From Pseudoroseomonas ludipueritiae (GTDB taxonomy: Bacteria > Pseudomonadota > Alphaproteobacteria > Acetobacterales > Acetobacteraceae): a stretch of 43,397 nt of DNA. Position 1 is the stretch's first letter. Each line of letters begins with the position of its first letter. The notes beneath the pieces were generated by a model. That model was given only the letters and a program-made list of their open reading frames with translations, had not been told where the DNA came from and did not search any database. The DNA lies in assembly GCF_014490445.1 (NCBI RefSeq), contig NZ_JACTUZ010000023.1, positions 1 through 43,397 of the forward strand, given 5' to 3'. The translations under genes were made by a program, and so were the position numbers. Shown in pieces: positions 1 to 43,397 of the stretch.

Positions 1-1220
1 CGCAGGGAGGCGGCGAGGCCGGCAATGGTCAGCGCCCCCTCCCCCACCGGCGGCGGCGCCTCATCGCCGGCCGGTGCGGCGGTGCCTGGCGCGGCACGCT
101 CCGGCAGCAGGCTCAGCAGCCCGCCCACCACCACATCCGGCTCATTGTCGAAATAGAGGTCGGCCGGCGGCAGGCCGCCGTGGTCGAAGCTCCAGCCATT
201 GTGGATGCGCTGGTCAGGCGAGACCTGCACCACCCTGGGCCCGTTGTTCTCGGCTCCGGCGGCGCGCAGCGTGCCGCCCAGGTCGATCCAGTCCAGCGCC
301 AGCACCACATCGGCCTCCCGCAGAGCCTCCTGCAAGGCGGGCGAGGCGAAGGTGCCGGGGGCGCCGATATGCAGCGGATGGTCGGTGGGAAAGGTGGCGC
401 CGCATTTCAGGTCGGTCGCCACGCGGGCGCCCAGGCGCTCGGCCAGGTGCACGCGCGCATCCCATTCGGCTTCCGTGCGGCCGGTGCGGCCCATCAGGAT
501 CACTAGGCGCTGCGCGCCGGACAGCAGCGTGGCGGCCCGGGCCAGCAGCGCCGGGTTGGGCGCGGGTGGCGGCGGCGGGGCGTAGCGGCCAGGGTCCGGC
601 GGCGGCGGCAGGGCCTCCAGCGGCGCTTCCTGCAAGGCGGCGTCGAGATTGACATAGACAGGGCCGCGCGGCGCGCTGTCCATGATCTGCTGCGCCCGCA
701 GCAGCGCCTCCCGCGCCGCAGGCACGGAGGCCGGCTGCGCGTCCCATTTCACATAGGGCCGCACCAGCGCGCCCTGGTCCTGCGCGGAATGGATCCAGTC
801 GATCCAGGGCCGCCGCTTCGCCGCGTCCACCGGCCCGGTGGCGCCGATCACCAGCACCGGCACGCGGTCGCACCAGGCGTTGAAGATGGCCATGGTGCCA
901 TGCATCAGGCCAACATTGCTGTGCAGCGCGGCAGCGATCGGGCGGCCGCTGGCCTTGTAGTAGCCATGCGCCAGCGCGACCGCGTGTTCCTCGTGCAGGC
1001 AGACCAGCATCTGCGGCGCGGTATTGCCCAGGCGGTTGACCAGGCTGTCATGCAGCCCGCGATAGCTGGCGCCGGGGTTGAGCGCGATGAAGGGAATCTC
1101 CAGCGCACGCAGCACATCGGCGATGGCGTCGCTGCCCCAGGCGCGGTTGTCGCTGGCTGCCGGTGGCAGCGGCCGGTCCATCGCCTCGGCCCGGTCCAGC
1201 ATCTGTTCGTCGCGCGGCAT
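1..1220 (-). CDS. Thiamine diphosphate-dependent enzyme (acetolactate synthase / benzoylformate decarboxylase-like), 3' part outside window
   Basis: The frame is open from the ATG at 1220 to the left edge, about 406 codons, so the C-terminal TPP-binding domain lies outside the window. The N-terminal pyrimidine-binding domain shows CLHEEHAVALAHGYYK near residues 75-90; E77 aligns with the catalytic Glu that activates the TPP aminopyrimidine ring. A middle domain follows after a proline-rich linker near residues 205-215. The start has a good Shine-Dalgarno sequence (GGAAGGAGG in the mRNA). The gene is divergent from the LysR regulator at 1361, which probably controls it. The family includes 2-oxoacid decarboxylases and carboligases; the substrate cannot be told because the C-terminal half is missing. 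The family call is firm and the specific activity unknown. Confidence 0.85.
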   Translation of the reverse strand, partial: MPRDEQMLDRAEAMDRPLPPAASDNRAWGSDAIADVLRALEIPFIALNPGASYRGLHDSLVNRLGNTAPQMLVCLHEEHAVALAHGYYKASGRPIAAALHSNVGLMHGTMAIFNAWCDRVPVLVIGATGPVDAAKRRPWIDWIHSAQDQGALVRPYVKWDAQPASVPAAREALLRAQQIMDSAPRGPVYVNLDAALQEAPLEALPPPPDPGRYAPPPPPAPNPALLARAATLLSGAQRLVILMGRTGRTEAEWDARVHLAERLGARVATDLKCGATFPTDHPLHIGAPGTFASPALQEALREADVVLALDWIDLGGTLRAAGAENNGPRVVQVSPDQRIHNGWSFDHGGLPPADLYFDNEPDVVVGGLLSLLPERAAPGTAAPAGDEAPPPVGEGALTIAGLAASL

Positions 1221-1268
1221 GGCCCGCCTCCTTCCCGTGTTGCTGGCAGGGTGGCAGGGACAGGGCGG

Positions 1269-1291
1269 CAGACCAGAACCGATCCGGTCTG
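1269..1291. promoter_or_regulatory. Putative LysR operator: perfect dyad CAGACC-N11-GGTCTG
   Basis: The 140-bp divergent gap between the TPP-enzyme gene and the LysR gene contains CAGACC at 1269-1274 and its exact reverse complement GGTCTG at 1286-1291, separated by 11 bp. LysR-type regulators commonly bind interrupted dyads with about this spacing in such divergent gaps. Assignment to the adjacent regulator is inference. Confidence 0.55.
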
Positions 1292-1360
1292 GCAGCCCAA
1301 GCATTCGTTTACGTGACGCCCGCCCTGGCTGTAGCGTCTGGGATAGGGAGAAACGAAACC

Positions 1361-2308
1361 TTGGCCGATATCCGGCAATTGCGCTACTTCGTTGCGGCCG
1401 TGGAATGCGCCAGCCTCACCAGCGCCTCCGAGCGCCTGTCCGTGGCGCAGCCCGCGCTGGGCCTGGCCATCCGCAAGCTGGAAGCAGAATTCGGCGTGGC
1501 CCTGCTGGTCCGCCATTCACGCGGCATCGCGCCTACCGAGGCCGGGCGCGAATTGCTGCGCCGCGCGCAGAGCGTTCTGCAGGAATTCGACGGGCTGCGG
1601 CTGGCGATGCGCGAGCTGGGCAATGGCACCACGCCGCGCGGCCGGGTGGTGCTGGGCGCGACCCCCAGCATCGGCAACCTGCTGGGCGCCGACCTGCTCT
1701 CCCATGCCGCGGAAAGCCTGCCGGAAGTCCGCATCGCGCTGATCGAGGCGCTGAGCGACCCGCTGGTGGAGCGGGTGGCGGAAGGCGCCTGCGACCTTGC
1801 CCTGCTGCGCGACCTGCCGGAGGCGCACCGCGCCGTGCGCGGTGAGGCCCTGGCGCGCGAGGCCATGCACCTGGTCGAGCGCGGGCCGGCGGCAGGGGGC
1901 ACTGCGCGCCCGGGCGGCGTGGTGCGGCTGGGCGAACTGACGGCCATGCCCCTGGCCCTGCCCTGCCTGACCAACGAGCCGCTGGCCCGCCGCCTGCTGA
2001 ACGCGGCCAGGACCGCCGGCCATGAGCTGAACGTGGCCTATGAGGTGCCGGCGATGGCCATGATGCGGCCGCTGCTGCTGGAAGGCCGCTGCGCCGGTAT
2101 CCTGCCCTATGGCACCTTCCTGCCCGAGATCCGCGCGGGGCTGCTGACGGCGGCGCGCATCATCGACCCGCCCATCGAGCGCGTGGTGTTTCTGGCCTAT
2201 TCCAGCGGGCGGCCGCTGACGCGGGCGGAACATGCGCTGCGCGGGTTGATCCGGGCCGAGGTGGCGGCGCTGTCCAGGACCAGCCCCGCGCCCTGGCGGA
2301 TCGACTGA
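1361..2308 (+). CDS. LysR-family transcriptional regulator
   Basis: A 315-residue protein of normal LysR length. The N-terminal winged helix-turn-helix spans about residues 3-62 (IRQLRYFVAAVECASLTSA, then LSVAQPALGLAIRKLE). The co-inducer-binding domain occupies about residues 90-300. I chose the TTG at 1361 because it places the HTH at the usual distance from the N terminus and has GGGAG about 10 bp upstream; the frame stays open further upstream, but that translation does not look like a regulator. The gene is divergent from the TPP-enzyme gene and convergent with the TctC gene at 2311, with only 2 bp between them. Likely role: autoregulation and control of the divergent gene through the dyad at 1269-1291. 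Confidence 0.9.
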   Translation: MADIRQLRYFVAAVECASLTSASERLSVAQPALGLAIRKLEAEFGVALLVRHSRGIAPTEAGRELLRRAQSVLQEFDGLRLAMRELGNGTTPRGRVVLGATPSIGNLLGADLLSHAAESLPEVRIALIEALSDPLVERVAEGACDLALLRDLPEAHRAVRGEALAREAMHLVERGPAAGGTARPGGVVRLGELTAMPLALPCLTNEPLARRLLNAARTAGHELNVAYEVPAMAMMRPLLLEGRCAGILPYGTFLPEIRAGLLTAARIIDPPIERVVFLAYSSGRPLTRAEHALRGLIRAEVAALSRTSPAPWRID

Positions 2309-2310
2309 CC

Positions 2311-3327
2311 TCAGCCGAGTTCGATCTTCGCCTCCCGCACCAGCTTTTCCGCCTCCACCCGGCCTTCCTGCAGGAAGCGGGCGAAATCCGCCGGGGTGCT
2401 GCCGATCGGCTCAGCCCCAAGCTGCGCGAGGCGGGAGAGCACCTCGGGGTCGCGCAACACCTCCGCCAGGGCGGCCTGCACGCGGTTCACGAAATCGGGC
2501 GGCGTGCCGGCGGGGGCGAAAAGCCCGGTCCATTCATCCAGCGCGGTATTCGGATAGGTTTCAGAAAGCGTCGGCACATCCGGCTGCAGGGCGGTGCGGG
2601 TAGGGCTCGCCACAGCCAGCATCCGGGCGCGGCCGGATTGCACCACCGGCGCCACCGAGAGCAGCGCCACGAAGACCGCGTCCAGCGTGCCGGAAGCGAG
2701 GTCCCGCGACGCCTCGGCGCCGCCGCGATAGGGCGTGTCGTTCAACTGGATACCGGCGCGGAGTTGCAGCAGGGCACTGGCCAGATGCGCGGCGGTGGCA
2801 TTGCCGGCATGGCCGCAGCTGATCTGGCCCGGTGCCGCTTTGGCCATGGCCACGAAGCCCGCCAGGTCCCGCGCCGGGGAATCCGCCTTCACCGCCAGCG
2901 CCAGGGGAATGCGCGTCACCTGCGAGATGGGCGTGAAGGCGGTGCGGTAATCCAGCGGCAGGCCGCGCAGCACCAGCGGATTGACCAGATGCACGATGGT
3001 GTCGAGCAGCAGCGTATTGCCGTCCGGCCGCGCCTGCGCCGCCGCCGCGGCACCGATGGAGCCGCCGCCGCCCGAGCGGTTCTCCACCACGATGGAACGG
3101 CCCAGCACGGCGGAAAGCCTGTCGCTCATGGCGCGGGCGGAACTGTCGGTGGCACCGCCCGGCGCGAAGGGCACAATCAGGCGGATGCTGCCCGAGCCCT
3201 GCGCCTGGCTGGCGGAGATCAGGCCCGGCATGGCCAGCGGCGCCAGCACGGCACCGGTGAGCAGGGCGCGGCGGCGCAGGATGGCGGGTTTCTCGGCGCG
3301 CGCGTCAGGGGGCGGCGTATCGGTCAT
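2311..3327 (-). CDS. Tripartite tricarboxylate transporter (Bug/TctC family) substrate-binding protein
   Basis: A 338-residue periplasmic binding protein. The N terminus carries RRRALLTGAVLAPLAMPGL followed by an SQAQ cleavage-like site near residue 42, resembling a Tat or Sec signal. The mature start IRLIVPFAPGGATDSSAR and later blocks such as VENRSGGGGSIGA are typical of Bug/TctC proteins, which bind organic acids in a two-lobed fold. The start at 3327 follows AAGGA; an in-frame upstream ATG at 3375 is less likely. No TctA or TctB membrane gene is nearby, so this is an orphan binding protein. It is 178 bp from the second TctC gene and probably transcribed separately, since a strong hairpin lies between. 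Ligand unknown. Confidence 0.9.
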   Translation of the reverse strand: MTDTPPPDARAEKPAILRRRALLTGAVLAPLAMPGLISASQAQGSGSIRLIVPFAPGGATDSSARAMSDRLSAVLGRSIVVENRSGGGGSIGAAAAAQARPDGNTLLLDTIVHLVNPLVLRGLPLDYRTAFTPISQVTRIPLALAVKADSPARDLAGFVAMAKAAPGQISCGHAGNATAAHLASALLQLRAGIQLNDTPYRGGAEASRDLASGTLDAVFVALLSVAPVVQSGRARMLAVASPTRTALQPDVPTLSETYPNTALDEWTGLFAPAGTPPDFVNRVQAALAEVLRDPEVLSRLAQLGAEPIGSTPADFARFLQEGRVEAEKLVREAKIELG

Positions 3328-3457
3328 GGCTCGTTTCCTTGGCGGTCGCGGTTCCGCGTGTTCTGCCAGCGTCATGCTAACCCCGCCGCGCCGGGTGCTG
3401 CTAAACCGTTCCTGTCTGGCTGATCGCCTGCGCCCGTGCTGGCTCGCGTGCGGGTGG

Positions 3458-3490
3458 CAGGGCGCCAGCCGCCATCCGGCTGGCGCCCTG
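3458..3490 (-). terminator. Perfect 13-bp stem-loop downstream of the second TctC gene
   Basis: CAGGGCGCCAGCC (3458-3470) and its exact complement (3478-3490) flank a 7-base loop. It begins 16 bp after the stop codon of the TctC gene at 3506-4468. There is no clear U-tract, so it may terminate weakly or protect the mRNA 3' end. Confidence 0.6.
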
Positions 3491-3505
3491 GTGGCGGGAA
3501 GCGCC

Positions 3506-4468
3506 TTACTCCGGCTCGATCCCGGCAAGCTGGGCAATGCGGCCGTTGCGCTCGTACTCGGCCTGGATGAAGCGCGCGAAGGCCGCGCGGTCCTCGGCCA
3601 CCGGCTCGGCGGATTGGTCGGCGACACGCGCGCGGATCTCGGGGTCGCGCGAGAGGGCCTGCACGGCGGCGTTCAGGCGCTCTGCCTCCGCTTCCGGCAA
3701 TCCCTTCGGTGCCCAGAGCGCATACCACAGGGTGAAGTCCAGCCCCGGCATGCCCTGTTCCGCGATGGTCGGGATCTGCGGCGCGCGGGCCGAGCGCTGC
3801 GGCCCCATGATGGCGAAGGCGCGCAACTGCCCGCCCTCGATCTGCGCCAGCGCCGAGCCCAGCGGCGCCACCATCAGCGTGGCATTGCCGGAGACCACAT
3901 CCGTCAGCGCCGGCGCCGTGCCGCGATAGGACACCACCAGCGCCTCCACCCCGGCCTCGCGCTTGAAGCTTTCCGTCGCCAGGTGCCCCATGGAGCCCAG
4001 GGCGGAATTGGCGAAGGTGAACTTGTCCGGCTGCGCCCGCATGGCCGCGACCAGCGCGGCGACCCCACCTTCCGGCGTCTGGCGCGGATGGCCCACCAGC
4101 ACCATCGGCGCCACGGCGATGCGCGCGACCGGCGTGAAATCGGCGACGGGGTCATAGGGCACGTTCCGCATCACCCGGCGCGCCATCAGGTGAATATCGG
4201 CATTCACCAGCAACGTCTGCCCATCCGGCGCCGTGCGGGCGACCTCGGCGGCGCCCAGCGTGTTGCTGGCGCCGGAGCGGTTCTCAACAACCCAGGTCTG
4301 TTGCAGTGCCTCGGCCAGCTTGGTGGCATAGATGCGGCCGAGCACGTCGATGGCACCGCCCGGCGCGGCCGGGACGATGAGGCGGACAAGGCGGCGCTGC
4401 GCGCGCGCCACGCCCGGAAGGCCCAGCAGCAGCGCCGCTGCGCCGAGAGCCCGGCGTTGAAGGAGCAT
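3506..4468 (-). CDS. Second Bug/TctC family substrate-binding protein
   Basis: A 320-residue protein with a classical signal peptide (MLLQRRALGAAALLLGLPGV, cleavage after ARAQ near residue 24). The mature N terminus LVRLIVPAAPGGAIDVLGR and the block VVENRSGASNTLGAAEVAR match the Bug/TctC fold. It lies 29 bp downstream of the class II aldolase-family gene on the same strand, suggesting a two-gene operon in which the binding protein could capture a precursor of the aldolase substrate. It is clearly related to the TctC protein at 2311-3327 but divergent in sequence. No TctAB partner is seen. The start has only a weak AGGG-type ribosome site. Confidence 0.9.
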   Translation of the reverse strand: MLLQRRALGAAALLLGLPGVARAQRRLVRLIVPAAPGGAIDVLGRIYATKLAEALQQTWVVENRSGASNTLGAAEVARTAPDGQTLLVNADIHLMARRVMRNVPYDPVADFTPVARIAVAPMVLVGHPRQTPEGGVAALVAAMRAQPDKFTFANSALGSMGHLATESFKREAGVEALVVSYRGTAPALTDVVSGNATLMVAPLGSALAQIEGGQLRAFAIMGPQRSARAPQIPTIAEQGMPGLDFTLWYALWAPKGLPEAEAERLNAAVQALSRDPEIRARVADQSAEPVAEDRAAFARFIQAEYERNGRIAQLAGIEPE

Positions 4469-4497
4469 GGACGTTCATCCCTGGTTCTTTTTCTGGT

Positions 4498-5217
4498 TCA
4501 GATTCCGGAGAAGCCGGCGCGCGCCCGCCAATAGGCCCAGGCCCGGTCCAGAGGGCGCTCTCCCATCAGCATCTCGGAGGTCAGGCGCGTCTCGCCTTCC
4601 GTCAGGTAGCGCGGCGTGCCCATGGCCATGGCGCGCGTCTGCAGCTCGGCATTGTCCTTCATGCGGACGCAGACAAAGACAACGGCAGGCAGGGAATAGG
4701 CGGCGCAGCTGGCGCCATGGTTCCGCAGCAGCACGGAGGTGCCATCGCCCAGCGCCCGGGCGAGGCTGTCGGCGCGCGGCACATCGTCGATCAGCATATT
4801 GGTGTCGCCGAATTCGTCGCGGCTGTCCCAGACCGGCACCGGGCCACCGAGAACGGAGGCCATGTGGAAGACCGGACGCAGCGGCACATCCACCACCGTA
4901 TAGGGCAGCACCGCCGGGCAGTGGTGATGCACCGTGGCCTGCACATCCGGACGCGCGGCGAAGATGCGGGCGTGCAGCACACTTTCCAGATAGGGCCTCA
5001 GCCCTTTCGGATCGACCGGCACGCCGTCGAGGGTGAATTCCAGCAGGTCGTCGCGGCTGACCAGCTCCGGCGAGCGGGAGCGAGAGACAAAGAAGCGGTC
5101 CGGCCGCTCCGGGTGCCGCACGGCCACATGGCCGAAGTCATCGAGCACGCCTTCATGCGCCAGGATGCGGTTGGCGATCACCAGATCGCCGAGCAGCGCG
5201 TGCAGGTCGCGCGTCAT
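4498..5217 (-). CDS. Class II aldolase/adducin family protein
   Basis: A 239-residue cytosolic protein of typical length. Metal-ligand histidines of the family are visible in ATVHHHCPAVLPY (about residues 94-106) and LLRNHGASCAAYS (about residues 160-172); the ESVLHARIFAARPDV block is also conserved. Family members are Zn- or Mn-dependent aldolases, epimerases or decarboxylases of small sugar or hydroxy acids; the specific reaction is not deducible. The ATG at 5217 overlaps, as ATGA, the stop of a 14-codon reading frame with a much stronger ribosome site, so translation may be coupled. The next gene downstream is a TctC binding protein. A sigma70-like promoter and palindromes lie upstream. 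Confidence 0.88.
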   Translation of the reverse strand: MTRDLHALLGDLVIANRILAHEGVLDDFGHVAVRHPERPDRFFVSRSRSPELVSRDDLLEFTLDGVPVDPKGLRPYLESVLHARIFAARPDVQATVHHHCPAVLPYTVVDVPLRPVFHMASVLGGPVPVWDSRDEFGDTNMLIDDVPRADSLARALGDGTSVLLRNHGASCAAYSLPAVVFVCVRMKDNAELQTRAMAMGTPRYLTEGETRLTSEMLMGERPLDRAWAYWRARAGFSGI

Positions 5218-5258
5218 GCAGCCGGCCCTTGATCCGCATAGGTCGAACGGCGCTTCAT
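5214..5258 (-). CDS. Possible 14-codon leader frame coupled to the aldolase-family gene
   Basis: The ATG at 5258 follows AGGAGGAATTGTTC, the best ribosome site in this part of the window. It opens a 14-codon frame (MKRRSTYADQGPAA) that ends at a TGA overlapping the aldolase ATG. It could be a leader peptide that couples translation, or the original start of the aldolase gene separated from it by a frameshift. No homology is claimed. Confidence 0.35.
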   Translation of the reverse strand: MKRRSTYADQGPAA

Positions 5259-5285
5259 GAACAATTCCTCCTGTGTTTTGCGAAG

Positions 5286-5315
5286 ATCGTATGCACCGGC
5301 CCGGCGAAGGGTCAA
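5286..5315 (-). promoter_or_regulatory. Sigma70-like promoter of the aldolase-TctC pair
   Basis: In the minus-strand direction, TTGACC (5315-5310) and TACGAT (5291-5286) are 18 bp apart. They lie just upstream of the strong ribosome site preceding the ATG at 5258, giving a short 5' leader. Confidence 0.5.
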
Positions 5316-5329
5316 TGACCTTACGTCAT
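5310..5329. promoter_or_regulatory. Overlapping palindromes at the aldolase promoter
   Basis: GGTCA-A-TGACC (5310-5320) overlaps ATGAC-N5-GTCAT (5315-5329). Both are perfect and cover or abut the proposed -35 element, a location suited to repression. The regulator is unknown. Confidence 0.45.
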
Positions 5330-5361
5330 CGTTCTGATTGTGTCAGGTCATGGAAGGCGCC

Positions 5362-7296
5362 TCAGGCATCCAGCATGAACCTGGCAAAGAACTCCGCGAG
5401 CCCCGCGTGGTCGTCCAGCGGCAGGACATGCGCCACATGCTGGTCCGGCCGCACAATCACCACGCATCCACGCGCGCGGTCGATGCCGCGAAGCGCGAAG
5501 ATATTCGGACCGTTCTTCAGGTCCGGGCAGAAGATCTTCTCGTAATCCGTCAGGCCGTGGCGCCCCTTGGCCGGGCGCAGCAGGGCGGGCATGGCGCCGT
5601 AGTCGATATCGCGGTGCGGCTGCTGCAGCACGGCGCGCAGGTCGATCACCGCATCGATATCCGCGCCGGCCGGCGTGTGGCGCCGCAGCGGCGAGGCGGC
5701 ATCCTGCTCCAGGAAGCGGCAGAGGGCCTGGAGGCGAGAAGTCGGGTCCGCCGGGTCCTCCGCCGCGGCGAAGGCAAAGAGGCGCCAGCGGCCATCGGCC
5801 TTGATTGCATGGCCGAGATGCATCGGCTTGGCATCCGCCAGCCGGATCACCGGCGCGGAATGGAAGCGCATGCCGATGGTGAAGCCTTCCGCCAGATGCT
5901 GGTGCGTCCCCTCGCCCGTGATCAACGAGGGCGTGTAGCGCATGGCCGTGCCGGCGGTGAAACGCCCCTGCTGGATGAAGTACTTCTGGAATTCCGCCGG
6001 ATCGACGCCTTCGCTGTTCGGGTCGTTGGGGTCCTTGGGCGGGGCGGAGAACATCTCCGCCAGCTTGCGGTCGAAGGCGATCAGCTCGGCGGCTATGGCA
6101 TGGCGCTCGGCGGAATAGGTGGCGAGCAGTGCGGGCGCGGCCTGCCCGCGCAGCACGGCGGCCAGCTTCCAGCCCAGGTTGAAACTGTCCTGCATGGACA
6201 CGTTCATGCCCTGGCCAGCCTTGGGGCTATGGGTATGGCAGGCATCGCCGGCGATGAAGACGCGCGGCACCTGCCCGCCCGCCCGCTCCTCGGGCACATC
6301 GTCGAAGCGGTCGCACATGCGCTGGCCGATCTCATAGACCGACCACCAAGCCACTTCCTTCACCTCCAGCGTATAAGGCCGCAGGATGCGCTGCGCGGCG
6401 GCGATCAGGTGCTGGACGTCGATCTTGCGGCTGGCGACACGCTCATTCTCGTTCAGCTTGTCCAGCTCGATATAGAAGCGCGCGAGATAGCCGCCCTCGC
6501 GCGGGATGATCAGCATATTGCCTTCATGGGCGGAATGGATCACCGACTTCAGCCGCAGATCGGGGAAGTCGCTGACGGCGAGCACATCCATCACACCCCA
6601 GGCCTGATTGGCGGAATCGCCCTTCAGCGCGACGCCCAGCGCGTTGCGCACGGCGCTGCGGGCGCCGTCGCAGCCCACCACGTAGCGGGCGCGGATGGTC
6701 TCCACCTCGCCTTCATGGCCGGCATCCAGGCGCTCGAAGCGCAGGGTGACGGGGTGGGAATCCGCCTGCCCAGCGGGCGCCACCTCCAGCCCGATCAGGC
6801 GGCGCTGGTAATCCGGCAAGACTGGCGCCGCGCCGCGCCGCATCACATCCAGGTAGAAGTCATGCACCCGTGCCTGGTTGAGGATGACATGCGGAAATTC
6901 CGAGAGCCCGTCCTCCACATCCTGGATGCGGCCGCTGCGGCGGATGGCGGCGCGGGCGGTGTCGTCCGGCTTCCAGAAGACCGTCTCGTTCACCCAATAG
7001 GCTTCGCGCATCACCCGCTCGACGAAGCCGAAGGCGTTGAACATCTCCATGGTGCGGCAGGCGATGCCATCGGCCTGGCCCAGCATCAGCGGCCCCGGCT
7101 TCTGTTCCACAATGCGCGTCGAGATATCGGGGAAAGCGGAGAGCTGCGCCGCCAGCGTCAGCCCGGCCGGGCCGCAGCCGACGATCAGGACATCCGTGGC
7201 CTCCGGCAGGGGCGTGAGCGCGGCGGCGGAAGCCGGCGCCTCGGCCGGCGACATTTCCGGGTCCCCGGCGCGGAAGCCATCGAGGTGGAACTGCAT
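5362..7296 (-). CDS. mobA: FAD-dependent aromatic monooxygenase, 3-hydroxybenzoate 4-monooxygenase-like
   Basis: A 644-residue flavoprotein of the phenol hydroxylase type. It starts MQFHLDGFRAGDPE, strongly reminiscent of MobA, which converts 3-hydroxybenzoate to protocatechuate with NAD(P)H and O2. The FAD-binding GxGxxG is VGCGPAG near residues 39-45. The DG motif is YVVGCDGARSAVR. The GD motif is FIAGDACHTHSPKAGQG near residue 350. The length leaves room for the thioredoxin-like C-terminal domain of this subfamily. The gene lies downstream of a MarR regulator, with a promoter overlapped by a perfect palindrome. No ring-cleavage genes are in the window. The family is sure; the substrate is inferred from the N terminus and the regulator context. 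Confidence 0.85.
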   Translation of the reverse strand: MQFHLDGFRAGDPEMSPAEAPASAAALTPLPEATDVLIVGCGPAGLTLAAQLSAFPDISTRIVEQKPGPLMLGQADGIACRTMEMFNAFGFVERVMREAYWVNETVFWKPDDTARAAIRRSGRIQDVEDGLSEFPHVILNQARVHDFYLDVMRRGAAPVLPDYQRRLIGLEVAPAGQADSHPVTLRFERLDAGHEGEVETIRARYVVGCDGARSAVRNALGVALKGDSANQAWGVMDVLAVSDFPDLRLKSVIHSAHEGNMLIIPREGGYLARFYIELDKLNENERVASRKIDVQHLIAAAQRILRPYTLEVKEVAWWSVYEIGQRMCDRFDDVPEERAGGQVPRVFIAGDACHTHSPKAGQGMNVSMQDSFNLGWKLAAVLRGQAAPALLATYSAERHAIAAELIAFDRKLAEMFSAPPKDPNDPNSEGVDPAEFQKYFIQQGRFTAGTAMRYTPSLITGEGTHQHLAEGFTIGMRFHSAPVIRLADAKPMHLGHAIKADGRWRLFAFAAAEDPADPTSRLQALCRFLEQDAASPLRRHTPAGADIDAVIDLRAVLQQPHRDIDYGAMPALLRPAKGRHGLTDYEKIFCPDLKNGPNIFALRGIDRARGCVVIVRPDQHVAHVLPLDDHAGLAEFFARFMLDA

Positions 7297-7408
7297 GCTC
7301 GTCTCCCTGCACAGCCGTCATGGCGGAGGGCGAGCGGCGCCGGATGCGGCCAGGGTATCGGCGGGCGGCACATCATCCTCCTGCGCGCTTGCTCTCCGCG
7401 CAACAGGA

Positions 7409-7436
7409 TGAATACATAAAGTATGTATACGGTCAA
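7409..7436 (-). promoter_or_regulatory. Promoter of the monooxygenase gene
   Basis: Reading the minus strand, TTGACC (7436-7431) and TATTCA (7414-7409) are 16 bp apart. The predicted leader to the ATG at 7296 is about 105 nt. The -35 overlaps the stop codon of the marR gene, so mobA has its own promoter behind the regulator gene. Confidence 0.5.
7412..7428. promoter_or_regulatory. MarR-type operator, ATACATA-N3-TATGTAT
   Basis: A perfect 7-bp inverted repeat with a 3-bp centre, 17 bp in total. It fills most of the space between the -35 and -10 elements of the monooxygenase promoter. Size and position match MarR-family operators, whose binding occludes RNA polymerase until an aromatic ligand releases the repressor. 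Assignment to the adjacent MarR protein is inference. Confidence 0.65.
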
Positions 7437-7870
7437 TCTTCCGGAGAAGCACGGCCCACGAATTTCTTGAGCAGGGCGACGAACTGCGCCTGCTCGGTCG
7501 CCGAAAGGGGGCGCATCATTTCCACCTGCGCGGCCACCACGCGCGGGGTGACGCTTTCCAGCAGCGCCTTCCCGGCCCCGGTCAGGGTCACGCTCTTCAC
7601 CCGCCGGTCCTGGCGGGAAGGCTGGCGCGCGATGAGCTTCTTGGCCTCCAGCCGGTCCAGCACCCCGCCCAGCGTGGCCTTGTCGAAGGCGATCAGGTCT
7701 GAAAGGCGGGTGGCGTCGATGCCGGGCTGGGAGGCAATGGCCTCCATCGCCGCATATTGCACCGAGGTGAGGTCGAAGCCGGCAAGGTTCGCGGCGAAGA
7801 CGGCGCCCGAGATCTGGTGCGCCCGGCGGATCAGGTGGCCGGGCATCTCATGCATGGCATCGACGGACAT
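7433..7870 (-). CDS. MarR-family transcriptional regulator, probably controlling mobA
   Basis: A 145-residue protein of typical MarR length. The winged HTH covers about residues 40-105, including LTSVQYAAMEAIASQPGI, TRLSDLIAFDKATLGGVLDR and LIARQPSRQDRRVKSVTL, where the DRR wing is characteristic. The ATG at 7870 has GGAA six bases upstream; a GTG at 7882 would add four residues but lacks a ribosome site. It is encoded just upstream of the monooxygenase gene, an arrangement like the regulator-mobA pair known for 3-hydroxybenzoate degradation. The operator at 7412-7428 lies right after its stop codon. The likely inducer is the monooxygenase substrate. Confidence 0.88.
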   Translation of the reverse strand: MSVDAMHEMPGHLIRRAHQISGAVFAANLAGFDLTSVQYAAMEAIASQPGIDATRLSDLIAFDKATLGGVLDRLEAKKLIARQPSRQDRRVKSVTLTGAGKALLESVTPRVVAAQVEMMRPLSATEQAQFVALLKKFVGRASPED

Positions 7871-7970
7871 CAGGCGTTCCACAGCGAGGGGGCGGGCGAG
7901 CAGAGCCTCTAGAACAGATGGCGTCAGGAGGGAAACCGTGGCGGCGCGCCCTGCCCCCTGGAGGCTGTGC

Positions 7971-8951
7971 TCAGCCCGGCACGCAGGTCAGTGCCTTGCC
8001 GGGGCGATAGGGGGCGACCAGGACTGGCGCAGCGGGATTGACCACGCGGAGGTCCTGCGCCGAGAGGTCCCGGGCGATCACGACCAGCGCTTCCGGCAGG
8101 TCCTGGCCGCCGCTCATCGGCGCGGGGGGGCTGAAGAGGGTGCCGACAGCCTGGACCAGCAGGGTGGCGCCCGTTCCGGGATGCCGGATAAAGCCCTTCA
8201 CCCGCAGCAGGCGGTCGCCACAGAAGGCGGCGAGGTCCTCCATCCAGTCCAGCCGGTCTTCCCAACCGGCTTCCGGAGCGAAGGCAACGCGCAGCACGGA
8301 GACGCGGGGATGCGCCCGCTCCGGCGCCATGGGGCCCGCTGGCAGGGCGGCTGGGGGCGCGGGGGCGAAGGCGGCGCGGGCGCGGGCCGCGCGGTCCTGC
8401 TCCAGCACCAGGGTGGCGAGGGGATTGATGGCGCCGGCCAGCGCCTCGGCCGCGCCGGTCCCGGCGAGGTCCGGCTTGGTGATGACAATGGTGCTGGCGG
8501 CGGCGAGCTGGCTGGCCACCTCGTCGAAGTGCCGCGCCTGCTCCGCCGCCTGGCTGGCATCGCAGGTGGTGACGACCCGCACCGCGAGGTTGAGCGGCGC
8601 CAGCGGCGCCAGGGAGCGCAGGATCGGCCCCGGGCGCGACAGGCCCGAGCCTTCCAGCACGATGCGGCGGAAGGGCGGCAGGCCGGCCTTCTCGCGTTCC
8701 TCCACCAGGGCGCGGATGGTGAAGACGAGGTCATTGGTCAGGGAGCAGCAGACACAGCCATTGGCCAGCATGGCCATGGGGATGGTGCCGCTTTCCGCGA
8801 TGATGGCGCCATCCACGTCGATCTCGCCCGCCTCGTTGACGATGACGGCGGTTTGCGCGGCTTCCGGCAGGGCGAGCCAGTCCACCAGCAGCGAGGTCTT
8901 GCCGCTGCCCAGGAAGCCGGCGAGCAGGATGAACTCGGTGCGCGCGGTCAT
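7971..8951 (-). CDS. CobW/COG0523-family GTPase (putative metallochaperone)
   Basis: A 326-residue G3E P-loop GTPase. Walker A is GFLGSGKTS (residues 12-20), the switch region is NEAGEIDVDG (39-48), the metal-binding CxCC is NGCVCCSL (C66, C68, C69), and LEGSGLSRP (99-107) holds the conserved Glu. The guanine-specificity motif is TKPD (158-161) instead of NKxD. The C-terminal half is the CobW C domain, with RLLRVKGFIRHP near residue 250. Its ATG overlaps the stop of the amidohydrolase gene (ATGA), making it the last gene of the fifteen-gene operon. Family members deliver zinc or other metals to client enzymes, so the operon's amidohydrolases are plausible clients; that link is inference. Confidence 0.9.
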   Translation of the reverse strand: MTARTEFILLAGFLGSGKTSLLVDWLALPEAAQTAVIVNEAGEIDVDGAIIAESGTIPMAMLANGCVCCSLTNDLVFTIRALVEEREKAGLPPFRRIVLEGSGLSRPGPILRSLAPLAPLNLAVRVVTTCDASQAAEQARHFDEVASQLAAASTIVITKPDLAGTGAAEALAGAINPLATLVLEQDRAARARAAFAPAPPAALPAGPMAPERAHPRVSVLRVAFAPEAGWEDRLDWMEDLAAFCGDRLLRVKGFIRHPGTGATLLVQAVGTLFSPPAPMSGGQDLPEALVVIARDLSAQDLRVVNPAAPVLVAPYRPGKALTCVPG

Positions 8952-10549
8952 GGCGCCGCCGCCTCCCGCTCCTTCTGCGCCGCCACCATGGCGCGGATAT
9001 CGGCCAGCAGTTCCTCGACATCGAAAACCAGCCCGGCGCGGATGGTGTGGCGCAGCGCGCGGCGCCATTCGGCCTGGCCGGTCTCGTCGTTCAGCCGCAG
9101 CGCGCCGGTGCCGTAGAGCAGCTTCCAGTCCTCCAGCGGGTTCTCGTCCAGCACCAGCAGGTCCGCCAGCTTGCCGACCTCGATGCTGCCGGTCTCGCCA
9201 TCGATGCCCAGAAGCTCGGCGCCGAGGATGGAGGCGGAGCGCAGCACCTCCAGCGCGTTGAAGCCGGCTTCCTGCAACAGCTCCAGTTCCCGGATGAAGC
9301 CGTAGCCGAAGATCTGGAAGATGAAGCCGGAATCGCTGCCGGTGCAGACGCGGCCGCCCCGGTTCTTGTAGGCGTTGAGGAACTGCATCCAGAGCCGGTA
9401 ATGCGCCTTCCATTCCACCTCGTTGGTGACGGACCAGCGGTACCAATAGGCGCCATGGCCTCCGCGCGCGGGCTGGAAATAGCGCCACATGCTGGGCCAG
9501 GTGAAATCGTCGTGCCAATCCGCGCGCCGGAAGCGCATCAGGTCGCGGTTGGCGTCGTAGATCGTCATGGTCGGGACGAAGGTGAAGCCGATCTCCAGGA
9601 ACTTCTCCAGCACCTCGTTCCACTTGGCGCTGCCGGGCTCGGCGGCCTGCAGAAAGGTCTGCCCGGCGGAGGAGAAGCGGAAATACTCGTCGTTGTAATT
9701 GTAGCCGGGGGGGTAGTTCTGCACCACGCGGTCGTCGTAGAGCGCTTCCGGCAGGCCGTAGTAATGCTCCGCGCTGGTCAGGCCCCATTGCGCCGTGGTC
9801 AGCGCGTTCATGCGCGTCACCGCCTGCTGCGCGTGGTGGCAGCCGGAGCGCAGGCCGAGCCTGCCGCATTCCTCCAGCGCCGCGCGCATGATGGCGGGGG
9901 GCGCGCCGAAGAACTTCACGCCATCCGCGCCGGCATCCTTGGCGCGGCGCAGCCAGTCCCGCGCCTCCTCCGGCGTGTGGATGGTCTTGAGCATGTCGTT
10001 GACGGCGGGAAAATAGGGATGCGCCAGGATGCGCGGCGCGGCGATGCGATTGGCCGCCGAGGCTTCCCGCTGCTCCACCACCCAGTCCAGCCCGCTGAAG
10101 CAGCCCATCTCCCGCACCGTGGTGACGCCATGGGCCAGCCAGAGCTTGTAGACGTAATCCGCCGGCGCGACATCGCCATGCAACGCGTGATAGGGCACGC
10201 CGATATGGGTGTGGCAGTCGATCAGCCCGGGCGTGACGAACTTGCCGTGGCAGTCGATCTCATGGTCCCCGGCGGGCGGGCGGCGGGAAGGGTTGATGGG
10301 CTTGCCCGGCGTGCCGACCGGCGTGATGGCGGTGATGCGGTCGCCCTCCACCACGATATCGGCCGGGCCCCAGGGCGGCGCGCCGGTGCCGTCGATCACC
10401 GTGGCGCCGCGCAGCACCAGGCGGCGGTAGGGGCCGGTGCCGCGGTCGCGCCCCGTGGCGGCGGGCACCGGCGGCATGCCGAGCTTGGCATTCTTGGCCG
10501 TGATCTCGGTGCCGACTTTCGGCGCTTCCGCCGCGCTCTTGTCAGACAT
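8948..10549 (-). CDS. Metal-dependent amidohydrolase (imidazolonepropionase/prolidase-like, COG1228 type)
   Basis: A 533-residue amidohydrolase superfamily enzyme. The N-terminal beta-sandwich is followed by the metal motif H113-x-H115 in GLIDCHTHIG. K212 in GVKFFG may be a carbamylated bridging lysine; H238/H239 and H262 are further ligand candidates, and D406 in CTGSDSGF is the catalytic-Asp candidate. The sandwich is completed by IEVGKLADLLVLDENPL near residue 470. The family hydrolyses amide or cyclic-amide bonds; the substrate is unknown. The start at 10549 has AAGGAA upstream. It lies 14 bp after an ABC permease gene and overlaps the CobW gene by 4 bp. No signal peptide is evident, so it probably acts in the cytosol on an imported compound. 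Confidence 0.88.
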   Translation of the reverse strand: MSDKSAAEAPKVGTEITAKNAKLGMPPVPAATGRDRGTGPYRRLVLRGATVIDGTGAPPWGPADIVVEGDRITAITPVGTPGKPINPSRRPPAGDHEIDCHGKFVTPGLIDCHTHIGVPYHALHGDVAPADYVYKLWLAHGVTTVREMGCFSGLDWVVEQREASAANRIAAPRILAHPYFPAVNDMLKTIHTPEEARDWLRRAKDAGADGVKFFGAPPAIMRAALEECGRLGLRSGCHHAQQAVTRMNALTTAQWGLTSAEHYYGLPEALYDDRVVQNYPPGYNYNDEYFRFSSAGQTFLQAAEPGSAKWNEVLEKFLEIGFTFVPTMTIYDANRDLMRFRRADWHDDFTWPSMWRYFQPARGGHGAYWYRWSVTNEVEWKAHYRLWMQFLNAYKNRGGRVCTGSDSGFIFQIFGYGFIRELELLQEAGFNALEVLRSASILGAELLGIDGETGSIEVGKLADLLVLDENPLEDWKLLYGTGALRLNDETGQAEWRRALRHTIRAGLVFDVEELLADIRAMVAAQKEREAAAP

Positions 10550-10563
10550 GGTGTTTCCTTCCC

Positions 10564-11439
10564 TTAACGACGGTAGCGGCGGCCCAGCACAGCGCTGCCG
10601 AGCACGGTCAGCACCAGCGTGAAGCCGAGCAGGATGAAGGCCAGCGCGGCGCCGAAGGGCCAGTTGTTGCCGCGCACGAACTGGTCGTAGACAGCGGGGG
10701 CCATCATCTTGAACTGTGGCCCGCCCAGCAGCACGGCGCTGGCATAGGTGTTCATGCAGAGCACGAAGACCAGCACGCAGCCCGCCACCACGCCCGGCAG
10801 CGCCAGCGGCAGCACCACGCGGCGGAAGACGGTGAGCGGCTTTGCACCGAGGTTGGAGGCCGCTTCCTCCGCCTGGCGCGGAATGCCCTCGATCACCGCC
10901 GAGAGGGTCAGGATCATATAGGGCAGCACCACCGCGACGATGCCCGCCACCACGGCGCCGGTGTTGTAGAGCAGCGGCAGGGGTGCCGCGATGATGCCGA
11001 GGCCCAGCAGCGCCGCATTGATGGCCCCGCCATTGCCCAGCAGCGCCAGCCAGCCGGCCGCGCGCACCACATTGCCCACCAGCAGCGGAAAGATGGTGAG
11101 GATGGTGAAGATGCTCTTCGCCCGCCCCTGCATCCGCGCCAGCCAATAGGCGGCGGGAAAGCCCAGGCCGAGGGTGAGCAGCGTGCTGCCCGTCGCCACG
11201 GCCAGGGTGGTCAGCAGCACCTGCCGGTAATATGGGTCCCGCACCGCCTGCAGGTAATTGGCCGCGGTGGTTGCCTCCACCATCATCTCGGTGGGGCTGA
11301 ACTGGTTCAGCGAGATGCGGAACAACAGCAGCATCGGCGCCACCAGCAGCAGCACCACGAGGATTCCAGCAGGAAGGACCAGCGCGGCCAAAGCCTTAAG
11401 CCTTGAACTGCTTGTTCCAGAAATCCAGGATCTCGCCAT
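10564..11439 (-). CDS. ABC transporter permease, PotB-like (spermidine/putrescine type)
   Basis: A hydrophobic protein of up to 291 residues with about six membrane segments. The ATPase-coupling EAA loop is EEAASNLGAKPLTVFRRVVLP near residues 190-210. With the ATG at 11439 it overlaps the upstream binding-protein gene by 44 bp and lacks a clear ribosome site; a TTG at 11391, 4 bp after that gene's stop and preceded by AAGG, would drop 16 mostly polar residues and is a real alternative. Its partners are the permease at 13515, the ATPase at 12434 and the binding protein at 11396. Such systems import polyamines, amino-acid derivatives or other small cations and organics. Confidence 0.88.
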   Translation of the reverse strand: MARSWISGTSSSRLKALAALVLPAGILVVLLLVAPMLLLFRISLNQFSPTEMMVEATTAANYLQAVRDPYYRQVLLTTLAVATGSTLLTLGLGFPAAYWLARMQGRAKSIFTILTIFPLLVGNVVRAAGWLALLGNGGAINAALLGLGIIAAPLPLLYNTGAVVAGIVAVVLPYMILTLSAVIEGIPRQAEEAASNLGAKPLTVFRRVVLPLALPGVVAGCVLVFVLCMNTYASAVLLGGPQFKMMAPAVYDQFVRGNNWPFGAALAFILLGFTLVLTVLGSAVLGRRYRR

Positions 11440-12430
11440 GGGCGCGCAGCAGGTAGTCGTAGTCGGGCGCCCGCAGCCGCGCCTGCTCCGCTTCCGTCAG
11501 GCTGATCTGCTTCGCGATCTCCGGCGGCAGGGAGGCATCCGCCACGGTGGGCAGGTAGCCCATGCGGTCGGCGAAGGCGGTCTGCGCCTGCGGCTGCAAC
11601 ATGGCGTCGAGATAGGCGTAGGCCTGGTCCTTGTTGCGGCTGTTCTTCGGGATGCCGGCCTCGAAGACAATGGCATAGGCGCCTTCCTTCGGCACCGCAT
11701 GGCGCAGCGGGATGCCGGCCTTCTGCCACATGAAGCCACGCGCCAGCCACATGGGCGTGATCCAGACTTCCTCGCCCTTCAGCGCGGCGGCCAGCGCCTC
11801 GTTGGAGGGATAGACCTTGGCATCGAGGGAGCGCAGCTCCATCAGCTTGGCCTGGGCGGGCCTGTAGTCGCTGAAGCCGCCGCCGCCGGCCATCGCGGCG
11901 GCGAAGGTATTGGTGGAATAGAGGATGTCCGAGAAGCCGACGCGGCCGCGATACTTCGGGTCCCACATATCGGCGAAGGATGTGGGCGGCGTGGTCACCT
12001 TGTCCGGATTGTAGAGCAGCACCAGCGCCGAATAGATATGCGGGATGGCATAGGGCTTGCGCAGCGCCTGCACGATGCTCTCCGCCCGCTTCAGGCGGCC
12101 GGTCTCCAGCGTGTCCAGCGTGTTCTGCGCCGCCATCATGTGCATGTCGGTGTCGGAAAGGCAGGACACGTCCATGGTGCCGCGCCGCGCCTGACGCTCC
12201 GCCAGCATCTTGGTCTTGCGCGGGTCGGCATTGGCGACATCCTGCAGGATCTCGATGCCCTGCGGCTGCATCAGCGGCACGTCAATGTTCTGCCGCAGCA
12301 GCTCGCCGTAATCCCCACCCCAGGTGCCGACCACGGCCTGTTTGGACTGGGCGCGGGCGAGGCCGGGAAGGCCGGCGGCAGCGGCGGCGATGGCGGCGCC
12401 GGACAGGGTAGCGCGTCGGGAGATGATCAT
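11396..12430 (-). CDS. ABC transporter substrate-binding protein, PotD-like
   Basis: A 344-residue periplasmic binding protein of the spermidine/putrescine class. It starts MIISRRATLSGAAIAAAA, a twin-arginine-type leader ending at LARAQ near residue 28. Mature features such as VVGTWGGDYGELLRQN, ALVLLYNPDKV and FADMWDPKYRGRVGFSD are typical of the PotD/iron-uptake-like fold. AAGGAG precedes the ATG. It lies 3 bp after the ATPase gene. The ligand is unknown; the neighbouring hydrolases suggest an amide-containing organic molecule, which is inference. Confidence 0.9.
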   Translation of the reverse strand: MIISRRATLSGAAIAAAAAGLPGLARAQSKQAVVGTWGGDYGELLRQNIDVPLMQPQGIEILQDVANADPRKTKMLAERQARRGTMDVSCLSDTDMHMMAAQNTLDTLETGRLKRAESIVQALRKPYAIPHIYSALVLLYNPDKVTTPPTSFADMWDPKYRGRVGFSDILYSTNTFAAAMAGGGGFSDYRPAQAKLMELRSLDAKVYPSNEALAAALKGEEVWITPMWLARGFMWQKAGIPLRHAVPKEGAYAIVFEAGIPKNSRNKDQAYAYLDAMLQPQAQTAFADRMGYLPTVADASLPPEIAKQISLTEAEQARLRAPDYDYLLRAHGEILDFWNKQFKA

Positions 12431-12433
12431 GTG

Positions 12434-13495
12434 TCAGGCTCCTTTGTCGTTCGGCGTGGCCGGCAGCAGCCGGGCGGTGGCGATGTCCCAGGTGAGGCTC
12501 ACGGCATCCCCAGGCGAAAGGCGGCGCAGCGGGTCGGCGGGGCCGGGCGTCGGGCGGATGGCGACCAGCGGCGTGCCCTCCAGCTCCGCATGATACTCCG
12601 TTTGCGGGCCGAGATAGGTGACGGCATGCAGGCGGGCGGGCCCCTCGGGGGCGATGGCGACATGTTCCGGCCGCAGGGCCAGGATGGCATCGCCGGTCGG
12701 GGTGGCAGCCGCCGCGCAGGGCAGCAGGGCACCGCTGCGGGCGCGGAAGCGGCCCGGCCCCTCCACCCGTCCCTCCACAAGGTTGCAGCGGCCGACGAAG
12801 CCGGCGACGAAGGGGTCCGCCGGCTGTTCGTAAAGCTCCTCCGCCGTGCCGACCTGCCGCACCCGGCCGCGCTCCATCACCACCAGACGGTCGGCCATGG
12901 TCAGCGCCTCCTCCTGGTCATGCGTGACGATCAGGGTGGTCAGGCCCAGGCGCTGTTGCAGGGCCCGGATCTCCATCCGCACCTCCCCGCGCAGCTTGGC
13001 ATCGAGGTTGGAGAGCGGCTCGTCCAGCAGAAAGACGGCGGGCTTTACCACCAGGGCGCGGGCCAGCGCCACGCGCTGCTGCTGGCCGCCTGAGAGCTGG
13101 CGGGGCAGCCGGTCCTCCAGCCCCTCGAGCCGCACCATGCGCAGGGCCTCGCGCGCGCGGGCCTCGCGGTCGGCGCGGTTGACGCGGCGCATCTCCAGCC
13201 CGAAGGCGACATTCTGCCCCACCGTCATATGCGGAAACAGCGCATAGGACTGGAAGACCATGCCGGTGTCGCGCGCATGCGGCGGCGCCCGCGTCACGTC
13301 CTTGCCGCCGATCACCACCCGCCCGCCGCTGGGCGGCACGAAGCCCGCCACCATGCGCAGCGTGGTGGTCTTGCCGCAGCCGGAGGGGCCGAGCAGCGCC
13401 ACCATCTCACCCTGCCGCACATCGAGGTCCACGCGCTCCACCGCCATGGAGGCGCCGTAGCGCTTGCTCAGGGCATCAAGAAGAAGGCTGCCCAT
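12434..13495 (-). CDS. ABC transporter ATP-binding protein, PotA-like
   Basis: A 353-residue ATPase. Walker A is GPSGCGKTT near residue 38, the Q loop VFQSYALFPHM near 80, the signature LSGGQQQRVALARAL near 135, Walker B VFLLDEPLSNLD near 155 and the switch histidine TLIVTHDQEEAL near 190. Residues from about 240 form the C-terminal TOBE regulatory domain, giving the length usual for PotA-type proteins. It energises the two Pot-type permeases of the operon. The gap to the upstream permease gene is 19 bp and to the binding-protein gene 3 bp. Confidence 0.93.
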   Translation of the reverse strand: MGSLLLDALSKRYGASMAVERVDLDVRQGEMVALLGPSGCGKTTTLRMVAGFVPPSGGRVVIGGKDVTRAPPHARDTGMVFQSYALFPHMTVGQNVAFGLEMRRVNRADREARAREALRMVRLEGLEDRLPRQLSGGQQQRVALARALVVKPAVFLLDEPLSNLDAKLRGEVRMEIRALQQRLGLTTLIVTHDQEEALTMADRLVVMERGRVRQVGTAEELYEQPADPFVAGFVGRCNLVEGRVEGPGRFRARSGALLPCAAAATPTGDAILALRPEHVAIAPEGPARLHAVTYLGPQTEYHAELEGTPLVAIRPTPGPADPLRRLSPGDAVSLTWDIATARLLPATPNDKGA

Positions 13496-13514
13496 CAGGC
13501 ACTGGCTCCCGGCA

Positions 13515-14324
13515 TCAGACAGTTCTCGCGATGGATACGAAGCGGTCGGTGACCAGCATCAGCACGGCGACGATGAGGATCTGGACGGTGGCCACGGCGG
13601 CCAGCGTCGGGTCCACGCGGAATTCGAGGTAGTTGAGCATGGCCACCGGCAGCGTGGTGCGGCCGGGGCCCACCAGCAGCAGGCTCAGTTCCAGGTTCTC
13701 GAAGCTTTGGATAAAGGAGAACAGGCAGGCCGCGATGATGCCGGGCCGCATGGCCGGCAGCGTCACGCGGCGGAAGACGGTGAAGGGACGCGCGCCGAGA
13801 TTGGCGGCGGCTTCCTCGGCCGACTGGTCCATGCCCTGCAGGCTGGCGGTCACCAGCCGCACCGTCCAGGGAATGGTCAGCAGCACATGCGCCGCCACCA
13901 GCCCTTCCAGGGTGGAGGTGATGTCGCGGTCCAGCCAGAATTCCGCGCGCAGGTAGAACATGTACAGCGCCGTGCCCGCCACCACGCCGGGCACGGCCAG
14001 CGGCCCCAGCAGCAGCGTGTTCAGCGCGCCGGCGCCGCGCGGCTGGCCGCGCACCAGCGCATAGGCGGCGGCGGTGCCGAGCGGCACGCCAATCAGCGTC
14101 GCCATCAGCGCCACCTGTGCGCTGGTGACCAAGCCGCGCGCGAATTCCTGCCGCGCCCAGGCATTGACATACCAGCCGAGCGTGAAGCCGGAAGGCGGAA
14201 AGGAGACGATCTCCTGGCGGAAGACGCTGATCACCATCACCATCGCGACGGGCGCGAGGATGAGGGTGAAGGCGGCGGCGACCAGGGCGCCGAAGGCGAT
14301 GCGGCCGGGGGATGGCAGGGTCAA
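13515..14324 (-). CDS. ABC transporter permease, PotC-like
   Basis: A 269-residue permease with about six membrane helices and the coupling motif EEAAANLGARPFTVFRRVTLP near residues 170-190. The start is a TTG at 14324 with AAAGGA about 10 bp upstream. An ATG at 14332 is out of frame and stops after three codons. Together with the PotB-like, PotA-like and PotD-like genes it forms one importer, in the unusual order permease, ATPase, binding protein, permease. It lies 15 bp after the HAD hydrolase gene. Confidence 0.9.
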   Translation of the reverse strand: MTLPSPGRIAFGALVAAAFTLILAPVAMVMVISVFRQEIVSFPPSGFTLGWYVNAWARQEFARGLVTSAQVALMATLIGVPLGTAAAYALVRGQPRGAGALNTLLLGPLAVPGVVAGTALYMFYLRAEFWLDRDITSTLEGLVAAHVLLTIPWTVRLVTASLQGMDQSAEEAAANLGARPFTVFRRVTLPAMRPGIIAACLFSFIQSFENLELSLLLVGPGRTTLPVAMLNYLEFRVDPTLAAVATVQILIVAVLMLVTDRFVSIARTV

Positions 14325-14339
14325 GAAACCATCGTCCTT

Positions 14340-15062
14340 TCAGCCACGCTGTTCCTCGGCGTGAGCTTTCGCCATCTCGGCCATGCTGGTAAAGCGGAAA
14401 TCGTATCTGGGGCGCGAGCCGGGGTCCATGGTGGCGCCGAAGCCTTCATCGCCATGGCGCCGATGAATCCAGCAGGAAGCGAGGCCCATCTCATTGGCCG
14501 GCTTGTGGTCGTGGAAGAGGCTTTCGGCCGTGTGCAGGATATCGCCCTTCGTGATGCCCATGCTGGAAAGCCGGTCCAGCATGTAATGGAAATTGGCGAG
14601 GCTCGGCTTGTAGGAACCGGCATCCTCCGCCGTCACCACCGCGTCGAAATCCACGCCGAGGCGCGCATTGCTCATGGCGAAGGTGGCGTTGTCCACATTG
14701 GACAGGATCACCAGCTTGTAGAAACGCTTGAGGTAGCGCAAGGCCTCCATCGAATCCGGAAAGGCCGGCCAGGCGCGGACGGAGCGGCCATAGGCCAGGC
14801 ATTCCTCATGGCTGGCCACCACACCCCATTGCTCAGCCAGCCGCTTATAGACGATGGCCAGCAACTGGTCGTAGGGCTTGGCCGGCGTCTGCGCCTGCTG
14901 CGCGGATTCATGTTGCGCATGGGCCTGCAGGATCTCGTTGCGGCTCAGCGGGCGCTCCACCCGTTGCGTCAGCGGGCGCAGCGCGGCGAACATGCCGCTT
15001 TCCCAGTCGATCAGCGTGCCGTAGCAGTCGAAGGTCAGGACCTTGTAGTCGCTCAGGCGCAT
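14340..15062 (-). CDS. HAD-superfamily hydrolase, (S)-2-haloacid dehalogenase-like (type II)
   Basis: A 240-residue protein of the haloacid dehalogenase type II group. The nucleophile D12 is in LTFDCYGTLIDWESG, motif II is ILSNVDN (S121, N122), motif III is YKPSLANFHY (K152), and motif IV is ESLFHDHKPANEMGL (D185). The LFHDHKPA block resembles 2-haloacid dehalogenases, though many such proteins act on phosphate esters. The start follows AAGGA. It is embedded between an amidohydrolase and a Pot-type permease gene (gaps 13 and 15 bp), so it probably acts on a product of the imported compound. The exact reaction is not deducible. Confidence 0.85.
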   Translation of the reverse strand: MRLSDYKVLTFDCYGTLIDWESGMFAALRPLTQRVERPLSRNEILQAHAQHESAQQAQTPAKPYDQLLAIVYKRLAEQWGVVASHEECLAYGRSVRAWPAFPDSMEALRYLKRFYKLVILSNVDNATFAMSNARLGVDFDAVVTAEDAGSYKPSLANFHYMLDRLSSMGITKGDILHTAESLFHDHKPANEMGLASCWIHRRHGDEGFGATMDPGSRPRYDFRFTSMAEMAKAHAEEQRG

Positions 15063-15075
15063 GGCGGCTTGTCCT

Positions 15076-16314
15076 TCAGTTATCCAGCAGGTTCTTGACG
15101 AAGTGGCCGGCCTTCATGATGGCCGGCATATGCCGCCCCTGGCCGGTGAGGAGGGAGAGATCGGCCAGCGGGTCGCCATCCACCACGATCAGGTCGGCAT
15201 GGGCGCCAGGGGCGATGATGCCGAGCTTCCCCTCCTGCTGCACCACCCGTGCGGCATGGATCGTGGCGGAGCGGATGACCTCGATAGCCGGCAGCACCTG
15301 GCCGCGCAGGGTGAATTCATCCGACTGGTGGCGGTGCATCTCCCCCAGCAGGTCGGAGCCATAGGCCATCATCACGCCGGCCTCGTGCAGGATCTTCAGC
15401 GCCTCCATGCCCTGCGCCCGCACATCCTCGATCTTGGCGATGGAGGGCGGCGGCAGGCCGAGGGAGGCACCTTCCTTGGCCAGGGCATCGAAGGTGACAT
15501 TGGTGGGAACGACAAAGGCCCCCTTCTCCTTCACCAGCCGCGCCGTCTCGGGCGTGATGAGGTTGCCGTGCTCGACAGAAAGCACGCCGCATTCCACCGC
15601 GCGGCGGATGGCTTCATCCGTGTAGAGATGCGCGGCGACATAGGTGCGGGCATTGCGTGCCTCCTCCACCGCCGCGCGCACCTCGTCATCGGAGAAACCG
15701 AGGAAGGCGATGGGATCGGTGGGCGAGGAGACACCGCCATTGGCCATGATCTTGATGAACTGTGCGCCGGCCTTGATCTCTTCCCGCGCCACGCGGCGCA
15801 CGGCATCCACGCCATCCACCACGCGGCCCATGGCACCGGCCCGGTCACCGTAATAATCCACGTCCCGGTGATGGAAGCGGCCGCGGTAGTCGGTATGGCC
15901 GCCGGTCTGGGAGAGCGCCTTGCCGCAGATCACCAGGCGCGGCGCCTCGATCAGTTCCTCCTCGATTGCCATGACCAGCCCGTGGTCGGCGCCGCCGAGG
16001 TCGCGGACAGTGGTGAAGCCGCGCATCAGCATCTCGCGCATGATCTTCGCCGAGCGCAGCGCCACCAGGGTGTTCGGCAGTTCCGCATTGGCGCCGAGAT
16101 TGGCCATGGTGGCGATGACATGCACGTGGCAGTCGATCAGCCCCGGCATCAGCGTGCGGCCGCGCAGGTCCACCACCCGGGCGGAGGAAGCGGTGATCGG
16201 GCGGTCCGAGACCTCGCGGATCGTGCCGTTCTCGACCAGCACGTGGCGGTCGACCAGCGCGGTCTCGGCGGTGCCGTCGAGGATGGCGGCGTTCTGAAAG
16301 AGGATGCTGCTCAT
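15076..16314 (-). CDS. Metal-dependent amidohydrolase (Xaa-Pro dipeptidase / imidazolonepropionase-like)
   Basis: A 412-residue amidohydrolase with an intact set of candidate ligands: H63-x-H65 in GLIDCHVHV, K188 in FIKIMANGG (a carbamylated lysine in relatives), H229 in VAAHLYTDEA, H249 in SVEHGNLI and D321 in AYGSDLLGEMH. Residues about 375-395 (LGIIAPGAHADLIVVDGDP) close the C-terminal sandwich. It resembles bacterial COG1228 enzymes that cleave amide, dipeptide or cyclic imide bonds. It is about 120 residues shorter than the other amidohydrolase of the operon and only distantly similar, so the two probably act on different bonds. No signal peptide. It lies 3 bp after the GAF gene and 13 bp before the HAD gene. 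Confidence 0.9.
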   Translation of the reverse strand: MSSILFQNAAILDGTAETALVDRHVLVENGTIREVSDRPITASSARVVDLRGRTLMPGLIDCHVHVIATMANLGANAELPNTLVALRSAKIMREMLMRGFTTVRDLGGADHGLVMAIEEELIEAPRLVICGKALSQTGGHTDYRGRFHHRDVDYYGDRAGAMGRVVDGVDAVRRVAREEIKAGAQFIKIMANGGVSSPTDPIAFLGFSDDEVRAAVEEARNARTYVAAHLYTDEAIRRAVECGVLSVEHGNLITPETARLVKEKGAFVVPTNVTFDALAKEGASLGLPPPSIAKIEDVRAQGMEALKILHEAGVMMAYGSDLLGEMHRHQSDEFTLRGQVLPAIEVIRSATIHAARVVQQEGKLGIIAPGAHADLIVVDGDPLADLSLLTGQGRHMPAIMKAGHFVKNLLDN

Positions 16315-16317
16315 GGT

Positions 16318-16812
16318 TCAGGCGCGCTTCTGCAACAGGGCGGGGATCAGGAAGGGCGTGAAGGCGCGGGCGATGTCCACCTGCTCCTGCACCGTATAGG
16401 CGCCCTCGGCATCCAGCAGGTTGAGCGTGCCCAGCACCTCCCCGCCCCGGATGGCGGTGACATTGATGACGGCGCCGAGGCCGAGGCTCTCGATCAGTTC
16501 ATGGTCCGGGAAGGCCCAGCGGATGGCGGATCTGTCCGGGCCCAGGAAGGTCTGCTTCTGCTCCAGCACCAGCGCGCCCCAGGGCGTCGGGCCCATGCGC
16601 TTGCGGCCCTGCACCGGATAGGCCTCGGGATTGGAGGAATAGACGCGCTCCACCTCCTCCCCGCCCTCGCGCCGCACCAGGATGGTGAAGAGCTTGTGGC
16701 CGATCAGCTCGCGCGTCGCGGCCTCCACCGCGCGGAAGGCGGCCTCGGGCGCGGCGTCCCGCGCGATGGCGTCGGTGACGGAGAGCAGGCTTCGGAGAAG
16801 GCGGTCGTTCAT
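16318..16812 (-). CDS. Stand-alone GAF-domain protein
   Basis: A 164-residue protein consisting almost wholly of one GAF domain, with LIGHKLFTILVRR near residues 36-48, RVYSSNPEAYPVQGRK near 55-70 and the VLGTLNLLDAEGAYT core near 125-140. No HTH, kinase or cyclase domain is attached. GAF domains bind small ligands or nucleotides. Its ATG overlaps the livM-like gene by 4 bp and the amidohydrolase starts 3 bp after its stop, so it is tightly built into the operon. It may sense or hold the imported substrate, or regulate an enzyme. Function unknown beyond the fold. Confidence 0.8.
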   Translation of the reverse strand: MNDRLLRSLLSVTDAIARDAAPEAAFRAVEAATRELIGHKLFTILVRREGGEEVERVYSSNPEAYPVQGRKRMGPTPWGALVLEQKQTFLGPDRSAIRWAFPDHELIESLGLGAVINVTAIRGGEVLGTLNLLDAEGAYTVQEQVDIARAFTPFLIPALLQKRA

Positions 16813-17708
16813 CGGCCGGGTGCTTTCTGCGGACGTTCGGGAAGGAGGCCGTCGGGCCGCAGGCTCAGCACGAGCACCAGGCCGAGGCCGACAAGGATCT
16901 CGCGCAGCGCCGCCTGTTGCAGGGCGGAGACGCCGGGGGCGAGTTCCGTGAGGAAGCGCGTGGATTCCAGGAAGGCGACGAGAAGATAGGCGCCGATCAC
17001 CGCGCCCGCCGGCCGCGCATTGCCGCCGGCGGTGACGGCGAGGAAGATGTAGATGGTGATCAGCGGCTGGAACTGGTCCGGCGCCACGTAGCTGGTGTAA
17101 TGGCCATAGATGGCGCCCGCGAGCCCGGCGATGCCGGCGGCCAGCGAGAAGGCCTGGGCCTTGAAGCGCACCACGTTCTTGCCGGCGACGGCGGCCACCG
17201 TCTCATCCTCCCGCACCGCGCGCAGGCTGCGGCCCCAGGGGGAATGCAGCAGGCGCCGTTGCAGCCCATAGACGGCGCCCACGGCCACCAGCGCGACGGC
17301 CAGCGTGCCCAGGTGGAACCACAGGCCGGTGTCACGCGGCAGGAAGCTGGGCACGCCGGAGATACCATCCGTGCCATTGGTCAGCCAGACCTCGTTGGAG
17401 GCGACGAGGCGCACGACCTCCGCGAAGCCGAGGGTGACGATGGCCAGGTAGTCGTCCCGCAGCCGCAGGGTGGAGAAGCAGACCACCAGCCCGGCGCCGC
17501 TGGCCACCAGCACGGCGAGCAGGAGGCCAACCGGGACCGGCACATGCGCCCAGCTCGTGCTCATGGCCGAGGCATAGGCGCCCAGCGCGAAGAAGCCGGC
17601 GAGGCCGAGATTGACCAGCCCCGCCAGCCCCCAGGAGAGCATCAGGCTCTGCGCCAGCAGCGCATAGACGGAGCCCACGACCAGCGCGAAAAGGAGATAG
17701 GTGATCAT
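16809..17708 (-). CDS. livM: Branched-chain amino acid-type ABC transporter permease (LivM-like)
   Basis: A 299-residue membrane protein with about eight hydrophobic segments. The motif GFAEVVRLVASNEVWLTNGT near residues 95-115, then a downstream YGLQRRLLHSPWGRSLRAVR block, is characteristic of LivM. It pairs with LivH encoded just upstream (4-bp overlap). Liv-type systems in soil bacteria import many compounds besides Leu/Ile/Val, including amides and aromatic acids. The symbol is given by family, not by proven substrate. Confidence 0.9.
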   Translation of the reverse strand: MITYLLFALVVGSVYALLAQSLMLSWGLAGLVNLGLAGFFALGAYASAMSTSWAHVPVPVGLLLAVLVASGAGLVVCFSTLRLRDDYLAIVTLGFAEVVRLVASNEVWLTNGTDGISGVPSFLPRDTGLWFHLGTLAVALVAVGAVYGLQRRLLHSPWGRSLRAVREDETVAAVAGKNVVRFKAQAFSLAAGIAGLAGAIYGHYTSYVAPDQFQPLITIYIFLAVTAGGNARPAGAVIGAYLLVAFLESTRFLTELAPGVSALQQAALREILVGLGLVLVLSLRPDGLLPERPQKAPGR

Positions 17709-18571
17709 GCCGCGCGGCTGCCCAGCAGGCCGGCGGGCCGCACGGTCAGCACGGCCAGGATGACCAGGAAGCTGACGGCGAGGCGATAGGAGGGTGCGAG
17801 GGCCAGCACGGTGAGTTCCTCGGCGATGCCGATGACAAAGGCGCCCGCCACGGCGCCGGGAATGCTGCCCAGCCCGCCCAGCACGGCGGCGGCGAAGACG
17901 GAGAGCAGGATGCGCCCGCCGGTCATGGGGTCGATGGAGGTGTCGAGCCCGATCAGCGTGCCGCCGATGCCGCAGAGCCCGCCGCCAAGCGCCACGGTGA
18001 GCAGCGCGATGAGGCGGGGATCAACGCCTTTCAGCCGCGCCAGGTCCGGATTGTCGGCCACCGCGCGCATGGAGCGGCCCAGCGGCGTCAGCGCCAGAAA
18101 GGCCCAGAGCGCCGCCATGACACCGAGCGCCACCAGAAGGTTGTTGATCTGCTGTGGCCCGATGCGGATGGGGCCGAAGGCCACGTCGCGCGCCAACGGC
18201 AGGTCGAAGGCCTGAAGGTCATTGCCGAAGGCGAAGCGCAGCGCATTCTCGATCACCATGGCCAGGGCGAGGGAGCCAATGGCCTTCATGAGCGCGCCGC
18301 CCCGGCCGAGCCTGTCCAGCGCGGCATATTCCAGAAAGGCACCCAGGACCGCCGCCACGACGAAGGCGGCGGCGACGCCGGCGGCGATGGGCAGGCCCAG
18401 CCGTGCATTCACCACCCAGGCCCCATAGGCGCCGGCCGTGGCCAGGGCGCCGATGGCGAAATTCGGGAAACGCAGCACGGCGAAGATGGCACTGAAGCCC
18501 AGCGCCGGCAGCGCCAGCAGCGATCCCGAGATGACGCCATTGACGAGAGCCTGGAGAAGCGCCTCGGGCAT
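17705..18571 (-). CDS. livH: Branched-chain amino acid-type ABC transporter permease (LivH-like)
   Basis: A 288-residue integral membrane protein starting MPEALLQALVNGVISGSLLA, the usual LivH opening. The GRSMRAVADNPDLARLKGVD block near residues 170-190 is the LivH family signature. The ATG at 18571 shares one base with the stop of the binding-protein gene (TGATG). The frame is open further upstream, but that segment is antisense-like read-through of the binding-protein gene. It forms the membrane channel with LivM. Confidence 0.92.
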   Translation of the reverse strand: MPEALLQALVNGVISGSLLALPALGFSAIFAVLRFPNFAIGALATAGAYGAWVVNARLGLPIAAGVAAAFVVAAVLGAFLEYAALDRLGRGGALMKAIGSLALAMVIENALRFAFGNDLQAFDLPLARDVAFGPIRIGPQQINNLLVALGVMAALWAFLALTPLGRSMRAVADNPDLARLKGVDPRLIALLTVALGGGLCGIGGTLIGLDTSIDPMTGGRILLSVFAAAVLGGLGSIPGAVAGAFVIGIAEELTVLALAPSYRLAVSFLVILAVLTVRPAGLLGSRAA

Positions 18572-19770
18572 CAGGCGATCTTCAGCAGCGTGACCTTGCC
18601 GGCCTTGACCTGCTCGTAGCGGAACTTGGCATCGGTGATGTCGCCCACCTCGGTGAAGTCGCAGGGGCCGGAAGCGCCGTCGTAATCCACCTTGGTGCCA
18701 GCGGCGATCAGCTTGAGCCCGTCCACCGCATTGTCCACGCGCTCCCCACCACCCTGGGCCACCTTGCGGAGATTGTCCTTGATGACGGCGCCCGTGGTGC
18801 CCTTGCCCGCCGCCATCGCCATGGCGATCAGGCTGAGGTGGTCGTAGCACTGGGCGCTGTAGGTATCCGGCGCATCCACGCCCAGCAGCCGGGCAACGCG
18901 GCCATAGGCGCCGGAACCGGCGGCGGTGGAGGGCGAGAGGGTATAGATGCCCTCGCTGACATCGGCGGGCAGCGCATCCACAAGCTGCTTGTTCACGGCA
19001 TAGCCGAAGCCGATCAGCTTGCCGCGGAAGCTGGCGCGGTAGAGGTCGCGCACCAGCACGGCGGTGTCATTGGTATAGCCGCCCATGACGATCACGTCCG
19101 GCCGGCCGCGCAGCACCTGGTCCACCTCGGTGCGCAGCGTGGTCTTCTTGTCGTCATAGATCAGGGAAGAGGTCTTGCCGCCGGCCTTGGTCACGGCCTC
19201 GGTGATGAACCTGAACTGCGCCTCGGTGAAAGGCGTCTGCGGCGACATGAAGGCGACGGTCTTGGCGCCCATCTCCACCGCGAATTCGCCGAACTTGGTG
19301 CCCTGCAGGCTGGTATTGGGCTGGGTGCGGATGATGAAGCCCTGGTGCGGCAGTTGCGTGATGGAATCCGCGCCGGAAACGGTGGCCAGGAACACGCCGG
19401 ATTGCCAGCAGACCGGCGCCACGGCGGTGGTGACCGAGGAAGCCCAGGTGCCGATGATGGCCGAGACGCCATCCACATCGATCAGCTTGCGCGCGGCGCG
19501 CAGCCCGGCTTCCGGGTTGGTCTGGTCGTCTTCCGAGATGACCTGGATCTGGCGGCCCAGCACGCCACCGGCGGCGTTGATCTCGGCGGCGGCGCGCTTC
19601 ACCACCTCCGCCATGCTGGGGCCGTAGGAGCCGCCGGAGCCGGTCAGCGGCGTCAGCGTGCCGAGCTTGATAGGGCCGCTCCCCTGCGCGCGCAGGATGC
19701 GCGGCATGGCCAGGGAGCCGGTGGCAAGCGCGGCGGCGGCAAGGATCTGCCTGCGCGACAGGTCGGTCAT
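18571..19770 (-). CDS. Liv-type ABC transporter substrate-binding protein
   Basis: A 399-residue type I periplasmic binding protein. It begins MTDLSRRQILAAAALATGS, a twin-arginine-type signal with cleavage near LRAQ (residue 29). Mature hallmarks are IKLGTLTPLTGSGGSYGPSM and EINAAGGVLGRQIQVISEDD. AGGAG precedes the ATG at 19770; the frame extends further upstream without a convincing start. The gene lies 1 bp after the livF-like ATPase gene. The ligand is unknown and may not be an amino acid, given the hydrolases encoded downstream. Confidence 0.92.
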   Translation of the reverse strand: MTDLSRRQILAAAALATGSLAMPRILRAQGSGPIKLGTLTPLTGSGGSYGPSMAEVVKRAAAEINAAGGVLGRQIQVISEDDQTNPEAGLRAARKLIDVDGVSAIIGTWASSVTTAVAPVCWQSGVFLATVSGADSITQLPHQGFIIRTQPNTSLQGTKFGEFAVEMGAKTVAFMSPQTPFTEAQFRFITEAVTKAGGKTSSLIYDDKKTTLRTEVDQVLRGRPDVIVMGGYTNDTAVLVRDLYRASFRGKLIGFGYAVNKQLVDALPADVSEGIYTLSPSTAAGSGAYGRVARLLGVDAPDTYSAQCYDHLSLIAMAMAAGKGTTGAVIKDNLRKVAQGGGERVDNAVDGLKLIAAGTKVDYDGASGPCDFTEVGDITDAKFRYEQVKAGKVTLLKIA

Positions 19771-19771
19771 G

Positions 19772-20506
19772 TCACTCTCCTGCGGGGTGGTGGGCACGGC
19801 CGCCGAGGAACAGACGGCGGATATCGGGATCGTCGGCAACCGCGCGGGCCGGGCCTTCCAGATGGTTGCGGCCATCCACCAGCACATAGGCACGGTCGGA
19901 GACCGAAAGGGATTCCAGCGCGTTCTGCTCCACCATCAGCACGGCGATGCCGCCCGTGGCGATGGTGCGCACCAGCGCGAAGAGCTCGCTCGCGGCCCGG
20001 GGGCTGAGGCCCGCCGTGGGCTCATCCAGCAGCAGGGCGCGCGGGCGGCCCATCAGCGCCATGGCGACGGCCAGCACCTGCCGCTGGCCGCCGGACAGGC
20101 TGCGCGCGGCGGCACGGCGCTTCTCGGCCAGCATGGGGAAGCGCGCGAAGGCCTCCTCCATGCGCTGGCGCGTCGCGCGGCGCTCGAAGAGGCAGCCCAT
20201 CTCCAGGTTCTCGGCGATGGTGAGGCTGCCGAAGATGTTGCGCTCCTGCGGCACGAAGCCGAGGCCGGCCCTGGCGATGGATTGCGGCGAGCGCCCCGCG
20301 ACATCCTCGCCGCCGATGCGGACCTGCCCGCGCGAGGGCCGCAGCAGCCCCGCCACCAGCTTCAGCGCGGTGGACTTGCCGGCGCCATTGGGGCCGATCA
20401 CCGTCACCAGTTCCCCGGCATCGGCGGTGAGCGTGACGCCCTTCACCACCTGCTCGGCGGAGGCATAGCCACCGACGATATCCTCCGCCGAGAGCAGCGC
20501 GCTCAT
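19772..20506 (-). CDS. livF: Liv-type ABC transporter ATP-binding protein (LivF-like)
   Basis: A 244-residue ATPase. Walker A is VIGPNGAGKST near residue 38, the Q loop VPQERNIFGSLT near 86, the signature LSGGQRQVLAVAMAL near 136 and Walker B ALLLDEPTAGLSP near 156. VLMVEQNALESLSVSDRAYVL near 190 is the LivF-specific switch region. It overlaps the LivG gene by 4 bp, so the two ATPases are probably made in equal amounts and form a heterodimer on LivHM. Confidence 0.93.
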   Translation of the reverse strand: MSALLSAEDIVGGYASAEQVVKGVTLTADAGELVTVIGPNGAGKSTALKLVAGLLRPSRGQVRIGGEDVAGRSPQSIARAGLGFVPQERNIFGSLTIAENLEMGCLFERRATRQRMEEAFARFPMLAEKRRAAARSLSGGQRQVLAVAMALMGRPRALLLDEPTAGLSPRAASELFALVRTIATGGIAVLMVEQNALESLSVSDRAYVLVDGRNHLEGPARAVADDPDIRRLFLGGRAHHPAGE

Positions 20507-21273
20507 CGTCGCCCCCCGAGATAGGCATCCTGCACGGCCGGGTCGGCGCGCACCTCGTCGAAACTGCCTTCCATCAGCGTGCGGCCCTGGGCCATGACAA
20601 TGACGCGCTGGCAGATGCGCTCGATCAGCGCCATGTCATGCTCGACGATCAGGATGGTCAGCCCTTCCCGCGCCAGGGACAGGAGTTGGTCGCCGATCTC
20701 CTCCGCCAGGGTTGGATTCACGCCGGCCGCCGGTTCGTCGAAGAGGATCATGCGCGGCTCGGCCATCAAAGCCCGGCCGATCTCCAGCAGCTTCTTCTGC
20801 CCACCGGACAGCGCGGTGACCTGGCTATCGACGAGGTGCGAGAGGCGCAGCCGTGCGGCCACGGCCAGCGCGCGTTCCGCCAGCTCCGCCTCCCGCCGCC
20901 GGGCCGCCGCGGAACCAAGGATGGCAGCGCCGAGCCGCTCGCCCGGCTGGCGCGGGCCATAGACCATCAGATGCTCAAAGACTGTCAGGCGCGGAAAGCC
21001 GCGCGCGATCTGGAAGGAACGGACCAGGCCACGCCGGGCGATGCGGTGCGGCCGCTCCCGCTCAATGCGCTCGCCCATGAAACTGATGCGGCCGGATTGG
21101 CAGCGCATGAGTCCGGAGAGCACGTTGAACATTGTGGTCTTGCCGGCGCCATTGGGCCCGATCAGCCCGGTGACGAGGCCCCGGCGCACGCTGAAGCCGG
21201 CACCATCCAGCGCCTTCAGCCCGCCGAAGGCGAGATGCACATTCTCGGCCAGCAGCGGAGGCGCCGTGTTCAT
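20503..21273 (-). CDS. livG: Liv-type ABC transporter ATP-binding protein (LivG-like)
   Basis: A 256-residue ATPase. Walker A is LIGPNGAGKTTMFNVLSG near residue 40, RRGLVRSFQIARGFPRLTVFE near 80 is LivG-like, the signature is LSGGQKKLLEIGRALM near 155, Walker B is MILFDEPAAGVNP near 175 and the switch is TILIVEHDMALIE near 210. The ATG at 21273 overlaps the TetR stop by 4 bp (ATGA). The frame runs further upstream only because the antiparallel reading of tetR lacks stops. Confidence 0.93.
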   Translation of the reverse strand: MNTAPPLLAENVHLAFGGLKALDGAGFSVRRGLVTGLIGPNGAGKTTMFNVLSGLMRCQSGRISFMGERIERERPHRIARRGLVRSFQIARGFPRLTVFEHLMVYGPRQPGERLGAAILGSAAARRREAELAERALAVAARLRLSHLVDSQVTALSGGQKKLLEIGRALMAEPRMILFDEPAAGVNPTLAEEIGDQLLSLAREGLTILIVEHDMALIERICQRVIVMAQGRTLMEGSFDEVRADPAVQDAYLGGRR

Positions 21274-21905
21274 GGCAGGCGCACCGCCGCCGGCGTCTCG
21301 GTGGAACGGCCGCCGCGGAACTCGCGCCTGACCTGCTCCTTCCAGAAATCCAGCAAGGTGGCGAAATAGTCCGGGTCGTCCTTCACCGTGCTCTGCGCGA
21401 TCATGCCGCGCATCATGCACATGGTGGCATTCATCAGCACCAGCGCCCGCGCGACCTCGACGCCGGATTTCTCGGCCAGCTCGCCCCACACGGCATTCAG
21501 CCCCTCGTGGAATTCCTTCACCACGGGCAGGATGCGGCTGCGGAAGTCAGGGTTGTGGCGCGCTTCCGGCAGATACTCCATCGTCACGTAGAAGAGCCGG
21601 TCGTTCATCATCTTCCAGATGTAGTCGACCAAGTCGTCACTGCTGCCACCGGACCCACGGATGGCCACCGCATGGCGGTGCAAGGCAGCGGTGCAGACGC
21701 GCAACTGCCGGCTGACCGCATCGGCGATGATGGCTTCCTTGCTGTCGAAGTGATGCGTCAGCGCCCCACGCGACACGCCCGCGCTTTCCGCGATGTCGGC
21801 GGTGGAAAGGCGCGCCAGGCCGCGATCGTGCAACAGGTCCACCGTGGCATCGAGCAGCTTTGCCACGGTCTCCGCGCTGCGCCGGTGTTGCGGAACTCGC
21901 GTCAC
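21270..21905 (-). CDS. TetR-family transcriptional regulator, first gene of the fifteen-gene operon
   Basis: A 211-residue regulator if the GTG at 21905 is used. The HTH lies near residues 10-55 (AKLLDATVDLLHDRGLARLS, then ESAGVSRGALTHHFDSKEAI); the rest is the ligand-binding helical domain. A TTG at 22001 would add 32 residues, but that segment contains two palindromes that look like operators, so the shorter start is preferred. Its stop overlaps the LivG start by 4 bp, meaning the regulator is co-transcribed with the transport and hydrolase genes. Negative autoregulation released by the imported substrate is the simplest model. Confidence 0.85.
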   Translation of the reverse strand: MTRVPQHRRSAETVAKLLDATVDLLHDRGLARLSTADIAESAGVSRGALTHHFDSKEAIIADAVSRQLRVCTAALHRHAVAIRGSGGSSDDLVDYIWKMMNDRLFYVTMEYLPEARHNPDFRSRILPVVKEFHEGLNAVWGELAEKSGVEVARALVLMNATMCMMRGMIAQSTVKDDPDYFATLLDFWKEQVRREFRGGRSTETPAAVRLP

Positions 21906-21952
21906 GACCAAGCCGCCCTGAGATGCCGCGAAAGAGTGCACAGCCTGTTTGA

Positions 21953-21970
21953 AAACCGTCAAGCCGGTTT
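21953..21970. promoter_or_regulatory. Candidate TetR operator 1, AAACCG-N6-CGGTTT
   Basis: A perfect 6-bp inverted repeat with a 6-bp centre, 48 bp upstream of the preferred TetR start. In the minus-strand direction it contains TTGACG, a possible -35 element, in its centre and right arm. The position suits autoregulation of the operon. Confidence 0.45.
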
Positions 21971-21983
21971 GTTTCCGAACAAA
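21968..21983. promoter_or_regulatory. Candidate TetR operator 2, TTTGTT-N4-AACAAA
   Basis: A perfect 6-bp inverted repeat with a 4-bp centre, overlapping the end of operator 1 by three bases. The pair could bind two regulator dimers side by side. Confidence 0.4.
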
Positions 21984-22376
21984 AGCCCTTAGTTTGTGCA
22001 ATGCAGCGGTGCAGCTTTCAGCATGCCTGCGTCGCGCAAATGCATTCCCCCGGAACCTTCCGCCGCGCAGCGGGCCGCCTTATGAAATCGGCGCGTTAAT
22101 ATTTCTGCCGCCAATGCGCGTTTCCGTCCTACTCAGCGCCAGACCGCCCGGTCATGGCGCGAAAAGCAAATGGTGAACTACCTCGCCGGTTTATTCGGAA
22201 TGGTTGAGCGGAGTGGACAGCCGCTAGCCAGCAAAGCTTTTCATCCCGCTTTCTCGCAATAAATTTGTGAAAAGCTGTAATGCTGGGCAGCCTTTTTCCG
22301 TCAGGACGTTACTGCTTCCTACCCGCAGAAGCGCAGGGCGTTTTACGTTTCTATACACGCTTTCTCGCAAGCTTAA

Positions 22377-22411
22377 AGCGGAATTCTGTTGCTCAAGCTT
22401 GAATTTCCGCT
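22377..22411. other. Inverted repeat, AGCGGAA / TTCCGCT
   Basis: AGCGGAATTC at 22377-22386 and GAATTTCCGCT at 22401-22411 form a stem of about 10 bp with one bulged T and a 14-base loop. It could be a hairpin or a protein-binding site. There is no U-tract. Confidence 0.4.
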
Positions 22412-22845
22412 GATTTCACGAGCATATGATTCGTGGACAGCAAAGCGGGTTTCCTGAGTGGTAAGGGCGGATTTCACGGCGGCAGGTTGCGTGGCAGGAC
22501 AGGCGAGGCGGCAAAGCCATTCCTGGCCGGCAGAAAGCAGGAAGCCCCATGAGATGCTTGACAGCCACTGGAAGGTTCCCGGACTGCGATCCTCGGCTCC
22601 TGGTGCTTCGGAGGCGGAGAAAGAGCTTCCAGCATGCCCCCGCCCCCGTGTGCCAGAGGCGTTACGCGGCGCTGTCCCAGGGCGGGACCGGCGGTGCTGA
22701 CCTGATGATGTTCTGAAACTCGGTTGGGTAGGATGTCTCTGGTGCTTCGAGGCCGCGGCTCCTTTGCCGCTCCTCGCCGGCAGGTCCGGCGAAGCATCTC
22801 TGCGTCCCGCCCTCTGTTCCTGCCCTGCCATTCGTATCGTCGTGG

Positions 22846-22875
22846 CCGGCCCTGACGGACCCTGTCAGGCGCCGG
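22846..22875. other. Hairpin in the leader region of the beta-helix gene
   Basis: CCGGC-CCTGAC pairs with GTCAGG-C-GCCGG around a 7-base loop, an 11-bp stem with a single bulged C, about 140 bp before the beta-helix start. It may be part of a 5' untranslated region or a terminator facing leftward. Confidence 0.35.
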
Positions 22876-23014
22876 AATGTAGAGGCACGACTCAAGGACT
22901 TCAGAATACATCGAGACGACCTGAGCCGGATAGAAAAAATCCAGTCCTTGCTTCTTTATGTTCAGATAATGAGAAGCAATTGACTATTATTGCATGAGAC
23001 TCGGAGTAGATATT

Positions 23015-24385
23015 ATGGCTATTCTTTCTTCTGTTGATCAGCCGGAAAACGCGATTGTTCTGAATCCTGGCGATAACATCCAGGAAGCGGTGCGGGCTGG
23101 CGGCGAAGGCGCCGTGTTCTGGCTGGAAGCCGGCGTCTACCGCATGCAGCAGATCGAGCCGCTCGAAGGGCAGACCATCCTAGGTGCCAGCGGCGCCGTC
23201 CTGAACGGCTCCCGGCTGCTGACCGAGTTCACCGAGGTCGATGGGCACTGGGTCGCGGAAGGCCAGACCCAGCAGGGCGTGCGCCACGAGACGGATGAAA
23301 GCGCGGAAGGTGCCCAGCGCCCCGGCTACCCCGATGCCGTCTATGTCAACGACCAGCCGCTGACGCCGGTGGATTCCCTCGACCAGCTGCGGTCGGGCAC
23401 CTATTTCTTCGACTACGACGCCGACCGCATCTTCCTCGGCGATGATCCCCATGGCCAGACGGTGGAAGCCGCAGTCAGCCCCTTCGCCATCGCCAGCGGC
23501 GCCAATGGCGTCACGGTGAGCGGCCTGACCGTCGAGAAGTATGCCACCCCGACCCAGGAAGCCGCCATCAGCGGCAACGGCGAGGGCTGGGTGATCAGCA
23601 ATAACGAGGTGCGGCTCAACTACGGCGTCGGCATCAACATCGGCGGGAACGGCCAGATCCTGGACAACCACGTCCATGACAACGGCCAGATGGGCCTGAA
23701 TGCCGGCGGCGGCGGCATCCTGATCGAAGGCAACGAGATCGCCTCCAACGGCTTCTGGTCCGGCATCGATGTTCTCTGGGAAGGCGGCGGCGGCAAGTTC
23801 ACCGAGACCGACGGGTTGATGGTGCGGAACAACTATTCGCACGACAACAACGGCTATGGCCTCTGGACCGATATCGACAACGTCAACACCACCTATGAGG
23901 GCAACCGGATCGAGTACAACTCGGCCGGCGGCATCAACCACGAGATCAGCTATTCCGCCAGCATCCACGACAACAGCTTTGTCGGCAACGGCGGCAATGG
24001 CCTGACCTGGCTCTGGGGCAGCGCCATACAGGTGCAGAACAGCCAGGATGTCGAGATCTTCAACAACTTCATCGACGCCAGCAGCGGCGGCAACGGCATT
24101 GGCCTGATCCAGCAGGATCGTGGCGAGGGCGCTTTCGGCGACTATGTCACCGTCAATAACAGCGTTCACGACAATACGCTGATCCTCACCTCCGAGGGCG
24201 GCGTCGGCGCCGTGGCCGACTATGACGAGGAGCGGATGCTGGCCGGCGGCAACAGCTTCGACAACAACGTGTACCATGTGTCGGAGGGGGGCGAGGACCA
24301 GTTCGCCTTCGGTGACTACTACACCTTCGAGAACTTCGGCGCCGTCGTCGGCCAGGACCTGGGCAGCTCGCTGCTGATCGGCTGA
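23015..24385 (+). CDS. Right-handed parallel beta-helix protein, possible secreted polysaccharide-modifying enzyme (paralogue of the protein at 42019)
   Basis: A 456-residue protein with repeated PbH1-like coils (SNNEVRLNYGVGIN, LDNHVHDNGQMGLN, IEGNEIASNGFWSG, VRNNYSHDNNGYGLW, HDNSFVGNG, FNNFIDASSGGNG), the fold of pectate lyases and alginate epimerases. The ATG at 23015 follows GGAG by 8 bp. No signal peptide is seen. The protein is strongly acidic, has only two lysines and no cysteine, and ends in LGSSLLIG, as in many type I secretion substrates, though no RTX nonapeptides are present. Blocks shared with its paralogue are WEGGGGK (near residue 257), WTDIDN (near 285), HEIS (near 310) and QQDRG (near 366); they may line a carbohydrate-binding groove. 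Activity is not established. Confidence 0.82.
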   Translation: MAILSSVDQPENAIVLNPGDNIQEAVRAGGEGAVFWLEAGVYRMQQIEPLEGQTILGASGAVLNGSRLLTEFTEVDGHWVAEGQTQQGVRHETDESAEGAQRPGYPDAVYVNDQPLTPVDSLDQLRSGTYFFDYDADRIFLGDDPHGQTVEAAVSPFAIASGANGVTVSGLTVEKYATPTQEAAISGNGEGWVISNNEVRLNYGVGINIGGNGQILDNHVHDNGQMGLNAGGGGILIEGNEIASNGFWSGIDVLWEGGGGKFTETDGLMVRNNYSHDNNGYGLWTDIDNVNTTYEGNRIEYNSAGGINHEISYSASIHDNSFVGNGGNGLTWLWGSAIQVQNSQDVEIFNNFIDASSGGNGIGLIQQDRGEGAFGDYVTVNNSVHDNTLILTSEGGVGAVADYDEERMLAGGNSFDNNVYHVSEGGEDQFAFGDYYTFENFGAVVGQDLGSSLLIG

Positions 24386-24411
24386 CCCTCCGGCCTCAGA
24401 TGAGCCAAAAG

Positions 24412-24439
24412 CTCCGGGCGTGATTTGTCACGTCCGGAG
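24412..24439 (+). terminator. Stem-loop after the beta-helix gene
   Basis: CTCCGGGCGTGA and TCACGTCCGGAG pair over 12 bp (one G-T pair) around a TTTG loop, 26 bp after the stop codon. No U-tract follows, but position and stability suit termination. Confidence 0.6.
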
Positions 24440-24443
24440 GATG

Positions 24444-24471
24444 CGCCGGGCGTGGCCAACCGCGCCCGGCG
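24444..24471 (+). terminator. Second stem-loop after the beta-helix gene
   Basis: CGCCGGGCG at 24444-24452 pairs perfectly with CGCCCGGCG at 24463-24471. It follows the first hairpin by 4 bp, so the pair may act as a tandem terminator. The remaining 250 bp up to the glycosyltransferase gene show nothing else clear. Confidence 0.45.
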
Positions 24472-24719
24472 GCCCGGCGCGCTCCGGTGAATCCGCGCCT
24501 CTTGTTCCGGTCCTGGCATTGGCATGCTGCCTGTTCCGAAAGGACAGGGGTACTCCCATTGCACCAAAGGGCGATCCCCTGCCCTCATGCTAAAGCCCTG
24601 GAAGAGGAGCGAAGGAAGCAGGCCGCTCCGCCTTGCCGGAGGTGGCAGGGGGAGTTCCGGGCCGGCTCCGCGCGGCGGGGCGCTTCCGGCCATGCCCAAG
24701 GGAAGACCAGGAGCGACCA

Positions 24720-25568
24720 ATGCAGGGAATGTCTGTGCCGCTTCAAGGCGAAGGAACAGGAAGCGCCGCGGCGCCGCCACGCCACGAGGTGCTCGGCGTG
24801 CGGATCTCCGCGACGGATTACAACAGCGCCTGCGCCGCCGTGCGGCAGGCCGCGCAGGCCGGGCGGCCGCTGACGGTGACCGCGCTGGCGGTGCACGGCG
24901 TCATGACCGGTGCGCTGGATGCCGAGCACCGGCGCAGGCTCAACGCGCTCGACCTCGTGGTGCCGGATGGCCAGCCTGTCCGCTGGGCGCTGAACCTCCT
25001 CTTCGGGGCCGGGCTCCCCGACCGCGTCTATGGCCCGGAGCTGACCCTGCGGGTCTGCCGGATGGCCGCCGCGGAGGGCCTGCCGGTCGCCTTCTACGGC
25101 AGCCAGCAGGTGGTGCTGGACGACTTGCGCGAGAAACTCCTGCAGCGCATCCCGGGGCTGAAGATCGTGGCCATGGTGCCTTCGCGCTTCCGCCGCGTGG
25201 ACCGCGCGGAGCAGGCGGAGATCGCCGCCTCGCTCTCCGCCAGCGGCGCGCGCATTCTCTTTGTGGGGCTCGGCTGCCCGCGGCAGGAAACCTGGCTCTA
25301 TGAACATCGGGACCTGATCCGGATGCCGATGCTGGCTGTCGGGGCCGCTTTCGACTTCCATGCGGGGCGGCTGCCGCAGGCCCCACCCGCCATGCAGCGG
25401 CGCGGCCTTGAATGGCTGTTCCGCCTGGCCAGCGAGCCACGGCGGCTCTGGCGCCGTTACCTGTTCCTTAACCCGCTCTACATTACCTTGCTGCTGCTGC
25501 AGGCCGCCGGGTTGCGCCGGCCCGTGGCGCCGGACACGCCCGCCCCGAAGCACCTGGGCTACGCCTGA
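24720..25568 (+). CDS. WecG/TagA/CpsF-family (GT26) glycosyltransferase, GumM-like
   Basis: A 282-residue glycosyltransferase of family GT26. Conserved blocks are [15 protein letters not shown] near residue 77, [12 protein letters not shown] near 103, [14 protein letters not shown] near 122 and [18 protein letters not shown] near 180, where PRQE matches the family PKQE motif. The C-terminal stretch [19 protein letters not shown] near 226-244 is typical, and the following hydrophobic segment probably anchors it to the membrane. It would add a sugar to the undecaprenyl-linked oligosaccharide on the cytoplasmic face. AGGAG precedes the ATG at 24720. It is separated by terminators from the beta-helix gene and followed by hairpins. 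Confidence 0.9.
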
Positions 25569-25584
25569 ACCTCAGATAACGCGG

Positions 25585-25634
25585 CGGCCTCTCGGCAGGC
25601 CGTGACGGCCCTGCCCCCAGGAACCGGCCTGGGG
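25585..25634 (+). terminator. Two tandem hairpins after the GT26 gene
   Basis: CGGCCT-N6-AGGCCG (25585-25602) and CCCCAGG-N6-CCTGGGG (25615-25634) lie 16 and 46 bp after the stop codon. Both are perfect but short and lack a U-tract. Confidence 0.45.
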
Positions 25635-25639
25635 CGGGG

Positions 25640-26161
25640 CCAGCCGCTTCAAGCCGCCCAGGGAGCCCCCTGAACGGCGCCTGCCCTGCCATGCCCTGCC
25701 GCCAGCAGGCAGTGCCCGCGGCACAATGGTGCAGTTGCAGACAATGCCGATTTCATCACGGCTTCTGTCCGTATATTTGCAGTAACGCGAATAGTATTGA
25801 CGTTGCACGGAAGGCAGCGCGCCTCACGCATCTTGGCGCAAAACCGGAAAACTTCCGCTCCGGCGCACCGAAACAAGCGACCTGAAGTCCGGTTGTTCAA
25901 GGTTACCTTCAAATTTCCGTGTGAACTTTGGAGGCAGCTTTGTTTTGCCTTGGAATCGTTCAGTAATGGTGATGCAATTCATAGAACCTTCGAGAGACCA
26001 ACAAAGGTCTGAATTTACGGAACGCAGAGTTACACAACCATGACGGGTATTTTTACTGGAATTTTCGTTGCAGGAGAATGCTTCAACGGCAGTGTTTATT
26101 GAATGCTTCTCCGATTTTCTTGCCAGGCTTTCCCGCTTCAGCGCCTCGGAGGGAGACCACC
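25640..26161. promoter_or_regulatory. AT-richer control region upstream of the LuxR-type regulator gene
   Basis: No gene is supported in these roughly 520 bp. Small palindromes occur at 25845-25857 (CGGAA-AAC-TTCCG) and 25899-25909 (AAGGT-T-ACCTT). The base composition drops toward A+T between about 25735 and 26100, as expected for a promoter and regulator-binding region. No single -35/-10 pair stands out. Confidence 0.4.
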
Positions 26162-27136
26162 GTGTATATAACCGAGAGCAGCGTCGCGACCGTGAACCTC
26201 CAAGCGCAGGTGGCGGTCGTCAGCCCTCAGCAACTCTACCTCGACGCCCTGCGGCGCCTCCTCACCTCGTCTGCCTATACGATCGTGGGGGCAGGACGGA
26301 CGCTGGAGGAGGCGCTGCAGGACAAGACCCCGGACAGCCCCCTGGCCCTGATCGTGTACAACCTGGGCGCGGATGAGGATGTCGAGCAGGAACTCGACAA
26401 CATCAAAGCCATCCACAGGCGGTTTCCCCACGCCAAGTCGGTGCTGCTGACCGATTGCCGCCGCGTCTCGACCAAGCTGAAAGTCATGCAGGCGGGCATC
26501 GAGGCCATCCTTTCGCGCGACATTTCGATCGATGTGCTGCGGAGCGCGCTGGAACTCGTGCTGCTCGGCAAGTGCATCATGCCGGCGGAGCTGACGCGGC
26601 CGCTGCTGCGGCAGGAGCCGACGGATGCCGCCGGAGCCGAGGTGCCGCCCCCGCCCCCTCCCGCCGAGATCATGCCGCGGCAGGTGGCGCGCGAGAGCGC
26701 TCTGCTCTCCAGCCGCGAGCACCAGATCCTGCAATGCCTGATCAATGGCCTCACCAACAAGGCCATTGCCCGCGACCTGGACATCTCCGAGGCCACGGTG
26801 AAGGTGCATGTCAAGGCGCTGCTGCGGAAGACGCGCCTGGCGAACCGGACGCAGGCCGCCATCTGGGCCCTGAACAACGCGCCGGAAAGCAAGCTCCTCT
26901 CCGCCGCCGCCGCCGCCGATGATGGCAGCGCCGCGTCCTGGCTGGGCGAGGAAGCAGACAGCGCGCGCCCCCGCCCCCTGACCGTCCCGCACGATGTGGA
27001 TGTGGAGCGCATCGCCGCCCCCCGCTGGCGCGACCGCGAGCCCGGGCATGACAGCCGCGCCGCTGGAACCGGCCCGCAGGGTATGGGCGCCCCGGCCCGA
27101 GGGAATGGATACATGATCGCCGATGACATTCCGTAA
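26162..27136 (+). CDS. LuxR/NarL-type regulator with a degenerate receiver domain
   Basis: A 324-residue protein. Residues about 15-130 resemble a response-regulator receiver, but the acidic pair is replaced by S21-P22 (AVVSPQQ), the phosphorylation-site Asp by N67 (LIVYNLG) and the conserved Lys by R119 (ILSRDIS). A proline-rich linker near residues 162-170 leads to a clear LuxR HTH near 181-240 (LSSREHQILQCLINGLTNKA, ISEATVKVHVKALLRKT). About 80 low-complexity residues follow. The GTG at 26162 has GGAGG 10 bp upstream. It heads a cluster with the beta-barrel, Wza and transglycosylase genes and probably regulates EPS genes without phosphorylation. Confidence 0.88.
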   Translation: MYITESSVATVNLQAQVAVVSPQQLYLDALRRLLTSSAYTIVGAGRTLEEALQDKTPDSPLALIVYNLGADEDVEQELDNIKAIHRRFPHAKSVLLTDCRRVSTKLKVMQAGIEAILSRDISIDVLRSALELVLLGKCIMPAELTRPLLRQEPTDAAGAEVPPPPPPAEIMPRQVARESALLSSREHQILQCLINGLTNKAIARDLDISEATVKVHVKALLRKTRLANRTQAAIWALNNAPESKLLSAAAAADDGSAASWLGEEADSARPRPLTVPHDVDVERIAAPRWRDREPGHDSRAAGTGPQGMGAPARGNGYMIADDIP

Positions 27137-27155
27137 CCGCAGGAAGACACGGCGA

Positions 27156-28490
27156 ATGCGGCCATCGCCCGCGCCAGCCGCGGGCCCCGCGCCGGCGGTC
27201 AGGCCGGCCTGTATAGTTCCGGCCGGGGCGGGCGCCATCGCCGCCGTCCTTGCCGCGCTCTGCTCCTTCCCGGCCCTGGCGCAGACCAGCCTGCCGGAAG
27301 TCACCCTGCGCTCTCCCACGGTCATTGGCCGGCTGCGGCCGGATTACGAGCCTGCCGGGGTGCGCCTCGGCGGCTTCAGGCTGGATGGCAGGGCCGAGGC
27401 GGGGCTGGGCTACAGCGACAACCTCGCCCCCACGGCGCCGGAACGCCTGACCGGCATCTTTCTGCAGGAATCCACGCAGCTTTCCCTGGCCAGCGACTGG
27501 ACGCGGCATGCCGTTGCCGTAAGCGCCTCCCAGGCCACGCGCCGCCACCCGGACGCCGGCAGCCTGGACTGGACGGACTACCAAGTGGGGCTGATGGGCC
27601 GCTACGACATCGGCCGCGCTTCCTCCGTCAGCCTCGGCTATTCCCATATCCGCGGCCATCTGGAGGTCACGGATTTCGACGTGCAGCAAAGCACGCTGAA
27701 TCGCCCGCTGCCCTTCGATTCCGATGTGCTCTCCGTCGCCGGCACCGCCGCCTTCAACAGGATCACGCTGGGCGCATCGGCGGAATACAGGACCGTCCGC
27801 TACGAAGGGAACGACGCCGCCTTCCTGGACGACACGGCCTTTCCTTTCCGCGCGGCCGGCGACGGGCGGGACTACGACCGCACCACCGGTGAAGTCTCCG
27901 CCGCCTACAGCTTCCTGCCCGGCCGCGACGTGATGGTGATCGCGCGCGTGACCGATATCTCCTACCTCCACACGGCGCAGGAAAGCCGCGACTCCCTGAC
28001 CTGGGAGGCCCTGGCCGGCATCCGCTACGACCTCACCGGGCTCTGGGGCTTCCGCATCGCGGTCGGCTACCGGCACCGGGATTACGAGGACCCCACCCTC
28101 CGCAACCGCTCCAGCCCGGCCTTCGAGGGGCAGATCCTCTACCTGCCCACGCAGCTCACCACGGTGACGCTCACCGCGCAGCGCAGCATCGAGGAATCCA
28201 CCCGCGCCACCAATGTCAGCTACACGCGCACGCTGGTGCGGCTGAACGTGGACCATGAGCTGCTGCGCAATGTCATCCTGAGCGCCGAGCTGCGGGGCGA
28301 ACACCGGAAATACGACCGGGAGAGCCAGAGCGTCACCGATGCCGTGGGCATTCTCTCCGCGCAGTTCATCCTCAATCGCCGCGTGTCCCTGCTGGCCAGC
28401 TACCAGCGCTACGAGCGGCTGCAGGCTTCGGCCGGCATCCAGGAATTCGACCAGAACCTGTTTCTGATGCGGCTGAGGTTCACCCTGTGA
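27156..28490 (+). CDS. Outer-membrane beta-barrel protein (BBP2-type, EPS-associated)
   Basis: A 444-residue protein with a long N-terminal signal region (hydrophobic AGAGAIAAVLAALCSFPALA, cleaved before QTSLPEV). The rest is built from alternating beta strands rich in Tyr, Arg and Thr, e.g. GRAEAGLGYSDNLAPT near residue 85, VSLGYSHIRGHLEV near 160 and ILSAELRGEHRKYD near 380, ending in LFLMRLRFTL with a C-terminal hydrophobic residue pattern typical of outer-membrane barrels. Similar porin-like proteins recur in EPS loci, where they may help export the polymer. The ATG at 27156 follows AGGAAG; an ATG at 27123 would overlap the regulator gene. The gap to the regulator is 19 bp. Confidence 0.8.
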   Translation: MRPSPAPAAGPAPAVRPACIVPAGAGAIAAVLAALCSFPALAQTSLPEVTLRSPTVIGRLRPDYEPAGVRLGGFRLDGRAEAGLGYSDNLAPTAPERLTGIFLQESTQLSLASDWTRHAVAVSASQATRRHPDAGSLDWTDYQVGLMGRYDIGRASSVSLGYSHIRGHLEVTDFDVQQSTLNRPLPFDSDVLSVAGTAAFNRITLGASAEYRTVRYEGNDAAFLDDTAFPFRAAGDGRDYDRTTGEVSAAYSFLPGRDVMVIARVTDISYLHTAQESRDSLTWEALAGIRYDLTGLWGFRIAVGYRHRDYEDPTLRNRSSPAFEGQILYLPTQLTTVTLTAQRSIEESTRATNVSYTRTLVRLNVDHELLRNVILSAELRGEHRKYDRESQSVTDAVGILSAQFILNRRVSLLASYQRYERLQASAGIQEFDQNLFLMRLRFTL

Positions 28491-28603
28491 GCCCGCCGCG
28501 CATCCCCGCACGGCGAGGCCGCGCCCCGCTTGGCTCCGGGCCCGGCGGCATATCACCGCAGGGCGGGGCAACCGCGTGCCTTGATCAGGCAAATGGAGGA
28601 TCT

Positions 28604-29215
28604 ATGCAGGCCCGACCTATCCATCGTGGCATCCCGCCGCTTTCCCCGCTGGGCCGCCGGGCGGCGCTGGGTGCGGCGCTCTCCCTCGCCCTGCTGGGGG
28701 GATGCACCTCGGTCGGCGCGGACCTGCCGCCCATGCCGGAGGAAACGGCCGGCCCCTACCGGCTGGGCGCCGGCGACCAGGTCCGGGTCACGGTCTTCAA
28801 CGACCCCCGCCTCACCGGCGATTTCCGTGTTGGCGATACCGGCTCCCTGGCCCTGCCGCTGGTCGGCCTGGTGCCGGTGCAGGGGCGCACCACCGAGCAG
28901 GCCGCACGGCAGATCGAGGAAGCCCTCCGCTCCCGCGACCTGTTCAACGATCCCTCCGTGGCGCTGGAGATCCTGACCTATCGCCCGGTCTTCGTGCTAG
29001 GCATGGTGGAGCGCGGCGGGCAGACCCCTTACCAGCCGGGCATGACAGTGCTGTCGGCGGTGGCCACGGTCGGCGGCTTCAATTACCGCGCCGTGACCAG
29101 TTACGTCGGGCTCACCCGCATCGGGGAAGATGGCCAGGCCCACGAATACCGCGCCGGACGTTCCGCGCTGCTGCAGCCGGGGGATGTCGTGAACGTCTTC
29201 GAACGGCGTTTCTGA
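28604..29215 (+). CDS. gumB: Polysaccharide export lipoprotein, Wza/GumB family (OPX)
   Basis: A 203-residue outer-membrane lipoprotein. The lipobox is LALLGGC with C34 as the lipidated residue. The Poly_export domain starts YRLGAGDQVRVTVFNDPRL near residue 48, and an SLBB segment follows (RPVFVLGMVERGGQTPYQPG near 130). The length is close to GumB rather than full-length Wza, so it lacks the C-terminal helix that forms the outer-membrane pore in Wza; the adjacent beta-barrel protein might compensate. GGAGG precedes the ATG at 28604. It lies 113 bp after the barrel gene and 2 bp before the transglycosylase gene. Confidence 0.92.
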   Translation: MQARPIHRGIPPLSPLGRRAALGAALSLALLGGCTSVGADLPPMPEETAGPYRLGAGDQVRVTVFNDPRLTGDFRVGDTGSLALPLVGLVPVQGRTTEQAARQIEEALRSRDLFNDPSVALEILTYRPVFVLGMVERGGQTPYQPGMTVLSAVATVGGFNYRAVTSYVGLTRIGEDGQAHEYRAGRSALLQPGDVVNVFERRF

Positions 29216-29217
29216 CC

Positions 29218-30081
29218 ATGGCGCCGCCATGCCCCGGGGGGCCGGCCCGCCGCTGGCGCCACGGCATGGCCGTGCTCGGCTTCATCCTCCTGCAGCAGGG
29301 GGCGGCGCTCGCCGCATCGCCCCCGCCCCGGAAGATGGAGGACCTGTGCCGGCCGGCGGCCATGGCGGCGGAAATCGATGCCGAGCTGCCGCAGGGCATC
29401 CTGATGGCGATCGCACGGGTGGAATCGGGCCGCATGGACCCTGCCTCCGGCGCCGCCATCCCCTGGCCCTGGACCATCAACGCCGAGGGCGTGCCGATGG
29501 TCTTCAACACGCGCGAGGAAGCCGTGGCGGCGGTCGAGGCATTGCAGGCCAGGAACGTCCGGTTGATCGACGTGGGATGCATGCAGGTCAACCTGCATCA
29601 TCATCCGGATGCCTTCGGCTCGCTGGCCGAGGCTTTCGACCCCGCCGCCAATGCCCGCTACGCCGCCCGCTTCCTGATCCGGCTGCGCGGCAGCAGCGGC
29701 ACCTGGGAGACGGCCATTGGCCGCTACCATTCCTCGACGCCGGGCCTGTCCGAAGCCTATCGCGACCGCGTGCTCGCTGCCTGGACGAAGACCAGCCGGA
29801 GGTCGCTGGCCGATCTCCGGCGCGACCGGGTGGCCGCCGCCTGGGCCGATGCGCGCAGGGGAGAAGGCCGCGCGGGCCAGGCCACCGCCACGGATCAGGA
29901 GAGGCCCCGCGCCTCCCGTGACCCGGTGGAGCAGATCGCGGCGCTCTGGCAGCGCAGCCGCCCGGATGACGGGGCGGAGCGGCTGCCGGCCGCTTCGATG
30001 CCCCGTGCCCGGCTGGTGCAGGGGCCGGCCTTTCCGGCCCGGACGCGGCTGGCGCGCAGCGAACGGATCACCGCGCGCTAG
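29218..30081 (+). CDS. Lytic transglycosylase (SLT domain) in the EPS export operon
   Basis: A 287-residue periplasmic protein with signal peptide (MAVLGFILLQQGAALAAS, cleavage near residue 33). The SLT-like domain has LPQGILMAIARVESGRMDP with catalytic E69, followed by PWPWTINAEG near 81-90 and VGCMQVNLHHHPDAF near 120-134, then a GRYHSSTPG block near 172. It would cleave the glycan strands of peptidoglycan. The ATG at 29218 is 2 bp after the gumB stop, so it is probably translated with it; local cell-wall opening for the export complex is a reasonable role. The C-terminal 90 residues are charged and probably disordered. Confidence 0.88.
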   Translation: MAPPCPGGPARRWRHGMAVLGFILLQQGAALAASPPPRKMEDLCRPAAMAAEIDAELPQGILMAIARVESGRMDPASGAAIPWPWTINAEGVPMVFNTREEAVAAVEALQARNVRLIDVGCMQVNLHHHPDAFGSLAEAFDPAANARYAARFLIRLRGSSGTWETAIGRYHSSTPGLSEAYRDRVLAAWTKTSRRSLADLRRDRVAAAWADARRGEGRAGQATATDQERPRASRDPVEQIAALWQRSRPDDGAERLPAASMPRARLVQGPAFPARTRLARSERITAR

Positions 30082-30106
30082 GAATCACGGCACGAAGGCC
30101 GCGAAA

Positions 30107-30136
30107 GGGAGACCTGCGGATGGCCGCAGGTCTCCC
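30107..30136. terminator. Bidirectional terminator between convergent operons
   Basis: GGGAGACCTGCGG (30107-30119) and its exact complement (30124-30136) form a perfect 13-bp stem with a 4-base loop. It lies 25 bp after the transglycosylase stop and 10 bp from the stop of the convergent ugd gene, so it can serve both. Confidence 0.8.
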
Positions 30137-30146
30137 GCCATGCCGG

Positions 30147-31487
30147 TCAGCTCGTGGCGATCAGGGGCAGCAAGGGCCGCGAGCGGCCATTGCCGATGCA
30201 GGTATAAAGGAAGCCCGCCGCCTCCACCTCACCGCTCGAATAGATGTTGCGGAGGTCCACCATGATCGGCCAGCGCATGCCGTCGCGCAGCCGCTTCAGG
30301 TCCAGCCTGCGGAAGACATCCCAGTCCGTGACGAGCACCAGCGCATCGGTGCCCAGCGCGGCCTCATAGGGATCGCTGGCATATTCGACCTCGTTCAGGA
30401 TCAGCGCGGCCTGCTCCATCCCTTCCGGGTCATAGGCACGGACCCAGGCTCCCGCATCCTCCAGCGCCTGGACAAGCGCGATGGCCGGCGAATCCCGCAT
30501 GTCGTCGGTATTGGGCTTGAAGGTCAGGCCGAGCAGGCAGATGGTCTTGCCACGCACGCTGCCGCCGCAGGCGGCGATGACGCGGCGGCTCATGGCCCGC
30601 TTGCGGCGCTCGTTCACCTCCGCCACGGTTTCGGCGATGCGGAGGGAGGTGCCGTGATCATGCGCCGTCTTGATCAGCGCTGACACATCCTTGGGGAAGC
30701 ATGAACCGCCGAAGCCTGGCCCGGCATCGAGGAACTTCTGCCCGATGCGGCTGTCCAGCCCGATTCCCTTTGAGACGTCGCGCACATCCGCGCCCACCAT
30801 CTCGCAAAGATCGGCCATCTCGTTGATGAAGGTGATCTTCGTGGCCAGGAAAGCATTGGCCGCGTATTTCGTCAGCTCCGCGGTGCGGCGCGTGGTGAAG
30901 ATCAAGGGAGCATGCCCGGCGCAGAGAGGCCGGTAGATATCCGCCATCACCACGCGGGCGCTGTCATCCTCGACACCGATGATGATGCGGTCCGGCCGCT
31001 TGAAATCCTCGATCGCCGCGCCCTCACGCAGGAACTCCGGGTTGGAGGCGACGGAGAAATGCAGGTCCGGCCGCGCCTCGCGGATCATCCGCTCCACCTC
31101 GTCGCCCGTACCCACCGGCACGGTGGACTTCGTCACCACCACGGCATAGCCCGTCAGGGCCTGCGCGATGCCGCGCGCCGCCTGGTAGACATAGGTGAGG
31201 TCCGCATGCCCGTCGCCACGGCGGGACGGGGTGCCCACCGCGATGAACACCGCATCGGCGCCGGCCACCGCCCAGTTGATGTCGCTGTCGAAGGACAGGC
31301 GCCCTTCCGCCATGTTCCGGGCCACCAGGTCGTCGAGACCCGGCTCGTAGATCGGGATCCGCCCGCGCTGCAAGGCATCGATCTTGGCGGGATCCTTGTC
31401 AGCACAGCGGACGCTGTGACCAAAATCGGCCAGGCATGCACCTGTGACCAAGCCGACATAACCGGCTCCGATGATGGCGATCCTCAT
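30147..31487 (-). CDS. ugd: UDP-glucose 6-dehydrogenase
   Basis: A 446-residue enzyme that oxidises UDP-glucose to UDP-glucuronate with two NAD+. The NAD-binding motif is IIGAGYVGLVTGACLADFG at residues 5-23, KSTVPVGTG lies near 120, the catalytic cysteine is in GFGGSCFPKD near residue 260, and the C-terminal UDP-binding domain includes LGLTFKPNTDDMRDSP near 318. AGGAGGA precedes the ATG. It is the last gene of a minus-strand cluster with GumD, UDP-xylose synthase and an epimerase, and its product is the substrate of the UDP-xylose synthase. A 205-bp gap separates it from the epimerase gene, so it may have its own promoter. Confidence 0.95.
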   Translation of the reverse strand: MRIAIIGAGYVGLVTGACLADFGHSVRCADKDPAKIDALQRGRIPIYEPGLDDLVARNMAEGRLSFDSDINWAVAGADAVFIAVGTPSRRGDGHADLTYVYQAARGIAQALTGYAVVVTKSTVPVGTGDEVERMIREARPDLHFSVASNPEFLREGAAIEDFKRPDRIIIGVEDDSARVVMADIYRPLCAGHAPLIFTTRRTAELTKYAANAFLATKITFINEMADLCEMVGADVRDVSKGIGLDSRIGQKFLDAGPGFGGSCFPKDVSALIKTAHDHGTSLRIAETVAEVNERRKRAMSRRVIAACGGSVRGKTICLLGLTFKPNTDDMRDSPAIALVQALEDAGAWVRAYDPEGMEQAALILNEVEYASDPYEAALGTDALVLVTDWDVFRRLDLKRLRDGMRWPIMVDLRNIYSSGEVEAAGFLYTCIGNGRSRPLLPLIATS

Positions 31488-31692
31488 GTCAGGCTTCCTC
31501 CTGAGGGAATGGTTGCGGCGGGAGCGCGGCGGTATCGGGCAGCGCCCCGGCTAGGCGATCGGGCCGGAGTTTCATGGCCATACCCGCTGATCTCTCGTAG
31601 GCGTTTCTCGTGCATCACATCATGGAGCCGGCATCGCGTAGTGCGCCTTCGCCTGCGGTCCCGGCCTGGAAAGCGCGCCCTGCCCCGCATGC

Positions 31693-32790
31693 CTAGCCTG
31701 CCGCCGCCACTTCCCGGGGGCGCGCCTCGCCCAGGCGCTCCACCAGGCCCGCATGGATGTCTTCCATCACCTCGCGGATGCCGTAGCGATAGTTCCATTC
31801 GGGATACATGTTGCGGAACTTCCGCACATCGCTGATCCACCAGATGTGGTCGCCGGTGCGTGCTTCATCGCTATAGGTGTAGTTCATCGGGCGCCCGGCG
31901 ATCTCCTCGGCCATGGCAATGGCTTCCTGCATCGAGCAATTGGCGTGGCGGCCGCCGCCGATGTTGAAGACCTCGCCGGAAGCCGGGCGGCGGAAGAAGC
32001 ACCAGAAGGCTTCCGCCAGGTCCCTCGAATGGATGTTGTCGCGCACCTGCTTCCCGCCATGGCCAAAGACCGTGTAGGGAGAGCCCGTGACGGCGCATTT
32101 CATCAGATAGGCCAGGAAGCCGTGCAGCTGCGCGCCGGAATGCCCGGGGCCGGTCAGGCAGCCGCCACGGAAGCAGGCCGTGCGCATGCCGAAGTAGCGG
32201 CCATATTCCTGCACCACCACATCCGCCGCGACCTTGGAGGCGCCGAAGATGCTGTGCAGCGTGCCGTCGATGGACATCTGCTCCGGCACGCCATGGGCCG
32301 CCCATTCATGCGCGGGGTCCAGTTCCATTCGGGTGGGAAGCTCGACCAAGGGCAGGTAATTGGGCCGGTCGCCATAAACCTTGTTGGTGCTCACGAAGAT
32401 GAAGACGGCATCGGGCGCGTGGCGCCGTGTCGCCTCCAGCAGGTTCAAGGTGCCATTGGCATTGACGGTGAAGTCGGTGAGCGGCTCCCGCGCCGCCCAG
32501 TCATGGGAAGGTTGCGCCGCGCAATGGATGACCACGCCGATGTCGCGCCCATAGCGCGCGAAGACGGCGTCGATCTCCTCCGCGCTGCGGATATCGGCAT
32601 TCACGTGCGTATAGTTCGGCTGGGCGGCGCGCAGCTGCTCCACCTGCCAGTGCGTACTCGCGCCTTCCCCAAAGAAGTACTTCCGCATGTCATTGTCGAT
32701 ACCGACGACATCCAGGCCGCGCTCGGAAAAGAGCCGGGCGCATTCCGCGCCGACGAGGCCGCCTGATCCGGTAACGATTGCAACGGTCAT
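31693..32790 (-). CDS. NAD-dependent sugar epimerase, CDP-paratose 2-epimerase-like
   Basis: A 365-residue extended short-chain dehydrogenase. The cofactor motif is TGSGGLVG at residues 7-14. [20 protein letters not shown] near 203-222 and [17 protein letters not shown] near 273-290 are characteristic of the group annotated as CDP-paratose/tyvelose 2-epimerases. At the usual YxxxK site the sequence reads F182-GAS-K186. WTDIDN-like elements are absent. GGAGAG precedes the ATG. It lies 36 bp after the UDP-xylose synthase gene, so it probably converts a nucleotide sugar for the EPS repeat. The exact substrate cannot be read from sequence. Confidence 0.85.
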
Positions 32791-32826
32791 ATCATCTCTC
32801 CAAAAGGATATCCGCCGGCGCGGCCC

Positions 32827-33969
32827 TTACAGGCCGATCTTGCCGGCGCCATTTCCGTTCTTCAGCGGCACGCCGGACGGCACGGCCTCCGCACCGTTGT
32901 TGAAGATCACGCCGGCGCCGGGCTGCAGCCCCACCACCGGGGGCGCCACGATCGGATGCACGACAGGGGCCAGGGCGGCCTCGTAGATCCGCTTGGCCTT
33001 CTCGCCCTGCACGCCGCTCTTCTCGGCCAGCTCGTCCTGGAAATAGGCGATGGTGCGGCGGAGGCCTTCCTCCAGGCTCACCTTGGGAGACCAGTTGAGC
33101 AGGCCGCGGGCCAAGGTGATATCCGGGCAGCGCTGCACAGGGTCGTCCTGCGGCAGCGGCCGCCGCACGATGCCGGAGCTGGAGCGGGTCAGCTCCACCA
33201 CGCGCTCCGCCAGGGTGAGCACCGGGATCTCGTGCGGATTGCCGAGATTGACCGGGCCGGTGACCGAATCGTCGGCGTCCATCATGGCGATGAAGCCGTC
33301 GATCAGGTCATCCACGTAGCAGAAGGCGCGGGTCTGGCTGCCGTCACCATAGATCGTCAGGTCCTCCCCGCGCAGGGCCTGCGCGATGAAGTTGGAGACA
33401 ACTCGCCCGTCGCTGGGATGCAGGCGCGGGCCATAGGTGTTGAAGATGCGGACAACGCGGATCTTCACCTTGTGCTGCCGCGCGTAATCGAAGAACAGCG
33501 TCTCCGCGCAGCGCTTGCCTTCGTCGTAGCAGGCGCGTGGCCCAAGCGGATTGACGTTGCCGCGGTAGTCCTCCCGCTGCGGGTGCACCGTCGGGTCGCC
33601 ATAGATCTCGCTGGTGGAGGCCTGCAGGATGCGGGCGCCGACACGCTTGGCCAGGCCCAGCATATTGATGGCGCCGATGACGCTCACCTTGGTCGTCTGC
33701 ACCGGGTCGAACTGGTAGTGCACCGGCGAGGCGGGGCAGGCGAGATTGTAGATCTCGTCGACCTCCACATAAAGGGGGAAGGTGATGTCGTGGCGCATCA
33801 CCTCGAAGCGGGGCTGGCCCATGAGATGGGCGATGTTGCTCTTGCGGCCGGTGAAGAAGTTATCGACACAGAGCACGTCATGGCCATCCCTCAGGAGGCG
33901 TTCGCAGAGGTGCGATCCCAGGAATCCGGCCCCGCCCGTGACCAGAACGCGCTTTCTCAGTGACGTCAT
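32827..33969 (-). CDS. uxs: UDP-glucuronate decarboxylase (UDP-xylose synthase) with a C-terminal extension
   Basis: A 380-residue extended SDR enzyme that decarboxylates UDP-glucuronate to UDP-xylose. The NAD motif is [17 protein letters not shown] (residues 10-26). [20 protein letters not shown] near 73-92 and [10 protein letters not shown] near 117-126 are family signatures. The catalytic pair is Y148-DEG-K152, and [20 protein letters not shown] near 171 confirms the family. The domain ends near residue 315. About 60 further residues, rich in Ala, Pro, Gly and Val, are not part of typical synthases. AAGGAG precedes the ATG at 33969. It lies between the GumD and epimerase genes and draws its substrate from Ugd. 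Confidence 0.92.
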
Positions 33970-34022
33970 CTGCAGTCTCCTTCGGTTGAAGCCAGATCTC
34001 CGCCCGTGTCTCGGACAATGCC

Positions 34023-35489
34023 CTAGCGGGCGCCGCGTGCCCTCAGCATGGCGGGTAGCGTGTTGATGACGATGTAGAAGTCGAGCCACAGCGACCAATT
34101 CCGGATGTAGAAGGTATCGATCGCCTGCTGCTGCCGGAGGTCGGCGTCGCTGCGTTCGGAGATCTGCCAGAGGCCGGTGAGGCCTGGCTTCACGCTCGCC
34201 CGCAGCGCCTGGAACTCGGGGTCGAACCGGTCGATGTGATAGGCGGGAAAAGGCCGTGGTCCCACGAGGCTGAGGTCGCCGCGCACCACGTTCCAGAGTT
34301 GCGGCAGCTCGTCGAGGCTCGTGCGGCGCAGGAAGGGGCCAACCACCGGCAGGACGCGCGGGTCCCGCGTCAGCTTCACGCAACGCTCCCATTCGCGCCG
34401 TGCTTCCGGGTCACGCTCCAGCAGGTCCTTCAGCCGTTGCTCGGCATCCACATGCATGGTGCGGAGCTTGAGCACGGAGACCGAGCCGTCGCGCATCCCG
34501 ACACGGCGCTGCACATAGAAGGCGGGGCCGGGGCTGGTGGCCTTGATCGCCATGGCCAGCAGCGCGATGAGCGGCAGGCTGACGAGCAGCGCCGGCACCG
34601 CGATGCAAAGATCGAAGATACGCTTGGCCAGGGCCGCCGCCTCCCGCCGCGAGGGATTGGAGAACTCGACGCCCGAGGCGTCGCCCAGCCCGCGCGGGTA
34701 CAGCCAAAGCGCCGGCACGCCGCCCAGCTCGGGCAGGACAATGACCCGCCGGAAGGGCAGGCGCGTCGGGTCGGGCGGCGAAAGCCCTGGCGAGAGCACG
34801 ATGATCGCCACTTCCGCCGAGCCTGCTAGGTGTTCCGCTGCCGCCGGGGAGCCGAGGCGGGTGAGCGGATGCGCCTCCGCATCGGGCTCCGCTTCGGCCA
34901 CATAGCCGACCGGGCGCAGGCCGAATTCCGGGCGCATCGCCAGATGGGATGCGAGGCGTGCCGTGGCGCTGCGCGAGCCGATGAGCACGGCCGTCCTGCC
35001 CCAGGCCGACCTGCGGATAAGATACTGCCGCAGCAGCGTCTCGGAGAGCAGCATCAGGGGCAGCGCCAGGAGGCCGGCGGGCACCAGCACCAGGAAGGCC
35101 GGCAGGGCGGCGAGCCCGGCCAGCGCGGCCAGGGCCAGCGCCAGCCAGGGCAGCAGCGCGGCGCCTAAGACGCGCAAGCGGAAGCGCTCGATCGGGCCGC
35201 TGCCGGCGGTGTCGTAAAGGCCGAGCGACGAATTCGCGACAATGGCGGCCAGCGCGGCCGCGATGCCGAGGGCCGGGGTCCATTCCCCCAGCCATCCGGC
35301 GGCGGGGTCGAGGAAGGCGACGGCCACCGCCGCCGCCAGCACCGCCGCCTGCACCACCAGGATATCGCCCAGGGCCAGGATCAGGACGCTGATGCCGGGG
35401 ATGCGGGCCTGCCGCCAGGCCGGCGAGGCCGGCGGGACCAGCGGTGCGGGGGCCGGCGCCTCCAGGATCTTGGAGGAGGTGTCAGCCAT
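34023..35489 (-). CDS. gumD: Polyprenyl-phosphate sugar-phosphate transferase initiating EPS synthesis (GumD/WcaJ-like)
   Basis: A 488-residue membrane protein that would transfer glucose-1-phosphate or a similar sugar phosphate to undecaprenyl phosphate. Four or five hydrophobic helices fill about residues 35-150, a nucleotide-binding-like middle domain follows, and another helix near 285-310 ([20 protein letters not shown]) leads into the catalytic domain. Catalytic motifs are [61 protein letters not shown] and [15 protein letters not shown]. The ATG at 35489 has GGAGG upstream; an in-frame start six codons earlier is weaker. It is divergent from the GumC gene and heads the minus-strand sugar-nucleotide cluster. 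Confidence 0.94.
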
Positions 35490-36138
35490 GATCAGGCCTC
35501 CACACATGGTCTGTGGCGGATGCGAGAGGAAACGCCACGGCTTCCCGCCGGCAGGCGAGCACCGCGGGCCGCCCAGCCCTGGGGGCTGCCCATCCGTCGA
35601 TGGGACTGCTCGCGACCGTGTCGGCCGCCGATCGGTTCTGCGCCGGTACCATGGGGCTCCCAGCTGCCTCCGCTTTCATGACCCTCATGCAACCGGTACA
35701 AGCCATGCGGCCCGGGGCAGTAGGGCGCAGACGGATATCCTCCACTTTCGCCAGCAATACCGGGGCTTCTCCCCGAATGGGCGAGGAGCAGCGGCGGACG
35801 AGGACCCTGTCTTGCCGTTTTACGGCGAGAGGGCTGGCTCTTTTGCCAGCATTGGCGGAACCGTTGGCGAAAAGGGAGATGAGAACCGGCGCCGCGCGGC
35901 CCGGCATGGCGGCCAGCGCCGCTGCTTCAGGCCCGGCTGCGGGCCATTTCCTGCGCTGGTCTGCGGCTTTTCACGCGCCGCCATGACGCGGCGCAGAAGA
36001 GGTAGGCGCCAGGCCGCCCCAAAGGCCAGCCGACTACCACCAAATTCCACTCGGGAGAGCGCAGCCTCGTCCTCAGAATAAGGCCCAGGGGTTGGTGAAC
36101 GCCCGCCAGCCAAGGTCTGCAGCAGGGGCACGCGCCAC
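35490..36138. promoter_or_regulatory. Divergent control region between gumD and gumC genes
   Basis: About 650 bp with no supported gene; open frames here have no motifs. It must contain the promoters of both divergent operons. A row of three perfect stem-loops lies at 35761-35775 (CGGGG-CTTCT-CCCCG), 35814-35826 (GCCGT-TTT-ACGGC) and 35833-35850 (GCTGGC-N6-GCCAGC). No convincing -35/-10 pair was found by eye. Confidence 0.45.
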
Positions 36139-38397
36139 GTGGATCGGTTCACCTTCGACACGTCGCTTGGGAAAAGTCTGCCGGCGCTGCCGGCCCGCGA
36201 ATATCGCGAGAATGTCGCTGTGGCGACGATCCTCTCGCTCTGGCGCCGCCGCTATCTCATCGTCTCGGCGGCCGCGCTGTCGGTGCTGGTCGCCGCCGGC
36301 GTGCTGACGCAGCTGGAGAAGCGATACGCCGCCGAGGCGGTCGTGAAGCTGGACCTGCAGCGGCCCGAGCCCGCATCCGGCGGCGACCAGGCCCTGGCCG
36401 TGGCGGTGGACCTCAATGCCGTGGCCCAGAGCGAGGCGCGCATCGCCCGCTCCCGCGCCGTCGTGCGCGCCGTGGTGGATCGCCTGGGCCTGGCATCGGA
36501 CCCGCGCTATGCCGCCAGGGAATCCCGCATGGCGCTGGTGCGCACCGCCCTGCTGCGCGAGCTGGACTGGGTCCGGCGCATGGTGCTGGGCCATCAGCCG
36601 GAGCCCGCCGCCACGGTGGAGGAACCTGAGCCCGCCGACGCGGTGCCGGAGGATGACGCCCGCAGCCGGGCCGTCCGCGACGTGATGCAGCGGCTGAACG
36701 TGGCGCCCGACAGCCGCTCCTATCTCATCACCATCTCCTACCAGTCCTATGATCCTGTGCTGGCCTCGCGCGTCGCGAATGCCGTGGCGCAGGAATACCT
36801 CGCGCGGCAGAGCATCTCCGTGCACGACCCCGCCCGCCGGCGCGCCGAATGGCTGGCCGGGCGCGTCGAGGAGATGACGGCTGCCCTGCGCGCGGCGGAG
36901 GCCGAGGTGGCGGCCTTCCGCGAGCGCAACGGCCTGCTCGGCTCCGCGTCCGACACGAACACGCCGGAGAATGTCTCACAGCAGCAGCTTCAGGAGGTCA
37001 CGGCCCAGCTCGGGGCCGCCAATCTGGCCCGCATGAACGAGGAGCGGCGGCTGGCGCGGGTGCAGGACCTGCTGCGCTCCGGCCAGCTTCCTTCCGCTGC
37101 CGACCTGCAAAGTTCGCCGCTGATCGCCACGCTCCTGGAGCGTGAGGCCACCGCGCGGCGCGAGCTGGGCGAGAAGCAGCTCCGCTTCGGCGCCCGCCAT
37201 CCCAGCGTGCTGGAGCAGCAGGCGGGCATCGCCGACCTGCGCGGGCGGATCGACGCTGAGCTGCGGCGCACCGTGCGCGTCATCGCTGGCGACCTTGCCG
37301 CCGCGCGCGACACCGAGGCCGATCTCAGCCGGCGGCTGGAAGCCCTGAAGCGCACGCTGCTCGACGGCAAGTCGCATGAAGGCGAGCTGCGCGTCCTGAT
37401 GCGCGAGGTGCAGACCACCCGGGACCGCCTGGCGACGCTGGAGCAGAGCTACGACCAGGCCCTGGCCGCGCGCGACCTGCGGCCGGTGGCGGCCTCGCTG
37501 GTGCTGCCGGCCGAGCCGGACCAGATCCCGGTCTTCCCCCGCCCCTTCCTGGTGCTGGCGCTCGGGCTGCTGGGCGGGCTCGGCCTCGGCACCTCCAGCG
37601 CGCTGCTGCTGGAGCGCCGTGACCAGGGCCTGCGCACCAGCAGCGACCTGTCGCCCAATGCGGGCACGCGCTGCCTCGCCATGGTGCCGGAAGTGCCGAT
37701 GCCGACCCTGTCCCGCGTCGCGCGGCGCACCAAGGGCCACGCGGCCTTCGAGGAAGCGGTCTATTCGGCGGGTGCCGGCGCCGGCCTCTTCAACAGCGCG
37801 CATGGCTGCCGCACCGTGCTGGTGACCTCCTCCATCGCGGGGGAAGGCAAATCCACGCTCTGCCGTGCCCTGGCGCGGGCACTGACCGCATCCGGCAAGC
37901 GCGTGCTGCTCATCGAGGGCGCGCCGCTGCGGGAGCAGGGTCAGGAGGGGACACGCTGGGAAGCGAAGGCGGAGCAGGCGGCCCCCGGCACGGCGGGCAC
38001 GCGGACCAACATCGCGCCCCTGACCTACAACTTCGCCATGTCGGCCCTGGAGGCGAAGCTTGAGGAGGCGCGCAAGTCCTTCGACCTCATCATCCTCGAA
38101 GGCGCGCCCGTCATGCTGGTGGCCGACAGCATCGTGCTGGGCCGGCAGGCGGATGTCGTGATCCATGTCGCGCGCTGGGCCCATACGCGGCGCCGCGTCG
38201 TGGAAGCGGCGCTGCGGCGCATGAGCGAGAATTCCCTGGTGGTCGATGGCGTGGTGCTGATGCGGGTGAACCTGCGCCGGCACCGCCGCCTCCACCTCTT
38301 CGATGACTGCTCCTTCTACGTGAGGGAGCGCCGTCTTTATGAGCGCATGGCCAGGCATGCCGGCCTGCGCTCGCCTTCCCTGCGCGAGAGGACGTAG
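36139..38397 (+). CDS. gumC: Chain-length/polymerisation protein, Wzc/GumC type with a degenerate tyrosine-kinase domain
   Basis: A 752-residue inner-membrane protein. A Wzz-type domain with membrane helices near residues 39-56 and 469-490 encloses a long periplasmic coiled coil (e.g. RRAEWLAGRVEEMTAALRAA near 234). A cytoplasmic P-loop domain follows: Walker A VTSSIAGEGKST (562-573). The Walker A' reads LLIEGAPLR (E593) and Walker B IILEGAPVM (E654), so both canonical aspartates are glutamates. The C terminus has only scattered tyrosines (YVRERRLYERM) instead of a Tyr cluster. It probably controls polymer length and export with GumB but may not autophosphorylate. The start is a GTG with a weak ribosome site. 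The epimerase gene starts 3 bp after the stop. Confidence 0.92.
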   Translation: MDRFTFDTSLGKSLPALPAREYRENVAVATILSLWRRRYLIVSAAALSVLVAAGVLTQLEKRYAAEAVVKLDLQRPEPASGGDQALAVAVDLNAVAQSEARIARSRAVVRAVVDRLGLASDPRYAARESRMALVRTALLRELDWVRRMVLGHQPEPAATVEEPEPADAVPEDDARSRAVRDVMQRLNVAPDSRSYLITISYQSYDPVLASRVANAVAQEYLARQSISVHDPARRRAEWLAGRVEEMTAALRAAEAEVAAFRERNGLLGSASDTNTPENVSQQQLQEVTAQLGAANLARMNEERRLARVQDLLRSGQLPSAADLQSSPLIATLLEREATARRELGEKQLRFGARHPSVLEQQAGIADLRGRIDAELRRTVRVIAGDLAAARDTEADLSRRLEALKRTLLDGKSHEGELRVLMREVQTTRDRLATLEQSYDQALAARDLRPVAASLVLPAEPDQIPVFPRPFLVLALGLLGGLGLGTSSALLLERRDQGLRTSSDLSPNAGTRCLAMVPEVPMPTLSRVARRTKGHAAFEEAVYSAGAGAGLFNSAHGCRTVLVTSSIAGEGKSTLCRALARALTASGKRVLLIEGAPLREQGQEGTRWEAKAEQAAPGTAGTRTNIAPLTYNFAMSALEAKLEEARKSFDLIILEGAPVMLVADSIVLGRQADVVIHVARWAHTRRRVVEAALRRMSENSLVVDGVVLMRVNLRRHRRLHLFDDCSFYVRERRLYERMARHAGLRSPSLRERT

Positions 38398-38400
38398 CAA

Positions 38401-39378
38401 ATGACGCATGCACGCATGCTGGTCACGGGTGGTAACGGCTATGTGGGGCGTCAGCTCACGCGCCGGTTGTGCCAGAGCGGCGAGGTCGGCGTCGCCGACA
38501 ATCTCCGCTACGGCCCCTGGCGGTTCACGCCCGAGGAAAGGACACAGCTTCAGCTCTTCCGTTGCGACATCCGCCAGTCGGAGGAAGTCGAGGGGCTGAT
38601 GGAGGATTTCGCGCCGGATGTCACGGTGCACCTGGCCGCGCTGCACTACATCCCGGAATGCGAGGACCATCCGAAGCTGGCCGTGGACACGAATGTGCTC
38701 GGCACGCTCAACCTGCTGCTCGCCTGCCCGCCGGGCTCCCGCTTTGTGCTGGCGAGCACCGGCGCGGTCTACCGGCCGGATGAGCGCCCGCACCACGAGG
38801 AGGAATCGGCTGTCGGGCCCAGCGACATCTATGGCTTTAGCAAGCTGCATGCGGAGAACTATGTCCGCATGATCGCGGCCAAGCGTGGGTTGCGGGCGGT
38901 GATCGTCCGGCTCTTCAATGTGGTGGGACCGGGCGAGACCAATCCGCATCTGCTGCCCGAGATCATGGCCCAGCTGAAGTCCGGCCGCCGTGTCATCGAC
39001 CTCGGCAACCTCTCGCCACAGCGGGACTATATCAGCGTGGAGGACGCGGCACGCGGCTTCGAGGCCGCCGCGCTGGGCAATGCGGTGGAGCCGGGCGAGA
39101 CGGTGGTGGTCAATCTCGGCACCTCCCAAACCTATTCCGTCGCGGAAGTGGTGGAGAAGCTGCGCCAGGTCTCCGGCATTGACTTCGAGATCCGCCAGGA
39201 CGAAAGCCGCATCCGCAAGGTGGACCGCCCCGTGCTGCGCGCGGACAACCGGCGGATCGGCGAGTTGTTCGGCTGGCGCCCGCAGCAGACGCTGGACGAG
39301 GTGCTCGCCCAGATGTGGCAGAATGCCGACCTCGCACGCTGGCTGACGGAGCGCTACCAGAGCAAGGTGGTCACGTGA
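38401..39378 (+). CDS. NAD-dependent nucleotide-sugar epimerase/dehydratase (GalE-like)
   Basis: A 325-residue extended SDR protein. The cofactor motif is VTGGNGYVGRQL at residues 8-19, the active-site residues are S119/T120 (LASTGAVYRP) and Y144-GFS-K148, all intact. VRLFNVVGPGETNPHLLPEI near 172-190 and RDYISVEDAARGF near 210 are typical of UDP-sugar 4-epimerases and related dehydratases. It would supply a sugar nucleotide for the EPS; the substrate is unknown. It lies 3 bp after the GumC gene and overlaps the GT4 gene by 4 bp (GTGA). Confidence 0.88.
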   Translation: MTHARMLVTGGNGYVGRQLTRRLCQSGEVGVADNLRYGPWRFTPEERTQLQLFRCDIRQSEEVEGLMEDFAPDVTVHLAALHYIPECEDHPKLAVDTNVLGTLNLLLACPPGSRFVLASTGAVYRPDERPHHEEESAVGPSDIYGFSKLHAENYVRMIAAKRGLRAVIVRLFNVVGPGETNPHLLPEIMAQLKSGRRVIDLGNLSPQRDYISVEDAARGFEAAALGNAVEPGETVVVNLGTSQTYSVAEVVEKLRQVSGIDFEIRQDESRIRKVDRPVLRADNRRIGELFGWRPQQTLDEVLAQMWQNADLARWLTERYQSKVVT

Positions 39379-40637
39379 TCCGCGTCCTGGCTGCGGTGGT
39401 GGTGCCGCCGCATCTCTCGGTCAGTGGTGGCGCCCGCGCCGCCGAGCAGCTGAGCGCGGCCCTGGCGCCCCATTGCGACATCACCGTCGCCAGCATGATG
39501 AATGGCACGGGCGCTGGCACGGCCTCCTTCGCCCCCGGCGGGGTGCGGCGGCTGCCGGTGCGGAGCTGGCGGCCGCGCGGCATTCCCTGGTCACGGCTGG
39601 CGGACCGCTACAGCACGCTCTTCTACCGCTCCGACCTCAGTGAGATCGTCGCGCGCGGCGGCTATGACCTTGTGCATCTGCACAATCCGCTGCCCGCACT
39701 GGAGATGGAGCGCGTGGCGCGGGCCTGCATCGCGCGCCGCATTCCCTATGTGGTCTCCACCCACGGCATCAATGAAGTGGCGAATGGCGCGCGCATCTAT
39801 GGCTTCGACCGCCTGCGGCGCCTCGCCTGGGAGAATCTGGTGGTGCGGCCGGTGAGTCGGGTGGTGCGGCAGGCCAATGCCGTCTTCGCGCTCTCCCCGG
39901 CGGATGTGCCTATCGTCCGCGGCATGGGCTTCCATGACGAGCCCGACATCGTCTGCAACGGCGTGCCCATGCCCGCCCCGGCAGCGCCGGGCGCCGATGC
40001 GGCGGCCTTGCGCCGCCTGGGCATTCCGGTGGAACGCCAGCCCGGTCAGATCACCTGCATGTTCCTGGCCAACCACACGCCCAACAAGGGCCTGCCGCAA
40101 TTGCTGGAGGCCATCACCCGCCTGCGCCGCCCCTGCCTGCTGATCGTCGGCGGGGAGCGGCGCGACACGATCGACTACGAGCGCTACCTGCGCGCCTGCG
40201 CGCCGGGGCAGCAGATCGTGATCACCGGCCGCGTGGGCGACGAGGATGTCGCCGCCATGTACCGGCGCTCGGACCTCTTTGTCTTCCCGACACTGGCGGA
40301 TACCTTTCCGCTGGTGGTGCTGGAGGCCATGTCGCATGGCCTGCCGGTGCTCGCCACGCGCGTCGGCGGCATTCCGTATCAGGTGGACGCGAGCTGCGGC
40401 GCGCTGGTGGACCCCGACGATCCGGGGCAGCTCGCGGCGGCCATCGACCGGCTGGGGGCCGATCCGGGCGGGCTGCGGCAGCTTGGCGTGAATGCCCGCG
40501 CGCGCGTCGCCACCGAATTCACCTGGGAACACGCGGCGGAACGGGCGATGGATGGCTATCACCGCGTGCTCGGGCTGAAGCCGGCGGGCAGGCGGTCCCT
40601 CCGGCAGAGGGCGGCGGAGCAGGCGAATGCGGATTAG
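39375..40637 (+). CDS. Glycosyltransferase family 4 protein
   Basis: A 420-residue GT-B enzyme with the GT4 layout. The N-terminal lobe begins with VIRVLAAVVVPPHLSVSGGA and contains YDLVHLHNPLPALEM near 97. The donor-binding C-terminal lobe has MFLANHTPNKGLPQLLEAI near 228, VITGRVGDEDVAAMYRRSDL near 282 and the EX7E-type segment FPLVVLEAMSHGLPVLATRV near 315. It would add a sugar from a nucleotide donor to the lipid-linked repeat at the membrane. The GTG start overlaps the epimerase stop, indicating coupling. The C terminus overlaps the flippase gene by 11 bp. Donor and acceptor are unknown. Confidence 0.93.
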   Translation: MIRVLAAVVVPPHLSVSGGARAAEQLSAALAPHCDITVASMMNGTGAGTASFAPGGVRRLPVRSWRPRGIPWSRLADRYSTLFYRSDLSEIVARGGYDLVHLHNPLPALEMERVARACIARRIPYVVSTHGINEVANGARIYGFDRLRRLAWENLVVRPVSRVVRQANAVFALSPADVPIVRGMGFHDEPDIVCNGVPMPAPAAPGADAAALRRLGIPVERQPGQITCMFLANHTPNKGLPQLLEAITRLRRPCLLIVGGERRDTIDYERYLRACAPGQQIVITGRVGDEDVAAMYRRSDLFVFPTLADTFPLVVLEAMSHGLPVLATRVGGIPYQVDASCGALVDPDDPGQLAAAIDRLGADPGGLRQLGVNARARVATEFTWEHAAERAMDGYHRVLGLKPAGRRSLRQRAAEQANAD

Positions 40638-41913
40638 CCTGATCCTGAATCGCGGCTCCTGGACCATGGCTGACCAGATGGTGGTCAGCGGCGGAACCTT
40701 TCTCGTCAACCTCCTGCTGGCGCGCCAGCTTCCGCAGGAGGAATACGGCGTCTTCGCCGTGCTGCTCGGCGGCATGCTGACCCTGCAACTGCCCTGTGGC
40801 GCATTGCTGCTCTACCCGCTGTCCGTCCAGCTACAAGCCCTGGACGGCAAGGCGGAGCGGAGCATGCTGATGCGCTCCACGCTGGTGCTCGTCCTGCTCC
40901 TGGCCCTGGTGCTGGGCATGGTCCTGGCCCCGGTGCTGCTCGCCTTCGGCCGGGCGGAGCTGGCGATACCCGCCCTGCTGTGCTTCGTCTTCTGGCAATT
41001 GCAGGAAGCGACGCGCCGCAGCCTCTTCTCCACCTTCCGCCACCGGGGGGCGATCCTTGGCGACAGCATCAGCTATGCCGGCCAGGCGCTGATCGTCATC
41101 GGCCTCGCCACGCAGGGCAGGCTGACACTGCCCGAGGTCTATCTCGGCATGGCGGCGACCTCGCTCTTCGCGGCGGCGGTGCAATGGGTGCAGCTCGGAC
41201 TCACGCTGCGGGGGCCGCTGCCGCTGCGGCGGGTGGCCAGGGAATTCTGGGCCTTCGGCGCCGGCTGGTCGCTGGTGAACGGCATCCTGTCGCAGCTACG
41301 CGGCCAGATCCTGGCCTGGACGGTCGCCTTCGAGGGCGGCATCGCGGCGGCGGCCGCGTTGCAGGCAGCCGCCAATGTCGTGAACATGGCCAACCCACTG
41401 CTGATCAGCCTCGGCAACATCATTCCCCAGGCCGTGGCGCGCGCGGCCCGGCAGGGCATGGCCGAGGGCTGGCGGGCGGCGCGCTCCTATGCCTATCTCG
41501 CGCTGCCCTTCTTCCTGGGCTATGCGGCGCTGGTGCTGGCGGTGCCGGGACCGATCCTGCAGCTCTTCTATGGCTCCAGCTCGGGCTATACGGATCTCGC
41601 CACCGTGCTGCGGCTGCTCGTGCTGGGCGCCCTGCTGGGCTATGTGGCCGATATCTTCGTCAGCTTCCTCCATGGCGTGGTGGCCTTGCGCCTGGCCACC
41701 TTCATCAATGCCACGGGCCTGGTGGCGACGGTGATCCTCTCCTGGCTGCTGGTCGGGCAACTCGGCCTTGTCGGCGGCTGCCTCGTGGGCATCGGCGCCA
41801 ATATGGTGCGGCTGGCGGCCTGCCGGAGCGCGATGGCGAAGCTGATGGGCAGCCCGGCCTCACCGCTGCCCCCACCGGGCCTCGCCGCCGCGGCCCAGCC
41901 CCGGGGCAAGTGA
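40627..41913 (+). CDS. wzx: Wzx-type oligosaccharide flippase (MOP superfamily)
   Basis: A 428-residue integral membrane protein with roughly 12 hydrophobic segments spread over its length, the pattern of polysaccharide-specific MOP exporters. It begins with a VVSGGTFLVNLLLARQLPQE helix near residues 19-38 followed by EYGVFAVLLGGML, a common Wzx opening. Wzx proteins flip undecaprenyl-linked repeat units to the periplasm. It ends the operon that starts with GumC, and its start overlaps the GT4 gene by 11 bp. The last 20 residues are proline- and alanine-rich. Confidence 0.88.
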   Translation: MRISLILNRGSWTMADQMVVSGGTFLVNLLLARQLPQEEYGVFAVLLGGMLTLQLPCGALLLYPLSVQLQALDGKAERSMLMRSTLVLVLLLALVLGMVLAPVLLAFGRAELAIPALLCFVFWQLQEATRRSLFSTFRHRGAILGDSISYAGQALIVIGLATQGRLTLPEVYLGMAATSLFAAAVQWVQLGLTLRGPLPLRRVAREFWAFGAGWSLVNGILSQLRGQILAWTVAFEGGIAAAAALQAAANVVNMANPLLISLGNIIPQAVARAARQGMAEGWRAARSYAYLALPFFLGYAALVLAVPGPILQLFYGSSSGYTDLATVLRLLVLGALLGYVADIFVSFLHGVVALRLATFINATGLVATVILSWLLVGQLGLVGGCLVGIGANMVRLAACRSAMAKLMGSPASPLPPPGLAAAAQPRGK

Positions 41914-41919
41914 GCAGGA

Positions 41920-41957
41920 GGGCGCGGACCGGGTTTCCGAATCCCCCGTCCGCGCCC
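41920..41957. terminator. Terminator-like hairpin between wzx and the convergent beta-helix gene
   Basis: Fourteen bases at 41920-41933 pair with 41944-41957 with a single mismatch around a 10-base loop. It starts 7 bp after the wzx stop and can act for both converging genes. Confidence 0.7.
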
Positions 41958-42018
41958 GCCGGTTTCATGTTTTGGACGCAGCCCGCGGGCTCCTCCCGCC
42001 AGCGCGGGGCTCAGGCGA

Positions 42019-43397
42019 TTACTTCACCGCCTCGACCCGGCTGGCCGCATCCTGCCCCGAGTGCCGCCGGTGCTCGGCCCAGTTCCGGAAGCCATCCACC
42101 CAGGCCCAGTGCTCATCCCCGGCGTCGCGGACACGGTAGAGGTTGCGGTCGAAGCGGTTGTTGCCGGCGCGCAGTCCTTCCAGGTCGTGGTCGGCCAGCG
42201 CACCGGAGGCGCCATGGTCCGGCGTCCCGCTGAACAGCGTGTTGTCATGGACATGGTTGTTGACCGTGACATAGGCGCCGCGGTCCTGCTGCACGAGGCT
42301 GATGCCATTGCCCCGGCCTGTCATGTCCACGCTGTTGCCATAGACCTCCACGTCGCGGGAATTTTGCACCAGGATCGCGGCGCCCCAGAGCCAGACGGGC
42401 CGGGCGGGGCCGTTCCGGCGGAAGACATTGCGGCGGATGGTGGCGGAGAAGCTGATCTCATGCGTGATGCCGCCCGCGAGGTTGTCCTCCACCAGGTTGT
42501 CCTCGTAGAGCGAGCCTGTATTGTCGATATCCGTCCAGAAGCCATAGCCGTTGTTGTGGTGGAAATGGTTGCCGCGCACGACCAGCCCGCGCGTCAGGGC
42601 GCATTTCCCGCCGCCGCCTTCCCAATTGGGATCGACACCCGAGAAATAGCCGTTGGAGGCGATCTCGTTCCGCTCGAAGAGGATGTCCTGGCCGACGCAG
42701 CCCGCCCCCATCTCCCCATTCCCATGGATGTGGTTGCCCAGCACGCGGCTGCCTGAGCCGACACTGATGCCGAGGCCGTAGTTCAGCCGGATCTCGTTGT
42801 CGCGGAGCAGCCAGCCGGGCGAGGGAACATTGTAGCCCACCGCGCCATATTGCACCGGCGGCGCGTATTTCTCGATGGTGAGGTTCTCGATCATCACCCC
42901 GCGCGCGCCGCCGCGGAAGGCATAGGGCGCGACGCTGGCCTCGACTTTCCGGCCGCGCGGGTCGTCCAGGAAGTAGGCGCGGCTGCGGCTGTAGTCGAAG
43001 AAGAAGCGGCCCGGCGCCAGCTCCCGCAAGTGGGACACATGCTGCAAGGGCCTGTTGTCGATGAAGAAGGCCTCGGGATAGGAGCAGCGCTCCCGCCCGG
43101 GCAGGCAGATCACCTCGGGCCGGTGCTCGCCACGCTGGCCCTGGCCGCGCGCGACCCAGTATGGCCCCTCCCGCACGAAGTCCGTCACCAGGCGGGCACC
43201 GTTCAGCAGCGCACCGGCCTCGCCGTGGAAGCGCTGGCCCTCCTTGGGGATGGCCGCCTGCAACCGGTGCTCCCCCGCCCCGATGCAGAAGCTGGCGCCG
43301 GGTGGCGCGGCATCGATGGCGGCCTGGAGCGACATGCCGGGCTGGACGCGGAGGGCGCCGGCCGGGCAGGCCGCGCCCGGCCGCGGGCCGGATGCCA
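42019..43397 (-). CDS. Right-handed parallel beta-helix protein, N terminus outside window (paralogue of the protein at 23015)
   Basis: The frame is open from the right edge; an ATG at 43335 lies inside the conserved segment RVQPGMSLQAAIDAAPPG, so the true start and any signal peptide are outside the window. At least 459 codons are visible. PbH1-like coils run through the whole chain (RDNEIRLNYGLGIS, LGNHIHGNGEMG, ERNEIASNGYFSG, VRGNHFHHNNGYGFW, RRNVFRRNG). It shares with the protein at 23015 the blocks WEGGGGK, WTDIDN, HEIS, VQNSRDVEVYGN, QQDRG and VTVNNHVHDNTL. Unlike that protein it has six visible cysteines, fitting Sec export and periplasmic disulfides. A lyase, epimerase or hydrolase acting on the EPS is plausible but unproven. 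Confidence 0.82.
   Translation of the reverse strand, partial: ASGPRPGAACPAGALRVQPGMSLQAAIDAAPPGASFCIGAGEHRLQAAIPKEGQRFHGEAGALLNGARLVTDFVREGPYWVARGQGQRGEHRPEVICLPGRERCSYPEAFFIDNRPLQHVSHLRELAPGRFFFDYSRSRAYFLDDPRGRKVEASVAPYAFRGGARGVMIENLTIEKYAPPVQYGAVGYNVPSPGWLLRDNEIRLNYGLGISVGSGSRVLGNHIHGNGEMGAGCVGQDILFERNEIASNGYFSGVDPNWEGGGGKCALTRGLVVRGNHFHHNNGYGFWTDIDNTGSLYEDNLVEDNLAGGITHEISFSATIRRNVFRRNGPARPVWLWGAAILVQNSRDVEVYGNSVDMTGRGNGISLVQQDRGAYVTVNNHVHDNTLFSGTPDHGASGALADHDLEGLRAGNNRFDRNLYRVRDAGDEHWAWVDGFRNWAEHRRHSGQDAASRVEAVK

Follow-up and report, generated by a model that had tools for sequence, protein, structure and literature searches.

Two beta-helix proteins at the ends of an exopolysaccharide locus in Pseudoroseomonas ludipueritiae are probably related to GH120 glycosidases

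What is the function of two homologous beta-helix proteins that stand at either end of an exopolysaccharide (EPS) gene set? We addressed this question in a stretch of 43,397 nucleotides of P. ludipueritiae (the window), which is an entire contig (C146). Protein 1 (P0001, 456 aa) is encoded at 23015..24385 on the plus strand and protein 2 at 42019..43397 on the minus strand. Both are right-handed beta-helix proteins, and both matched the Pfam Beta_helix model PF13229, a check proposed in an earlier reading made from the DNA alone (the sequence-only reading). The near full-length alignment described there was also reproduced: 449 aa aligned at 47% identity and 63% positives (E 3e-144). The ORF limits of protein 1 are correct, with GGAG eight bases 5′ of its ATG; judged by eye from the translation, its N-terminus contains no hydrophobic stretch or signal peptide. 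Protein 2 lacks its first residues because the contig end cuts its ORF, which is open to that end. The end of another contig of the same genome (C42) carries the probable signal-peptide-coding end of protein 2 together with wzy, which is absent from the window.

The genes between the two proteins were described earlier as an EPS set, and Pfam matches bear this out. On the plus strand, protein 1 is followed by a WecG/TagA/CpsF glycosyltransferase (24630..25568, PF03808, E 6.7e-56), a LuxR-type regulator (26078..27136, PF00196), a BBP2_2 outer-membrane beta-barrel (27123..28490, PF10082, E 1.7e-59), and a polysaccharide export protein of the Wza/GumB type (28487..29215, PF02563, E 4.5e-21, with SLBB). 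Four genes on the minus strand follow. The product of 30147..31487 belongs to the UDP-glucose/GDP-mannose dehydrogenase family (Pfam PF03721, PF00984, PF03720); read as UDP-glucose dehydrogenase, it would supply the substrate of the UDP-glucuronate decarboxylase (UDP-xylose synthase, UXS) encoded at 32827..33966 (Pfam Epimerase; human UXS1, 2b69, E 1.5e-127). Between these lies an NAD-dependent sugar epimerase (31693..32790), whose nearest solved relatives are CDP-tyvelose 2-epimerases, and beyond them a priming sugar-phosphate transferase (34023..35507, PF02397, E 1.4e-56). The plus strand then encodes a Wzc/GumC-like chain-length protein with an ATPase part (36139..38397), matched weakly (PF02706, E 2.1e-5, just under the cut-off; PF01656, E 3.1e-6), an NAD-dependent sugar epimerase/dehydratase (38401..39378, PF01370, E 4.4e-48), and a GT4-type glycosyltransferase (39315..40637, PF13692, E 1.1e-29). 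The product of 40627..41913 (plus strand) matched no Pfam family at E 1e-4 and is probably a Wzx-like flippase from its appearance and place; homologues were found in 34 of 78 family loci.

Homology of the pair is clear, and the sequence-only reading called the two proteins paralogous; the tree, however, places them in separate old subfamilies, one with signal peptides and one without. Recent or local duplication is ruled out because these are two separate old clades (starred in the tree) with different export features. The signal-less clade comprised 19 rows including protein 1, and the other rows also had no signal peptide by our rule. This simple hydrophobicity rule, used in place of a trained predictor, scored a signal peptide when a 12-residue stretch ahead of the family match averaged 1.7 or more and no more than one RTX motif was present. 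One locus (L017) reaches the hydrophobicity threshold (2.14) and is signal-less only through its RTX repeats; protein 2, which had no value, carries the signal-less label in the tree. Two family members occurred in 16 of 36 carrier genomes, and in 13 of these 16 one member had a signal peptide and the other did not, the second members being judged by the same hydrophobicity measure. In the remaining genomes with two members, the second member was a partial match (G599, G618) or neither member had a signal peptide (G605). The 36 carrier genomes were our own choice from the 78 loci, which are not independent (several are from Azospirillum and Bradyrhizobium). Extra domains among the relatives included Big_12, CBM60, and RTX; some signal-less members carry RTX repeats or CBM60, and CBM60, xylan-binding according to its Pfam description, was fused in one Azospirillum and one Bradyrhizobium homologue.

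We then examined conservation in an alignment of 64 rows (A3), counting per column. A3 leaves out 16 of the 78 loci (L020, L022, L023, L026, L044, L049, L056, L057, L059, L060, L064, L072, L074, L083, L084, and L086), most of them near-copies; L044 and L086 were dropped for stops. All five motifs listed in the sequence-only reading occur in both proteins. Three of the motif regions (WEGGGGK, WTDIDN, and HEIS) proved conserved as claimed: in W-E-[GA]-G-G-x-K, W255, G258, G259, and K261 were found in 64/64 rows and E256 in 59/64; in W-x-D, W284 and D286 in 64/64, with D288 in only 48/64; and in H-E-I-S, E310 and S312 in 64/64 and H309 in 56/64. The other two, VQNS-DVE (S343 invariant, Q341 30/64) and QQDRG (Q367 58/64, R369 63/64, D368 only 25/64), were weaker and are only partly conserved. 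The invariant residues occupy successive strands of the predicted model, where K261 lies within strand 258-266, D286 ends strand 281-286, and E310 ends strand 305-310. D286 and E310 (codons 23870-23872 and 23942-23944, plus strand) are the predicted catalytic pair of protein 1, accompanied by W255 and K261. Protein 2 has the same invariant residues, and its predicted pair is D289 (42529-42531) and E313 (42457-42459, minus strand; numbering of 42022-43395).

The structure models were of high confidence (mean pLDDT 95.9 for protein 1 and 94.7 for protein 2). For both models, the top hit of a Foldseek search of the PDB was XylC of Thermoanaerobacterium (3VST), which like BaXylB is a GH120 beta-xylosidase and has a right-handed beta-helix (E 3.8e-12 for protein 1 and 2.2e-11 for protein 2; identity 13-16%). 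XylC also headed the matches of the A3 profile, with a whole-chain E of 6.3e-8. The profile alignment, though of weak score, paired W255, E256, K261, W284, D286, and E310 with His352, Glu353, Lys358, Trp380, Asp382, and Glu405 of XylC. The pairing of D286 and E310 with 382 and 405 was the same with filters off for the A4, signal-peptide, and signal-less subsets. According to excerpts of PMC8954004, Asp382 of XylC is the nucleophile and Glu405 the acid/base, and alanine at the equivalent positions of three XylC homologues abolished activity. The other GH120 enzyme that has been characterised carries Trp362 in place of XylC's active-site His352 (excerpt of PMC6887791). XylC is longer (638 residues versus 456 for protein 1), and about 77 of its residues stay unaligned at a beta-rich stretch of the model (approximately residues 54-153) ahead of the regular coils. 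No Pfam model named for GH120 was among the matches of the 64 members at E 1, and XylC was not among the best 50 matches listed by VIA-align, which is no evidence against kinship. The runner-up of Foldseek for both models was another beta-helix hydrolase, GH141 BT_1002 (E about 1e-7). GH141, which also includes Xyn141E, differs in its catalytic residues, two Asp (Asp523 and Asp564 of BT_1002; excerpt of PMC5593877), and its sequence match was insignificant (E 0.51), too weak and short to place them. GH120 glycosidases, and not lyases or epimerases, are the nearest kin found, with weak sequence kinship to XylC. The active groove proposed earlier for polymer-tailoring enzymes fits the predicted model. 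NCBIfam searches and a viral fold library were uninformative, the viral matches being mostly tail proteins and unnamed proteins, and titles and abstract openings of the literature searched held no description of the family itself.

Homologues lay mostly in polysaccharide loci, as the assignment to polymer tailoring presupposed: of the 54 loci that were 20 kb or longer, 41 had at least two of the six EPS markers, versus 0 of 20 control regions, and 10 had none. When the sample of the class was drawn regardless of context, EPS context was found in 4 of 5 loci, two of which (L045 and L067) are shared with the scan. UXS was present in 33 of 36 carrier genomes versus 127 of 385 genomes of the class sample (kinship and genome size uncorrected), and in 25 of the 36 it lay no more than 20 kb from a family member. 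At 50% identity or more, it was detected in 17 of the 54 long loci versus 0 of 20 controls. The closest partner of protein 2's kind is wzy. In 17 of 78 loci this gene immediately precedes the family member on the same strand, and 16 of the 17 are of the signal-peptide type. In the class sample, this Wzy was found in 5 of 6 family carriers, and the family in 5 of 6 Wzy genomes. A search for literature on xylose in the EPS of these genera yielded nothing usable.

These results suggest, at a probability of roughly 0.6, that both proteins are GH120-related and probably retaining glycosidases acting on the Wzy-made, probably xylose-containing EPS of their own locus. D286 would attack the anomeric carbon and E310 would donate a proton; in nature the enzymes would cleave the locus's own polymer at a glycosidic linkage in which xylose probably takes part. 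Protein 2 may trim or end nascent chains in the periplasm beside Wzy, and protein 1, probably outside the cell after type I export, may shorten or remodel the finished polymer. Such a division of labour would resemble the way ExoK and ExsH share the work on succinoglycan, although these GH16 enzymes belong to other families, whereas both proteins here come from a single beta-helix family. The Sinorhizobium pair are two glycanases serving one EPS, and ExsH is exported by PrsDE (excerpt of PMC1403797). WceF of Pantoea stewartii is another beta-helix enzyme in an EPS cluster; it cleaves that EPS and its knockouts give longer chains, but it is trimeric and tailspike-like, with head, neck, beta-sandwich, and C-terminal stem domains (excerpt of PMC7949094).

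The same data bear on other functions. A glycosidase for another EPS sugar or a foreign plant glycan, with the xylose link arising accidentally from shared ancestry and the commonness of UXS, is a possible variant of the main reading that we hold to be the lesser one, and their odds overlap. GH141, the next fold relative, includes members active as fucosidase, xylanase, and (by a title) endo-fucanase, one in three genomes of the class sample has UXS, and there are the 10 long loci without EPS markers. The proximity of UXS to family members in most carriers and the tight wzy link argue against it. A PL6-like lyase cleaving a uronic-acid-containing EPS by beta-elimination is unlikely. PL6 lyases use a Lys/Arg base and calcium, the invariant K261 and nearly invariant R369 would suit this, the fold matches included PL6 enzymes and RbmB, an EPS lyase of Vibrio, and the locus can probably make UDP-glucuronate; however, the XylC residue paired with K261 is also a Lys, and XylC, which is a hydrolase, tops the Foldseek list for both models. 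Moreover, pectate-lyase-like Pfam matches among the 64 members were weak (best E 0.01 in three, 0.099 in one). The PL6 likeness is one of fold, and no PL6 model of Pfam was matched.

AlgE and AlgG, the mannuronan C5-epimerases, are polymer-tailoring beta-helix enzymes, and they stand at the head of the VIA-align list; AlgE enzymes bear RTX repeats, as do some relatives here. Enzymes of this kind, altering uronic-acid residues of the EPS, are nevertheless improbable. DPHE of AlgE6 and DPHD of AlgG align with columns of other residues, the invariant Asp and Glu would be left unexplained, and with protein 1 as query Foldseek put XylC ahead of AlgE4 by over six orders of magnitude. Membership among the alginate epimerases is rejected, as DPH[DE], the catalytic motif of AlgE/AlgG, occurred anywhere in 0/64 rows. 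We likewise give little credence to non-catalytic EPS-binding or matrix proteins with the beta-helix as a glycan-binding surface: the adhesin PfbA was among the fold matches and some relatives carry Big_12, CBM60, or RTX, as matrix proteins may, but the Asp/Glu pair, whose counterparts in XylC carry out catalysis, is fully invariant across eight phylum labels in the tree, which would be unusual for a mere binding surface.

A broader and tentative proposal is that the proteins form a new GH family, sister to GH120 and present in several phyla, that is dedicated to EPS biogenesis. The GH120 enzymes described in the excerpts cited above act on xylo-oligosaccharides, unlike the present family, which is mostly in EPS synthesis loci. 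A signal-peptide member with its specific Wzy might edit or release nascent xylose-containing chains in the periplasm and a signal-less, type I-exported member might remodel the matrix outside, and chain length might depend on a hydrolase coupled to the polymerase, together with its secreted twin, and not on the Wzc co-polymerase alone. EPS loci can contain hydrolases of unclear substrate or purpose; here the enzyme class, two catalytic residues, xylose as the candidate sugar, the partner polymerase, and two working places can be named, and polymer trimming in Wzx/Wzy EPS assembly is therefore directly testable in laboratory strains, Azospirillum brasilense among them. If active, the family would provide new cutting enzymes for Alphaproteobacteria polymers, and bare 'right-handed beta-helix' annotations could be replaced.

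A weak beta-helix likeness to NosD was also observed. By TIGR04247, NosD was rejected, as protein 1 scored 30 bits versus a cut-off of 300 and protein 2 did not match; the more general NosD model of Pfam gave 25.7 and 28.2 for the two proteins, just above its cut-off of 23.6.

The two right-handed beta-helix proteins of the window probably belong to a GH120-related family, whose signal-peptide and signal-less forms are paired and tied to Wzy exopolysaccharide (EPS) loci. Protein 1 (23015-24385, + strand) consists of 456 amino acids, and the reading frame of protein 2 (42019-43397, - strand) is open past the contig edge. They share 47% identity across 449 amino acids and both match Pfam Beta_helix, confirming the sequence-only reading that two homologous beta-helix proteins flank the EPS genes. 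Pfam NosD was also matched by both, barely above the cut-off, and in an NCBIfam search neither protein attained the cut-off of any model. Among the named relatives found with these proteins, the closest was Pseudoroseomonas wenyumeiae, with 86% identity to protein 1 and 85% to protein 2.

We scanned genomes with five query proteins and retained the best 80 of 117 hits, giving 78 loci. These come from Alphaproteobacteria and from other phyla, the latter represented mainly by metagenome bins. Carriers were uncommon in the genome samples: with the window's genome counted each time, the taxonomic family had 4 in 200 genomes, the class had 6 in 385, and near relatives had 5 in 38 when protein 2 was the query. 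The family alignment has 64 rows, taken from 62 of the 78 loci and both window proteins. W255, G258, G259, K261, W284, D286, G306, E310, S312, and S343 (protein 1 numbering) are present in all rows, and E256 is kept in 59. A divergent member, 27% identical over part of the length, adjoins an RTX form in a Hansschlegelia genome (L135, 2976-3758, - strand).

The alignment profile was compared with PDB sequences. The GH120 beta-xylosidase XylC (PDB 3vst) ranked first with a whole-chain E of 6.3e-8 (0.0054, 0.97, and 32 for its three stretches taken singly), and AlgE6 ranked second (E 1.3e-4). D286, E310, E256, K261, W284, and W255 are aligned with Asp382, Glu405, Glu353, Lys358, Trp380, and His352 of XylC, respectively. 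Asp382 is described as the nucleophile and Glu405 as the acid/base, and Ala at the equivalent Asp/Glu positions is reported to abolish activity in three homologues (PMC8954004). In GH120, an Ig-like beta-sandwich is described as interrupting the beta-helix, and the active-site His352 of XylC is replaced by Trp362 in the second characterised enzyme (PMC6887791); our family likewise has Trp at this position. XylC was also the top Foldseek match when the AlphaFold models were searched, at E 3.8e-12 for protein 1 (mean pLDDT 95.9) and 2.2e-11 for protein 2 (94.7), with GH141 next for both (E ~1e-7). Successive model strands carry K261 (258-266), D286 (281-286), and E310 (305-310).

We searched the loci for homologues of six EPS markers (Wzx, Wzy, priming transferase, GumC, WecG, and GumB). 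At least two were found in 41 of the 54 loci measuring 20 kb or more. None of 20 control regions, cut at 20 kb from the genomes of two carriers, had as many, and a single marker was present in one region. The homologues sit chiefly in polysaccharide loci, which fits the initial reading of polymer-tailoring enzymes. Ten of the 54 long loci had no marker; among the 24 shorter loci, nine had at least two and 14 had none. At least two markers were also present in four of five class-sample loci, two of the five being, by position, L045 and L067 again. In 17 of the 78 loci, 16 of them of the signal-peptide type, the family match had a Wzy_C polymerase on the same strand, ending no more than 400 bases upstream. 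This Wzy subfamily occurred in 6/385 class genomes, five of which carry the beta-helix family, and in five of the six family carriers of that sample. Of the five genomes having both, three had the Wzy match ending 132-205 bases upstream of the match to the family, one had it ~26 kb off, and the window's genome had it on another contig, C42.

The window spans the entire contig C146 (43,397 bases), one of 394 contigs in a 5.35 Mb assembly. The Wzy homologue lies at 10632-11993 of C42 (12,181 bases), and an ORF with a basic, then hydrophobic start opens at the C42 terminus, where protein 2 starts in P. wenyumeiae. We infer that this ORF encodes the missing signal peptide of protein 2, separated by assembly, although the two contig ends have no exact overlap of more than 10 bases. 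C42 (1-12181; L145 and L146) thus probably adjoins the window on its right, with wzy followed, at the contig end, by the beginning of the second beta-helix gene. By eye, its other ORFs resemble those upstream of protein 2 in locus L033.

In a tree of the 64 rows, protein 1 fell in a 19-row clade (support 100/97) with no signal peptide by the hydrophobicity rule used. Protein 2 grouped with four other rows (100/98), all of which have one. From the 78 loci we picked 36 carrier genomes; 16 of them held two family members, and in 13 of these pairs one member has a signal peptide and the other lacks it. Nine pairs share a contig, spaced 0.9-24.7 kb. Such pairing around an EPS locus is therefore a recurrent design. 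A Pfam scan of ten hand-picked full-length relatives detected RTX repeats in three (L017, L018, and L031) and CBM60, a xylan-binding domain in Pfam, in two (L019, Azospirillum; L032, Bradyrhizobium). Because its relatives have RTX repeats, protein 1, itself lacking them, may be exported by a type I system. One PrtD-type exporter scored above the curated cut-off in the window's genome, on a different contig.

Between the pair are encoded a WecG-type glycosyltransferase, a LuxR regulator, a BBP2_2 porin, a Wza/GumB export protein, a UDP-glucose dehydrogenase family protein, a UDP-glucuronate decarboxylase (UXS; human UXS1, E 1.5e-127), a priming transferase, a Wzc/GumC-like protein, two SDRs, a GT4, and a Wzx-like protein, labelled from its appearance and position because the Pfam search gave no family. 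With this gene set, the locus can probably supply a Wzx/Wzy-type polymer with UDP-glucuronate and UDP-xylose. One SDR (31693-32790, - strand) has CDP-tyvelose 2-epimerases as its nearest solved structures, hinting at an unusual sugar. A lytic-transglycosylase-like (SLT) gene (29218-30081, + strand; PF01464, E 7.3e-5) is placed between the export protein and UDP-glucose dehydrogenase genes, and L015 has, by eye, a comparable ORF at 16842-17711, likewise just behind its export protein gene.

UXS, counted at E up to 1e-80, was present in 33 of the 36 picked carriers, in 127/385 class genomes (5/6 carriers), and in 90/200 genomes of the taxonomic family (4/4 carriers). With kinship and genome size uncontrolled, the enrichment over class-sample non-carriers was large (Fisher p 1.7e-12 for the picked carriers and 0.016 for the six in-sample carriers). 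In 25 of the 36 carriers, UXS and a family member were at most 20 kb apart; a 30 kb limit raised this to 26. UXS was also inside the 10 kb flanks of 17/54 fetched loci. Because of this association, of the family's kinship to XylC, and of the fusions to CBM60, a xylose-containing EPS is the leading, not proven, candidate substrate.

The proteins are predicted to be retaining glycosidases, with D286 as nucleophile and E310 as acid/base, and would target the polymer made by the same locus. Protein 2 would act at the Wzy step, inside the periplasm, and protein 1 outside the cell. We found no published work on this family in the titles and abstract openings searched. The proposed logic has precedents: loss of WceF, a beta-helix enzyme encoded in the stewartan cluster, is reported to lengthen chains (PMC7949094), and ExoK and ExsH, the latter exported by PrsDE, are described as two glycanases for one EPS (PMC1403797). 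The beta-helix gene Bcam1339 of a Burkholderia EPS cluster is listed in PMC3584217, apart from the three mutants whose characterisation is described there. L033 also encodes an unexpected 741-residue fusion of Gfo/Idh/MocA oxidoreductase and epimerase parts (4429-6651, - strand). Near its EPS locus are a UbiA-type prenyltransferase (1006-2049, - strand; PF01040) and a membrane protein, GtrA-like by eye (566-1006, - strand), perhaps forming a prenyl-linked sugar donor route.
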